In this document: positions 1 through 44,998 of the stretch, one piece after another
Layout: every line of letters starts with the position of its first letter
Numbering within the stretch: position 1 is the first letter of the stretch
NCBI RefSeq assembly: GCF_015354405.1
Contig: NZ_JADKYP010000052.1
Location: 1 to 44,998 of the forward strand
Direction: 5' to 3'
DNA length: 44,998 bases
Source of the DNA: Nocardia sp. BSTN01
Lineage (GTDB): Bacteria > Actinomycetota > Actinomycetes > Mycobacteriales > Mycobacteriaceae
Translations under genes and position numbers: made by a program
Notes under the pieces: model-generated
Seen by the model: only the letters and a program-made list of their open reading frames with translations
The model's database searches: none
Told to the model about the DNA's origin: nothing

Positions 1-371
1 GGTTGCGTGCCGTTGTGAGCCGCCCAATTCCCTTCGCTGTACTAACAGTCGTTATCTCGGATACGTATCATTGATATTAGCGGCTGAGTAACTGAAAACC
101 TACGCCTGATTCAGGATTTCCTTGAAGCTTCCAGGTCGGCCGTCCGGGAACTGTTCAGCGTCGGCACGTTTGCGGGGCAACGCACCCTCACTGGTCGAGG
201 GGCAGTACGCTCCGGTTCTGGCCCGTCGAACGAGTCTCGCCCCACGGGCCATTGATAACCGGAAGATAGCTGACATCTCATCCTTTTGTCTGTATCGCAG
301 TTTGTGTGGCGTACGACACGTCTCGGAGCTGTGAGGATGAACGTTCAACTTCGGATGAAATCTGTTCGGTA
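1..371. other. Left-edge region without a recognisable gene
   Basis: This stretch lies beyond the 3' end of fadA5 and is visibly richer in A+T than the genes that follow. The only candidate is a 58-codon minus-strand frame (276 down to 100) with an AAGGA-like sequence just before its ATG. Its product is rich in Arg and Ala and resembles no family I know. I see no RNA gene, operator or clear terminator here. Confidence 0.5.
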
Positions 372-1670
<1,299 letters not shown>

Positions 1671-1691
1671 GTTAGTCGAAGGAGACAACTG

Positions 1692-2936
1692 GTGGTTGAC
1701 ACCCATGTAGCTCCGAACCTCCCCGAGGGGTTCGACGCCACAGATCCCGATATGTGGGCCCGCGGCATTCCCGTCGAAGAGTTCGCGGAGCTGCGCCGGG
1801 CCGCGCCGATCTGGTGGAACCCGCAGTCTCCGGAGGTCGGAGGGTTCCACGACGACGGTTTCTGGGTCGTGTCCAAGCACGCCGATGTCAAGGAGGTCTC
1901 GCGGCGCGACGATTTCTCCACCTACGAGAACACCGCGATTCCCCGCTTCAACGACGACATCCCGCGCGAGGCCATCGAGCTGCAGCGCCACATCCTGATC
2001 AACAAGGATGCGCCCGAACACACCAAACTGCGCAAACTGATCTCCAAGGGCTTCACCCCGCGCGCGATCAACGGCCTGCGCGCGGAGTTGTCCGCCCGCG
2101 CCAAGTCGATCGTCGACGCGGCCGCGGCCAGCGGCGCGGGCGACTTCGTCACCCAGGTGGCCTGCGAGCTGCCGCTGCAGGCGATCGCCGAACTCATCGG
2201 CGTCCCGCAGGAAGACCGGATGAAGGTCTTCCAGTGGTCCAACGAGATGACCGGTTACGACGATCCGGACAGCGATGCCGACCCGGCCGCCTCCTCGATG
2301 GAGATTCTCGGCTACGCCTGGCAGATGGCCGAGGCCCGCAAGGCTCAACCGGCCGAGGACATCGTCACCGCCCTGGTCAACGCCGATATCGACGGTGAGG
2401 CGCTGACCTCGGAGGAATTCGGCTTCTTCGTCATCCTGCTCGCGGTGGCAGGTAACGAGACCACCCGCAACGCCATCACCCACGGCATGATCGCGTTCCT
2501 GGAGAACCCGGAGCAGTGGGAGCTTTACAAGCGCGAGCGGCCCGCCACCGCCGCCGACGAGATCATCCGCTGGGCCACACCGGTGAGCTCGTTCCAGCGG
2601 ACCGCGCTGGTCGACACCGAACTGTCCGGGGTGCAGATCAAGAAGGGTCAGCGCGTCCTGCTGATGTACCGCTCGGCCAATTTCGACGAGGAGGTGTTCG
2701 AGAACCCGTACACCTTCGACATCACGCGTGATCCGAATCCGCACCTGTCCTTCGGTGGCACCGGCGCCCACTTCTGCATCGGCGCCAACCTCGCGCGGCT
2801 GGAGATCGACCTGATCTTCAACGCCATCGCCGACCACCTGCCCGACATCACCAAGCTCGGCGACCCCAAGCGCTTGACCTCGGGCTGGCTCAACGGCATC
2901 AAGGAATTCCAGGTCGACTACAAGACCAGGGGCTGA
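1692..2936 (+). CDS. cyp125: Steroid C26/C27-monooxygenase, cytochrome P450 CYP125
   Basis: The 414-residue P450 closely tracks M. tuberculosis CYP125, which oxidises the terminal methyl of cholesterol or cholest-4-en-3-one to the carboxylic acid and so opens side-chain degradation. Visible landmarks are the I-helix AGNETTRN, the heme loop FGGTGAHFCIG with the cysteine ligand near residue 362, and the family C-terminus SGWLNGIKEFQVDY. I chose GTG 1692 because GGAG lies seven bases upstream and the operator at 1657-1670 then falls in the promoter. An in-frame ATG exists at 1650. A strong hairpin follows the gene. Electrons may come from a ferredoxin such as FdxD encoded further along. Confidence 0.95.
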   Translation: MVDTHVAPNLPEGFDATDPDMWARGIPVEEFAELRRAAPIWWNPQSPEVGGFHDDGFWVVSKHADVKEVSRRDDFSTYENTAIPRFNDDIPREAIELQRHILINKDAPEHTKLRKLISKGFTPRAINGLRAELSARAKSIVDAAAASGAGDFVTQVACELPLQAIAELIGVPQEDRMKVFQWSNEMTGYDDPDSDADPAASSMEILGYAWQMAEARKAQPAEDIVTALVNADIDGEALTSEEFGFFVILLAVAGNETTRNAITHGMIAFLENPEQWELYKRERPATAADEIIRWATPVSSFQRTALVDTELSGVQIKKGQRVLLMYRSANFDEEVFENPYTFDITRDPNPHLSFGGTGAHFCIGANLARLEIDLIFNAIADHLPDITKLGDPKRLTSGWLNGIKEFQVDYKTRG

Positions 2937-2956
2937 TTCGCACCCTGAAACACGGG

Positions 2957-2989
2957 CAGGGCGGGCACTCGTTCAGAGTGCCCGCCCTG
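2957..2989. terminator. Perfect 14-bp hairpin between convergent genes
   Basis: CAGGGCGGGCACTC and its exact complement are separated by the five-base loop GTTCA. The hairpin sits between the convergent cyp125 and KSI-like genes and can act in both directions. The following sequence has only a short T-containing tail. Confidence 0.75.
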
Positions 2990-3022
2990 TGTGTTCGCGC
3001 GGCTTGTTCGTGCGGCACGGCC

Positions 3023-3445
3023 TCATTGCTTGCGCATGGTTCCCATCGCGCGATCGGTCTCCCAGAACGCGCGCAGCGCCACGATCTTCCCGGCGTCGTC
3101 GACCTTGTAGGTGAATACGCCCTCGGCGTCGATGACGTGTCCGCCCAGCTGGGTGCGGATCAGGCCGGTGAAGGCCACCTCACTGCCGCAGGCGAAGGAG
3201 TCGCCGAAGACGAAATCGATGGATTCGGTCGGGGCGATGGCCTTGTCCCAGAACGCCGCGATGGCATCGCGGCCGCGGTGGCCCACACCTTCGGGATCGA
3301 AGACGGAGGGGCCGATCGGATCCTCGACGATGCCGTCGGCGGCGAACAGTGCCAGCCACGCCTCCTTGTCCCGGGCGCGCACCGCGGCCTGGGAGGCCCG
3401 TCCGGCGAGGCGCGCCGGATGTTCGGTGGTGGTGGTTGCGGTCAT
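3023..3445 (-). CDS. NTF2/SnoaL-fold protein, ketosteroid-isomerase-like
   Basis: This 140-residue protein has the small cone-shaped NTF2-like fold. It carries VEDPIG, the segment that in bacterial ketosteroid delta5-3-isomerase contains the catalytic Asp38, and DDAGKIVALRAFW, which matches the C-terminal strand of that family. The position of the second catalytic Asp (Asp99) is not clearly conserved, so isomerase activity is uncertain. ATG 3445 has GGGAG six bases upstream; a longer frame reaches 3523 without a better start. It lies downstream of ltp3 on the same strand, separated by 103 bases and a hairpin. A steroid ligand is plausible from context. Confidence 0.7.
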   Translation of the reverse strand: MTATTTTEHPARLAGRASQAAVRARDKEAWLALFAADGIVEDPIGPSVFDPEGVGHRGRDAIAAFWDKAIAPTESIDFVFGDSFACGSEVAFTGLIRTQLGGHVIDAEGVFTYKVDDAGKIVALRAFWETDRAMGTMRKQ

Positions 3446-3504
3446 CTCGGACTCCCGGCTCGGTGGTTTCGGCGAATTTGCTGATGGAATTGCAAATGTG
3501 CTTT

Positions 3505-3539
3505 CCGCCGGCAATCCGGTCACCCGGAAATGCCGGCGG
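3505..3539. terminator. Hairpin downstream of the ltp3 operon
   Basis: CCGCCGGCA and TGCCGGCGG form a 9-bp outer stem, and TCCGG/CCGGA can extend it inside. On the minus strand it starts 10 bases after the ltp3 stop and is followed by an A/T-rich stretch. It may terminate or attenuate transcription before the KSI-like gene. Confidence 0.55.
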
Positions 3540-3548
3540 AATTGCGCG

Positions 3549-4715
3549 TCACCGTGGTTCCGAGCCCACTACCCACATCGAGAAGTACTGTGATCCGCCA
3601 CCATAGGCATGGCCGAACGCTTTTCGGGCGCCCTCGACTTGGTAATCGCCCGCCCGGCCCATTACCTGCTTGGCCGCCTCCGCGAAGCGGATCATGCCGG
3701 ATGCGCCGATCGGATTGGAACTCAGCACGCCACCCGAGGGATTGACCGGCAGCTTCCCGCCGATCTCGGTCTCGCGTGCATCGACCAGCTTCCAGCCCTC
3801 GCCCTCGGGGGTGAAGCCCAGGTTCTCCAGCCACATGGGCTCGAACCAGGAGAACGGGACGTAGATCTCGGCCGCGTCGATCTCCTCGAGCGGATTGGTG
3901 ATCCCGGCCTGCTTCCACAGCGCGGCCGCGGCGTCGCGGCCGGCCTGCGGGTTGACCTGGTCGCGGCCGGAGTAGGCCAGCGGTTCGGTGCGCATGGCCG
4001 TGCCGTGCACCCACGCGACCTTCTTACCCGACGCCTCGGCCGCCTTCGCCGATTCCTCGTTACCGATCACGATCGCGCACGCACCGTCGGAGGACGGGCA
4101 GGTCTCGTCGAAACGCACCGGGTCCCAGAGCATTTGGGACGCGAGTACCGATTCCATGGTGATATCGGGCTGGCGCAGATGCGCGAACGGATTCTTCGCG
4201 CCGTTGCGGCGATCCTTCACCGCGACCATCGCGCCGATGTGCAGGGGAGCATTGGCCCGCCGGATGTACGCGCGCACATGCGGTGCGAAGTATCCACCCG
4301 CACCGGCACCGACCGGCATCGTGAACGGCACCGGATTCGACAGGGCCCACATGGCATTGGATTCGGACTGCTTCTCCCAGCAGATCGCCAGCACCCGCCG
4401 GTACACGCCGGCCTGCACGTGGTTGGTGGCGACCACGCCGGTCGAACCGCCGACCGAACCCGCGGTGTGCACGCGCAGCAGCGGTTTTCCGGTGGCGCCC
4501 AAAGCATCCGCCATGAACAGTTCGGGCATCATCGAGCCCTCGAACAGATCCGGCGCCTTACCGACGATCACCGCATCGATATCGGCCATGGTCAGATCGG
4601 CATCTTCGAGTGCACGATCGATTGCCTCGCGGCACATACCGGCCATGGAGACATCGGTCCGTTTCGTCACGTGATGGGTTTGTCCCGTGCCGAGTACGGC
4701 GGCTTGATTGGTCAT
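3549..4715 (-). CDS. ltp3: Thiolase-fold steroid aldol-lyase subunit Ltp3
   Basis: This 388-residue thiolase-superfamily protein of the lipid-transfer (SCP-x) type corresponds by sequence type and gene order to Rv3523. Its catalytic cysteine is replaced: the usual CGSG segment reads HTAGSVGG. That excludes ordinary thiolysis and fits the retro-aldol lyases Ltp2 to Ltp4. A C-terminal HAYGGG near residues 369-374 places a tyrosine where Ltp2-type enzymes use one. In Rhodococcus, ltp3 and ltp4 are required for removing C24-branched sterol side chains. The ATG overlaps the ltp4 stop by four bases, so the pair is probably translationally coupled. Ltp2 (Rv3540c) is the main alternative, but the neighbours favour Ltp3. 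Confidence 0.85.
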   Translation of the reverse strand: MTNQAAVLGTGQTHHVTKRTDVSMAGMCREAIDRALEDADLTMADIDAVIVGKAPDLFEGSMMPELFMADALGATGKPLLRVHTAGSVGGSTGVVATNHVQAGVYRRVLAICWEKQSESNAMWALSNPVPFTMPVGAGAGGYFAPHVRAYIRRANAPLHIGAMVAVKDRRNGAKNPFAHLRQPDITMESVLASQMLWDPVRFDETCPSSDGACAIVIGNEESAKAAEASGKKVAWVHGTAMRTEPLAYSGRDQVNPQAGRDAAAALWKQAGITNPLEEIDAAEIYVPFSWFEPMWLENLGFTPEGEGWKLVDARETEIGGKLPVNPSGGVLSSNPIGASGMIRFAEAAKQVMGRAGDYQVEGARKAFGHAYGGGSQYFSMWVVGSEPR

Positions 4716-5746
4716 CGTCCAGCCTCCAGGATGGCCACCAAGTTCTGCTGCAACGCCGGACCACTGGTGGCGTGGGCGAGGGCTCGCTCGGCGGTGCCGT
4801 TCATGATTTCGTTGGCCGCGTAGCCGATTCGTTCCAGACCGGCGGCGAACATCGGGTTGCCCGCCAGCGCACCACCCGAGGGGTTGATGCGGGTGGACTC
4901 GCTCAGCCCGATGGCCTGCTTCAGGATCAGCTGTTCATGGCTGTAGGTCGCATGCAGTTCGGCGACATCGAATCCGCTCGCATCCCCGCCGAGCACCGCC
5001 TTGGCCGCGGCCCCGGTGGAAGGGGAGGTGGTCAGATCGCGCGCGCCGATCATCGGGGTGTCGATGCGGTGCGCCATACCGGTCAGCCAGGCCGGCCGCT
5101 CGCACAGCTCGCGGGCCTTGTCGCCGCGGGCCAGCACGATCGCCGCGGCGCCGTCGGTGATCGGCGCGATGTCGTGTTCGCGCAGCGGATTCGCGACATA
5201 CGGTGCGGCGAGCCGCTTCTCGATCTCGGCGTCGTCGGCGGCCGAGACCGCGGCCATATCGCGTTCGGTCCAATTTCCGGCGTCGAGCCCGGCCCGGGCC
5301 TGCAGACCGGCCACCGATACCGCGTCCGGCCACAGCGGGGCCACCAGGTACGGATCCATCTGCAGCGTCAGCACCTGCCGCAGCGTGCCGGCCGACGGCT
5401 TGCCGAAGCCGTAGACCAGGGCCGTCTCGGCCTGTCCGGAGCGCAGTTTGACCCACGCCTCGTACAGCGCCCAGGCCGCGTCCATTTCGACGTGCGATTC
5501 GTTGATCGGGGGCACGGCGCCGATCGAGTCGATCGCGGAGATGAACGAGAAGGCGCGTCCGGCAAGGTAATCCGAGGATCCCGAGCACCAGAAGTCGATA
5601 TCGGAGACGCCGATGCCGAGTTTGTCGTACAGCTGCCGGAAGCACGGGACCAGCATTTCGACACCGTTGGTGGTGCCGTAGGTTTCACGGACATGCGGGG
5701 CGTGGGCGAAGCCCACCACCGCGATATCTGTTGCGTTGTCGCTCAA
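4712..5746 (-). CDS. ltp4: Thiolase-fold steroid aldol-lyase subunit Ltp4
   Basis: This is a 344-residue thiolase-fold protein related to Rv3522. It has no cysteine at the thiolase nucleophile position (HVEMDAAW) and its C-terminus reads HATSGPALQQN rather than the HAYGGG of Ltp3. The partners are therefore not equivalent, and I infer a structural or substrate-binding role beside Ltp3. The start is TTG 5746, with AGGAG nine bases upstream directly after the stop of the DUF35 gene. An upstream DUF35 protein is typical of these aldolases, because the OB-fold partner completes the active complex. The product pathway is C24-branched (phytosterol) side-chain cleavage. Confidence 0.83.
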   Translation of the reverse strand: MSDNATDIAVVGFAHAPHVRETYGTTNGVEMLVPCFRQLYDKLGIGVSDIDFWCSGSSDYLAGRAFSFISAIDSIGAVPPINESHVEMDAAWALYEAWVKLRSGQAETALVYGFGKPSAGTLRQVLTLQMDPYLVAPLWPDAVSVAGLQARAGLDAGNWTERDMAAVSAADDAEIEKRLAAPYVANPLREHDIAPITDGAAAIVLARGDKARELCERPAWLTGMAHRIDTPMIGARDLTTSPSTGAAAKAVLGGDASGFDVAELHATYSHEQLILKQAIGLSESTRINPSGGALAGNPMFAAGLERIGYAANEIMNGTAERALAHATSGPALQQNLVAILEAGR

Positions 5747-5758
5747 GGTGTTTCGCTC

Positions 5759-6769
5759 CTAGAGGTGGTGCCGGTAGCTGTCGTAGTCCGCGTCCGGCTC
5801 GCCGTTGGGCTCGAAGTGGTCCACGTTCTCCAGCGTGTAACCCCACTCCTCGCGCGGCTTCCACACCGCCTTCACGCGCATACCCATGCGGACTTCGCTG
5901 GGGTCACAGCCCAGCACCCGGTGCAGCACCGGAATATCGGCGCCGTCGAGCAATACGTACGCGGTGACGTACGGCGGTTTGATCTTCTGTCCCATGAACG
6001 GCACGTTCACGATGCAGAACGTGGTGATGGTGCCGGTGTCGGGCAGATCGACCATCTCGTCGGTCGGGCGGCCGTCGATCGGGTCGGCGCCGCGGGGCGG
6101 GAAGTACACCTTGCTCTCGGCGTCGGCGCGACCACCGATCAGGCGACCCTCGACCAGCGACTTCAGATACCGCGTCTCGGTCGGCGAGGCGGTGTGCTTG
6201 TACCGCAGGTCGATCGGGGTGACGATGCCGGTGACCGGCTCGGCCGCATCGCCATCCGGCGAGGTGGAACCGTCTGGGGCCGAAGAGGTCTCGCCCGGTT
6301 CGACGCAGGCGATGTCGTGGATGCTGCCGCTGCGTTCGGCGGCCCAGCGCACCCGCACGCGCAATCCGCTGCGCACCTCGTCGGGAGACGACACGTCGAG
6401 TGCGTGCAGCACCGCGGTGTCGGCGCCGTCGAATTTCACCAGCGCCCAGGCGAAGGGGCGGTCGAACGGCTGGCCGGGCAGCGGATCGGCGACCCAGCTC
6501 CAGCTCTGCACCGTGCCGACATCGGAGACGTCGACGAAGTCGGTCAGCCGCTCCGCGGTCACCGGATCGAATTCCGCCGGCGGCACGATCACCCGGCCGT
6601 CGCTGCCGCGGACGCCGACGATCCGGCCCTCGCGCAGCCCGGTCAGGAACCGGCCGATGGTCGGTCCGACCGATCGGGTGTAGTCGAACTTCATCCGTAG
6701 TTCGGCGCTGAGTACCTCGGGTGCGGGTTCCGCTTCCGGACCGCTGCCTTTCGCGATTACGCCGGTCAT
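5759..6769 (-). CDS. Tandem DUF35 OB-fold protein, aldolase partner (Rv3521-like)
   Basis: The protein has about 336 residues and contains two DUF35-like units. The first spans about residues 25-150, with RFLTGLREGRIVGVR and the DFVDVSDVGTVQSW strand. The second spans about 180-320, with RYLKSLVEGRLIGGR and MVDLPDTGTITTF. DUF35 proteins normally carry a rubredoxin-like zinc ribbon, but the CxxC pairs are missing in both copies here. The family pairs with thiolase-like aldolases, and Rv3521-Rv3522-Rv3523 has the same order. ATG 6769 has GGGA five bases upstream. An in-frame GTG at 6787 lies nine bases from the operator and is a credible leaderless alternative. Confidence 0.8.
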   Translation of the reverse strand: MTGVIAKGSGPEAEPAPEVLSAELRMKFDYTRSVGPTIGRFLTGLREGRIVGVRGSDGRVIVPPAEFDPVTAERLTDFVDVSDVGTVQSWSWVADPLPGQPFDRPFAWALVKFDGADTAVLHALDVSSPDEVRSGLRVRVRWAAERSGSIHDIACVEPGETSSAPDGSTSPDGDAAEPVTGIVTPIDLRYKHTASPTETRYLKSLVEGRLIGGRADAESKVYFPPRGADPIDGRPTDEMVDLPDTGTITTFCIVNVPFMGQKIKPPYVTAYVLLDGADIPVLHRVLGCDPSEVRMGMRVKAVWKPREEWGYTLENVDHFEPNGEPDADYDSYRHHL

Positions 6770-6796
6770 GGTGTTCCCATTGGTCACGATATCGAG

Positions 6797-6815
6797 TAGA
6801 ACAGGTTCTTATTCT
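6797..6815. promoter_or_regulatory. KstR-like operator between ltp operon and LLM gene, with -10 box
   Basis: TAGAACAGGTTCTT (6797-6810) fits TNNAACNNGTTNNA except for the last base. On the plus strand TATTCT (6810-6815) fits TANNNT and would start transcription near 6822, giving a leader of about 66 bases to the LLM start. The same site can serve the divergent DUF35-ltp4-ltp3 operon. Confidence 0.75.
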
Positions 6816-6887
6816 GGTGGCAAGAGCTACCTGGAAAGGTGTCCGGCGACGGGCCCGGTGAAACGGGCTGGGCGAAAGGAGTCGACG

Positions 6888-7925
6888 ATGCGGTTCGGAT
6901 TGCAGCTCGGATATTGGGGTGCGGGACCGCCGCCCAACGCCGGGGAGTTGGTGGTGGCCGCCGAAGAGGCCGGATTCGACGCGGTCTTCGCCGCCGAGTC
7001 CTGGGGTTCGGATGCCTTCACGCCGCTGGCCTGGTGGGGCTCGGCCACGCAGCGGGTGCGGCTGGGAACCTCCGTGGTGCAGCTGTCCGCCCGCACCCCT
7101 ACCGCGACCGCGATGGCCGCGCTGACCCTCGATCACCTCAGCGGTGGCCGCCACATCCTGGGCCTGGGCGTCTCCGGTCCGCAGGTGGTGGAGGGCTGGT
7201 ACGGCCAGCCGTTCGCCAAGCCGTTGCAGCGCACCCGGGAGTACGTCGGGATCATCCGCCAGGTGCTGGCCCGGCAGGCGCCGGTGGTGAGCCAGGGCGC
7301 GCAGTACCGGCTGCCCTACGACGGGCCCGGCTCGACCGGCCTGGGTAAACCGCTCAAGCCGATCACCCATCCGCTACGTGCGGATCTGCCGATCTGGCTC
7401 GGCGCCGAAGGGCCGAAGAACGTGGCGCTGACGGCCGAGATCGCCGACGGCTGGCTGGCGATCTACTACACGCCGCGACTGGCCGGAATGTACGACGAAT
7501 GGCTGGACGAGGGGTTTGCCCGGCCAGGCGCCCGGCGTTCTCGGGAGGACTTCGAGATCGCGGCGAGCTGCCAGGTGATCATCACCGACGACGCCCGCGC
7601 CGAGATCGATCGGATCAAGCCGGTGATGGCGCTCTACATCGGCGGCATGGGCGCCGAGGAGCTGAACTTCCACGCCCAGGTCTACCGCCGGATGGGCTAC
7701 GGCGCCGAGGTCGACGAGATCACCCGGCTGTTCCGCTCCGGCCGCAAGGAGGAGGCCGCCGCCGTGATTCCGGACCAGCTGATCCTCGACACCGCCATCA
7801 TCGGCGACGAGGACCATGTGCGCTCCCAGCTGAAGGTCTGGGAGGCGGCGGGCGTCGGAATGCTGCTGGTGACGGTGCGTGACGTGGCACAGTTGCACCG
7901 CCTCGCCCCCCTTGTTCAGATGTAG
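6888..7925 (+). CDS. LLM-class F420-dependent oxidoreductase (Rv3520c-like)
   Basis: The 345-residue protein has the luciferase-like TIM-barrel pattern MRFGLQLGYWGAGPP, followed by AEEAGFDAVFAAESWGSDAF and LGTSVVQLSARTP. This is typical of actinobacterial oxidoreductases that use F420 (or FMN). Rv3520c holds the same position, divergent from the DUF35-ltp4-ltp3 operon. The substrate is unknown; a role in side-chain oxidation or reduction is inferred from the shared operator. ATG 6888 is preceded by GAAAGGAG at 6873-6880. Its stop codon TAG is also the first three bases of the next operator, so this gene runs directly into the promoter of the acyl-CoA synthetase gene. Confidence 0.85.
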   Translation: MRFGLQLGYWGAGPPPNAGELVVAAEEAGFDAVFAAESWGSDAFTPLAWWGSATQRVRLGTSVVQLSARTPTATAMAALTLDHLSGGRHILGLGVSGPQVVEGWYGQPFAKPLQRTREYVGIIRQVLARQAPVVSQGAQYRLPYDGPGSTGLGKPLKPITHPLRADLPIWLGAEGPKNVALTAEIADGWLAIYYTPRLAGMYDEWLDEGFARPGARRSREDFEIAASCQVIITDDARAEIDRIKPVMALYIGGMGAEELNFHAQVYRRMGYGAEVDEITRLFRSGRKEEAAAVIPDQLILDTAIIGDEDHVRSQLKVWEAAGVGMLLVTVRDVAQLHRLAPLVQM

Positions 7926-7940
7926 AACACGTTCTAGAAT
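7912..7940 (+). promoter_or_regulatory. Promoter with perfect KstR palindrome for the first acyl-CoA synthetase
   Basis: TAGAACACGTTCTA (7923-7936) is a fully symmetric match to the KstR motif. TTGTTC (7912-7917) and TAGAAT (7935-7940) are spaced by 17 bases as -35 and -10 boxes. The last two operator bases are the first two of the -10 box. The predicted start of transcription falls on the GTG at 7947. Confidence 0.85.
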
Positions 7941-7946
7941 CGAGGA

Positions 7947-9497
7947 GTGACTTCGATGGAGCCGGCACAGAAGCTGGGACTGTGGAATATCGCGGCCACC
8001 GACCCCGATCGGATCGCGGTCGTCGATCCGTCGGGGCGGGAGGTCGGCTACCGGGAGCTGTCGGATCAGGCCGACCGCATCGCACGAGGCTTACAGGCCA
8101 AGGGGTTACGGCCCGGTGATGTGCTGGTGTCGATGGTGCACAACACCACCGAGGCGCTCGCCGTGTACTTCGCGGCGTATCAGGCCGGGCTGTACATCGT
8201 CGCGGTGAACTGGCATCTGACCGGGCCGGAGATCGCCTACATCCTCGGCGACAGCGAGGCGAAGGTGTTCATCGCCGACGAGCGCTTCGCCGAGGCCGCG
8301 ACCGTCGCCGCCGACGAGGCGAATGTACCTGCGAGCGCTCGCTATTCGGTGGGCGACATCGACGGTTTCCAGCCTCTGGCCGAACTCGGCGCGGGGGAGT
8401 CCGGGCGCCCCGACGTCCGGACCACCGGTGCGCCGATGCTCTACACCTCGGGAACCACCGGACGCCCCAAGGGAGTTCGGCGTCCGCTGACCGGCGCCGA
8501 TCCCGATGTGGTGGGCCCGCAGGCGACCGGCTTCTTCGGCCTCTTCGGCATCCAGCCCTTCGACGACCACGTGCACATCTGCGGCTCGCCGCTCTATCAC
8601 ACCGCGGTGCTGAACTTCGCCTCCATCTCGATTCAGCTGGGGCACACGGTGGTTCTGATGGACAAGTGGGATCCGGAGGAGATGCTGCGGCTGATCGATA
8701 CGCATCACGTGACCCACAGTCATATGGTCCCCACCCAGTTCCACCGTCTGCTCGCCCTCCCGGAGGAGGTGCGGGCGCGCTACGACGTCTCCTCGCTGCG
8801 CTGCATGATCCACGGCGCCGCGCCGTGCCCGCAGGAGACCAAGCGCAGGATGCTGGAGTGGTGGGGTCCGGTCGTCACCGAGTACTACGCGGCGACCGAG
8901 GGCGGCGGCACGTCGATCTCGGGCGAGGAGTGGTTGCGCAAACCGGGTTCGGTCGGCAAGGCGTGGCCGTACGCGGTGGTGAAGGTGCTCGACGAGGACG
9001 GCAACGAGGTCGCGCCGGGCGAGGTCGGCCAGGTGTACATGAAGATGGGCGGTTCCAACTTCGAGTACCACAAGGACAAGTCGAAGACCGAGGACGCGCG
9101 GGTGGGCGATCTGTTCACCGTGGGCGACATCGGGCATATGGATGCCGACGGCTATCTGTTCCTGCACGATCGGCGCTCGGACCTGATCCTGTCCGGGGGT
9201 GTGAACATCTATCCGGCCGAGATCGAGGGCGAGTTGATCACCCATCCCAAGGTCGCCGACGTCGCGGTTTTCGGTATCCCGCATCCGGATTGGGGTCAGG
9301 AGGTGAAGGCGGTCGTGCAGCCGGCCGAAGGGATCGCGGCAGACGGCGAGCTGACCCGGGAACTGATGGAGTTCGCCGCGGCTCGCCTGGCGAAGTACAA
9401 GCTGCCCAAGAGCATCGAATACCTGCCCGAACTGCCGCGCGATCCGAACGGCAAGTTGTACAAGCGCAAACTGCGCGAGCGTTACGTGCCCGCGTAG
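7947..9497 (+). CDS. Acyl-CoA synthetase, ANL superfamily (FadD4-like), KstR-controlled
   Basis: The 516-residue adenylate-forming ligase has the P-loop YTSGTTGRPKG, the YYAATEGG motif, the hinge region GDIGHMDADGYLFLHDRRSD and the C-terminal catalytic lysine in PNGKLYK. It would activate a carboxylic acid to its CoA thioester. N-terminal features (VNWHLT, GLYIVAVNW) resemble FadD4-type enzymes more than FadD3, FadD17 or FadD19. Its operator and position next to fadD19 suggest a sterol-derived acid as substrate. I chose GTG 7947 because it lies 6 bases after a -10 box, as in two other sterol genes. ATG 7956 with GAGGAG upstream is the alternative start. Confidence 0.82.
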   Translation: MTSMEPAQKLGLWNIAATDPDRIAVVDPSGREVGYRELSDQADRIARGLQAKGLRPGDVLVSMVHNTTEALAVYFAAYQAGLYIVAVNWHLTGPEIAYILGDSEAKVFIADERFAEAATVAADEANVPASARYSVGDIDGFQPLAELGAGESGRPDVRTTGAPMLYTSGTTGRPKGVRRPLTGADPDVVGPQATGFFGLFGIQPFDDHVHICGSPLYHTAVLNFASISIQLGHTVVLMDKWDPEEMLRLIDTHHVTHSHMVPTQFHRLLALPEEVRARYDVSSLRCMIHGAAPCPQETKRRMLEWWGPVVTEYYAATEGGGTSISGEEWLRKPGSVGKAWPYAVVKVLDEDGNEVAPGEVGQVYMKMGGSNFEYHKDKSKTEDARVGDLFTVGDIGHMDADGYLFLHDRRSDLILSGGVNIYPAEIEGELITHPKVADVAVFGIPHPDWGQEVKAVVQPAEGIAADGELTRELMEFAAARLAKYKLPKSIEYLPELPRDPNGKLYKRKLRERYVPA

Positions 9498-9573
9498 CCG
9501 CAGTCTCGCCGATCGAGTCCGGACGCCCTTACCGTCCTGCCCTGTGTGGGGCGTCCTCGATCGCGGCGCCTTC

Positions 9574-9602
9574 GAGCCCGCCCGGCTGTGCCCGGCGGGC
9601 TC
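9574..9602. terminator. Hairpin after the FadD4-like gene
   Basis: GAGCCCGCC and GGCGGGCTC form a perfect 9-bp stem with an 11-base loop. It lies 77 bases past the stop codon and before the fadD19 promoter. There is no T tract, so function as a terminator is only likely. Confidence 0.45.
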
Positions 9603-9679
9603 GTCGGCGTCGCAGAATACGCGTTCCGGCGAAACCCGCTGCCGCTTCGGCGGAATTAGTAAACTGTGTAAATCAAGTC

Positions 9680-9708
9680 TTGTCAGGCGTGAGAACACGT
9701 TCTATTTT
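9680..9708 (+). promoter_or_regulatory. KstR-controlled leaderless promoter of fadD19
   Basis: TTGTCA (9680-9685) and TATTTT (9703-9708) are separated by 17 bases. The operator GAGAACACGTTCTA (9691-9704) differs from TNNAACNNGTTNNA only at its first base and shares its final TA with the -10 box. The GTG start at 9715 is six bases after the -10 box, and no Shine-Dalgarno sequence is present. Confidence 0.85.
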
Positions 9709-9714
9709 GGTCCT

Positions 9715-11364
9715 GTGAGCTACAACATAGCGGACCTTGTCGAACACACCATCGACCTCGTGCCGGACCGTGTCGCGCTGGCCGACGACGTCCGCTCGGT
9801 GACCTATGCCGAGCTGGAGGATCGGGCCAACCGATTGGCGCACTACCTGCAAGAACAGGGTGTGCAGCCGGGTGACAAGGTCGGCATCTACTCGCGCAAC
9901 ACGATCGAGGCCGTGGAGGCCATGGTCGCGATCTTCAAGGCGCGGGCAGTAATGATCAACGTGAACTTCCGGTACGTCGAGAACGAGTTGCAATACCTTT
10001 TCGACAATTCCGATATGGTCGCGCTGATTCACGAACGTCGCTACAGCGACAAGGTGTCGGCGGTGCGGCCGAACACGCCGAAGTTGAAGACGGTCATCGC
10101 CGTGAACGACGGTACCGAAGCCGAGGTGCCGTTGCCCGCGGATTCGGTGGAATACGAAGCGGCACTGGCCGCTTCGCACGGTGAGCGCGACTTCGGCGAC
10201 CGCTCCAACGACGACATCTTCATGATCTACACCGGCGGCACCACCGGCATGCCCAAGGGTGTGATGTGGCGGCACGAGGACTGGTGGCGGGTGCTCGGCG
10301 GCGGCATCAACTTCGTCACCGGCGAGGCGCTCGAGGACGAGTGGCAGCAGGCCAAGGCCGGCGCCGCCGGTGGGCAGATGGTCCGCTACCCGATCCCGCC
10401 GATGATCCACGGCGGTTCGCAGTCGGCGACCTTCCACGGCCTGTTCGACGGCGGCAAGACGATCATGCTGCCGGAGTTCAGCGCCCACACCGTGTGGCAG
10501 GCGATCGACCGCCACGGCGTGAATCTGATCTTCATCACCGGTGACGCCATGGCGCGGCCGATGCTCGACGCGCTCAAGGAAGGCCATCCGGAAACCGGTG
10601 AGCCGTACCAGCATGCGAATCTGTGGGCGATGGCCAGCAGTGCGGCGCTGTTCTCCCCGGCGCTGAAGGACGAGTTCATCGAGCTGCTGCCGAATACGGT
10701 CATCACCGATTCCATCGGCTCTTCGGAAACCGGTTTCGGCGGCCTGTCGGTGGCGGCCAAGGGCGCGACCCACACCGGTGGGCCCCGGGTCAAGATCGAC
10801 GCCTCCACCGCAGTCATCGACGAGGAGGGCAACCCCGTCGCGCCCGGCTCCGGTCAGGTGGGCGTGCTGGCCCGCACCGGCAACATCCCGCTCGGTTATT
10901 ACAACGACCCGGTGAAGACCGCCGCGACGTTCAAGGAGTTCAACGGCGTTCGCTACTCGATTCCCGGCGACTTCGCCCGGGTCGAGGAGGACGGCACCGT
11001 GACGATGCTGGGCCGCGGATCGGTCAGCATCAACAGCGGCGGCGAGAAGATCTACCCGGAGGAGGTCGAGGGCGCGCTCAAATGCCACCCGGAGATCTTC
11101 GACGCGCTGGTGATCGGTGTGCCGGACGAGCGCTGGGGGCAGCGGGTGGCCGCGGTCGTGCAGTGTCGCGGTGGCAACCGTCCGACGCTCGAGGAACTGC
11201 GTCCGGTGCTGACCAAGGAGATCTCCTCCTACAAGCTGCCGCGCAGCCTGTGGTTCGTGGCGGAGATCAAGCGTTCGCCGGCCGGAAAGCCCGACTACCG
11301 GTGGGCCAACGAACATGCCCGCTCACGGCCGGCCGACGAGGAATCCCAGGCGTCCTCGAAATAG
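9715..11364 (+). CDS. fadD19: Steroid side-chain acyl-CoA synthetase FadD19
   Basis: The 549-residue ANL ligase aligns along its whole length with M. tuberculosis FadD19. Shared segments include YTGGTTGMPKGVMWRHED, RYPIPPMIHG, DSIGSSETGFGG, MLGRGSVSINSGGEK and RSPAGKPDYRWA with the C-terminal lysine. FadD19 makes the CoA thioester of the C26 acid produced by CYP125. In Rhodococcus it is needed for C24-branched sterols, which matches the presence of ltp3 and ltp4 nearby. The frame is open upstream to 9544, but the promoter geometry fixes the start at GTG 9715. It is the last sterol gene before the accessory region. Confidence 0.93.
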   Translation: MSYNIADLVEHTIDLVPDRVALADDVRSVTYAELEDRANRLAHYLQEQGVQPGDKVGIYSRNTIEAVEAMVAIFKARAVMINVNFRYVENELQYLFDNSDMVALIHERRYSDKVSAVRPNTPKLKTVIAVNDGTEAEVPLPADSVEYEAALAASHGERDFGDRSNDDIFMIYTGGTTGMPKGVMWRHEDWWRVLGGGINFVTGEALEDEWQQAKAGAAGGQMVRYPIPPMIHGGSQSATFHGLFDGGKTIMLPEFSAHTVWQAIDRHGVNLIFITGDAMARPMLDALKEGHPETGEPYQHANLWAMASSAALFSPALKDEFIELLPNTVITDSIGSSETGFGGLSVAAKGATHTGGPRVKIDASTAVIDEEGNPVAPGSGQVGVLARTGNIPLGYYNDPVKTAATFKEFNGVRYSIPGDFARVEEDGTVTMLGRGSVSINSGGEKIYPEEVEGALKCHPEIFDALVIGVPDERWGQRVAAVVQCRGGNRPTLEELRPVLTKEISSYKLPRSLWFVAEIKRSPAGKPDYRWANEHARSRPADEESQASSK

Positions 11365-11596
11365 CCACGCCGAAATAGATAGCTCGCCGAAGTAAATAAC
11401 TGGCAATCGATATCGCCGCGCTCCCGTCATCGCAGTGGGGGCGCGGCGAATTCGTATCGCCGAAGGCGTCGACCTCCGTCGGCCGTATATCCGTCGAGGG
11501 CCATTGCGGTGCCGCGGCCTGCTGAGCACGGCGTCCGCGTCCATGCCCCTACTTCCGGGGTGTTTTCTGTCGGTGCCCTGTGCCACAGTGATCCGC

Positions 11597-12586
11597 ATGA
11601 GCGAACAAGCTTCCGCCGGCACCGTCGACGACGTGCTGCAGCAATTCGAGAGTTACCGGCGGGAGCTGTGTGCTTACGCCTATCGGATGTTGGGTTCCTC
11701 GTTCGAGGCAGAGGACGCGGTTCAGGAGACTTTCACTCGGGCGTGGAAGGCCTACGACTCGTTCGAGGGTCGGTCCAGCCTGCGATCGTGGCTGTACAAG
11801 ATCACCACGAACATCTGCCTCGATATGCTCGACGGTCCCCAGCGCCGGGCCCGGCCGATGGATCTGTCCGGGCCGTCGAGTCCGGACAGCCCGCTACCGC
11901 CGCCGCAGCCGGATTACGTGTGGGTGGAACCGATTCCGAACGCACTGGCCTTCGGCGCCGACCCGGCCGAACATGCCAGCACCAAGGATTCGCTACGGCT
12001 GGCGTTCGTGGCGGCCTGTCAGCACCTGCCGGCGACCCAGCGGGCGATCCTCATCATGCGGGAGGTGCTGCGGTTCTCGGCCAACGAGACGGCCGAGATG
12101 TTGACGATGTCGCCGGCCTCGGTGAACAGCGCGCTGCAGCGGGCGCGCGCGACCATGTCGAAGGTACAGCCCTCGGAGTCGAGCGGCTACGACGAATCCG
12201 ATGACAGTCAGCGCAAACTCGTCGACGGTTTCGTGCGCGCCTTCGAGGCCTACGACATGGATGCGCTCACCTCGCTGTTGAAACAGGATGTCGCGCTGTC
12301 GATGCCGCCCATCGAGCTGTGGGTCTCAGGTCCGGAGAACGTCGCTCAATTCATGCTGTCGCCGGGTCCCTCGGCCTGCCGGGGTTCGCGGTTGATCCCG
12401 CTGGCCGGCGCCAACGGACTTCCGGCCTTCGGCCAGTACAAACCCACCGACGAGCCGGGGGTCTTCTCGCCCTGGTCGATCACGGTGCTGGAATTCGACG
12501 GTCCCGCGATCAGCGGGTTGAACTTCTTCCTCGACACCGACCGGCTGTTCCCGCTGTTCGGGTTGCCGCCGGAGCTGCGCGACTGA
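11597..12586 (+). CDS. ECF sigma factor with NTF2/SnoaL-like C-terminal domain (SigG-like)
   Basis: The 329-residue protein has sigma region 2 at about residues 20-90, sigma region 4 at about 140-195 (LPATQRAILIMREVLRFSANETAEML, abbreviated here as the helix pair before PASVNSALQRAR), and a tail at about 205-325 ending GPAISGLNFFLDTDRLFPLFGLP. This tail is typical of SigG-like ECF factors that carry a fused SnoaL-like domain and usually lack a classical anti-sigma factor. None is encoded beside it here. I chose ATG 11597 as the first codon giving a normal N-terminus. No Shine-Dalgarno sequence is obvious, and GTG 11588 is possible. The 232 bases upstream hold nothing else I recognise. Targets are unknown. 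Confidence 0.85.
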   Translation: MSEQASAGTVDDVLQQFESYRRELCAYAYRMLGSSFEAEDAVQETFTRAWKAYDSFEGRSSLRSWLYKITTNICLDMLDGPQRRARPMDLSGPSSPDSPLPPPQPDYVWVEPIPNALAFGADPAEHASTKDSLRLAFVAACQHLPATQRAILIMREVLRFSANETAEMLTMSPASVNSALQRARATMSKVQPSESSGYDESDDSQRKLVDGFVRAFEAYDMDALTSLLKQDVALSMPPIELWVSGPENVAQFMLSPGPSACRGSRLIPLAGANGLPAFGQYKPTDEPGVFSPWSITVLEFDGPAISGLNFFLDTDRLFPLFGLPPELRD

Positions 12587-12627
12587 TCCTCGAATGCTCG
12601 ACGAACGTAATCCCGAAGCCTCCTGAA

Positions 12628-12653
12628 CGCCGGCACTTCATCGGAGGCCGGCG
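12628..12653. terminator. Weak hairpin between sigma factor and DJ-1 gene
   Basis: CGCCGGC and GCCGGCG form a 7-bp stem with a 12-base loop in the gap between these convergent genes. No T tract follows. Confidence 0.35.
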
Positions 12654-12716
12654 GCGTGCTGTGTACATGTTCGGGAGCGCCGCTCGGACCGGGCGGCGGT
12701 GGCTCCCATGCCGCCT

Positions 12717-13418
12717 CTACTCGAGGATTTCCAGCATCCGCCCTCCCAGAACCGCGGCGGAGTGTGGGTTCTGGCCGGTGACGAGGTTACGGTCCTCGAC
12801 CATGTAGGGCTCCCAGATGGGGCCGCGGCTGTAGTTGACCTTGACCTTCTCCTTCAGGTCCGTCTCCAGCAGCCATGTGGCCCGTGAGGCGAGGCCGACG
12901 GCCTCTTCCTCTTCGTTGGAGAAGCCGGTGACGTTGTAGCCCTGGAAAGGCGAGACGCCGTGAATCCTGGTGGCCAGCATCGCGGACGGCGCGTGGCACA
13001 CGATGAACAGCGGGTTGCCCGACTCCAACTGCGCTGTGAGCAGGCGGCCCGCATCGGCGTCGAACGCCAGGTCGGCCATGGGGCCGTGGCCACCGGGCAA
13101 GTAGACAGCCACGTAGTCCTCCAGACGCACATCCGACAACTCGAGCGGCCGACGCATAGCCTCCGCATCGCGAATGATCGCCTCCAGGTCCAACGCGGCC
13201 TGTTCGCCCCCTGCCATCGCGGGGCGCAGGCTCATCATGTCGACGTTCGGCGTGGTGCCACCCGGAGTGGCGACGACGACTTCGTAGCCTGCGTCAGTAA
13301 GCATCTTGTAGGGATTGGCGAACTCCTCGGCCCAGTAGCCGGTCGCGTACCTCGTGCCGTCCTTCAGCACCCAGTATGTGGCCCCGTTGACGATGAACAA
13401 GATTTTCGGCTTCGACAC
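12717..13418 (-). CDS. DJ-1/PfpI family protein (Hsp31-like)
   Basis: The 233-residue protein belongs to the class I glutamine-amidotransferase-like superfamily. The nucleophile elbow is IVCHAPSAM with Cys141 followed by His142, and the acidic partner is Glu31 in GYWAEEFANP. The loop YLPGGHGPMADL is characteristic of Hsp31-type members, which act as glyoxalase III, deglycase-like or chaperone proteins. Stress protection against reactive carbonyls is the likely role; the exact activity cannot be told from sequence. The start is GTG 13418 with GGAG six bases upstream. It is transcribed towards the sigma factor gene, and nothing links it to the sterol genes. Confidence 0.87.
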   Translation of the reverse strand: MSKPKILFIVNGATYWVLKDGTRYATGYWAEEFANPYKMLTDAGYEVVVATPGGTTPNVDMMSLRPAMAGGEQAALDLEAIIRDAEAMRRPLELSDVRLEDYVAVYLPGGHGPMADLAFDADAGRLLTAQLESGNPLFIVCHAPSAMLATRIHGVSPFQGYNVTGFSNEEEEAVGLASRATWLLETDLKEKVKVNYSRGPIWEPYMVEDRNLVTGQNPHSAAVLGGRMLEILE

Positions 13419-13529
13419 AACACACTCCTCTCACACCGGCCCCTTCTTCAGCGTGACACCCCAACCGCCCTGGCGCTCGTGCCCAGCCATCTTGAAACGT
13501 GGATTCGAGACACAACAGGTGCGCACCTG

Positions 13530-13902
13530 CGTTGCTGGTCCTGGGTGCCGGCTGGTCTGGCTGACCTTCATCCGGGCCGACGGCAACTTCTGGATCGACG
13601 TGCTGCCCGGATCGCTGCCGGCCGCGTTCGGGACGTCGCTGGCCTTCGTCCCGTCGCTGCAGACCGCCATCTCCGCGGCGCGGCCGGAGCAGGGCGGCCT
13701 GGCGTCCGGACTGGTGAAGACCGGCTACCAGATCGGATCGCCTCGGCCGCCGGAGCCGACCGCATCGGTGACGCCGATGCCCTCACCGACGGGTTCTCCG
13801 CCGCCTTCGGTGCCGCGGTGGGGGATCGCGGTACTGGCGGCGGCGCTCGCCTGGGCGACGTTCCGGTCGACTCGTCGCGAGCGGGTGCCGGCCGATGTGT
13901 GA
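13530..13902 (+). pseudogene. Decayed 3' fragment of an MFS (DHA2-type) transporter
   Basis: The translation LTFIRADGNFWIDVLPGSLP, then LASGLVKTGYQIGS, is characteristic of the last helices of EmrB/QacA-type drug exporters. After QIGS (about 13740) the homology moves to a second frame (ADRIGDADALTDGFSAAFGA). It returns to the first frame at the five-G run 13820-13824 as GIAVLAAALAWATF and ends at a TGA. Removing one G from that run would restore the reading. A further shift is likely near 13555. The first two thirds of a normal transporter (about 12 to 14 helices) are absent. I regard it as a remnant left by deletion or insertion. Confidence 0.75.
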
Positions 13903-13917
13903 CCGCGCTGCGGTCGC

Positions 13918-13947
13918 TGTGGCCCTCGACCCTGGTCGAGGGCCACA
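13918..13947. terminator. Perfect 13-bp hairpin terminator
   Basis: TGTGGCCCTCGAC and its exact complement flank the loop CCTG. It lies between the transporter remnant and the small minus-strand membrane-protein gene, so it can serve both directions. Confidence 0.7.
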
Positions 13948-13953
13948 CGGCTG

Positions 13954-14097
13954 TCAGTCGATCGCCTTGGCGGTCAGCCAGATCGTGATGACGACTCCGG
14001 CGGCCACCGCCATGCCGATGTGGCCGGGGGAGCGTGCGTAGTCATAGCTCGAGAGCGCCGCGACGGCAGCCATGACGAACATCAGCGAACGTTTCAC
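13954..14097 (-). CDS. Small membrane protein, function unknown
   Basis: The predicted product has 47 residues and two hydrophobic segments: LMFVMAAVAALSS near the N-terminus and HIGMAVAAGVVITIWLTAKA near the C-terminus, joined by a short polar turn (YDYARSPG). I chose GTG 14097 because a run of six G's lies eight bases upstream and the longer frame to 14226 has an unconvincing arginine-rich start. I do not recognise the family. The hairpin just past its stop supports it being a real transcription unit. Confidence 0.5.
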   Translation of the reverse strand: MKRSLMFVMAAVAALSSYDYARSPGHIGMAVAAGVVITIWLTAKAID

Positions 14098-14345
14098 CCT
14101 GTCCCCCCACCTCTCGGGGTTCAAGCATACGAGAGACGGAAGTGGTTGCGCCACAGGAGAATACCCGCTTCGCACCGCATTGCCGTTGCGAAGTGTTCGC
14201 CGATGACCGAGGGGCACCTGTGGCACGCGAATAGCTCGGTGGCTCGCGCGGTTCGAGCCGGGCGCTACGGCGGATCGTGCTGTGGCCCGGACGAAAGCTG
14301 CTGGGGCGGAAAGGATTCAGTCGGTGTCGTGCGGCGATCAGGTGA

Positions 14346-15230
14346 TCAATCGGTCACGGTGTGGCAGGCCTCGATGAGTGCCCGCAATTCGGCACGCGGC
14401 GGATCGGGCCGCACCGCGAGATAGCTCGGCATCCTCGGCTCCGGGTTGCGCAGCGGACGCCAGACCACGCCCGGGAACGACAGATTCGCCGCCTGGGCCG
14501 CGTAGTACACCGTCCAGCTCGGCGCGCCGAAGCCGATAGCGGCCAGCGTGTCCTGTTCGGTGGTGAACTCCGGTCCGAAGGCCGGTGCGAAGCCGGCCTC
14601 CCGGCACGAGTCGACGACCAGGTCGTAGAGGGTGGGATTGCGGGTGCGGCCCACCAGCCGCAGTGGCAACTGCGCGAGGCGCGCGAGATCGATCTCGCGC
14701 AGCACCGCGAGGTCGAGCCGAGCGGGGATCGCGGCCACCAGCCGGTCGGACCACAGCGGCAGCAGTTCGAGCCCGGGTTCGTCCCGCGGGCCGCGCACGA
14801 TCGCCGCATCCAGTTCCCCCGAGCGCACCCGCTTCATCCGAACCTCGGTGTCCGCGTCGACCAGTTCGAGGCGAGCGTCCGGGGCGCGGCGAGCGAAGGC
14901 CACGAGAATGTTCTCCAAGCGGGTGCCGAGGCCGGTGCTGGTGCCCAGCCGGATCGTGCCGGTGCGTTCGACGCGCAGGTCGTCGATGGCGGCACGCGCC
15001 TGCGCCACCGCGGCGAGCACCTGTTCGGCGTGCGGAAGCAGTCGCCGCCCGCCTTCGGTGAGGCGCACCGTGCGGGTGGTCCGCTCGAACAGTGCGACGC
15101 CCAATTCCCGCTCCAGCCGGGTGATCTGCTGACTGACGGCGGACTGCACGATGTGCAGCCGCTCGGCCGCGCGTCCGAAGTGCAGTTCCTCGGCCACGGT
15201 CAGGAAGTACTGCAATTGGCGGAGCTCCAC
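14346..15230 (-). CDS. LysR-family transcriptional regulator
   Basis: The 294-residue protein starts MELRQLQYFLTVAEELHFGR, the standard LysR helix-turn-helix (residues 1-60, with AAERLHIVQSAVSQQITRLE as recognition region). A periplasmic-binding-protein-like effector domain fills the remainder (IRLGTSTGLG and AIVRGPRD). It is divergent from two alpha/beta hydrolase genes, and LysR regulators commonly control the divergent neighbour. The effector is unknown. The start GTG 15230 is six bases after a TAATCT box and has no Shine-Dalgarno sequence, so the mRNA is probably leaderless. The 248 bases beyond its 3' end hold no recognisable gene. Confidence 0.9.
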   Translation of the reverse strand: MELRQLQYFLTVAEELHFGRAAERLHIVQSAVSQQITRLERELGVALFERTTRTVRLTEGGRRLLPHAEQVLAAVAQARAAIDDLRVERTGTIRLGTSTGLGTRLENILVAFARRAPDARLELVDADTEVRMKRVRSGELDAAIVRGPRDEPGLELLPLWSDRLVAAIPARLDLAVLREIDLARLAQLPLRLVGRTRNPTLYDLVVDSCREAGFAPAFGPEFTTEQDTLAAIGFGAPSWTVYYAAQAANLSFPGVVWRPLRNPEPRMPSYLAVRPDPPRAELRALIEACHTVTD

Positions 15231-15236
15231 GGCGCG

Positions 15237-15242
15237 AGATTA
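15237..15242 (-). promoter_or_regulatory. -10 box of leaderless lysR promoter
   Basis: On the minus strand TAATCT matches TANNNT and lies six bases before the GTG of the LysR gene. No good -35 box is seen, which would suit an autoregulated promoter. Confidence 0.55.
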
Positions 15243-15347
15243 ATCAGTTTCGGTGAACAGTGCCAGCGCGGTCTCCTCATTTTTCGGCGCGGCCGAACGC
15301 GATTTCCTGGTCCCAGCACATCGGAACCACACCGGGAAGTGATGACC

Positions 15348-16133
15348 ATGCCGTATCTCACCGTCGATGACGTCCAGCTGTACTACGAGGATCAGGGAAC
15401 CGGACAGCCGCTGCTGTTCCTGCACGGCTGGGGCACCAGCGGGCGGGTGTGGGGTGCGCAGCAGGCGGCACTGGTCACCGAGTTCCGGGTGGTCACCGTC
15501 GATTGGCGCGGCTGCGGGCGTTCGGACCGGCCGGTCACCGGCAACAACCTCGCCGGTGTGCTCGCCGACCTGGTAAGCCTCATTCGGCAGCTCGGGTTGC
15601 ATCGCCCGATCGTGATCGGATCCTCGGTGGGCGCGACCTTCGCGACCGAACTGGCGCTGGCTCATCCGGATCTGCTCGGCGGCGTGGTCGCGGTCGACGG
15701 TCCGGCCTACTGGCCCGGGCAGGGGATGCCGCTGGCCGAGATCATCGGCGAAATGCGGTACCACCGGGCGGAATTCGTCGCGCGATGGGTGCCGAACTGG
15801 TACGCCCCGGCAACCTCACCGGCGCTGGTCGACTGGACCGTGCGGCAGATTCTCGATTCGGGTGTGTACATCGACGAACTGTTCCACCTCTTCGCCACCT
15901 ACGATCCCCGGCCGCGGCTTCCGCAGCTGCGCACGCCGATCCACTACCTGCACGGCGAGCTGGACGCCGAAATCCCGGTGGCGGTGGCGCGGGCCTGCGC
16001 GGCGCTCACACCGGGCGCGAGGGTCGGCGTGATCGCCGGTGCGGGCCATATGCCGCAACAGGAGCGAGCCGCCGAGTTCACGGCCGCACTGCGCACGGCG
16101 ATCGTGAACTTCACTCTGCCCGCCGCGGCGTGA
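15348..16133 (+). CDS. Alpha/beta hydrolase
   Basis: The 261-residue protein has the full alpha/beta-hydrolase set: HGWG oxyanion loop, nucleophile in IGSSVGATFA (GxSxG), acid in HGELDAEIP and histidine in GAGHMPQQE. It resembles small-molecule esterases, chloroperoxidase-like enzymes and ring-cleavage hydrolases; the substrate cannot be assigned. ATG 15348 has GGGAAG eight bases upstream, while ATG 15342 is too close to that sequence. A second hydrolase follows after 32 bases, and the two probably form an operon controlled by the divergent LysR regulator. Confidence 0.85.
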   Translation: MPYLTVDDVQLYYEDQGTGQPLLFLHGWGTSGRVWGAQQAALVTEFRVVTVDWRGCGRSDRPVTGNNLAGVLADLVSLIRQLGLHRPIVIGSSVGATFATELALAHPDLLGGVVAVDGPAYWPGQGMPLAEIIGEMRYHRAEFVARWVPNWYAPATSPALVDWTVRQILDSGVYIDELFHLFATYDPRPRLPQLRTPIHYLHGELDAEIPVAVARACAALTPGARVGVIAGAGHMPQQERAAEFTAALRTAIVNFTLPAAA

Positions 16134-16165
16134 CCACCGAACCAACTGCGACACAAGGATATTCG

Positions 16166-16978
16166 ATGACATTCGCAACAGCCCGCATCCACGGGGGAAC
16201 CGCCGAGGTCGCCTACGAGGTGACCGGAACGGGTCCGGCGGTCGTGCTGGTCCACGGCACGGCGGCCGCCCGCGACCAGTGGGCACCGCTGACCGCCGCG
16301 ATCGCCGACCGCTATACCGTTGTGGCACTGGACTATTCGGGCTCCGGCGACACGGTCGACCACGGCGGCGCGCTCACCGTCGCCGATCTGGCCGCCGAGG
16401 TGCGCGCCGTCGCCGACCACGCCGGACTGGACCGGTTCCACCTGGTCGGGCATTCGCTGGGAGCGGTGGTGGCCGCGCACGTCGCCGCGACCGTCCCCGA
16501 CCGCGTGCGCTCCCTGCTGATGCACGCGGGCTGGGTGCGCACCGATGCGCGGATGGACGCCGAATTCCGCTACTGGATCGAGGTGCTGCGCGCCGACGCC
16601 GTCTACGGCACCAGCCTGTTCGCGCATATGCTGCCGCTGATGGCGTTCGGTCCGCGCTACTGGGACCGGACGAGCGCGGAAGAGAACGCGGCCCTGATCG
16701 AACAGCTGGCGAAGGTGATCGCGCGCGGCGCCGCACGGCAGACCGAGGTGGATCGCACCGTGGATCTCACCGATCTGCTCGGCAGCATCGCCGCGCCGAC
16801 GCTGATCCTCGCCAGTGCGCACGACCGGGTCGTTCCGGCGGCGCAGCAACAGCACCTGCTCGCCGCGATACCCGACGCCCGCTATGCCGAGATCGATGCC
16901 GGCCACGGGGCTCCGGGCGAGGATCCGGCCGGTTTCCACGCCAAGATCATCAGCTTCCTGGACGCGCAGACGGCATGA
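16166..16978 (+). CDS. Alpha/beta hydrolase
   Basis: This is a second hydrolase of 270 residues, with HGTAAARDQW after the first strand, the nucleophile in VGHSLGAVVA, the acid in ASAHDRVVP and the histidine in DAGHGAPGE. It is only distantly similar to the upstream hydrolase, so the pair is not a recent duplication. ATG 16166 is preceded by AAGGA. It ends 14 bases before the convergent VOC gene. The substrate is unknown; two different hydrolases under one regulator suggest sequential steps on an ester or lactone. Confidence 0.85.
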   Translation: MTFATARIHGGTAEVAYEVTGTGPAVVLVHGTAAARDQWAPLTAAIADRYTVVALDYSGSGDTVDHGGALTVADLAAEVRAVADHAGLDRFHLVGHSLGAVVAAHVAATVPDRVRSLLMHAGWVRTDARMDAEFRYWIEVLRADAVYGTSLFAHMLPLMAFGPRYWDRTSAEENAALIEQLAKVIARGAARQTEVDRTVDLTDLLGSIAAPTLILASAHDRVVPAAQQQHLLAAIPDARYAEIDAGHGAPGEDPAGFHAKIISFLDAQTA

Positions 16979-16992
16979 ACACCCGGCGCGGG

Positions 16993-17412
16993 TCAGTTGG
17001 TGCCGGGATAGTCCATCCAGAAGGCCTCCCAGTGGTGACCGTCGGGATCGACGAAGGCGCGGCTGAACATGCCCACCGCCTCCTCCTGGGCGCGTTTGTC
17101 CTCGCTGATCTCCTCCGTGGCGCCCGCGTCCACCGCGGCGGCGAGCAGCGACTCGACCTCCGCCCTGCTGCCCAGTGACAGCGCGTAGATCGAACCGGTG
17201 GCCGCCCGAGTGTCGGCGATCGGGCGGTTGGTGAAGGTGTCGAAGTACTGCCGGACCAGCAGCATCAGGCAGATGTTGTCGTCGACCACCACGCAGGCGG
17301 CGTTCTCGTCGGTGAAGTCCGGATTCACCTTCCAGCCCAGCGCCTCGTAGAACGATGTGGACCGCTCCAGATTCTCGACGGGGAGATTGATGAAGATCAT
17401 CTTGCTGGGCAT
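16993..17412 (-). CDS. VOC-superfamily (glyoxalase/bleomycin-resistance fold) protein
   Basis: The 139-residue protein shows the paired beta-alpha-beta-beta-beta layout: FINLPVENLERSTSFYEALGW at the start (quoted here as the first VOC module) and AFVDPDGHHWEAFWMDY at the end. Its ligand could be a metal-bound small molecule, but the metal-site residues are not all obvious, so enzymatic function is open. ATG 17412 is preceded by an AGAGGA sequence. It lies downstream of the toxin-antitoxin pair on the same strand, with 93 bases between. Confidence 0.8.
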   Translation of the reverse strand: MPSKMIFINLPVENLERSTSFYEALGWKVNPDFTDENAACVVVDDNICLMLLVRQYFDTFTNRPIADTRAATGSIYALSLGSRAEVESLLAAAVDAGATEEISEDKRAQEEAVGMFSRAFVDPDGHHWEAFWMDYPGTN

Positions 17413-17505
17413 GGGGGTCCTCTCACCTGCGTACGTCCGCTGTCACCAATACCGACGCCGTGACGGATCGAAACTCATCGAGAGGTTGTGATTCGGCCGC
17501 TGTCG

Positions 17506-17901
17506 TCAGCGGGTATGACCGAGCGCAGCGACGAGTCGAGCTGCGATGTCCGCGATTTCGACGAGCTGACCTTTTGCCACCTCGATCATGAGGTCGTACG
17601 TATGATCCTCGTCCAGACGGTCGACGTCGATACCATTGCGGGCCAGGAAGACGACGGCCGCTGAGACCGCGAGGCGCTTGTTACCGTCGATCAACGGGTG
17701 ATTGCCGGCAATCGAATGCAGAAGGGCTGAGGCTTTCTCCCAGATGGTGGGGTATGCATCGGCGCCGAAAATGGTCGCTTGTGGTCGGGCGATCGCCGAA
17801 GCGAGCAGACCGGGATCGCGCAGCGAGAAGGGTCCCACCGCATCGCCGCCGATTGCTCGAAGGTCCGCCATCGTCAAGTAGTAGATCGACGGCTCGGTCA
17901 T
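17506..17901 (-). CDS. doc: Doc-type Fic-fold toxin
   Basis: The 131-residue protein carries the Fic/Doc core HPLIDGNKR (His68, Asp72, Asn74, Lys75, Arg76), the short form of HxFxDGNKR found in Doc kinases. Doc of phage P1 phosphorylates elongation factor Tu and stops translation, and this length suits Doc rather than larger AMP-transferring Fic proteins. The motif has Leu-Ile where P1 Doc has Phe-Ala, which is common in chromosomal homologues. The ATG overlaps the antitoxin stop by four bases, so it is co-translated with the antitoxin. Confidence 0.9.
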   Translation of the reverse strand: MTEPSIYYLTMADLRAIGGDAVGPFSLRDPGLLASAIARPQATIFGADAYPTIWEKASALLHSIAGNHPLIDGNKRLAVSAAVVFLARNGIDVDRLDEDHTYDLMIEVAKGQLVEIADIAARLVAALGHTR

Positions 17902-18137
17902 TCCGCGAGCCGATCCAGCAGCTTCCGGTGCTTGTCGGCGAAGCGCTTCGACAGGGCCCGGACCTCGTCGTCGGCGGTCTCTGCCATCTGCTCCGGCACG
18001 ACCGCTGCCACCCGGCGGCCGTGGCGCGTCAGATGAACAACTGTGCCGCCTTCGGCCGCGGCGATAACCTCAGCCAGTCGGTCTCTTGCTTCGCTGACGG
18101 GTAATTCCCAGCTCTCAGGCGTCGGTGCGGCAGTCAT
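17898..18137 (-). CDS. phd: Phd/YefM-type antitoxin
   Basis: This 79-residue protein has the Phd/YefM N-terminal DNA-binding fold (WELPVSEARDRLAEVIAAAE and VVHLTRHGRRVAAVVP) and a charged C-terminal tail (residues about 55-79) that would bind and neutralise Doc. Antitoxin-first order and ATGA overlap are the normal arrangement. The ATG at 18137 has no Shine-Dalgarno sequence but is seven bases after a TACGAT box, so it is probably leaderless. Two palindromes immediately upstream are the probable autoregulatory operators. Confidence 0.9.
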   Translation of the reverse strand: MTAAPTPESWELPVSEARDRLAEVIAAAEGGTVVHLTRHGRRVAAVVPEQMAETADDEVRALSKRFADKHRKLLDRLAE

Positions 18138-18143
18138 GCCCTA

Positions 18144-18176
18144 AATCGTACGTCAGTGCTTGTGTTTCGTACGAAA
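18144..18176. promoter_or_regulatory. Phd/Doc promoter with two CGTACG palindromes
   Basis: AATCGTACGT (18144-18153) and the 12-base perfect palindrome TTTCGTACGAAA (18165-18176) share the core TCGTACG. Their centres are 21 bp apart, two helical turns. On the minus strand the -10 box TACGAT (18150 to 18145) is inside the nearer palindrome, and the farther one covers the -35 region. This fits repression by Phd dimers. Confidence 0.75.
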
Positions 18177-18182
18177 GAAATA

Positions 18183-18227
18183 CTCGCCCGGGCCGAACCG
18201 GTGGAGCGGCGGTCCGGCCCGGGCGAG
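18183..18227. terminator. Long hairpin downstream of fadE27
   Basis: CTCGCCCGGGCCG and CGGCCCGGGCGAG form a perfect 13-bp stem with a 19-base loop. It begins eight bases beyond the fadE27 stop and insulates the fadE operon from the toxin-antitoxin promoter. Confidence 0.65.
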
Positions 18228-18235
18228 CGCCTGCG

Positions 18236-19333
18236 TCAGTGGGCCTCGGCCAGGAGGGTGCCCAGAGCGCGCAGGTGATCGGTGGCGCCGCCGAGCGCGA
18301 ACTCGTTGTGTTTGGCGGCGGTGAAGTAGCACTGGACGATGTGGTCGCGGTCGATGCCTACGCCGCCGTGCACGTGCACGGCGGTGTGGGCGATGCGGTG
18401 ACCGGCCTCGGCGGCCCAGAATTTGGCGGTGTGGATCTCCGCCTCCGCCGCCAGCGCCTCGTCGACCCGCCACGCGGCCTGGGTGACCGCCAGCCGCAGC
18501 CCCTGCAGGTCGATGTAGCCGTCGGCCAGCCGCTGCGCGACCGCCTGGAAGCTGCCGATCTTGCGATTGAACTGCTCACGCTCGCGGCCGTATTCGGCGA
18601 CGAGTTCGACCGCGCGCTCCAGGGTCCCGAGTTGCTGTGCGGCCAGGCCGAGCCAGCCGTGGTTCAGCAGCCACGCGAGAATTTCGGCGCCGTCGTCGAC
18701 GGTGCCGACCAATTCGGCGGGGGTGGAATCGAATTCGACCTCGGCCTGCGGGCTGCGGTCGACCACCTGCTGCGGCGTGACGCGCGCGTCCGCCGGATCG
18801 ACCAGGAATACCGCGGCCTTGCCGGACACCGTGGCGGGCACCAGGATGCGCGCCGCCTGCGCCGCGAAGGGGACGACCGTCTTGGCGCCGACCAGCTTCC
18901 AGCCGCCGTCCTCGGTCGCGGTCGTGGTCGGCTTCGCCGGCTCCCAGTTGCGTTCCTCCGACAGTGCCGCGGTCAGAATCGTCTCGCCCGCACCGGCTTT
19001 CGCCGCCAGCTCGCGCTGCGCCTCGTCACCCCAGCGGGCCAGCGCGCCGGCGCCGAGGACGACCGACCACAGATAGGGCACGGGGGCGGCGGATTTGCCG
19101 ATCTCCCGCAGAATCGCGGTCTGTTCCAGCGCGCCGAGTCCGCTGCCGCCCACCGATTCCGGCAGCGCGGCCGCGAGCACGCCGGTCTCGGCCAGCGACC
19201 GCCAGAGTTGGTCGTCGAAGCGGACCTCGGCCTTGTCCAGTTCCCGCAGCCGGTCGGCGGTGACGAGTTTGGCGCAGACCTCGCCGGTCAGCCGCGCGAG
19301 ATCCTGCTGGCCCTCGGTAAGTGTGAAATCCAT
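18236..19333 (-). CDS. fadE27: Acyl-CoA dehydrogenase subunit FadE27 (ChsE5-like)
   Basis: The 365-residue protein pairs with the upstream FadE26. In M. tuberculosis the two form an alpha2-beta2 dehydrogenase (ChsE4-ChsE5) acting on CoA thioesters with the long sterol side chain. The segment equivalent to the catalytic-glutamate motif NHERVAL of FadE26 reads NHGWLGL here (Gly226), so this subunit has no catalytic base. It retains C-terminal features such as VHVHGGVGIDRDH for FAD binding across the interface. ATG 19333 is preceded by GGAA and lies 33 bases after fadE26. The order fadE26-fadE27 is that of Rv3504-Rv3505. Confidence 0.9.
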   Translation of the reverse strand: MDFTLTEGQQDLARLTGEVCAKLVTADRLRELDKAEVRFDDQLWRSLAETGVLAAALPESVGGSGLGALEQTAILREIGKSAAPVPYLWSVVLGAGALARWGDEAQRELAAKAGAGETILTAALSEERNWEPAKPTTTATEDGGWKLVGAKTVVPFAAQAARILVPATVSGKAAVFLVDPADARVTPQQVVDRSPQAEVEFDSTPAELVGTVDDGAEILAWLLNHGWLGLAAQQLGTLERAVELVAEYGREREQFNRKIGSFQAVAQRLADGYIDLQGLRLAVTQAAWRVDEALAAEAEIHTAKFWAAEAGHRIAHTAVHVHGGVGIDRDHIVQCYFTAAKHNEFALGGATDHLRALGTLLAEAH

Positions 19334-19366
19334 TGTTGTTCCTAGTTTTCGACGTTTCCGACCGGC

Positions 19367-20560
19367 TCAGCGGGCGGCAGCGGGCTGTTTGAGGGCGGTC
19401 ATCGCGATGATGTCGCGCTGCACCTCGTTGGTGCCGCCGCCGAAGGTCAGGATCAAGCAGGCGCGATGCATCCGCTCGAGCCGTCCGCGCAGCTGCGCGC
19501 CGGGGGAGTCCTGCCGCAGATACGCCTGTGGTCCGAGGACCTCCATCAGCAGTCGGTAGGCCTCGGTGGCCAATTCGGTGCCGAGCACCTTGCAGGTGGA
19601 GGCATCCCACGGCCGGGGCGCGGCGTCACCGCCCGCATCGGCGCCCGAGGCGATCTCCCAGTTCAGCAGTTTGAGGAACTCCACCTGGGCGTGGACCCGT
19701 GCCAGATTCAGCCGCACCCACTCGCTGTCGATCACGCGCGCGCCGCTGGAGTCCTTGGTGTCGCGCGCCCATTCGGTGGTCTGCGCGACCGCCAGCGCCA
19801 GCGGCGCCGCCGAGGTCAGCGCCACCCGCTCGTGGTTGAGCTGATTGGTGACCAGCGCCCACCCGCCGTTCTCGGGGCCGACCATCGCGGAGTGTGGCAC
19901 TCGCACGTCCTGGTAGTAGGTGGCGCTGGTGTCGGGCCCGGCCATCGTGTGCACGGGCGTCCAGGAGAAGCCCTCGGCCGAGGTCGGCACGATGAACATG
20001 CTGATGCCCTTGTGCTTCTTGGCGGTCGGGTCGGTGCGGGCGGCCAGCCAGATGTAGTCGGCGTACTGGATGAGGCTGGTCCACATCTTCTGGCCGTTGA
20101 TCACCCAGTCGTCACCGTCGCGGACCGCGGTGGTGCGCAGCGACGCCAGGTCGGTGCCCGCGCCGGGCTCGGAATAACCGATGGAGAAGTGCAATTCGCC
20201 CGCCGAGATCTTGGGCAGGAAGAACTTCTTCTGTTCCTCGGTGCCGTAGTGCATGATCGTCGGCGCCACCGAGTTGATGGTCAGGAAGGGCACCGGCGCA
20301 CCCGCGACGGCCGCCTCGTCGGTGAAGATCAGCTGATCCATCGTCGAGCGATCCTGACCGCCGTACTCCTTGGGCCAGCCGAGGGTGAGCCAGCCGTCGT
20401 GGCCCATCTGCTGCACGACCTCGCGGTAGACGTTGCCGTGCCCGTACTCACCGGTCTGCGACGACAAGGCCTCGCGGCGCTCCGGCGTGATCAGCTTGGC
20501 GAAATATTCGCGGAGCTCGGCGCGCAGCTGCTCCTGTTGCTCGGTATAAGCAATCCGCAT
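19367..20560 (-). CDS. fadE26: Acyl-CoA dehydrogenase subunit FadE26 (ChsE4-like)
   Basis: The 397-residue protein is a close match to M. tuberculosis FadE26 through most of its length. Landmarks are FSIGYSEPGAGTDLASLRTT (FAD and substrate loop), GQKMWTSLIQYADY, the catalytic base Glu244 in NHERVAL and the C-terminal ILTFGGGTNEVQRDIIA. It oxidises the steroid-CoA side chain at the alpha-beta position in the first beta-oxidation cycle, with FadE27 as partner. The ATG at 20560 is preceded by GAGG. A perfect KstR site lies 121 bases upstream, shared with divergent fdxD. Confidence 0.93.
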   Translation of the reverse strand: MRIAYTEQQEQLRAELREYFAKLITPERREALSSQTGEYGHGNVYREVVQQMGHDGWLTLGWPKEYGGQDRSTMDQLIFTDEAAVAGAPVPFLTINSVAPTIMHYGTEEQKKFFLPKISAGELHFSIGYSEPGAGTDLASLRTTAVRDGDDWVINGQKMWTSLIQYADYIWLAARTDPTAKKHKGISMFIVPTSAEGFSWTPVHTMAGPDTSATYYQDVRVPHSAMVGPENGGWALVTNQLNHERVALTSAAPLALAVAQTTEWARDTKDSSGARVIDSEWVRLNLARVHAQVEFLKLLNWEIASGADAGGDAAPRPWDASTCKVLGTELATEAYRLLMEVLGPQAYLRQDSPGAQLRGRLERMHRACLILTFGGGTNEVQRDIIAMTALKQPAAAR

Positions 20561-20681
20561 GGCGGTTACCTCGTACTCGGTGATGTGATGGCGGATGTGA
20601 CGACATCGCCCCTGTGACGGTCGGCCCGGCGGCGGTCCGCGCCGGGCCGATCTGCCCTGACGTCGATCATTGCATATCTAC

Positions 20682-20695
20682 TGAAACATGTTCCA
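20682..20695. promoter_or_regulatory. KstR operator between fadE26 and fdxD
   Basis: TGAAACATGTTCCA is a full match to TNNAACNNGTTNNA in the divergent promoter region. It is 87 bases from the fdxD start and 121 from the fadE26 start. Confidence 0.85.
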
Positions 20696-20782
20696 GTATG
20701 GAAACCGAATCCGGCCGCTTCGGCCGCAGCGGCCCGGCCGGGCTTGTAGGCTCGGCACTACCTGGTGGTGAAGGAGTTATCA

Positions 20783-20971
20783 ATGAAGGTCAGTGTGGAT
20801 TTCGACCAGTGCGAGGCCAACGGTATTTGCGTCGGAATCGCCCCCGACGTCTTCGAACTCGACGATGAGGACCAGCTGCACATCCTCACCGCCGACGTGC
20901 CTGAGGACCGGCTCTCCGATGTCGAGACCGCCGTCGCGCAATGCCCGAAGGCTGCCCTGCGGTTGCAGTGA
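20783..20971 (+). CDS. fdxD: Single-cluster ferredoxin FdxD
   Basis: This 62-residue acidic ferredoxin has three cluster cysteines: Cys10 and Cys16 in QCEANGIC, and Cys54 in QCPKAAL. That is the pattern of [3Fe-4S] ferredoxins serving actinobacterial P450s and dehydrogenases. It corresponds to Rv3503c, which also lies beside fadE26. CYP125 or a similar sterol oxygenase is a plausible partner. ATG 20783 has AAGGAG six bases upstream, which rules out the longer GTG start at 20765. Confidence 0.9.
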   Translation: MKVSVDFDQCEANGICVGIAPDVFELDDEDQLHILTADVPEDRLSDVETAVAQCPKAALRLQ

Positions 20972-20980
20972 AATGGATGC

Positions 20981-21009
20981 TTGCCGATAACTGGAACACG
21001 TTCTAGAGT
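20981..21009 (+). promoter_or_regulatory. KstR-controlled leaderless promoter of the SDR gene
   Basis: TTGCCG (20981-20986) and TAGAGT (21004-21009) have a 17-base spacer. The operator TGGAACACGTTCTA (20992-21005) is a full motif match and shares its final TA with the -10 box. The GTG at 21016 is six bases further on, without a Shine-Dalgarno sequence. Confidence 0.85.
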
Positions 21010-21015
21010 CACGGC

Positions 21016-21933
21016 GTGAGTGAATCGTCGAATCAGTCGGGGACGGATCTGTCCGGCAAGGTAGCGATCGTGACCGGAGCCGGCGCGGGCCTCGGACGGG
21101 CCGAAGCGCTGGCGCTGGCCGGGGCCGGCGCCTCGGTGGTGGTCAACGACCTGGCCGAAAGCGAGGCGGTGGCCGCCACCCTCGCCGATATTCGCGCGCT
21201 GGGCGCGAAAGCGGAATTCGTGGGTGGCAGTGTGGCCGAGCGCGCCACCGCCGACGCCCTGATTCGTACGGCGGACGAGACCTTCGGCGGTGTGGACATC
21301 GTCGTCAACAATGCGGGAATCGTCCGCGACCGCATGCTTTTCAATCTGTCCGACGAGGACTGGGACGCGGTCCTCGCGGTCCATCTGCGCGGCCATTTCC
21401 TGTTGTCGCGTAATGCCGCCGCCTACTGGCGCGGTAAATCGAAGGAATCCGGTGCTCCAATTTACGGGCGCCTGATCAACACATCATCGGAAGCCGGTTT
21501 GCTGGGTCCGGAAGGGCAGCCGAATTACGCGGCCGCGAAAGCCGGAATCACCGCGCTGACGCTGTCCGCCTCGCGCGGATTGTCGCGATACGGCGTGCGC
21601 GCCAACGCCATCTGCCCGCGGGCCCGGACCGCCATGACGGAATCGGTCTTCTCCGCCGCTCCCGAAGGGGATGTGGACCCGCTGGCGCCGGAACATGTCG
21701 CCCGGCTCGTCGCCTACCTGGCCTCCCCGGGCGCCGAGGCGATCAACGGTCAGGTGTTCGTCGTGTACGGCCCGATGGTCGCGCTGATGGCCGCACCCGA
21801 AGTCGAGGCTCGCTTCGACGCCGCCGGCGCGGAATGGAGTGCCGACGCGCTGGCCGACACACTCGGCACCTACTTCGCCGAGCGCCCCGCCGGGCGTACG
21901 TTTTCTGCGAGTTCGCTGCACGATCTCGGCTGA
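21016..21933 (+). CDS. hsd4A: SDR-family steroid/3-hydroxyacyl-CoA dehydrogenase (Hsd4A-like)
   Basis: The 305-residue short-chain dehydrogenase has the Rossmann motif VTGAGAGLGRA, NNAG, the active-site serine in INTSSEAG and the YAAAK tyrosine-lysine pair. The layout and length resemble the 17beta-HSD4-type (hydroxyacyl-CoA) dehydrogenases, and the position next to fdxD and mce4 equals Rv3502c. It is expected to oxidise 3-hydroxyacyl-CoA intermediates of the sterol side chain, with possible 17-hydroxysteroid activity. The symbol rests on synteny and family, so another SDR name is possible. The start is GTG 21016, set by the promoter geometry. Confidence 0.82.
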   Translation: MSESSNQSGTDLSGKVAIVTGAGAGLGRAEALALAGAGASVVVNDLAESEAVAATLADIRALGAKAEFVGGSVAERATADALIRTADETFGGVDIVVNNAGIVRDRMLFNLSDEDWDAVLAVHLRGHFLLSRNAAAYWRGKSKESGAPIYGRLINTSSEAGLLGPEGQPNYAAAKAGITALTLSASRGLSRYGVRANAICPRARTAMTESVFSAAPEGDVDPLAPEHVARLVAYLASPGAEAINGQVFVVYGPMVALMAAPEVEARFDAAGAEWSADALADTLGTYFAERPAGRTFSASSLHDLG

Positions 21934-22043
21934 TTATCAGGCGCAGGTCGTCCGACCAACTCCGGTTGATCGGCGGTCTCGCACTTGGTAGACATGGGGG
22001 TCGATGGTTGTGGGGTGCCTCACAAAGGCGTTCTGTACAGCGT

Positions 22044-22061
22044 ATGAACCTGTTCTAGCTT
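22044..22061 (+). promoter_or_regulatory. First KstR-like operator and -10 box of the mce4 operon
   Basis: ATGAACCTGTTCTA (22044-22057) misses the motif only at the first base. TAGCTT (22056-22061) fits TANNNT and overlaps the end of the operator, as in the leaderless promoters, but here transcription would start far from the yrbE4A ATG. Confidence 0.7.
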
Positions 22062-22152
22062 CGGAGCTGAAGCTCGGATGAAAAGAGCAGGTCAAAAATG
22101 TCAAATTCTCTTCCGATTCGATGTGAACGTGTTCTAATCTTCGGAGCGGAAG
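22045..22152 (+). repeat. Duplicated operator-promoter module upstream of mce4
   Basis: A unit of 28-29 bases occurs at 22045-22072 and again at 22124-22152. Both begin TGAAC, continue with a GTTCTA operator half and end TTCGGAGC followed by GAAG with one variable base. The copies differ by a few substitutions and one inserted base, and are 79 bases apart. Confidence 0.75.
22123..22140 (+). promoter_or_regulatory. Second KstR-like operator and -10 box of the mce4 operon
   Basis: GTGAACGTGTTCTA (22123-22136) again misses only the first motif base, and TAATCT (22135-22140) is a TANNNT -10 box. Transcription would begin near 22147, giving a leader of about 66 bases with AAGGAGG before yrbE4A. 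Confidence 0.75.
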
Positions 22153-22212
22153 AGGTGTGGAGGCTCGCTGGCGCAGCGTTGCGCGTACGGGTCGGCAAGG
22201 AGGAATCGCGGA

Positions 22213-22977
22213 ATGAACGAGGTTCTTGCCGTGCCGTTGCGTGCGGTCGGCGGGTTCTTCGAACTCGTGGCCGCTGTGGCGCGGGCCTTGATACGTCCGC
22301 CATTTCAGCGACGGGAATTCGTCGACCAGTCGTGGTTCGTCGCACGGGTGTCGATCATCCCGACCATCCTGGTCGCGATCCCGTTCACAGTTCTGGTGAG
22401 CTTCACTCTCAATATTCTGTTGCGCGAAATCGGCGCGGCCGATCTCTCCGGCGCGGGCGCCGCATTCGGAACGGTCACCCAGGTCGGTCCGATCGTGACG
22501 GTGCTGATCGTCGCCGGCGCCGGCGCCACCGCGATCTGCGCGGACCTGGGTGCGCGCACGATCCGGGAAGAAATCGACGCCATGAAGGTGCTCGGCATCG
22601 ACCCGATCCATCGCCTGGTGGTGCCTCGCGTACTCGCCTCGATGTTCGTCGCGGCGCTGCTCAACGGCCTGGTCTCGACGATCGGCATCGCCGGCGGCTT
22701 CCTGTTCTCGGTGCTCCTGCAGGGCGTCAACCCCGGCGCCTTCGTCAACGGGCTCACCCTGCTCACCCATACGCCGGAGCTGGTGATCTCCGAGGTCAAG
22801 GCCGCGCTGTTCGGTCTGATCGCCGGACTCATGGCCTGCTATCTCGGTCTCAACGTCAAGGGCGGTCCCAAGAGTGTGGGTGACGCGGTCAACCAGACGG
22901 TGGTTTTCTCCTTCATGGCTCTGTTCGTGGTGAACGTCGTGGTTACCGCCGTCGGCATCAAGTTCACGGTGCGGTGA
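22213..22977 (+). CDS. yrbE4A: Mce4 permease subunit YrbE4A
   Basis: The 254-residue membrane protein is of the MlaE/YrbE family. It is one of two permeases of the Mce4 transporter, which imports cholesterol and related sterols. Hydrophobic helices lie at about residues 45-72, 95-115, 150-180, 195-220 and 230-252, and the conserved loop REEIDAMKVLGIDPIHRLVVPR is the coupling region for the ATPase (MceG), which is not encoded in this window. ATG 22213 is preceded by AAGGAGG. It is the first gene of a ten-gene operon with very short gaps or overlaps, under duplicated KstR-like sites. Confidence 0.93.
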   Translation: MNEVLAVPLRAVGGFFELVAAVARALIRPPFQRREFVDQSWFVARVSIIPTILVAIPFTVLVSFTLNILLREIGAADLSGAGAAFGTVTQVGPIVTVLIVAGAGATAICADLGARTIREEIDAMKVLGIDPIHRLVVPRVLASMFVAALLNGLVSTIGIAGGFLFSVLLQGVNPGAFVNGLTLLTHTPELVISEVKAALFGLIAGLMACYLGLNVKGGPKSVGDAVNQTVVFSFMALFVVNVVVTAVGIKFTVR

Positions 22978-22981
22978 TCCG

Positions 22982-23833
22982 ATGGCGTTCGTAATCCAGT
23001 CCCGCTTCCCCCGTACTGTTCGCCGTGTGCGGCGGGTGTCGAGTTCGATGGACGGAATCGGGCATCACGCCCAGTTCTACGCGAAGTCGCTGGCCTCGGT
23101 GCCGAAGGCGTTCTCGCACTACCGCACCGAAACCATTCGCCTGATCGCCGAAATCAGCATGGGCACAGGCGCTTTGGCTGTGATCGGCGGCACGGTGGTG
23201 ATCGTCGGCTTCCTCACCCTGTTCACCGGCGGCACCATCGCGGTGCAGGGCTACAGCTCGCTGGGCAATATCGGTGTCGAGGCGCTGACCGGATTCTTCG
23301 CCGCATTCCTCAATGTGCGGATCGCGGCACCGGTGATCTCGGGCATCGGGTTGGCGGCGACCATCGGCGCCGGCGCGACGGCCCAGCTGGGCGCCATGCG
23401 GGTGGCCGAGGAGATCGACGCCCTGGAATCCATGGCGATCCGGCCGATGCCCTTCCTGGTCGGCACCCGCGTGCTGGCGGGCATGATCGCGATCGTTCCG
23501 CTGTACGCGCTGGCGGTCATCGCGTCGTTCGTCGCGAGCCGCTTCGCCACGGTCGTCATCTACGGCCAGTCGGCCGGTGTGTACGACCATTACTTCTCCA
23601 CATTCCTGATTCCCAGTGACATCCTGTGGTCGTTCGTGCAGGCGATCCTCATGGCCTTGGCGGTCATGATGATCCACACCTACTACGGCTACAACGCGAC
23701 CGGTGGACCGGTCGGTGTCGGAATCGCGGTCGGTAACGCGGTGCGCGCCTCGCTGGTGGCAGTGGTGTCGGTGACCCTGCTGATGTCGCTGGCGATCTAC
23801 GGCACCTCCGGCAACTTCCATCTCTCCGGGTAG
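22982..23833 (+). CDS. yrbE4B: Mce4 permease subunit YrbE4B
   Basis: This 283-residue partner permease of the MlaE/YrbE family starts four bases after yrbE4A. It has the family loop RVAEEIDALESMAIRPMPF (residues about 139-157) and five to six hydrophobic helices. A basic N-terminal tail of about 45 residues lies on the cytoplasmic side. YrbE4A and YrbE4B together form the inner-membrane channel to which the six Mce proteins deliver sterol. Confidence 0.93.
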   Translation: MAFVIQSRFPRTVRRVRRVSSSMDGIGHHAQFYAKSLASVPKAFSHYRTETIRLIAEISMGTGALAVIGGTVVIVGFLTLFTGGTIAVQGYSSLGNIGVEALTGFFAAFLNVRIAAPVISGIGLAATIGAGATAQLGAMRVAEEIDALESMAIRPMPFLVGTRVLAGMIAIVPLYALAVIASFVASRFATVVIYGQSAGVYDHYFSTFLIPSDILWSFVQAILMALAVMMIHTYYGYNATGGPVGVGIAVGNAVRASLVAVVSVTLLMSLAIYGTSGNFHLSG

Positions 23834-23838
23834 GCGGT

Positions 23839-25056
23839 ATGGCGGCAAATAAACTCGTCGAAAAGGAAGGCGCCGGCAAGTTTTTCGGCGCCGGATGGGG
23901 TGTCAAGCTTTCGGGGGTGGCGCTGATTCTGTTTCTGGCCGCGATCGTCGCCGTCGCTCTGACGATGTTCGTGGGCGGATTCACCACCTCGAAACCGGTC
24001 TACCTCGACGCCCCGCGCGCGGGTCTGGTGATGGACAAGGACGCGAAGGTCAAGATCCGCGGTGTGCAGATCGGCCACGTCTCCGATATCGCCTACACCG
24101 GCGACCACGCTCGGCTGACCCTGGCGATGGACCCCGACCAACTGAAGATGGTGCCGGCGAACTCGACCGTCGACATCCGATCGACCACGGTCTTCGGTGC
24201 CAAATACGTGAACTTCGTCGATCCGGAGGTTCCCTCCGCGCAGCATCTGCAGGCCGGCGCCACGTTGACCGCGCAGTCGGTGACCGTCGAATTCAACACG
24301 CTGTTCCAGCATTTGACCGAGGTACTCGGCAAGATCGCGCCGGAGAAACTGAACGCGACGCTGACCGCGCTCGGCACCGCATTGCAGGGCCGCGGCGACG
24401 AACTCGGCCAACTGCTGGTCGACAGTGACGAATATCTGCGCGATATCAATCCGAGCCTGCCGGATCTGCAACGTGATCTGCAGACGTCGGTGGGAGTCAC
24501 CAACCTGTACGCCGACACCGCGCCGAACCTGTTGCGCACGACCGACAACGCGGCCGTGACGAGTAAGACCCTCGTCGGCCACAAGGACAGCCTCGACGCG
24601 GTGCTGGTGAATCTGATCGGCCTGGCCGACACCACGGGCGCGGTGCTGAAGGAGAACGAGAACGGCCTGTCGACGGCACTGGATCTGCTGCGGCCGACGG
24701 CCGAACTGCTCAACGAATACAACCCGGCACTGTTCTGCCTGGTCGAAGGTGTCGCGGGTGCTATCCCGCGAGCCAACGAGATCTTCGGCGGAACCGGACC
24801 GTGGGTGACGTTGAACGCCAGCTTCATGCCGGGCGGCACGCCCTATTCCTATCCGAAGGATCTGCCGAAGGTGAATGCGACCGGTGGCCCGCACTGCGAG
24901 GGCATTCTCGACCGCAAACCCGGTAGCCACTCGAACTACCTGGTCACCGACACCAGTGAGGGACGGGTGTACACACCGGAACTGTCCACCCATCTGAACG
25001 GGCCCCGGGTCTTCCAGTTGCTGTTCGCGGGCCTGCCGGGGGTGGGTAATCCGTGA
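23839..25056 (+). CDS. mce4A: Mce4A substrate-binding subunit
   Basis: The 405-residue protein has one N-terminal transmembrane helix (about 24-47), an MCE domain (about 50-130, KIRGVQIGHVSDI) and a long helical part, followed by a C-terminal tail. This is the standard plan of Mce proteins, six of which assemble a tube through the actinobacterial cell envelope for lipid import. It is the first mce gene after yrbE4B, and its stop overlaps the GTG of mce4B. Confidence 0.92.
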   Translation: MAANKLVEKEGAGKFFGAGWGVKLSGVALILFLAAIVAVALTMFVGGFTTSKPVYLDAPRAGLVMDKDAKVKIRGVQIGHVSDIAYTGDHARLTLAMDPDQLKMVPANSTVDIRSTTVFGAKYVNFVDPEVPSAQHLQAGATLTAQSVTVEFNTLFQHLTEVLGKIAPEKLNATLTALGTALQGRGDELGQLLVDSDEYLRDINPSLPDLQRDLQTSVGVTNLYADTAPNLLRTTDNAAVTSKTLVGHKDSLDAVLVNLIGLADTTGAVLKENENGLSTALDLLRPTAELLNEYNPALFCLVEGVAGAIPRANEIFGGTGPWVTLNASFMPGGTPYSYPKDLPKVNATGGPHCEGILDRKPGSHSNYLVTDTSEGRVYTPELSTHLNGPRVFQLLFAGLPGVGNP

Positions 25057-26084
25057 GGCTCAAACCACATGCCACCAGCGTCAAACTCGGGATCTTCACG
25101 CTCGTGATGGTGCTGGTCCTGGCCCTGCTGGTCGTCATCTTCTCGCAGATGCGCTTCGCCCGGGAGAACGGCTACCACGCGGTGTTCACCAGTTCCTCGG
25201 GCATGCTGCCCGGGTCCAAGGTGCGCATCGCGGGTGTGCCGGTCGGCTCGGTGAAGAGCGTCGAGGTCGGCAAGGATCATCTGGCTCACGTCGATTTCGA
25301 CGTCGACCGGCAGTACAAGCTCTATGTGAGCACCCAAGCCGCCGTGCGCTACGAGAATCTGGTGGGTGACCGGTATCTGGAGCTGATGGACGCCCCGGGC
25401 ACCGCGCAGGTGCTGCACTCCGGCGGCACCATCGGCCTGGACAAGACCAAGCCGGCGCTGGATCTGGACATGCTGCTGGGTGGTTTCAAACCGCTGCTGC
25501 GCGGGCTGGACCCGCAGCAGGTCAACTCCCTGACCGAGGCGTTGCTGCAGGTCTTCCAGGGTCAGGGCGGCACCCTGGTCGCACTGCTGAACAGTTCCGG
25601 CTCGTTCGCCAAAACCCTGGCCGACCGCGATGCCCTCATCGGCAGCGTGATCGAGAACCTGAAGACAGTGCTGGCCACGATCGACGATCACAACAAGGAT
25701 TTCGACACCACGCTGACCGAATTGCAGCGTCTGGTGAGCGGCCTGGCCGCGGACCGGGACCCGATCGGTGCGGCGCTGCCGCGACTGGCCGGCGCCACCG
25801 GCGATCTCACCGATCTGCTGAAGCAGGCCCGCCCGGACCTCAAGGGGACCTTCGATCAGCTGGGCCGGGTCTCGGACAGTCTCGACCAGAAGTCCGACGA
25901 TGTCGAGTGGGTCCTACAGAACCTGCCCTCGACCTACAAGGAGCTGGTGCGCCTCGGTGCGTACGGCTCGTTCCTGAACATGTACGTGTGCGGGACGAAT
26001 TTCCTCGTGGACGGCCCGGACGGTAAGCCGATGCATGTGAATCTGCCCGGTCTGCAGACGACCGGAAGGTGTTCGACGAAGTGA
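25053..26084 (+). CDS. mce4B: Mce4B subunit
   Basis: This 343-residue Mce protein has a transmembrane helix at about residues 12-32 and an MCE domain with KVRIAGVPVGSVKSVEVG. A coiled/helical region follows to about 290, then a short C-terminus containing GSFLNMYVCGTNF, a segment typical of the MceB class. The start GTG 25053 overlaps the mce4A stop (GTGA), so the two are coupled. It contributes one wall of the six-subunit Mce4 tube. Confidence 0.92.
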   Translation: MRLKPHATSVKLGIFTLVMVLVLALLVVIFSQMRFARENGYHAVFTSSSGMLPGSKVRIAGVPVGSVKSVEVGKDHLAHVDFDVDRQYKLYVSTQAAVRYENLVGDRYLELMDAPGTAQVLHSGGTIGLDKTKPALDLDMLLGGFKPLLRGLDPQQVNSLTEALLQVFQGQGGTLVALLNSSGSFAKTLADRDALIGSVIENLKTVLATIDDHNKDFDTTLTELQRLVSGLAADRDPIGAALPRLAGATGDLTDLLKQARPDLKGTFDQLGRVSDSLDQKSDDVEWVLQNLPSTYKELVRLGAYGSFLNMYVCGTNFLVDGPDGKPMHVNLPGLQTTGRCSTK

Positions 26085-27142
26085 ACCAGACCTCCCCGCT
26101 CATCAAACACGGCGTCGTCGGCGTCGTGCTGGCGGTCGCGATCGCGTTGTCCGCCTTGCAGTTCGACCGGCTTCCGTTCATCCGCAGCGGCGCCGAATTC
26201 ACCGCGTATTTCGCCGATGCCGGCGGTCTGGTGACCGGTGACCAGGTGCAGGTCGCCGGTGTCCGGTCCGGGCAGGTCGAGGACGTCAGCCTCGACGGTC
26301 CCAAGGTGAAGGTCCGGTTCAGCCTCGACGAATCCATCGTCCTGGGGAAGAAGACGACCGCCGCGATCAAGACCAACACCGTGCTCGGGCGCAAATCCCT
26401 CGAGGTCGATCCGCAGGGGTCCGGTGTGCTGCGCAGCGATCAGCCGATTCCGCTGGACCGCACCACTTCTCCGTATTCGCTCAACGACGCCCTGGGCGAT
26501 CTGAGCAATACCGTGAAGGGGCTGGACACCGACCAGGTCAACAAGACTCTCGACGCCCTGTCCGACGCCTTCGCCGACACGCCCGCGCCGCTGCGCTCGG
26601 CACTGGACGGCATCACACAACTTTCGCGCAGCCTGAACACGCGGGACAAGGCCCTGACCGAACTGCTCTCGCACGCGCAGAACGTCACCAAGGTGCTCTC
26701 GGATCGGTCGAACCAGATCAACGCCCTGCTGCTGGACGGCAACAACCTGCTCGGTGAGCTGGATGCCCGGCGCACCGCGCTGAGTCAGCTGATCGTCTAC
26801 GTCAACGGGCTGGCACAGCAGCTGACCGGTTTCGTCAACGACAACGAGCAGAGCCTGAAACCCACACTGGACAAGCTGAATTCGGTGCTGCAACTGCTCG
26901 AGCGGAACAAGAACAACCTGAACGCGGCCTTGGACGCGCTCGGACCGTTCGAGGCGGCCCTCGGTGAACAGGTCGGCAGCGGCCCGTACTTCCAGGCCTA
27001 CGTCTCCAACGCCACGAGTATGACGTTGCAGCCGCTGGTGGACGCGCTGGTCTGGCCGCAGCATGTGCCCGAATCGTTCTGGAAGTACCTGACCACCCCG
27101 CCGCCCTCGATCGGGCCCGCGATCCAGGAGCCGCCGCGATGA
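26081..27142 (+). CDS. mce4C: Mce4C subunit
   Basis: The 353-residue Mce protein has an N-terminal helix (about 8-27), an MCE domain (DQVQVAGVRSGQVEDVSL), then a helical segment with repeated leucine-rich turns. GTG 26081 overlaps the mce4B stop in the same GTGA manner as mce4A/mce4B, so I prefer it to the GTG at 26069. It is closest to MceC proteins by order and by the TTSPYSLNDALGDL segment. Confidence 0.9.
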   Translation: MNQTSPLIKHGVVGVVLAVAIALSALQFDRLPFIRSGAEFTAYFADAGGLVTGDQVQVAGVRSGQVEDVSLDGPKVKVRFSLDESIVLGKKTTAAIKTNTVLGRKSLEVDPQGSGVLRSDQPIPLDRTTSPYSLNDALGDLSNTVKGLDTDQVNKTLDALSDAFADTPAPLRSALDGITQLSRSLNTRDKALTELLSHAQNVTKVLSDRSNQINALLLDGNNLLGELDARRTALSQLIVYVNGLAQQLTGFVNDNEQSLKPTLDKLNSVLQLLERNKNNLNAALDALGPFEAALGEQVGSGPYFQAYVSNATSMTLQPLVDALVWPQHVPESFWKYLTTPPPSIGPAIQEPPR

Positions 27143-28404
27143 ACGCGATTCGCACGATCACGAAGGTGCCGAAATGGGTCCGCGTCGTGGCCGCCGCCCT
27201 GGTGGTGGCGCTGGCGGGCTGGATCGTCTACGGCGCGGTGACCAATATCGGCAAGACCCACATCACCGCCTACTTCCCATCCACCACCGGGCTGTACGCC
27301 GGTGACGACGTGCGCGTGCTGGGCGTCAAGGTCGGCCGGATCGACGCGATCGAGCCGGGCCGGGACAAGACCAAGGTGACGATGACGGTCGACCGCGGCG
27401 TCGACATCCCGGCCGATGCCAAGGCCGTCACGGTCTCGCCGAATCTGGTCTCGGCTCGCTTCGTGCAATTGGCACCGGTGTACACCGGTGGCCCGAAGAT
27501 GCACGACGACGGCGTGATTCCGATCGAGCACACCGCGGTGCCGGTGGAATGGGACGACATCAAGGCCGAGCTGACCAAACTGTCCAAGGCCCTGGGCCCG
27601 ATCGGTGAGGATCAGCAAGGCTCGTTCGGACGGTTCGTCAACACCGCATCGGACAACCTCGCGGGCGGCAACGCCCAGGCGCTGCGCGACACGCTCCACG
27701 AGTTGTCGAGCACGCTGAACACGTTGTCCGACGGTCGCACCGACCTGTTCGGCACGGTTCGCAACCTGCAGCAGTTCGTCGATGTGCTGTCCAAGAGCAA
27801 CGATCAGATCGTGCAGTTCGGTGGTCGGCTGGCCTCGGTGTCCTCGGTGCTGTCGGGCGTCTCCGACGACCTCGGCGCCGGCCTGGACAATCTCGATTCG
27901 GCGGTGGCCGACGTCAAGCGTTTCCTGGACGAACGCGGCGGCCAGCTCACCGAGAGTGTGCAGAATCTGGCGCAGGTGACCCAGATCCTCGCCGACAAGC
28001 GTCCGCAGCTCGAACAGGTCCTGCATTCGGGCCCGGTCGCGCTGTCGAACTTCTATCAGATCTACAAGCCCGCGCAGGGCACGCTCACCGGCGCCGTGGC
28101 GCTGCCGAACTTCCGCAATCCGTTCGCGTTCCTGTGTGGCGCCGTCGAGGCGCTCGAGGACAACGGTTCACAGCGGACCGCGGACCTGTGCAGGCAACAG
28201 GTGGCACCGGTGATCAGCTCGCTGATGATGAATTACCCACCGCTGCTGGTGAATCCGGCGTCCGGGCAGCAGGCCTTCCCGAGCCAGCTGACCTTCTCGC
28301 CCCCGAGTCTGGCCGACCGCGTCGAATATCCGGCGCCCGGCGAGGCTCCGGCCGAGGTGCCCAGCGGTCTGGCCGGCCTGGCGATTCCGGGAGGAGGACG
28401 ATGA
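27139..28404 (+). CDS. mce4D: Mce4D subunit
   Basis: This 421-residue Mce protein has a transmembrane helix at about 14-35 and an MCE domain with DDVRVLGVKVGRIDAIEPG. The helical region is followed by a C-terminal stretch that turns Pro/Gly/Ala-rich at the end (PGEAPAEVPSGLAGLAIP), probably extending into the outer envelope. The ATG overlaps the mce4C stop by four bases. Confidence 0.92.
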   Translation: MNAIRTITKVPKWVRVVAAALVVALAGWIVYGAVTNIGKTHITAYFPSTTGLYAGDDVRVLGVKVGRIDAIEPGRDKTKVTMTVDRGVDIPADAKAVTVSPNLVSARFVQLAPVYTGGPKMHDDGVIPIEHTAVPVEWDDIKAELTKLSKALGPIGEDQQGSFGRFVNTASDNLAGGNAQALRDTLHELSSTLNTLSDGRTDLFGTVRNLQQFVDVLSKSNDQIVQFGGRLASVSSVLSGVSDDLGAGLDNLDSAVADVKRFLDERGGQLTESVQNLAQVTQILADKRPQLEQVLHSGPVALSNFYQIYKPAQGTLTGAVALPNFRNPFAFLCGAVEALEDNGSQRTADLCRQQVAPVISSLMMNYPPLLVNPASGQQAFPSQLTFSPPSLADRVEYPAPGEAPAEVPSGLAGLAIPGGGR

Positions 28405-29648
28405 TGCGACGCGGACGACTGCGACTCGCCGGCGCCGCCGTCGGTCTGGTCATTCTGTTGGGCGCCACCGGATGCGAGTGGGACGGCCTGAACACCCTGC
28501 CGATGCCCGGCGCGGCCGGAACGGGGGAGGGCGCCTGGCAGATCAAGATCCAGATGCCGAATGTCACCACCCTGACCCGCAATTCGCCGGTGCAGGTGGA
28601 CGACGTCACGGTCGGCACGGTGAAGAACATCCAGGTCGAGGATTGGCACGCACTGGTCACGGTGAGCCTCGAGAAGGGTGTGCGCCTGCCGGCCAACACC
28701 GTGGCCGCGATCGGGCAGACCAGCCTGCTCGGCAGTAACCACGTCGCCCTGTCGGCGCCGAAAGATGTCGCGCCGGAAGGCCAATTGAAGCCGGGCGATG
28801 TGATTCCGCTGTCGCGCGCGAGTGTCTATCCCACCACCGAGCAGACGTTGTCGTCGTTGTCGGTGGTGCTCAACGGTGGCGGTATCTCCCAGCTCGAGAC
28901 CATCACCCACGAGCTGAACAAGACCTTCTCCGGACGGTCCGACGCCATCCACGACCTGCTGCCGCAGCTGGCACAGCTGACCAGCACCCTGGACGGCCAG
29001 ACCAAGGACATCATCGACGCGATGGGTGGGCTGGACCGCTTCGCCGGGCAGCTGAACAACCAGAAGGAGCAGGTGACCCGGGCCGTCACGCAGCTGCATC
29101 CGGCCCTGACCGTCCTGGCAGACCGCCGCGAGACCATCACCAAAACCATTACCGCACTGGGTGATCTGAGTGATGTGGTGAGCCGGGTGATCGCCGAGAG
29201 CGGTGACAACCTGAAGGCGGATCTGGCCAATCTGAAACCGGCCCTGGAATCGCTGGCCAACACCGGAACGCATCTGGCCGACGCCCTGCAGATTCTGCTC
29301 ACCTTCCCGTTCCCCATGCGCAACCTGAACAAGGCGCTCAAGGGTGACTACCTCAACCTGCTGATGACCGTCGACCTCACCGGCGCGCGACTGGATTCGA
29401 ACTTCCTCACCGGTACGCCGCTGGGCGGACGTTTCGGCGGGGTCGAGGGCGCGCTCGGCACGATCGCACCCGATACCGCGATGGGTAAGGGTGACCCGGT
29501 CACCGGGCCGATGCAGCCGCCGCCACCGCCCGCGCCGGGCACGGCCGCGCCGACGCCGAGCATTCCCGGCCTGCCGCCGATTCCGAATCTGCCCGCCATA
29601 CCCGGGCTGACGGTGCCCGCGCCGCAACAAGGGGGTGCGGGTCGATGA
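28401..29648 (+). CDS. mce4E: Mce4E lipoprotein (LprN-type)
   Basis: The 415-residue Mce protein starts with a lipoprotein signal: a hydrophobic stretch (LAGAAVGLVILLGA) ending in the lipobox ATGC, so Cys29 or so is the lipidated residue. The MCE domain (PVQVDDVTVGTVKNIQVED) and helical region follow, and the last 45 residues are almost entirely Pro, Ala and Gly. This is the MceE class (LprN in M. tuberculosis mce4). It starts at ATG 28401, overlapping the mce4D stop, with GGAGG just before it. Confidence 0.93.
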   Translation: MMRRGRLRLAGAAVGLVILLGATGCEWDGLNTLPMPGAAGTGEGAWQIKIQMPNVTTLTRNSPVQVDDVTVGTVKNIQVEDWHALVTVSLEKGVRLPANTVAAIGQTSLLGSNHVALSAPKDVAPEGQLKPGDVIPLSRASVYPTTEQTLSSLSVVLNGGGISQLETITHELNKTFSGRSDAIHDLLPQLAQLTSTLDGQTKDIIDAMGGLDRFAGQLNNQKEQVTRAVTQLHPALTVLADRRETITKTITALGDLSDVVSRVIAESGDNLKADLANLKPALESLANTGTHLADALQILLTFPFPMRNLNKALKGDYLNLLMTVDLTGARLDSNFLTGTPLGGRFGGVEGALGTIAPDTAMGKGDPVTGPMQPPPPPAPGTAAPTPSIPGLPPIPNLPAIPGLTVPAPQQGGAGR

Positions 29649-31069
29649 AACTCAGCAAATTCGTCCGGACCCAGCTGGTGATCTTCTCGATCCTGACCGT
29701 GGTCGGCCTGGTCGTGATGGCGGGCGTCTACGTCCACCTGCCGGCCATGTTCGGCATCGGCCGCTACGGCGTGACCGTGAAGCTCGAGGCCACCGGCGGG
29801 CTGTACCCGACCGCGAACGTCGCCTATCGCGGCACCAACGTCGGCAAGGTCGAGGATGTGAAGCTCACCCCGGACGGGGTCGACGCCACACTGTCGATCA
29901 GCAGCGACTTCAAGATTCCGAGCGATGTCGATGCCTACGTCAAGAGCGTGTCGGCGATCGGCGAACAGTACGTGGATCTGGTTCCAGCCGAGAATCCGCA
30001 CGGCGGAAATCTGCACGACGGTTCGGTGATCCCGGTGCAGCGCACCAGACTTCCGCAGGACGTCGGCGATATGCTCGACCAGGCCGACCGGCTGCTCAGC
30101 AGTGTCGCCGACACCAAACTGCGCCAGGTCATCGACGATGCCTTCACCGCGTTCAACGGCGCCGGCCCGGATCTGCAGAAGTTCATCGACTCCGCCTCGC
30201 TGCTGGTGCAGGAGGCGAAGAAGAATACGAACGAGACGAAGGACCTGCTCGACAAGATCGGTCCGCTGCTCGACACCCAGAACCAGTCCGACGCCGCGAT
30301 CCGCTCGTGGACGAAGGATCTGGCGACCGTCACCGATCAGTTGCGGCAGCACGACCCCTCGCTGGGGCAGTTGCTCGACCGCACGCCCGCGGCCGCGCAG
30401 AAGGTGTCGCAGACCTTCCAGGACCTGCAACCGACGCTGCCGCTGCTGCTGTCGAACCTGACCAGCGTCGGTCAGGTCGGCGTGACCTATCACGCCGGTG
30501 TCGAACAGATCCTGGTGATCTACCCGCAGCTGGTGGCGGCGCTGCTGACGGCGGTCCGCGGACCCACTCAATACGGCGCCATGGTCGACTTCATGCTCCC
30601 GATCAATGACCCGCCCGGCTGCACCACCGGCTTCCTGCCGCAGGATCAGCGCCGCTCACCGGCACTGAAGGACACTCCGGACACGCCGCCGAACCTCTAC
30701 TGCAAGGTGGCACAGAACGCGAAGGAAGCGGTCCGCGGTATCCGCAACACGCCATGCGCGGATGTGCCGGGTAAGCGGGCCCCGAGCCCGGAACTCTGCC
30801 ACGACCCGCAGGGCTATGTGCCCGAAGGCGACAACCCGCCGTTCGGCGATCCGCATCCGGTCACCCCGTCCGGTGAGCCGACGGCCAACCCGGGCGACGC
30901 TCCCGCCGCGCAGACCCAACCGGCGGCGGCATTGCGCACCTACGACCTGAAGAACCACACCTTCACCGGACCCGACGGCCGGAGCTACCGACAGGGGGAT
31001 GTGGGCCCCGACGGATCGGGCACGGTACCGTCCAGTTGGCAGGCGATGCTCGAGGAGCAACAGAAATGA
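29645..31069 (+). CDS. mce4F: Mce4F subunit
   Basis: This 474-residue Mce protein has a transmembrane helix at about 11-33 and an MCE domain with ANVAYRGTNVGKVEDVKL. The helical region ends near residue 290, and a long tail of about 170 residues contains several cysteines and Pro-rich sequence (CTTGFLPQDQRRSP, later DPHPVTPSGEP). The tail suits an exposed or envelope-crossing end. The ATG overlaps the mce4E stop, completing the A-F set. Confidence 0.92.
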   Translation: MKLSKFVRTQLVIFSILTVVGLVVMAGVYVHLPAMFGIGRYGVTVKLEATGGLYPTANVAYRGTNVGKVEDVKLTPDGVDATLSISSDFKIPSDVDAYVKSVSAIGEQYVDLVPAENPHGGNLHDGSVIPVQRTRLPQDVGDMLDQADRLLSSVADTKLRQVIDDAFTAFNGAGPDLQKFIDSASLLVQEAKKNTNETKDLLDKIGPLLDTQNQSDAAIRSWTKDLATVTDQLRQHDPSLGQLLDRTPAAAQKVSQTFQDLQPTLPLLLSNLTSVGQVGVTYHAGVEQILVIYPQLVAALLTAVRGPTQYGAMVDFMLPINDPPGCTTGFLPQDQRRSPALKDTPDTPPNLYCKVAQNAKEAVRGIRNTPCADVPGKRAPSPELCHDPQGYVPEGDNPPFGDPHPVTPSGEPTANPGDAPAAQTQPAAALRTYDLKNHTFTGPDGRSYRQGDVGPDGSGTVPSSWQAMLEEQQK

Positions 31070-31884
31070 GCGAATCGAATTCCACACCCACCGGTCGCGT
31101 CCGGCGGCGCGCCAGCAGGCAGGCAGGGGCGCCGACCGATGCGGTCGCGGTCGAGCGGACCGAGAGCGCGCCGGCCGCCGATTCGACGGTGAAGTCGGGC
31201 GCCGCCGACGCGACGGTGAAACTGTCGACCGCCTCGCCGGCGAGCGGCGCGAAGTCGCCCGCGGCGGTGTCCGACCCCACCGTCGGACTCTCGACGGCAG
31301 CCGATGACGACAAGACCGTGCGGCTCACCGGCCCCCCGGAGGAGACGGCGGCCGCCGACGCACCGGCCGAAACCTCCGAGCCGGCGAAGCGCTCCCTCGG
31401 CCCGCTGGGCTGGGCCGCCGCGGTCGTGGCCGTGCTGTCGTTGCTCCTGCTGGTCGGCTCGGGCGGCTTCTTCGCCTACCACCAGCATCAGGTCAGCACC
31501 CAGGCCGACCAGCGCACGGAATATATCCAGACCGCCAAGCAGGCCATCCTCAATCTGACCAATATCAAGGACGACACCGCGAAGCAGGACATCGACCGGG
31601 TGCTCTCGGTCGCCTCGGGGCAGCTCAAACAGGAGTACTCCGAGCGCAAGGACGCCTACGCGCAGGTCGTGCAGCAGGCCAAGGTGAAGGCCAGCGGCGA
31701 GATCATCGAGACCGCCGTCGAGAGCCAGGACGACCACACCGCGAAGGTGCTGGTCGCGGCCAAGCAGACCCTGACCAACGCCGGCGCCAAGGATCCGCAG
31801 GAGCGCTACTACCGCTTCCGGGTCACGGTCGACCGCGACGACAACGGTGGTACCACCGCCTCGCAAGTGGAGTTCGTGGCATGA
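31066..31884 (+). CDS. Mce-associated membrane protein Mam4A
   Basis: The 272-residue protein has a low-complexity cytoplasmic N-terminus (1-110, rich in Ala, Ser, Thr and Pro), one transmembrane helix (about 113-138) and an extracytoplasmic domain of about 135 residues with an NTF2-like strand pattern at the end. It is equivalent in position to Rv3493c. Mam proteins stabilise Mce complexes. The tail contains repeats of the form TV-x-L (threonines 50, 72 and 84, and a weaker copy at 41). The ATG overlaps the mce4F stop. Confidence 0.87.
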   Translation: MSESNSTPTGRVRRRASRQAGAPTDAVAVERTESAPAADSTVKSGAADATVKLSTASPASGAKSPAAVSDPTVGLSTAADDDKTVRLTGPPEETAAADAPAETSEPAKRSLGPLGWAAAVVAVLSLLLLVGSGGFFAYHQHQVSTQADQRTEYIQTAKQAILNLTNIKDDTAKQDIDRVLSVASGQLKQEYSERKDAYAQVVQQAKVKASGEIIETAVESQDDHTAKVLVAAKQTLTNAGAKDPQERYYRFRVTVDRDDNGGTTASQVEFVA

Positions 31885-32396
31885 GTGAACGTGGCGTGAG
31901 TACACAAGGATCCGGCAAGCTACGCCCCATTCTGTTCATCAGCGCGGCGGTGCTGTTCGTGGCCGCGGTCGCGATGGGCTCGATCACCGGCTACAAGTAC
32001 TGGTCCGACAAGCAGATCGAGCAGGCCCGCACCGACTCCGTCCCCGCGGCCCGGCATGCGGTGGAGTCGGTGTTCACCTACGACTTCAAGACCGTCGACG
32101 CCGAACTGCCGAAATCGGCGGACAACCTCACCCCCTCGTTCCGCAAGGACTATCTGAAGCTGATTCAGCAGGCGATCGCGCCCGGCGCCAAGGAGAAGCA
32201 GCTCACCGTGCAGGCGACCGCCACGGCGGCCGGCGTGGTGTCGGCGGAGCGCTCGCACGCGGTCGTGCTGCTGTATCTGAATCAGGTGACCACCAGTAAG
32301 GATTCCCCGCAGGGGACGGTGACACCGAGCCGGATCCGCGTCGCGCTGGACAAGGACGGCGGCCACTGGCTGGTCGACGCCATCACCCCGATCTGA
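31881..32396 (+). CDS. Mce-associated membrane protein Mam4B
   Basis: This 171-residue protein has a short N-terminal tail, a transmembrane helix (about 16-37) and a compact extracytoplasmic domain ending in RIRVALDKDGGHWLVDAITPI. It resembles Rv3492c in position and layout and closes the Mce4 operon. Its ATG overlaps the mam4A stop by four bases. A partner role with Mam4A in assembling or stabilising Mce4 is the family expectation. Confidence 0.87.
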   Translation: MSERGVSTQGSGKLRPILFISAAVLFVAAVAMGSITGYKYWSDKQIEQARTDSVPAARHAVESVFTYDFKTVDAELPKSADNLTPSFRKDYLKLIQQAIAPGAKEKQLTVQATATAAGVVSAERSHAVVLLYLNQVTTSKDSPQGTVTPSRIRVALDKDGGHWLVDAITPI

Positions 32397-32704
32397 TCCC
32401 GCGTTAAGCGAATCCCGTTATCTCCGTTAAGGGTTCGTCCCTACCGTCGACGGCACAGCGATTCCGAGGCGGGATCGGTGGTCGATACCGGCTCCGGTCG
32501 CGGCGCAGATCTCCCGCCGGTGAAGCGCGCCTGTGCCACACGCTCACGGCCGTGTGGCGATCCGGCGGGTGCGGCGGAATCCGGGGTGGCGGTGTGCGGC
32601 GACCGCCGGCTCCGGCGGAGGCCAGGACCGAGATTCGGTGTGGGCGGCGCTCTCCGGCTGCCGGACGGTCGGTTCGAAGGGTGTAACCCGCCTCGGATCG
32701 CTGT
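32397..32704. other. Intergenic gap between the mce4 operon and otsA
   Basis: These 308 bases separate convergent mam4B and otsA. I find a terminator-like hairpin at 32535-32558 and a tight second one (CCGCCGG/CCGGCGG, 32603-32618). Short open frames are present on both strands but none has a start site or a recognisable product, and no homologue of Rv3491 is evident. Confidence 0.5.
32535..32558. terminator. Hairpin between convergent mam4B and otsA
   Basis: GCCACACG and CGTGTGGC form an 8-bp perfect stem with an 8-base loop about 140 bases after mam4B. Confidence 0.5.
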
Positions 32705-34261
32705 CTAGCGCTCCGCGCCTCCGGGATCCACATCCGCATCGGTGAGCAGAGCACTGCCCGCCACCCGATCCTGGGCCAGCGCGTCGAGGAAGGAGCGGGC
32801 CCAGCGGTCCACGTCGTGGGCGAGCACCTGGCGGCGCAGCGAACGCATCCGGCGGCGCTTGGTCTCCGGATCGTCCTCGATCGCGGACATGATCGCATTC
32901 TCGACGCTGTCCAGATCGTGCGGGTTGCACAGATAGGCCTGCCGCAATTCGGCTGCGGCGCCGGTGAATTCGCTGAGTACGAGGGCGCCGTTGAGGCCGC
33001 TGTGCGAGGCCACGTACTCCTTGGCGACCAGGTTCATGCCGTCGCGCAGCGGGGTCACCAGCATCACGTCGGCGGCGACGAAGAAGGCGACCAGCTCGTC
33101 GCGGGGGATCGGACGGTGCAGATAGTGCACGAAAGGGTAACCGACGCGGGAGAATTCGCCGTTGATCCGGCCGACCTGACGTTCGATGTCGCCGCGCATC
33201 TGGATGTAGCTCTCGACGCGTTCGCGACTCGGTGTGGCCAACTGCACCATCACCGTCTCGGCCGGGTCGAGCCGGCCCTCGTGCAGGAGTTCCTGCAGCG
33301 CCGCCAGACGGATATCGATGCCCTTCGTGTAGTCCAGGCGGTCCACACCGAGCAGGATGTGCTTGGGATTACCGAGTTCTCTGCGGATCTGGGCGGCGCG
33401 CTCGCGCACCGAACGTCTTCGCGACAGCTCGTCGAGTTCGGCGGAGGCGATCGAGATGGGGAAGGCGCCGACCCGCACGGTGCGGAAACCGACCTGCACC
33501 ACACCGAGTTTCGACCGCACGCCGACCGTGCCGCGAGAGGTGGGTTGCCCGGCAAGCCTTCTCGCCAGATACAGGAAGTTCTGCGCGCCGCCGGGCAGGT
33601 GGAAGCCGATCAGGTCGGCGCCGAGCAGACCCTCCACGATCTCGGTACGCCAGGGCAGCTGCATGAACAGCTCCACCGGCGGGAAGGGGATGTGCAGGAA
33701 GAATCCGATGGTCAGATCGGGCCGCAGCATGCGCAGCATCTTCGGCACCAGTTGCAGCTGGTAGTCCTGCACCCACACCGTCGCGCCCTCGGCGGCGACC
33801 TTCGCGGTGTATTCGGCGAAGCGCCGATTCACGTCCACATAGGCCGTCCACCAGTCACGGTGGTACTCCGGCCGCACGATCACGTCGTGATAGAGCGGCC
33901 ACAGCGTGCCGTTGGAGAACCCCTCGTAGTAGGCGGCGACCTCCTCGGCGGTGAGCGGCACCGGATACAACTCCAGGCCGTCCTCGATGATCGGGTCGAC
34001 ATCCACGTCCGGGACGCCGGCCCAGCCCACCCAGGCGCCGTTGTTGTTGCGCAGCACCGGCTCGAGGGCCGTGACGAGGCCGCCCGGACTGCGCTTCCAC
34101 CGCTTGGTCCCGTCGGGGAGACGTTCCAGGTCCACCGGGAGCCGGTTGGCGACCACGACGAAACCGGAGCCGGCGCCCCCGGGACGGTCCGCTGGTGCGG
34201 ATTCGGTTTCCGGCGAAGCGTCTCGAGATCGATCGCTGCGTATGTCGCGCATCTGGTCCAC
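32705..34261 (-). CDS. otsA: Alpha,alpha-trehalose-phosphate synthase OtsA
   Basis: The 518-residue GT20 glycosyltransferase joins UDP- or ADP-glucose and glucose-6-phosphate to trehalose-6-phosphate. Clear motifs are [70 protein letters not shown] and [12 protein letters not shown]. The N-terminal extension of about 30 residues is low complexity. The start is GTG 34261 with GGAGG eight bases upstream. It is convergent with the mce4 operon, and M. tuberculosis likewise has otsA (Rv3490) close to mce4. Trehalose here serves cell-wall mycolates and stress protection. Confidence 0.95.
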
Positions 34262-34338
34262 TGCTGGATCCTCCGGTCGCCGAAATGGCGGAGCTAGGCG
34301 TGGGTTTTAGTTGTCATGAGCGCTGCGGCGCGCTCGTT

Positions 34339-34509
34339 CTATTCGCTGCGCGCGCTGGGACCGATTCCGAGCATCGACAGCAGCATCCGGCATTCGTCGG
34401 CATCGGTGGCGTAGGCGGCCACGACGCGCTGTGCCTGCCGTGCGGTCTCGTCGGCGAGCGGTTCCAGGTCGTCGTCCGCGATGTCGTTGGCGCTCTTCGC
34501 GGCCATCAT
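34339..34509 (-). CDS. Small acidic protein, function unknown
   Basis: The product has 56 residues, beginning MMAAKSANDIADDDLEPLADE, with amphipathic helices and no membrane segment. An AGAGGA sequence lies four bases before ATG 34509, and the frame extends upstream to 34602 without a better start. It lies 77 bases before otsA on the same strand and may be co-transcribed. I do not recognise the family. Confidence 0.6.
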   Translation of the reverse strand: MMAAKSANDIADDDLEPLADETARQAQRVVAAYATDADECRMLLSMLGIGPSARSE

Positions 34510-34775
34510 CGTGTCCTCTCGGCTCGGGGTCGTGGCACGGCGGTGGGGTTCGACCGTCGTGGTGTCGGCGCCGTGCGGTGTCAATGGTATCGGTCGCCGC
34601 ACAGGGGCCCGTCGGCTTGGTGCCGACCGCTGCCGAACCGCAACGACGGTGGGCGAGACCCGTCACACCGGCGAAACGCCGGAGCCCCGCGAACCTATAA
34701 CGTTGGTAGGGAGGCGAATTTCGCGCGCCTCCGGTACCGAGCACCGCACCAACCGAGTGGAAAGGGTCGCAACAC

Positions 34776-35615
34776 ATGCCGTTGGCCACGGTGAATGGAA
34801 TCTCGCTGAACTACCAGGTGAAGGGAGACAAGGCCAAAGGCACCGACACCAAGGGGGCCGCCCCGCTGGTCGTGCTGATCATGGGCACCGGGAGTCCCGG
34901 CCGGGTGTGGGAGCTGCACCAGGTTCCGGCGCTGGTGGCGGCCGGTTACCGGGTGTGCACGTTCGACAATCGCGGCATCGCTCCGTCGTATGAGGCGCCC
35001 GACGGGATGACCATCGACGAATTGGCCGCCGACACCGCGGCGCTGATCGAATACCTCGACGAGGGCCCGGCCCTGGTCGCCGGCACCTCGATGGGAGCGC
35101 GGGTGGCCCAGGAATTGGCCCTGGCGCGTCCCGACCTCGTGCGTAAAGCCGTTTTCATGGCCGGACACGCGCGGCTCGACCAATTTCAGAAGACTCTCTC
35201 GCTGGGCGAGCACGAACTCGACGCCTCCGGGGTGCGGCTGCCCGCCAAATACGACGCCGCCGTCACCGCGGTGATGAATCTTTCGCCCGCCACGATGGCC
35301 GATCCGAATTCTGCGCGCGATTGGCTGGATCTGTTCGAATTCACCGGCGGACCGGCATCGCCGGGAATCCGGGCCCAGCGCCGGATGGATCACGATTTCG
35401 ATCGATTGCAGGCCTATCGGGCGATCAAGGTCCCGTGCCTGTCCATCGGATTCGCCGACGATCGGATGATCCCCGCATATCTGACCCGTGAGCTGGCCGA
35501 AGTCATTCCCGACGCCCGCTACCAGGAGATCCCCGACGCCGGTCATTACGGGTATTTGGAACGCCCGGAGGCGGTCAATAAGATCCTGCTCGATTTCTTC
35601 GCGGGCTCGAGGTAA
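34776..35615 (+). CDS. Alpha/beta hydrolase
   Basis: The 279-residue protein has the oxyanion region IMGTGSPGRVW, DNRGIAPS, the nucleophile in VAGTSMGARVA, the acid in FADDRMIP and the histidine in DAGHYGYLE. MGTGSPGRVW with DNRG is common in actinobacterial hydrolases related to esterases and C-C bond hydrolases; the substrate is unknown. ATG 34776 is the first sensible start, with GAAAGG nearby. It is divergent from the small acidic protein gene and shows no sterol operator. Confidence 0.8.
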   Translation: MPLATVNGISLNYQVKGDKAKGTDTKGAAPLVVLIMGTGSPGRVWELHQVPALVAAGYRVCTFDNRGIAPSYEAPDGMTIDELAADTAALIEYLDEGPALVAGTSMGARVAQELALARPDLVRKAVFMAGHARLDQFQKTLSLGEHELDASGVRLPAKYDAAVTAVMNLSPATMADPNSARDWLDLFEFTGGPASPGIRAQRRMDHDFDRLQAYRAIKVPCLSIGFADDRMIPAYLTRELAEVIPDARYQEIPDAGHYGYLERPEAVNKILLDFFAGSR

Positions 35616-35764
35616 CCACCAACGCGTAACGTCGGTCTTGCTAGTGTCGACACATCGCTCGGGGGCTACGGCTCTGGTCGGTCGGTTTCGGCTCGTGCCC
35701 GCGCCCCGCGAGTTTCCGTACACAGCGCGTTCCCGTAATCAGCGCCAGCATCCAGTGAGGTGAA

Positions 35765-36007
35765 ATGAGCACCAACCCCTTCGACGACGAGGACGGCCGC
35801 TTCTTCGTTCTGGTCAACGACGAGGAGCAGCATTCCCTGTGGCCTGCTTTCGCCGAGGTCCCGGCCGGGTGGCGAGTGGTGTTCGGCGAAGACAGCCGGG
35901 CTGCCTGCGTCGAATACGTGGAGAAGAACTGGACGGATATGCGGCCCAAGAGCCTGCGTGACGCGATGGCCGCCGACGACGCGGCTCGCCAGGGCGCTCA
36001 GTCCTGA
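35765..36007 (+). CDS. MbtH-like protein
   Basis: The 80-residue protein has the MbtH fingerprint: [36 protein letters not shown] and [13 protein letters not shown]. Such proteins bind and activate adenylation domains of non-ribosomal peptide synthetases. No synthetase is encoded in the window, so it may serve one elsewhere in the genome. The ATG at 35765 is preceded by AGGTG. The gap to the upstream hydrolase is 149 bases with a possible -10 box (TAGTGT, 35642). Confidence 0.92.
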
Positions 36008-36146
36008 TTCCGCGCCGGAACGCACGGCGCGGCGCGACGGTGATCGGCGGCTGTGTGATGCCCTGAGCGGGCACACGCAGCCGCCGCGGTCGCGTCGTTT
36101 CCTCCTGCGGTGGTGAACGATTTTTCCGGTCGGCCCGCGCCCCGGT

Positions 36147-36152
36147 TATGAT
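36147..36152 (+). promoter_or_regulatory. -10 box of the tRNA-Thr promoter
   Basis: TATGAT is close to the sigma-70-type consensus and lies 15 bases before the tRNA 5' end. A good -35 box is not evident. Confidence 0.5.
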
Positions 36153-36167
36153 GGCACCGCTTCACCC

Positions 36168-36239
36168 GCCTCCTTAGCTCAGTGGTAGAGCACCGCTCTT
36201 GTAAAGCGAAGGTCGTCAGTTCAATCCTGACAGGGGGCT
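36168..36239 (+). tRNA. tRNA-Thr (anticodon TGT)
   Basis: The sequence folds into a cloverleaf: acceptor strands GCCTCCT and AGGGGGC (with one T-G pair), D arm AGCTCAGTGGTAGAGC, anticodon loop CTTGTAA with TGT at 36200-36202, and T arm GTCAG-TTCAATC-CTGAC. The discriminator is T and CCA is not encoded. The anticodon stem has one C-A mismatch at its outer pair. Confidence 0.93.
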
Positions 36240-36296
36240 CTCTCGGCTCCGGCTTGCGACAGCAGGCCGGAGCCTTTCTGTCGGCCTTTCCGGTGG

Positions 36297-36524
36297 TCAG
36301 GGAAGATGCATAAGCTGGCGGGCCAGGCCGAACAGGCGGCTGCCGAGCTTGAAGACCGGGATTCCCAGCGGGATCAACAAGATCGTCACGCACAACACCG
36401 CGCCGAGGATCCACACCACGACCGCGAGCAGTCCGACCACCGTGCCCAGCACGGCCGTCAGGATGCCCAACACCACGTCGAGCAGACCCCGTATCGCTCC
36501 CATGACGACCTCTCCGATGTCCAT
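36297..36524 (-). CDS. Small hydrophobic membrane protein
   Basis: The 75-residue product is almost entirely hydrophobic from residue 13 to 57 (two helices around a short VVVWILGAVLCVTILLIP stretch) with a basic C-terminus. Start ATG 36524 has a weak GAGC upstream; an internal ATG at 36503 has a better GGAGAGG sequence. It is divergent from the response-regulator gene 117 bases away. The family is unknown to me; a two-component neighbour suggests a sensor or stress-linked membrane function, but that is only inference. Confidence 0.6.
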   Translation of the reverse strand: MDIGEVVMGAIRGLLDVVLGILTAVLGTVVGLLAVVVWILGAVLCVTILLIPLGIPVFKLGSRLFGLARQLMHLP

Positions 36525-36641
36525 TCTGCTCTTTTTCCGCGCGGCGTGCTTCGGTCTCCGAACCTGTCGCGCAGGCGGCTCGCAGGAAACTCCCAGACAA
36601 CGTTCAGCGCATTCCGGGGTGCGGGAGAGACGATATCCAGC

Positions 36642-37379
36642 ATGAGTGGAGTGGCTGGCGATCGAACCCCGGAGGCTCGGGTGCTGGTGGTCGACGACGA
36701 GCCGATGATCGTCGAACTGCTGTCGGTGAGTCTGCGCTATCAGGGTTTCGAGGTGGCCACGGCCGCCAACGGCGCCGAAGGGCTGGACCGGGCGAAGCAG
36801 TTCCGGCCCGACGCCCTCATCATCGACGTCATGATGCCCGGTATGGACGGCTTCGGCCTGCTGCGCCGGCTGCGCGCCGACGGCATCGACGCTCCGGTCC
36901 TGTTCCTCACCGCGCGTGACGAGGTCGAGGACAAGATCACCGGCCTCACCCTCGGCGCCGACGACTACGTCACCAAACCCTTCTCCCTCGAGGAGGTGGT
37001 GGCGCGGCTGCGGGTGATTCTGCGCCGCTCCGGTCACGTGGTGGAGGAGACGAAGTCCTCACGGATCCGCTTCGAGGACATCGAACTGGACGACGACACC
37101 CACGAGGTGTGGAAGGCCGGGGAACCGGTCGCGCTGTCGCCGACGGAATTCACGCTGCTCCGGTACTTCATGGTCAATGCCGGAACCGTCCTGAGCAAGC
37201 CGCGCATCCTCGACCACGTCTGGCGCTACGACTTCGGCGGCGAGGTGGGCGTGGTGGAGACCTATGTCTCCTACCTGCGCAAGAAGGTCGACACCGGCCC
37301 CGATCGGTTGATTCACACCCTGCGCGGTGTCGGCTATGTGATGCGCGCGCCCAGCCGCAGCCGGTCGTCGGCGAAATGA
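36642..37379 (+). CDS. trcR: OmpR/PhoB-type response regulator (TrcR-like)
   Basis: The 245-residue regulator has a receiver domain with Asp18/Asp19, phospho-acceptor Asp62 in IIDVMMPG and Lys112 in YVTKPFS. A winged-helix DNA-binding domain (about 135-240, LSPTEFTLLRYFMVNAGTVL and VETYVSYLRKKVD) follows. RYDFGGEVGVVETYVSYLRKK closely resembles M. tuberculosis TrcR, hence the name, though PrrA-type regulators are near alternatives. It overlaps the sensor gene by four bases. No clear operator is seen upstream. Confidence 0.88.
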   Translation: MSGVAGDRTPEARVLVVDDEPMIVELLSVSLRYQGFEVATAANGAEGLDRAKQFRPDALIIDVMMPGMDGFGLLRRLRADGIDAPVLFLTARDEVEDKITGLTLGADDYVTKPFSLEEVVARLRVILRRSGHVVEETKSSRIRFEDIELDDDTHEVWKAGEPVALSPTEFTLLRYFMVNAGTVLSKPRILDHVWRYDFGGEVGVVETYVSYLRKKVDTGPDRLIHTLRGVGYVMRAPSRSRSSAK

Positions 37380-38974
37380 GCGATCCGCGCTCGGTGCGGG
37401 AACGTGCCGACCACGACGCGGGCGACATCGAACCGGTGCGTCCCGCCGGTGAATCCGAGCCGGGAACCGATTCCGGATCCGGCGGCATCGCCGAGCCCGG
37501 CGCGGGTGCCGAGGGCGCCGCACCGCCTCGGCGCGGGATTCGGCGCCGGATCTCGCGACGCCTGGCCGCGGTGCCGCTGCGGGTCACCCTGGTGCTCGCG
37601 CTGGTGTGCCTGGCGGGCCTCGGACTGCTGGTATCCGGTGTCGCGGTGACCTCCGCGATGCGGAATGTCTTGATCGACAAGGTCGATCGCCAACTGTTCG
37701 ATGCCGCCCACAGCTGGGCCAGCCCCGATGCGCCACCGCCCCAGCACCTTCCGCAACCTCCGGGGCGGGAACGCCCGCCCGCGCTGTTCTATGTGCAGGT
37801 GACCGGACCCACCGGAAATCAGCGTCTGCTGCTGAGTTCCGGACCCACCGTTCCGGACACTCCGCCGGATCTGTCGAAACATCCCGAGACCGTGGGATCG
37901 GTCGGTGATCCCGACGAACACTGGCGCGCGATCAAGGTGGTGACTCCGCAGGGATCCAGTGTGGTCGCGCTGCGCCTCACCGAAACCGAGAACATCATCG
38001 ACCGCCTGATCGGGTTGCAGGTCGCGGTGGGCCTCATCGTGCTCGCCGTACTCGCGGTGGTGGCGCAGTTCGTGATTCGCCGGAGCCTGCGCCCGCTCGG
38101 TGAGGTGGAGAAGACCGCCGCCGCCATCGCGAGCGGCGATCTGCATCGCCGAGTTCCGGTGCAGGGCACCAACACCGAGGTCGATCGGCTCTCGCAATCG
38201 CTCAACGGCATGCTGTCCCAGATTCAGAGCGCCTTCGCCGCCACCGAGGCATCCGAGGAATCCGCGCGGCGTTCGGAGGCCCGGATGCGGCGATTCGTCG
38301 CCGATGCCAGCCACGAACTGCGTACCCCGCTGACCACGATCAAGGGATTCGCGGAGTTGTATCGGCAAGGGGCGCTGGCGGATCCGGACCTGTTCATGGA
38401 TCGGATCGAACGCGAATCCAACCGGATGAGCCTGCTGGTCGAGGACCTGCTGATGCTGGCTCGCCTCGACGCGCAGCGCCCGGTGGAACGCCGGCCGGTG
38501 GATCTGCTGGCACTGGCCAGCGATGCGGTGCACAACGCCCGGGCCGTCGACGCGGCGCAGCGACCCGAGGAGCCACGCCGGCCCATCGACCTCGAAATAC
38601 GCCCGGGGACGGGCACTTTGGAGGTGCGCGGTGACGAAGCGCGGTTGCGTCAGGTGCTGGGCAATCTGGTCAACAACGCGCTGATCCACACCCCGCCGGA
38701 GGCGGCGGTCACCGTCGCGCTGACACCCGCGCCGGACGAGGTCGTCATCGAGGTCAGCGATACCGGACCGGGTCTGCCCACCGAGGACGCCGAGCGCATC
38801 TTCGAACGCTTCTACCGCACCGACACCTCACGCAGCCGCGACAGCGGTGGCACCGGACTGGGCCTGTCGATCGTGCAGGCGCTGGTCGCCGCGCACGGCG
38901 GCGCGGTCTCGGTGCGCAGCGCGGTGGGACAGGGCACCACGTTCGCGGTGCGCCTGCCCCGTTCGCAGGAGTGA
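37376..38974 (+). CDS. trcS: Sensor histidine kinase (TrcS-like)
   Basis: The 532-residue kinase has a low-complexity acidic N-terminal tail (1-50), TM1 at about 70-92, an extracellular domain with a Pro-rich stretch (118-135), TM2 at about 213-235 and a HAMP linker. The H-box is DASHELRTP with His313, and N, G1, F and G2 boxes are present (NLVNNALIH, DTGPGL, FERFYR, GTGLGLSIV). It phosphorylates the regulator encoded by the overlapping upstream gene. The extracellular part is the likely sensor; its signal is unknown. Confidence 0.92.
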   Translation: MSDPRSVRERADHDAGDIEPVRPAGESEPGTDSGSGGIAEPGAGAEGAAPPRRGIRRRISRRLAAVPLRVTLVLALVCLAGLGLLVSGVAVTSAMRNVLIDKVDRQLFDAAHSWASPDAPPPQHLPQPPGRERPPALFYVQVTGPTGNQRLLLSSGPTVPDTPPDLSKHPETVGSVGDPDEHWRAIKVVTPQGSSVVALRLTETENIIDRLIGLQVAVGLIVLAVLAVVAQFVIRRSLRPLGEVEKTAAAIASGDLHRRVPVQGTNTEVDRLSQSLNGMLSQIQSAFAATEASEESARRSEARMRRFVADASHELRTPLTTIKGFAELYRQGALADPDLFMDRIERESNRMSLLVEDLLMLARLDAQRPVERRPVDLLALASDAVHNARAVDAAQRPEEPRRPIDLEIRPGTGTLEVRGDEARLRQVLGNLVNNALIHTPPEAAVTVALTPAPDEVVIEVSDTGPGLPTEDAERIFERFYRTDTSRSRDSGGTGLGLSIVQALVAAHGGAVSVRSAVGQGTTFAVRLPRSQE

Positions 38975-38989
38975 TTCAGGCTCGGTGGG

Positions 38990-39424
38990 TCAGGAAGGGA
39001 CGTTGGCGCCGTAACCGAGATCGCGCAGCGCCTGCTTGATCTTGTTCTGCGCTTCGTCCAGCGACTCCGGGCTCGGATCGGTGTCTGCGCCGGAGATGTT
39101 GAAATCGCCCAGTTCGAACGCCGGGAAGACGTGCACGTGCAGATGCGGCACCTCCAGCCCGGCGATCAGCAGGCCCGCCCGCGGCGCGTCCCACGCCTTG
39201 CGCACCGCCTGGCCGATCTTCTGGGCGACCTCGTTGATCCGCGCGAACGTGGCGGGATCCAGGTCCTGCCACTGGTCGATCTCCTTGCGAGGAACCACGA
39301 GCGTATGACCCTGGGTGACCGGGGCGATGGTCAGGAAGGCGACGAATTCCTCGTCCTCCCACACGAACCGCCCCGGCAGCTGTCCGGCAATGATCGCGCT
39401 GAATACAGATGGCATGGGTTTCAT
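38990..39424 (-). CDS. HIT-family nucleotide-binding protein
   Basis: The 144-residue protein has the HIT core [11 protein letters not shown] together with [16 protein letters not shown], typical of HINT/HIT nucleotide hydrolases that act on AMP-linked substrates. The C-terminal 35 residues are a helical tail rich in Asp and Glu that is longer than in the smallest HIT proteins. I chose ATG 39424 because GGGGC lies just before it; ATG 39415 is an alternative. It is convergent with trcS, 15 bases apart. Confidence 0.85.
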
Positions 39425-39536
39425 ATTGCCCCGCCCGGGCCGTCGGCGGTGGCCGGGTCCACAGGTCGGCGGTGCCGCCGACGAGGGCGGCCGGCCGTCC
39501 TCCCGGTACCCGCATCTGCCGTTCACCTGCGTCCCC

Positions 39537-39542
39537 TAAGCT
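39537..39542 (+). promoter_or_regulatory. -10 box of leaderless purD promoter
   Basis: TAAGCT fits TANNNT and lies seven bases before the GTG of purD. No Shine-Dalgarno sequence is present. Confidence 0.6.
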
Positions 39543-39549
39543 GTCACGC

Positions 39550-40839
39550 GTGCGCGTACTCGTCATCGGATCCGGAGCCCGTGAACACGCCCTGGTGGAA
39601 GCCCTGCGTCGGGATCCCGGGGTCACCGCGATCGCGGCCGCGCCCGGAAATCCGGGGATCGGCCAGGTCGCCGAGGTGCGGGCGGTCGATCCGGCCGGCG
39701 CGGAGGCCGTCGTGGGCTTGGCCCGCGATTTCGCCGCCGACCTGGTGGTGATCGGTCCCGAGGTGCCGCTGGTGCTCGGTATCGCCGACGCGGTCCGGGC
39801 GGCGGGCATCGCCTGCTTCGGCCCGTCGGCCGCCGCCGCGCGGATCGAGGGATCTAAGGCCTTCGCCAAGGACGTGATGGCCGCGGCCGGGGTGCGCACC
39901 GCGCACAGCGAGGTCGTCGATCATCCGGGCGAACTCGACGCCGCGCTGGATCGTTTCGGGCCGACCTGGGTCGTCAAGGACGACGGGCTGGCCGCGGGGA
40001 AGGGCGTGGTGGTGACCACCGATCGGTCCGCGGCCCGCGACCACGGTGCCGAACTGCTCGAACAGGGCCATCCGGTGCTGTTGGAATCGTTCCTCGACGG
40101 CCCCGAGGTCTCCCTGTTCTGCCTGGTCGACGGCGAGACCGTGGTGCCGCTGCTGCCCGCGCAGGACCACAAGCGCGTGGGTGACGGCGACACCGGTCCC
40201 AACACCGGCGGCATGGGCGCCTACACCCCGCTGCCGTGGCTGCCGCCGGAGACCGTCACCGAAATCGTTGAGGACGTGGTGAAACCCGTTGCCGCCGAAA
40301 TGGTTCGGCGCGGCGTCCCGTTCTCGGGACTGCTGTACGCGGGTCTCGCGATCGGCCAGGCCGGTCCCGCCGTCGTCGAATTCAACTGCCGCTTCGGCGA
40401 TCCGGAGACGCAGGCCGTGCTCGCCCTGCTCGACAGTCCGCTGGGCGCGCTGCTGCACGCCACCGCGACCGGAACCCTGGCGCAGGCCCAACCGCCGGTC
40501 TGGAAGGACGGCGCGGCGATCACGGTGGTGCTGGCCGCGGAGAACTACCCGGGCCGCCCCCGCACCGGCGACGTCATCTCCGGCACCGAGAGCGCGCCGG
40601 CCGTCTCGGGCGCGAATGCCGAAGTGCTGCATGCCGGTACGTCGTTGCGCGCGGACGGTGCGCTGCTGTCGGCCGGCGGTCGCGTGCTGAATGTCGTCGC
40701 GACGGGCGGTGATCTGACCGAGGCCCGGGCGAACGCCTACGAGCGCATCGCGGGAATCAAGCTGCCCGGTAGCCACTTCCGGACCGATATCGGCCTCGCC
40801 GCCGTGGAGGACCGGATCTCGCTTCCCACGCGGGTGTAG
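39550..40839 (+). CDS. purD: Phosphoribosylamine-glycine ligase PurD
   Basis: The 429-residue ATP-grasp enzyme carries out the second step of purine synthesis, joining glycine to phosphoribosylamine. Motifs are [13 protein letters not shown] at the start, [13 protein letters not shown]-like segment, [33 protein letters not shown] and [15 protein letters not shown] 39550 is the start, directly after a TANNNT box, although the frame is open upstream to 39409. It is convergent with the M23 peptidase gene (18 bases), and purB lies 3.3 kb downstream. Confidence 0.95.
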
Positions 40840-40857
40840 CCGAAACAGCGGGCCGGG

Positions 40858-41862
40858 TCAGCCGACCTGGATACCGTGCATCGCCAGCCACGGCTGCGGA
40901 TCCACGTGCTGTCCGCCGATGAGGATTTCGAAGTGCAGATGCGGGCCGGTGGAATCGCCGCGGTTGCCGATCCGGGCGATCTGCTGGCCGGCGCGCACCC
41001 GCTCGCCGACCGACACCGAGAAGTCGTACATGTGGCCGTACACCGAGATGGTGCCGTCGTCGTGGCGGATGCGTACCCACAGTCCGAAGCCCTGCGCCGG
41101 CCCGGCGTCGATGACGGTGCCGTCGGCGACGGCGTAGATCGGTGAGCCGATGGGCGCGGCGATATCGATCCCGTAGTGGAAGGTGCCCCACCGGCCGCCG
41201 TACCCGGAGGTGAACACCCCGCGCGCGGGTAGCGCGAAACCGCCGATGCCCGGGGCGATTCCGCCCGGAGCGATGCCACCCGGAATCGTGGTGGCCGGTC
41301 CGGACAGCCACGGTTGCGGCGTCCCGGCGACCGCGGCGGCGGCTTCGGCCTTCGCGCGGTCGAGGGTGGCTCGTGAGGCCGCGGCCACCACCTGCGCCTC
41401 GCGCATGCGCTCCCCGTTGTCGATGGCGGCCAGATAGCGCTTGCTGGTTTCGGGTTCGGCCTGCACCTGTAACGGGTAGGCGACCGCGATCCGTTGTGCC
41501 GCGCCGGGTTTCGGCGTCGAATCGATCGGCTGCGGCGCCACGGTGTCGGCGGCGGCGAACAGTCCGACCACGACCATGCCGATCACCAGCACCCGATGCT
41601 CGCCGACCCAGCCGCGCAGCCGGGGCCACAGGGTCTCGAATTCCTCGCGCCAGTCCCGATTCCGCATCAGCTGCCACCAGCGCCCTGCCCGCGCGCGCCA
41701 TTCGACCGCGGCGACCTGCCCGAATTCGCGCGATCGGCGGCCCGAGGAACGGAGGCGATGCGCGATCGAGGGGCGGTCGCGGCGCAGCGTCGTTCGCCAG
41801 TCGGGGCGGATCACGGTCCAGCCCCCCTGGTACGACTTCGCGCGGCGTGCCTGGTCAGGCAT
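40858..41862 (-). CDS. M23-family cell-wall peptidase (lysostaphin-type)
   Basis: The 334-residue protein has a basic cytoplasmic tail, one membrane anchor (about 99-118, VLVIGMVVVGLFAAADTV), a helical spacer and an M23 domain. The zinc motifs are HYGIDIAAP and HLHFE, with the second-half strand YGHMYDFSV. It should cleave peptide cross-links in the cell wall or act as a scaffold at the membrane. ATG 41862 lies seven bases after a minus-strand TATCGT box, so it looks leaderless; the frame continues upstream to 41958 in a less convincing sequence. A Gly/Pro stretch (residues 210-235) links the two halves. Confidence 0.87.
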   Translation of the reverse strand: MPDQARRAKSYQGGWTVIRPDWRTTLRRDRPSIAHRLRSSGRRSREFGQVAAVEWRARAGRWWQLMRNRDWREEFETLWPRLRGWVGEHRVLVIGMVVVGLFAAADTVAPQPIDSTPKPGAAQRIAVAYPLQVQAEPETSKRYLAAIDNGERMREAQVVAAASRATLDRAKAEAAAAVAGTPQPWLSGPATTIPGGIAPGGIAPGIGGFALPARGVFTSGYGGRWGTFHYGIDIAAPIGSPIYAVADGTVIDAGPAQGFGLWVRIRHDDGTISVYGHMYDFSVSVGERVRAGQQIARIGNRGDSTGPHLHFEILIGGQHVDPQPWLAMHGIQVG

Positions 41863-41869
41863 TCTGCCG

Positions 41870-41875
41870 ACGATA
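41870..41875 (-). promoter_or_regulatory. -10 box of the M23 peptidase promoter
   Basis: On the minus strand TATCGT fits TANNNT and lies seven bases before the ATG at 41862. No Shine-Dalgarno sequence precedes the start. Confidence 0.55.
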
Positions 41876-41981
41876 ACAGGGGCCCGCCCGGACCCGCAGG
41901 CAGGCGCGGCGGCGCACAGCAACGTCTCAGGCGGCCGATACCCGGCGACGGACTGCACGCCGGCCTGCCGAGGCGGTGTTC

Positions 41982-41987
41982 TACCGT
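41982..41987 (+). promoter_or_regulatory. -10 box of leaderless aspB promoter
   Basis: TACCGT fits TANNNT, six bases before GTG 41994. Confidence 0.55.
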
Positions 41988-41993
41988 CGTCTG

Positions 41994-43163
41994 GTGCGCA
42001 GTGAATCCCGGCGGTCCACCGTTGCGACCTTCTACGTCATGGATGTCTGGAAGGCCGCGGCCGAACGCGCCCGCACCCACGGCGACGTGCTGGTCCTGGC
42101 GGCGGGCCAGCCCTCCACGCCTGCCCCGGTGCCGGTGCGCCGCGCCACTCAGGTCGCCCTCGACGCCGAATTACTCGGCTACACCGAGACTTTCGGCATC
42201 CCCGAATTGCGCTCCGCCATCGCGGCCCATCACCGCGAGACCTACGGCGTCGAGGTCGAGGCCGACGACGTGGTGATCACGACCGGTTCCTCGGGGGCGT
42301 TCACGCTGATCTTCCTGGCCGCATTCGATATCGGCGACACCGTCGTGGTCGCTCGCCCGGGTTACCCGGCCTACCGCAACACCCTCACCGCACTGGGCTG
42401 CCGGGTGATCGAACTCGACTGCGGCCCCCAGACCCGGTTCCAGCCGACGGTGGCGATGCTGGAGGAGTTGCCCGAACCGCCCGCCGGCTTGATCGTGGCC
42501 AGCCCGGCGAACCCGACCGGCACCATGATCGCCCCGGACGAGCTGGCGGCCCTGGCCCGCTGGTGCGACGACCACAGCACGCTGCTGATCTCCGACGAGA
42601 TCTATCACGGCATCGCCTATTCGGGAGACGACGGTGATACCGAACCGGTGAGTTCGTCCTGGGAGACCTCGCGCGAATCGGTGGTGATCGGCTCGGTGTC
42701 GAAGTATTTCTCGATGACCGGCTGGCGGCTGGGCTGGATGCTGGCGCCCGCGCGGCTGCGTCCGGCGCTGCAGCGGCTGGCGTCCAATATGACCGTCTGC
42801 CCGCCGGCGATCTCGCAATTCGCGGCGGCGCACGCGTTCGGCCCGGAGGCGAGATCCGAACTCGACGGACACGTCCGCCGCTATGCCCGCAACCGGTCGT
42901 TACTGCTCGAGGGGCTGCCCGCCCTCGGCATCACCGAACTGGCACCCGCCGACGGCGCCTTCTACGCCTACGCCGATATCGGTCATCTGAGCCAGGATTC
43001 GACGCGCTGGTGCGCGGATCTGTTGGCGCACACCGGTGTCGCCCTCGCGCCCGGAATCGATTTCGACACCCGTAACGGACACCGTACGGTCCGCTTCTCC
43101 TTCGCCGGCGCCACCGCGGATATCGAGGAGGCACTCGTGCGACTCGGCCGATATCTGAGCTGA
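41994..43163 (+). CDS. aspB: PLP-dependent aminotransferase, AspB-like
   Basis: The 389-residue fold-type I aminotransferase has FYVMDVWKAAAERARTHGD near the N-terminus, AGQPSTPAP, VITTGSSGAFTL, ASPANPTGT, SDEIYHG and SVSKYFSMTGWRLGW with the PLP lysine. It resembles M. tuberculosis AspB (Rv3565), which lies in the sterol-ring (KstR2) region. No KstR motif is present here, so a sterol link is unproven. GTG 41994 follows a TANNNT box by six bases and is preferred over GTG 41976. A weak hairpin (GGGTTG/CAACCC, 43220-43237) lies downstream. Confidence 0.85.
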   Translation: MRSESRRSTVATFYVMDVWKAAAERARTHGDVLVLAAGQPSTPAPVPVRRATQVALDAELLGYTETFGIPELRSAIAAHHRETYGVEVEADDVVITTGSSGAFTLIFLAAFDIGDTVVVARPGYPAYRNTLTALGCRVIELDCGPQTRFQPTVAMLEELPEPPAGLIVASPANPTGTMIAPDELAALARWCDDHSTLLISDEIYHGIAYSGDDGDTEPVSSSWETSRESVVIGSVSKYFSMTGWRLGWMLAPARLRPALQRLASNMTVCPPAISQFAAAHAFGPEARSELDGHVRRYARNRSLLLEGLPALGITELAPADGAFYAYADIGHLSQDSTRWCADLLAHTGVALAPGIDFDTRNGHRTVRFSFAGATADIEEALVRLGRYLS

Positions 43164-43335
43164 CGCACAGACTTTCCGTACCGGCCCACCGGAGCGCGTG
43201 GATGCGGTACAAATGATTCGGGTTGTGATTTCAACCCTTGCTATTTCGAACCGGTCCCGGCTGTCCGCTCGGACCGGATCCCGGAAATTTGCGCGGTCCC
43301 ATGGTCGATTGCACAGCAACGATTCGGCCGGGATT

Positions 43336-43380
43336 GCACAGACGCACAGATTTGCACAGATCGCACCGATTTGGCACGGA
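43336..43380. repeat. Tandem GCAC(A/C)GAT-like repeats upstream of the TetR gene
   Basis: GCAC occurs at 43336, 43344, 43354, 43363 and 43374, spaced 8-11 bases. Most copies continue as AGA or CGAT(T), and the last reads GGCACGGAT. The array ends 31 bases before the TetR gene start and could hold several regulator-binding sites. Confidence 0.55.
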
Positions 43381-43410
43381 TGAACCGATGATGACTGGCA
43401 CGATGACACG

Positions 43411-44115
43411 GTGATCACCGCGACGACCCCGAAAGGCGAAAGGCGTCGCCAAGCGTTGGTTGCGGCTGCCGCGGAGTTGCTACTCGAAGGCGGCTTCGAT
43501 GCCGTGCGCCACCGTTCGGTGGCGACGCGCGCGGATCTGCCCCTGGCATCCACGACCTACTATTTCGAATCGCTCGAAGATCTGATCGCGCGCGCGGTCG
43601 AATTCAGCGGCAATGCCGAACTGGAGTCGATGCGCCGCCGGATCGGCGAGGTCACCCACCGCAAACGCGGAGCCGAGGCGACGGTCGATCTGGTCGTGGA
43701 TCTGATGGTCGGCACCGACGGACCCGACGAATTCGCGCGCGGGCGGCTGATCGCCCGGTACGAGCGCTCGGTGGCCTCGGCCCGGCATCCGGAACTGCGC
43801 GAGGTGCAGCTGCGGTTACGCGCCCAGCTCGAGGACCTGCTGGCCGATGTGCTGCGCCGATCCGACCGCATGGTGCGCACCGATCAGTTGCGCCGGCTGG
43901 TGGCGGTGGTCGACGGTGCGGTGGTCGCCGCGCTGGCCGAATCCGATCCGCAACCGCGCCGCACCGCCCGCGGCGCGCTGCTGGAACTGATCGATGTGAT
44001 CGCGCCGCCGGTGCCGCAACCGCTGATGGCGCCGCAGACCGTGCCGTCGGCCGCGGCGCAACATCTGCCCGCGGCCATGCCCCAGCAACCGAGCAGGCAT
44101 CGAACACTAGACTGA
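43411..44115 (+). CDS. TetR-family transcriptional regulator
   Basis: The 234-residue protein has the TetR helix-turn-helix (about 10-58: RRQALVAAAAELLLEGGFDA, then SVATRADLPLASTTYYFESLEDL) and a ligand domain of six or so helices. The C-terminal 35 residues are low complexity (Pro, Ala, Gln). M. tuberculosis also has a TetR gene close to purB (Rv0775-Rv0777). GTG 43411 has no Shine-Dalgarno sequence and no clear -10 box. It ends 6 bases before the purB start. The direct repeats upstream may be its own operator. It is not KstR. Confidence 0.85.
   Translation: MITATTPKGERRRQALVAAAAELLLEGGFDAVRHRSVATRADLPLASTTYYFESLEDLIARAVEFSGNAELESMRRRIGEVTHRKRGAEATVDLVVDLMVGTDGPDEFARGRLIARYERSVASARHPELREVQLRLRAQLEDLLADVLRRSDRMVRTDQLRRLVAVVDGAVVAALAESDPQPRRTARGALLELIDVIAPPVPQPLMAPQTVPSAAAQHLPAAMPQQPSRHRTLD
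44108..44113 (+). promoter_or_regulatory. -10 box of leaderless purB promoter
   Basis: TAGACT fits TANNNT eight bases before the GTG of purB. It lies within the last codons of the TetR gene. Confidence 0.55.
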
Positions 44116-44121
44116 CTGTTC

Positions 44122-44998
44122 GTGAGTCTGGTCCCGAACGTCCTCGCCACCCGGTACGCGAGTCCGCAGCTGGTGCAGTTGTGGTCGCCCGAGAACAAGA
44201 TCGTGCTGGAGCGCCGGCTGTGGCTCGAGGTGCTACGGGCCCAGACCGAACTCGGCGCCGCCGGGACCGAGGCGGTCACCACCGACGTCCTCGAGGATTA
44301 CGAGCGGGTGCTGGGGGAGGTCGATCTGGCCTCGATCGCCGAACGCGAGCGGATCACCCGCCACGATGTGAAGGCGCGCATCGAGGAGTTCAACGCCCTC
44401 GCCGGTCATGAGCAGATCCACAAGGGCATGACCAGCCGGGATCTGACCGAGAACGTGGAGCAGTTGCAGATCCGGCTCTCGCTGGAACATGTCTACGAAC
44501 ACGGTGTGGCGGTCGCTGCCCGGCTGGCCGAGCGGGCCGCCGAATATCAGGCGCTGGTGATGGCCGGACGCTCGCACAACGTGGCGGCGCAGGCCACCAC
44601 CCTGGGCAAGCGGTTCGCGAGTGCAGCCGACGAGGTGCTGATCGCCCTGCGCCGGGTGCGCGAGCTGATCGACCGGTATCCGCTGCGCGGGATCAAGGGG
44701 CCGATGGGGACCGCCCAGGACATGCTCGATCTGTTCGACGGCGACGCTGCCAAACTCGCCGAGCTGGAGCAGAAGGTCGCCCGGCATCTGGGCTTCGCGA
44801 CCGTGCTGACCAGCGTCGGCCAGGTCTATCCCCGCTCACTGGACCACGACGTGATCTCCGCGCTGATCCACTTGGGCGCGGGCCCTTCGTCGTTCGCGCA
44901 CACCGTGCGCCTGATGGCCGGGCACGAACTGGTCACCGAGGGTTTCCAGCCCGGGCAGGTCGGCAGTTCGGCGATGCCGCACAAGATGAACACCCGCT
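44122..44998 (+). CDS. purB: Adenylosuccinate lyase PurB (5' part)
   Basis: About 292 codons are present, running off the window edge. The protein splits adenylosuccinate and SAICAR, both in purine synthesis. Landmarks are LATRYASPQLVQLWSPENKI at the start, GMTSRDLTENVEQLQ, GRSHNVAAQATTLGKR and the fumarate-lyase signature GSSAMPHKMN close to the edge. The usual family length is about 470 residues, so roughly the last 180 are missing. GTG 44122 is chosen from the TANNNT box. Confidence 0.93.
   Translation, partial: MSLVPNVLATRYASPQLVQLWSPENKIVLERRLWLEVLRAQTELGAAGTEAVTTDVLEDYERVLGEVDLASIAERERITRHDVKARIEEFNALAGHEQIHKGMTSRDLTENVEQLQIRLSLEHVYEHGVAVAARLAERAAEYQALVMAGRSHNVAAQATTLGKRFASAADEVLIALRRVRELIDRYPLRGIKGPMGTAQDMLDLFDGDAAKLAELEQKVARHLGFATVLTSVGQVYPRSLDHDVISALIHLGAGPSSFAHTVRLMAGHELVTEGFQPGQVGSSAMPHKMNTR

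Follow-up and report, generated by a model that had tools for sequence, protein, structure and literature searches.

A predicted KstR operator that shares bases with a TANNNT -10 box lies at a fixed distance before the GTG starts of three Nocardia genes with predicted leaderless mRNAs

At the promoter of MSMEG_5228, which I take to be a 3-beta-HSD gene, work of Uhia from 2011 reportedly placed a KstR footprint over both the -35 and the -10, and transcription is said to begin on the ATG, giving a leaderless mRNA. This promoter belongs to another gene and another genus than the sites described here. A closely similar case is the kstR/fadE34 intergenic region, in which a 14-bp TAGAAC(N2)GTTCTA lies on a conserved -10 and a block of RNA polymerase was proposed (Kendall 2007, PMC1995591). 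The parts of that paper available to me state that the palindrome overlaps the -10 in part, and the alignment extends to Nocardia farcinica; however, these parts neither connect the start codon with the promoter nor term it leaderless, and the start sites are unmapped according to its authors. In kstD3 of Rhodococcus ruber Chol-4, KstR sites likewise surround a short, possibly leaderless promoter, for which the 23 bp before the ATG are sufficient, according to the accessible text (PMC5348764; also PMC8228715). It is a different gene, and its 5′ end was not obtained there (PMC5348764, accessible part). The accessible text of the same two papers also describes the release of KstR by CoA-thioester cholesterol metabolites (PMC8228715, PMC5348764). 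In M. tuberculosis, promoters of the TANNNT type are common, and so are leaderless transcripts, according to the accessible text of Cortes 2013 (PMC3898074). Such mycobacterial promoters resemble the present sites in that the -10 lies shortly before an ATG or GTG with no leader (PMC3898074; Li 2017, PMC5741613; accessible parts), but they form a general class, and neither main text mentions KstR.

The window analysed here is a stretch of 44,998 nucleotides from Nocardia sp. BSTN01, with three such sites on its plus strand. At the first, a -35 (TTGTTC, 7912-7917) is followed by a KstR operator predicted from the sequence, TAGAACACGTTCTA (7923-7936), which shares a TA with the -10 box TAGAAT (7935-7940). 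The ORF upstream (6768-7925) terminates with the TAG of this operator as its stop codon. The gene that starts at GTG 7947 (7947-9497) encodes an AMP-binding acyl-CoA synthetase by family match and orthologs, and its product is presumably FadD17-like. The second site consists of the -35 TTGTCA (9680-9685), the predicted operator GAGAACACGTTCTA (9691-9704) and the -10 box TATTTT (9703-9708). It precedes an acyl-CoA synthetase gene with GTG at 9715 (9715-11364), supported by module orthologs and taken here to be of fadD19 type; its product matches NF005863 with 800.5 bits (cut-off 543), aligned from residue 1, and is 99% identical in N. kruczakiae. The third has TTGCCG (20981-20986), the predicted operator TGGAACACGTTCTA (20992-21005) and TAGAGT (21004-21009) before an SDR oxidoreductase gene with GTG at 21016 (21016-21933), which adjoins an MCE (Mce4-type) cluster and matches NF005862 with 491.5 bits (cut-off 414).

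An earlier note on this DNA had described the three sites as identical in operator, -10 box and start geometry. Direct reading of the sequence bears out the geometry. At all three sites the palindrome ends in GTTCTA, its final two bases are the opening TA of a TANNNT box, a TTG-type -35 stands 17 bases from the -10, as in a SigA-type promoter, and the GTG lies 10 bases past the operator and 6 past the -10. The word identical holds for the right arm and for the -10 as TANNNT, but the left arms vary (TAG, GAG, TGG) and so do the full letters of the -10. The KstR palindrome TnnAACnnGTTnnA is matched in full at 7923 and 20992, while the site at 9691 departs from the published consensus in its first base, G instead of T. 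The note had also claimed that no Shine-Dalgarno sequence positions these GTG codons. Counting as an anti-Shine-Dalgarno match at least 3 bases, containing GG, within -20 to -5 of the start, I found none before 7947, 9715 or 21016; for the 7947 gene this applies to the GTG only. With TANNNT 6 bases before the start codon at the three sites (6-7 in orthologs), the start codon falls on the predicted +1.

KstR itself is encoded in this genome, as expected for a KstR regulon: the protein matches the NF033703 equivalog with 334.6 bits (cut-off 280), its best PDB match is KstR (1.2e-84), and its gene adjoins a TAGAACATGTTCTA. The comparative evidence fits the proposal of the earlier note that KstR occludes a SigA-type promoter with leaderless starts, and it is very probable that these genes have such a promoter, blocked by KstR, with a transcript that begins on the start codon. 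The operator would be set within the promoter spacer, with the opening TA of the -10 supplied by its right arm GTTCTA. Since the operator arm is the start of the -10, a KstR dimer and RNA polymerase presumably cannot bind together. A sterol-CoA intermediate would free the promoter of KstR, transcription would start 6-7 bases past the -10 with the first base of the GTG or ATG as +1, and the leaderless mRNA would be translated without a Shine-Dalgarno sequence.

Could three unrelated sites in this genome share the exact spacing of 10 bases by coincidence? In the 7.79-Mb genome, the pattern GAACNNGTTCNANNNTN6RTG occurs exactly 3 times, at these three sites, and the reversed-pattern control 0 times. 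That there are just three, and that most operator+TANNNT sites have other spacings, would suit a coincidence. However, a search of the genus gave matches in 118/149 genomes as opposed to 2/149 with the reversed pattern, although the pattern is a loose one, and among the matches listed some (e.g. GTTCGA types) do not have to be sites for KstR. Moreover, the fadD19-type copy persists across the order sample, and orthology refutes coincidence for the 9715 and 7947 genes. Chance spacing was thus rejected by the genus scan with its control and by the ortholog alignment, and coincidence is scarcely conceivable.

The module (operator, TANNNT and an in-frame RTG at 6 or 7) stands at the fadD19-type gene in 36 of the 38 order-sample genomes possessing that gene and in all 78 readable named loci. 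Among 64 distinct stretches from these orthologs, only 10 retain the left outer T of the operator; thus, this outer base seems dispensable there. For the 7947 gene, the module was found in 13/16 order-sample genomes holding the gene and in 34/34 readable named orthologs, and its -10 is of the TAGATT type in many relatives. The module of the 21016 gene is present in 53/66 readable named orthologs but in only 2/36 order-sample genomes with the gene, and is thus mainly a Nocardia feature; even in the genus, three loci (L110, L167, L181) have the SDR gene without it.

A second explanation is that the conserved block is merely an extended KstR operator and that the true promoter lies elsewhere, with ordinary leaders. 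The operator is indeed among the most conserved parts in the orthologs, and the accessible part of Kendall 2007 (PMC1995591) describes sites at which KstR may instead act by blocking elongation. However, the TTG at 17-18 and the final T of TANNNT are both kept, and each flanks the palindrome on a different side. A TTG at spacer 17 or 18 was found in 101/101, 46/46 and 55/55 module orthologs of the 9715, 7947 and 21016 genes (17 in 99, 45 and 45; 18 in 2, 1 and 10), and the TTG was no selection criterion in this tally, which demanded GTTCTA, halted at an earlier in-frame RTG and so undercounts modules. The mirror position of the final T is not kept (A in 22/64, 11/34 and 11/34). Among 212 distinct operator+TANNNT stretches from 80 named loci, an RTG opening an ORF of at least 100 aa lies at 6 bases in 57 and at 7 in 68, and none lies at 2-5 or 8. 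In an operator-free TANNNT control (n=2747), RTG was found at 6 in 1.2% and at 7 in 2.3%, with 0.4-1.5% at other distances up to 20; the small rise at 7 indicates that the spacing signal is in part a general one. Module starts are also depleted of Shine-Dalgarno matches: 66/73, 32/34 and 25/31 distinct starts have none, compared with a baseline of 43% before any RTG in the window, although orthologs share kinship, so that none of the ortholog counts given here represent independent events. An extended operator with a promoter elsewhere is thus very unlikely.

For the 7947 gene alone, a start at ATG 7956 has to be weighed, with GAGGAG (7942-7947) leading on read-through or mixed transcripts. 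This ATG has a 5-base anti-Shine-Dalgarno match while GTG 7947 has none. Only 21 bases separate the end of the upstream ORF, whose stop codon lies inside the operator, from the GTG, and the GAGGAG could serve read-through from that gene. On the other hand, a transcript 5′ end at 7947 would take away GAGGA, and among the orthologs listed in the alignment the ATG is confined to nearer relatives, whereas the remaining Nocardia and members of other families lack it and still keep an RTG 6-7 bases past the -10. The ATG start is weakened by this restricted occurrence together with the RTG at 6-7 in all 34 readable named orthologs, and I consider it unlikely.

Measured against the start in the window, the 46 orthologs of the 7947 gene with a module begin anywhere between 7 codons downstream and 14 codons upstream, and their starts are always 6-7 bases from the -10 despite these shifts. 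These shifting N-termini may be read as a promoter that dictates the protein start.

Is the module common at KstR sites? The genome has 30 operator+TANNNT matches, and an RTG at 6 bases opens an ORF of at least 90 aa in four; the fourth case is the ATG of a 145-aa ORF without a family match. Four further places (L224, L230 on the minus strand, L237 and L246) have such an RTG (ORF of at least 90 aa) at 4-8 bases, and the remaining matches have none nearer than 14 bases. Of the four further places, L237 is to be set beside MSMEG_5228, as it has Epimerase and 3Beta_HSD domain matches and an operator plus -10 with ATG at 8 bases. The module as a regulon-wide rule was rejected, since only 4/30 matches have the RTG at 6. 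A gapped scan of the genus matched in 99/99 genomes, with many other spacings at other sites among the matches listed; there, RTG occurs repeatedly at 0, 2, 4, 5 or 9 bases, the reading frames being unchecked. Thus, the 6-7 spacing holds as a rule within these gene families but does not extend to KstR sites in general.

Contrasting cases exist in the window, also on the plus strand. The KstR-like site TAGAACAGGTTCTT (6797-6810) precedes a Shine-Dalgarno-led gene, whose likely start is ATG 6888, following GAAAGGAG (6874-6881); the F420 oxidoreductase domain begins at residue 42 of ORF 6768. Another, GTGAACGTGTTCTA (22123-22136), has the -10 TAATCT (22135-22140) and a longer leader, the likely start being ATG 22213 after AAGGAGGA (22197-22204). 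An additional KstR-like site, ATGAACCTGTTCTA (22044-22057), is followed by a -10-like TAGCTT. Since this single 45-kb window has similar operators before genes of both sorts, leaderless-type and Shine-Dalgarno-led, it allows a test of how the type of leader affects sterol induction under a constant repressor.

The module is well supported. The operator/-10 overlap was published in 2007 and a leaderless KstR promoter reportedly in 2011, so the arrangement is of an already described kind, and the fresh part of the finding is its order-wide persistence at fadD19. No statement on the module at fadD19 was found in the literature looked into, only part of which was accessible, so that absence is not proven. 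A bolder reading, possible but rather doubtful, is that the operator arm, the -10 and the first codon of fadD19 form one ancestral order-wide unit in which leaderless translation itself is selected. The promoter would then set the protein start, the palindrome would be lopsided since one of its arms is the -10, and derepression would be tied to Shine-Dalgarno-free translation. At the level of the three genes, the module supports their GTG starts and predicts leaderless mRNAs whose translation proceeds without Shine-Dalgarno pairing. It offers a clean comparative case in which a repressor operator, a promoter and a start codon are rigidly coupled and have been maintained across an actinobacterial order.

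The genes whose GTG starts lie at 7947, 9715 and 21016, all on the plus strand, encode two acyl-CoA synthetases and an SDR. The 7947 product is an AMP-binding acyl-CoA synthetase whose best 25 NCBIfam matches were all under cut-off; it is presumably FadD17-like. The 9715 product matches the acyl-CoA synthetase model NF005863 (800.5 bits versus a cut-off of 543) and is taken here to be of the FadD19 type, and the 21016 product matches the SDR model NF005862 (491.5 versus 414). An MlaE-type permease gene and an MCE gene with an Mce4 cholesterol-porter domain lie downstream of the SDR gene. Separately, a sigma-70 family sigma factor gene (11435-12586; TIGR02960, above cut-off) follows the fadD19-type gene. 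The genome encodes KstR (NF033703, 334.6 bits versus 280; PDB KstR match, 1.2e-84), and its gene is adjoined by a perfect TAGAACATGTTCTA. Among loci from named organisms, the window was placed in Nocardia beside N. kruczakiae and N. africana (99% and 98% for the fadD19-type protein).

The observation of a common geometry at the three sites was confirmed. The operators (7923-7936, 9691-9704 and 20992-21005) all end in GTTCTA, whose last two bases open a TANNNT -10 box; a TTG -35 element lies at a 17-base spacer, and GTG follows 6 bases past the -10. The earlier note called these elements identical. That holds for the shared TANNNT and GTTCTA, but the -10 letters differ (TAGAAT, TATTTT and TAGAGT), as do the left arms. 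At the first site, the TAG at 7923-7925 is also the stop codon of an F420-type oxidoreductase ORF (6768-7925), so that stop codon, operator and, at the far end, -10 box all fall within one stretch.

Is this arrangement expected by chance? The pattern GAACNNGTTCNANNNTN6RTG has three matches in the 7.79 Mb genome, all in the window, and its reversed control has none. Across the genus, the pattern is present in 118 of 149 genomes (reversed control, 2 of 149). The looser consensus TNNAACNNGTTNNA has 68 genome sites versus 19 for its control. Of 30 operator plus TANNNT matches across the genome, 4 are followed at 6 bases by an RTG that begins an ORF of at least 90 aa. Among the matches listed for other genus operator sites, RTG often lies at 0, 2, 4, 5 or 9 bases, frames unchecked.

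The module, that is, an operator with an overlapping TANNNT and an in-frame RTG 6 or 7 bases later, is most widely held at the fadD19-type gene. This gene is present in 38 of 150 genomes of the order (E <= 1e-170; the window is one), and all 38 loci were read, 30 from a first retrieval and eight from a second. The module was found in 36, spanning families f2, f12 and f14. The two exceptions, L250 and L255, have AACNNGTT and TANNNT within 150 bases, no in-frame RTG up to 60 bases from it, and a 4-5-base Shine-Dalgarno match ahead of a candidate start. All 78 readable loci of the 80 named ones carry the module (L200 is without the N-terminus and L213 is at a contig edge). The starts are GTG in 93 and ATG in eight of 101 tallied. 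For the 7947 gene, 23 of 27 order matches were tallied, omitting four second copies (49%), and seven fell under the 60% identity cut. The module was present in 13 of the remaining 16; L094 has just the operator, and L095 and L097 have neither. The 80 named loci comprise 32 whose fetched stretch is without the gene, 13 under 65%, one with an unaligned N-terminus, and 34 that all have the module.

For the SDR gene, the module was found in only two of the 36 order orthologs read (49 matches), both in the window's genus and one being the window itself; 21 are without AACNNGTT in the stretch, 10 have the operator only, and three have operator and TANNNT with no start at 6-7. Among named loci the gene is present in 66 of 80, 53 of them with the module. 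In the remaining 13, namely ten Rhodococcus loci, Speluncibacter L218, and Nocardia L167 and L181, operator and TANNNT occur but no start lies at 6-7. As a separate observation, eight loci of genus g2 in the same family (L112, L116, L119, L122, L126, L130, L131 and L132) have an SDR ortholog without the operator, and ahead of its likely start lies a conserved block, ACTAGAGGTATTCATAA, of which L118, L127-L129 and L137 have near variants.

The named loci (1.6 Mb) contain 212 distinct operator plus TANNNT stretches. An RTG that begins an ORF of 100 aa or more follows at 6 bases in 57 cases and at 7 in 68; the counts come largely from the three gene families and are not independent. No such RTG lies at 2-5 or 8 bases; further ones lie mainly at 39-40, 46-49 and 51-52, and 59 stretches have none within 60. 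In an operator-free TANNNT control (n = 2747), RTG occurs in 1.2% at 6 and 2.3% at 7, and the remaining distances up to 20 give 0.4-1.5%. The 7947 gene begins at differing positions in its 46 module orthologs, between 7 codons downstream and 14 codons upstream of where it starts in the window, and yet the -10 is always 6-7 bases away. Thus, the start of this gene follows the promoter. A Shine-Dalgarno match is absent from 66 of 73 (fadD19-type), 32 of 34 (7947) and 25 of 31 (SDR) distinct module starts, against a background of 43% for any RTG in the window. It is present in 50 of 51 distinct module-less orthologs, an optimistic figure since the best of several candidate starts was taken.

Ortholog selection made no use of TTG. 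In a set smaller than the main module count (101, 46 and 55 module orthologs of the fadD19-type, 7947 and SDR genes), TTG lies at spacer 17 in 99, 45 and 45 and at spacer 18 in two, one and 10. The mirror position of the final T of the -10 is not conserved. At the fadD19-type gene, the right arm is CTA in 64 of 64 distinct stretches and the left outer T occurs in 10 of 64 (neither the outer arms nor the -10 were constrained; the module was preferred where a stretch had several AACNNGTT). The left outer T occurs in 34 of 34 for the 7947 gene and 28 of 34 for the SDR gene; the palindrome is thus strongly lopsided at fadD19, slightly in the SDR gene, and not at all at 7947. This asymmetry is consistent with the right arm being under a second constraint, which would be expected if it doubles as the -10.

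The overlap of operator and -10 occurs also at genes with leaders. The KstR-like site at 6797 is followed by ATG 6888 with GAAAGGAG ahead of it, and that at 22123 overlaps TAATCT in like manner, its gene most likely starting from ATG 22213 after AAGGAGGA. The latter site belongs to a KstR-like pair (22044-22057 and 22123-22136, 79 bases apart), both ahead of ATG 22213 and each with TANNNT after it. Elsewhere in the window, two AACNNGTT sites (1580-1593 and 1657-1670, the second a full KstR consensus match) lie upstream of a minus-strand ORF (372-1538). At another place in the genome, a 145-aa ORF (L247:1501-1956) with no Pfam or NCBIfam match lies behind a KstR-type site with the exact 6-base geometry, and is a possible further KstR target.

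A leaderless start was reportedly mapped at the KstR-dependent MSMEG_5228 promoter by Uhia in 2011, with a footprint over the -35 and -10. Kendall 2007 (PMC1995591) describes, for kstR/fadE34, a 14-bp palindrome in partial overlap with the -10. A comparative study (PMC3388012) reports KstR sites conserved in sequence and position as far as Rhodococcus and Nocardia, PMC5348764 terms R. ruber kstD3 possibly leaderless, its start being unmapped, and Cortes 2013 and Li 2017 establish that TANNNT promoters and leaderless transcripts are widespread in mycobacteria. Thus, this kind of arrangement is already known. The papers examined were not found to describe a fixed module at these genes or its retention across the order at fadD19. 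The ortholog comparison supports the interpretation proposed in the earlier note, and the predicted mechanism is that KstR bound at these operators would cover the -10 contacts of RNA polymerase and that the first codon would be the first transcribed base.
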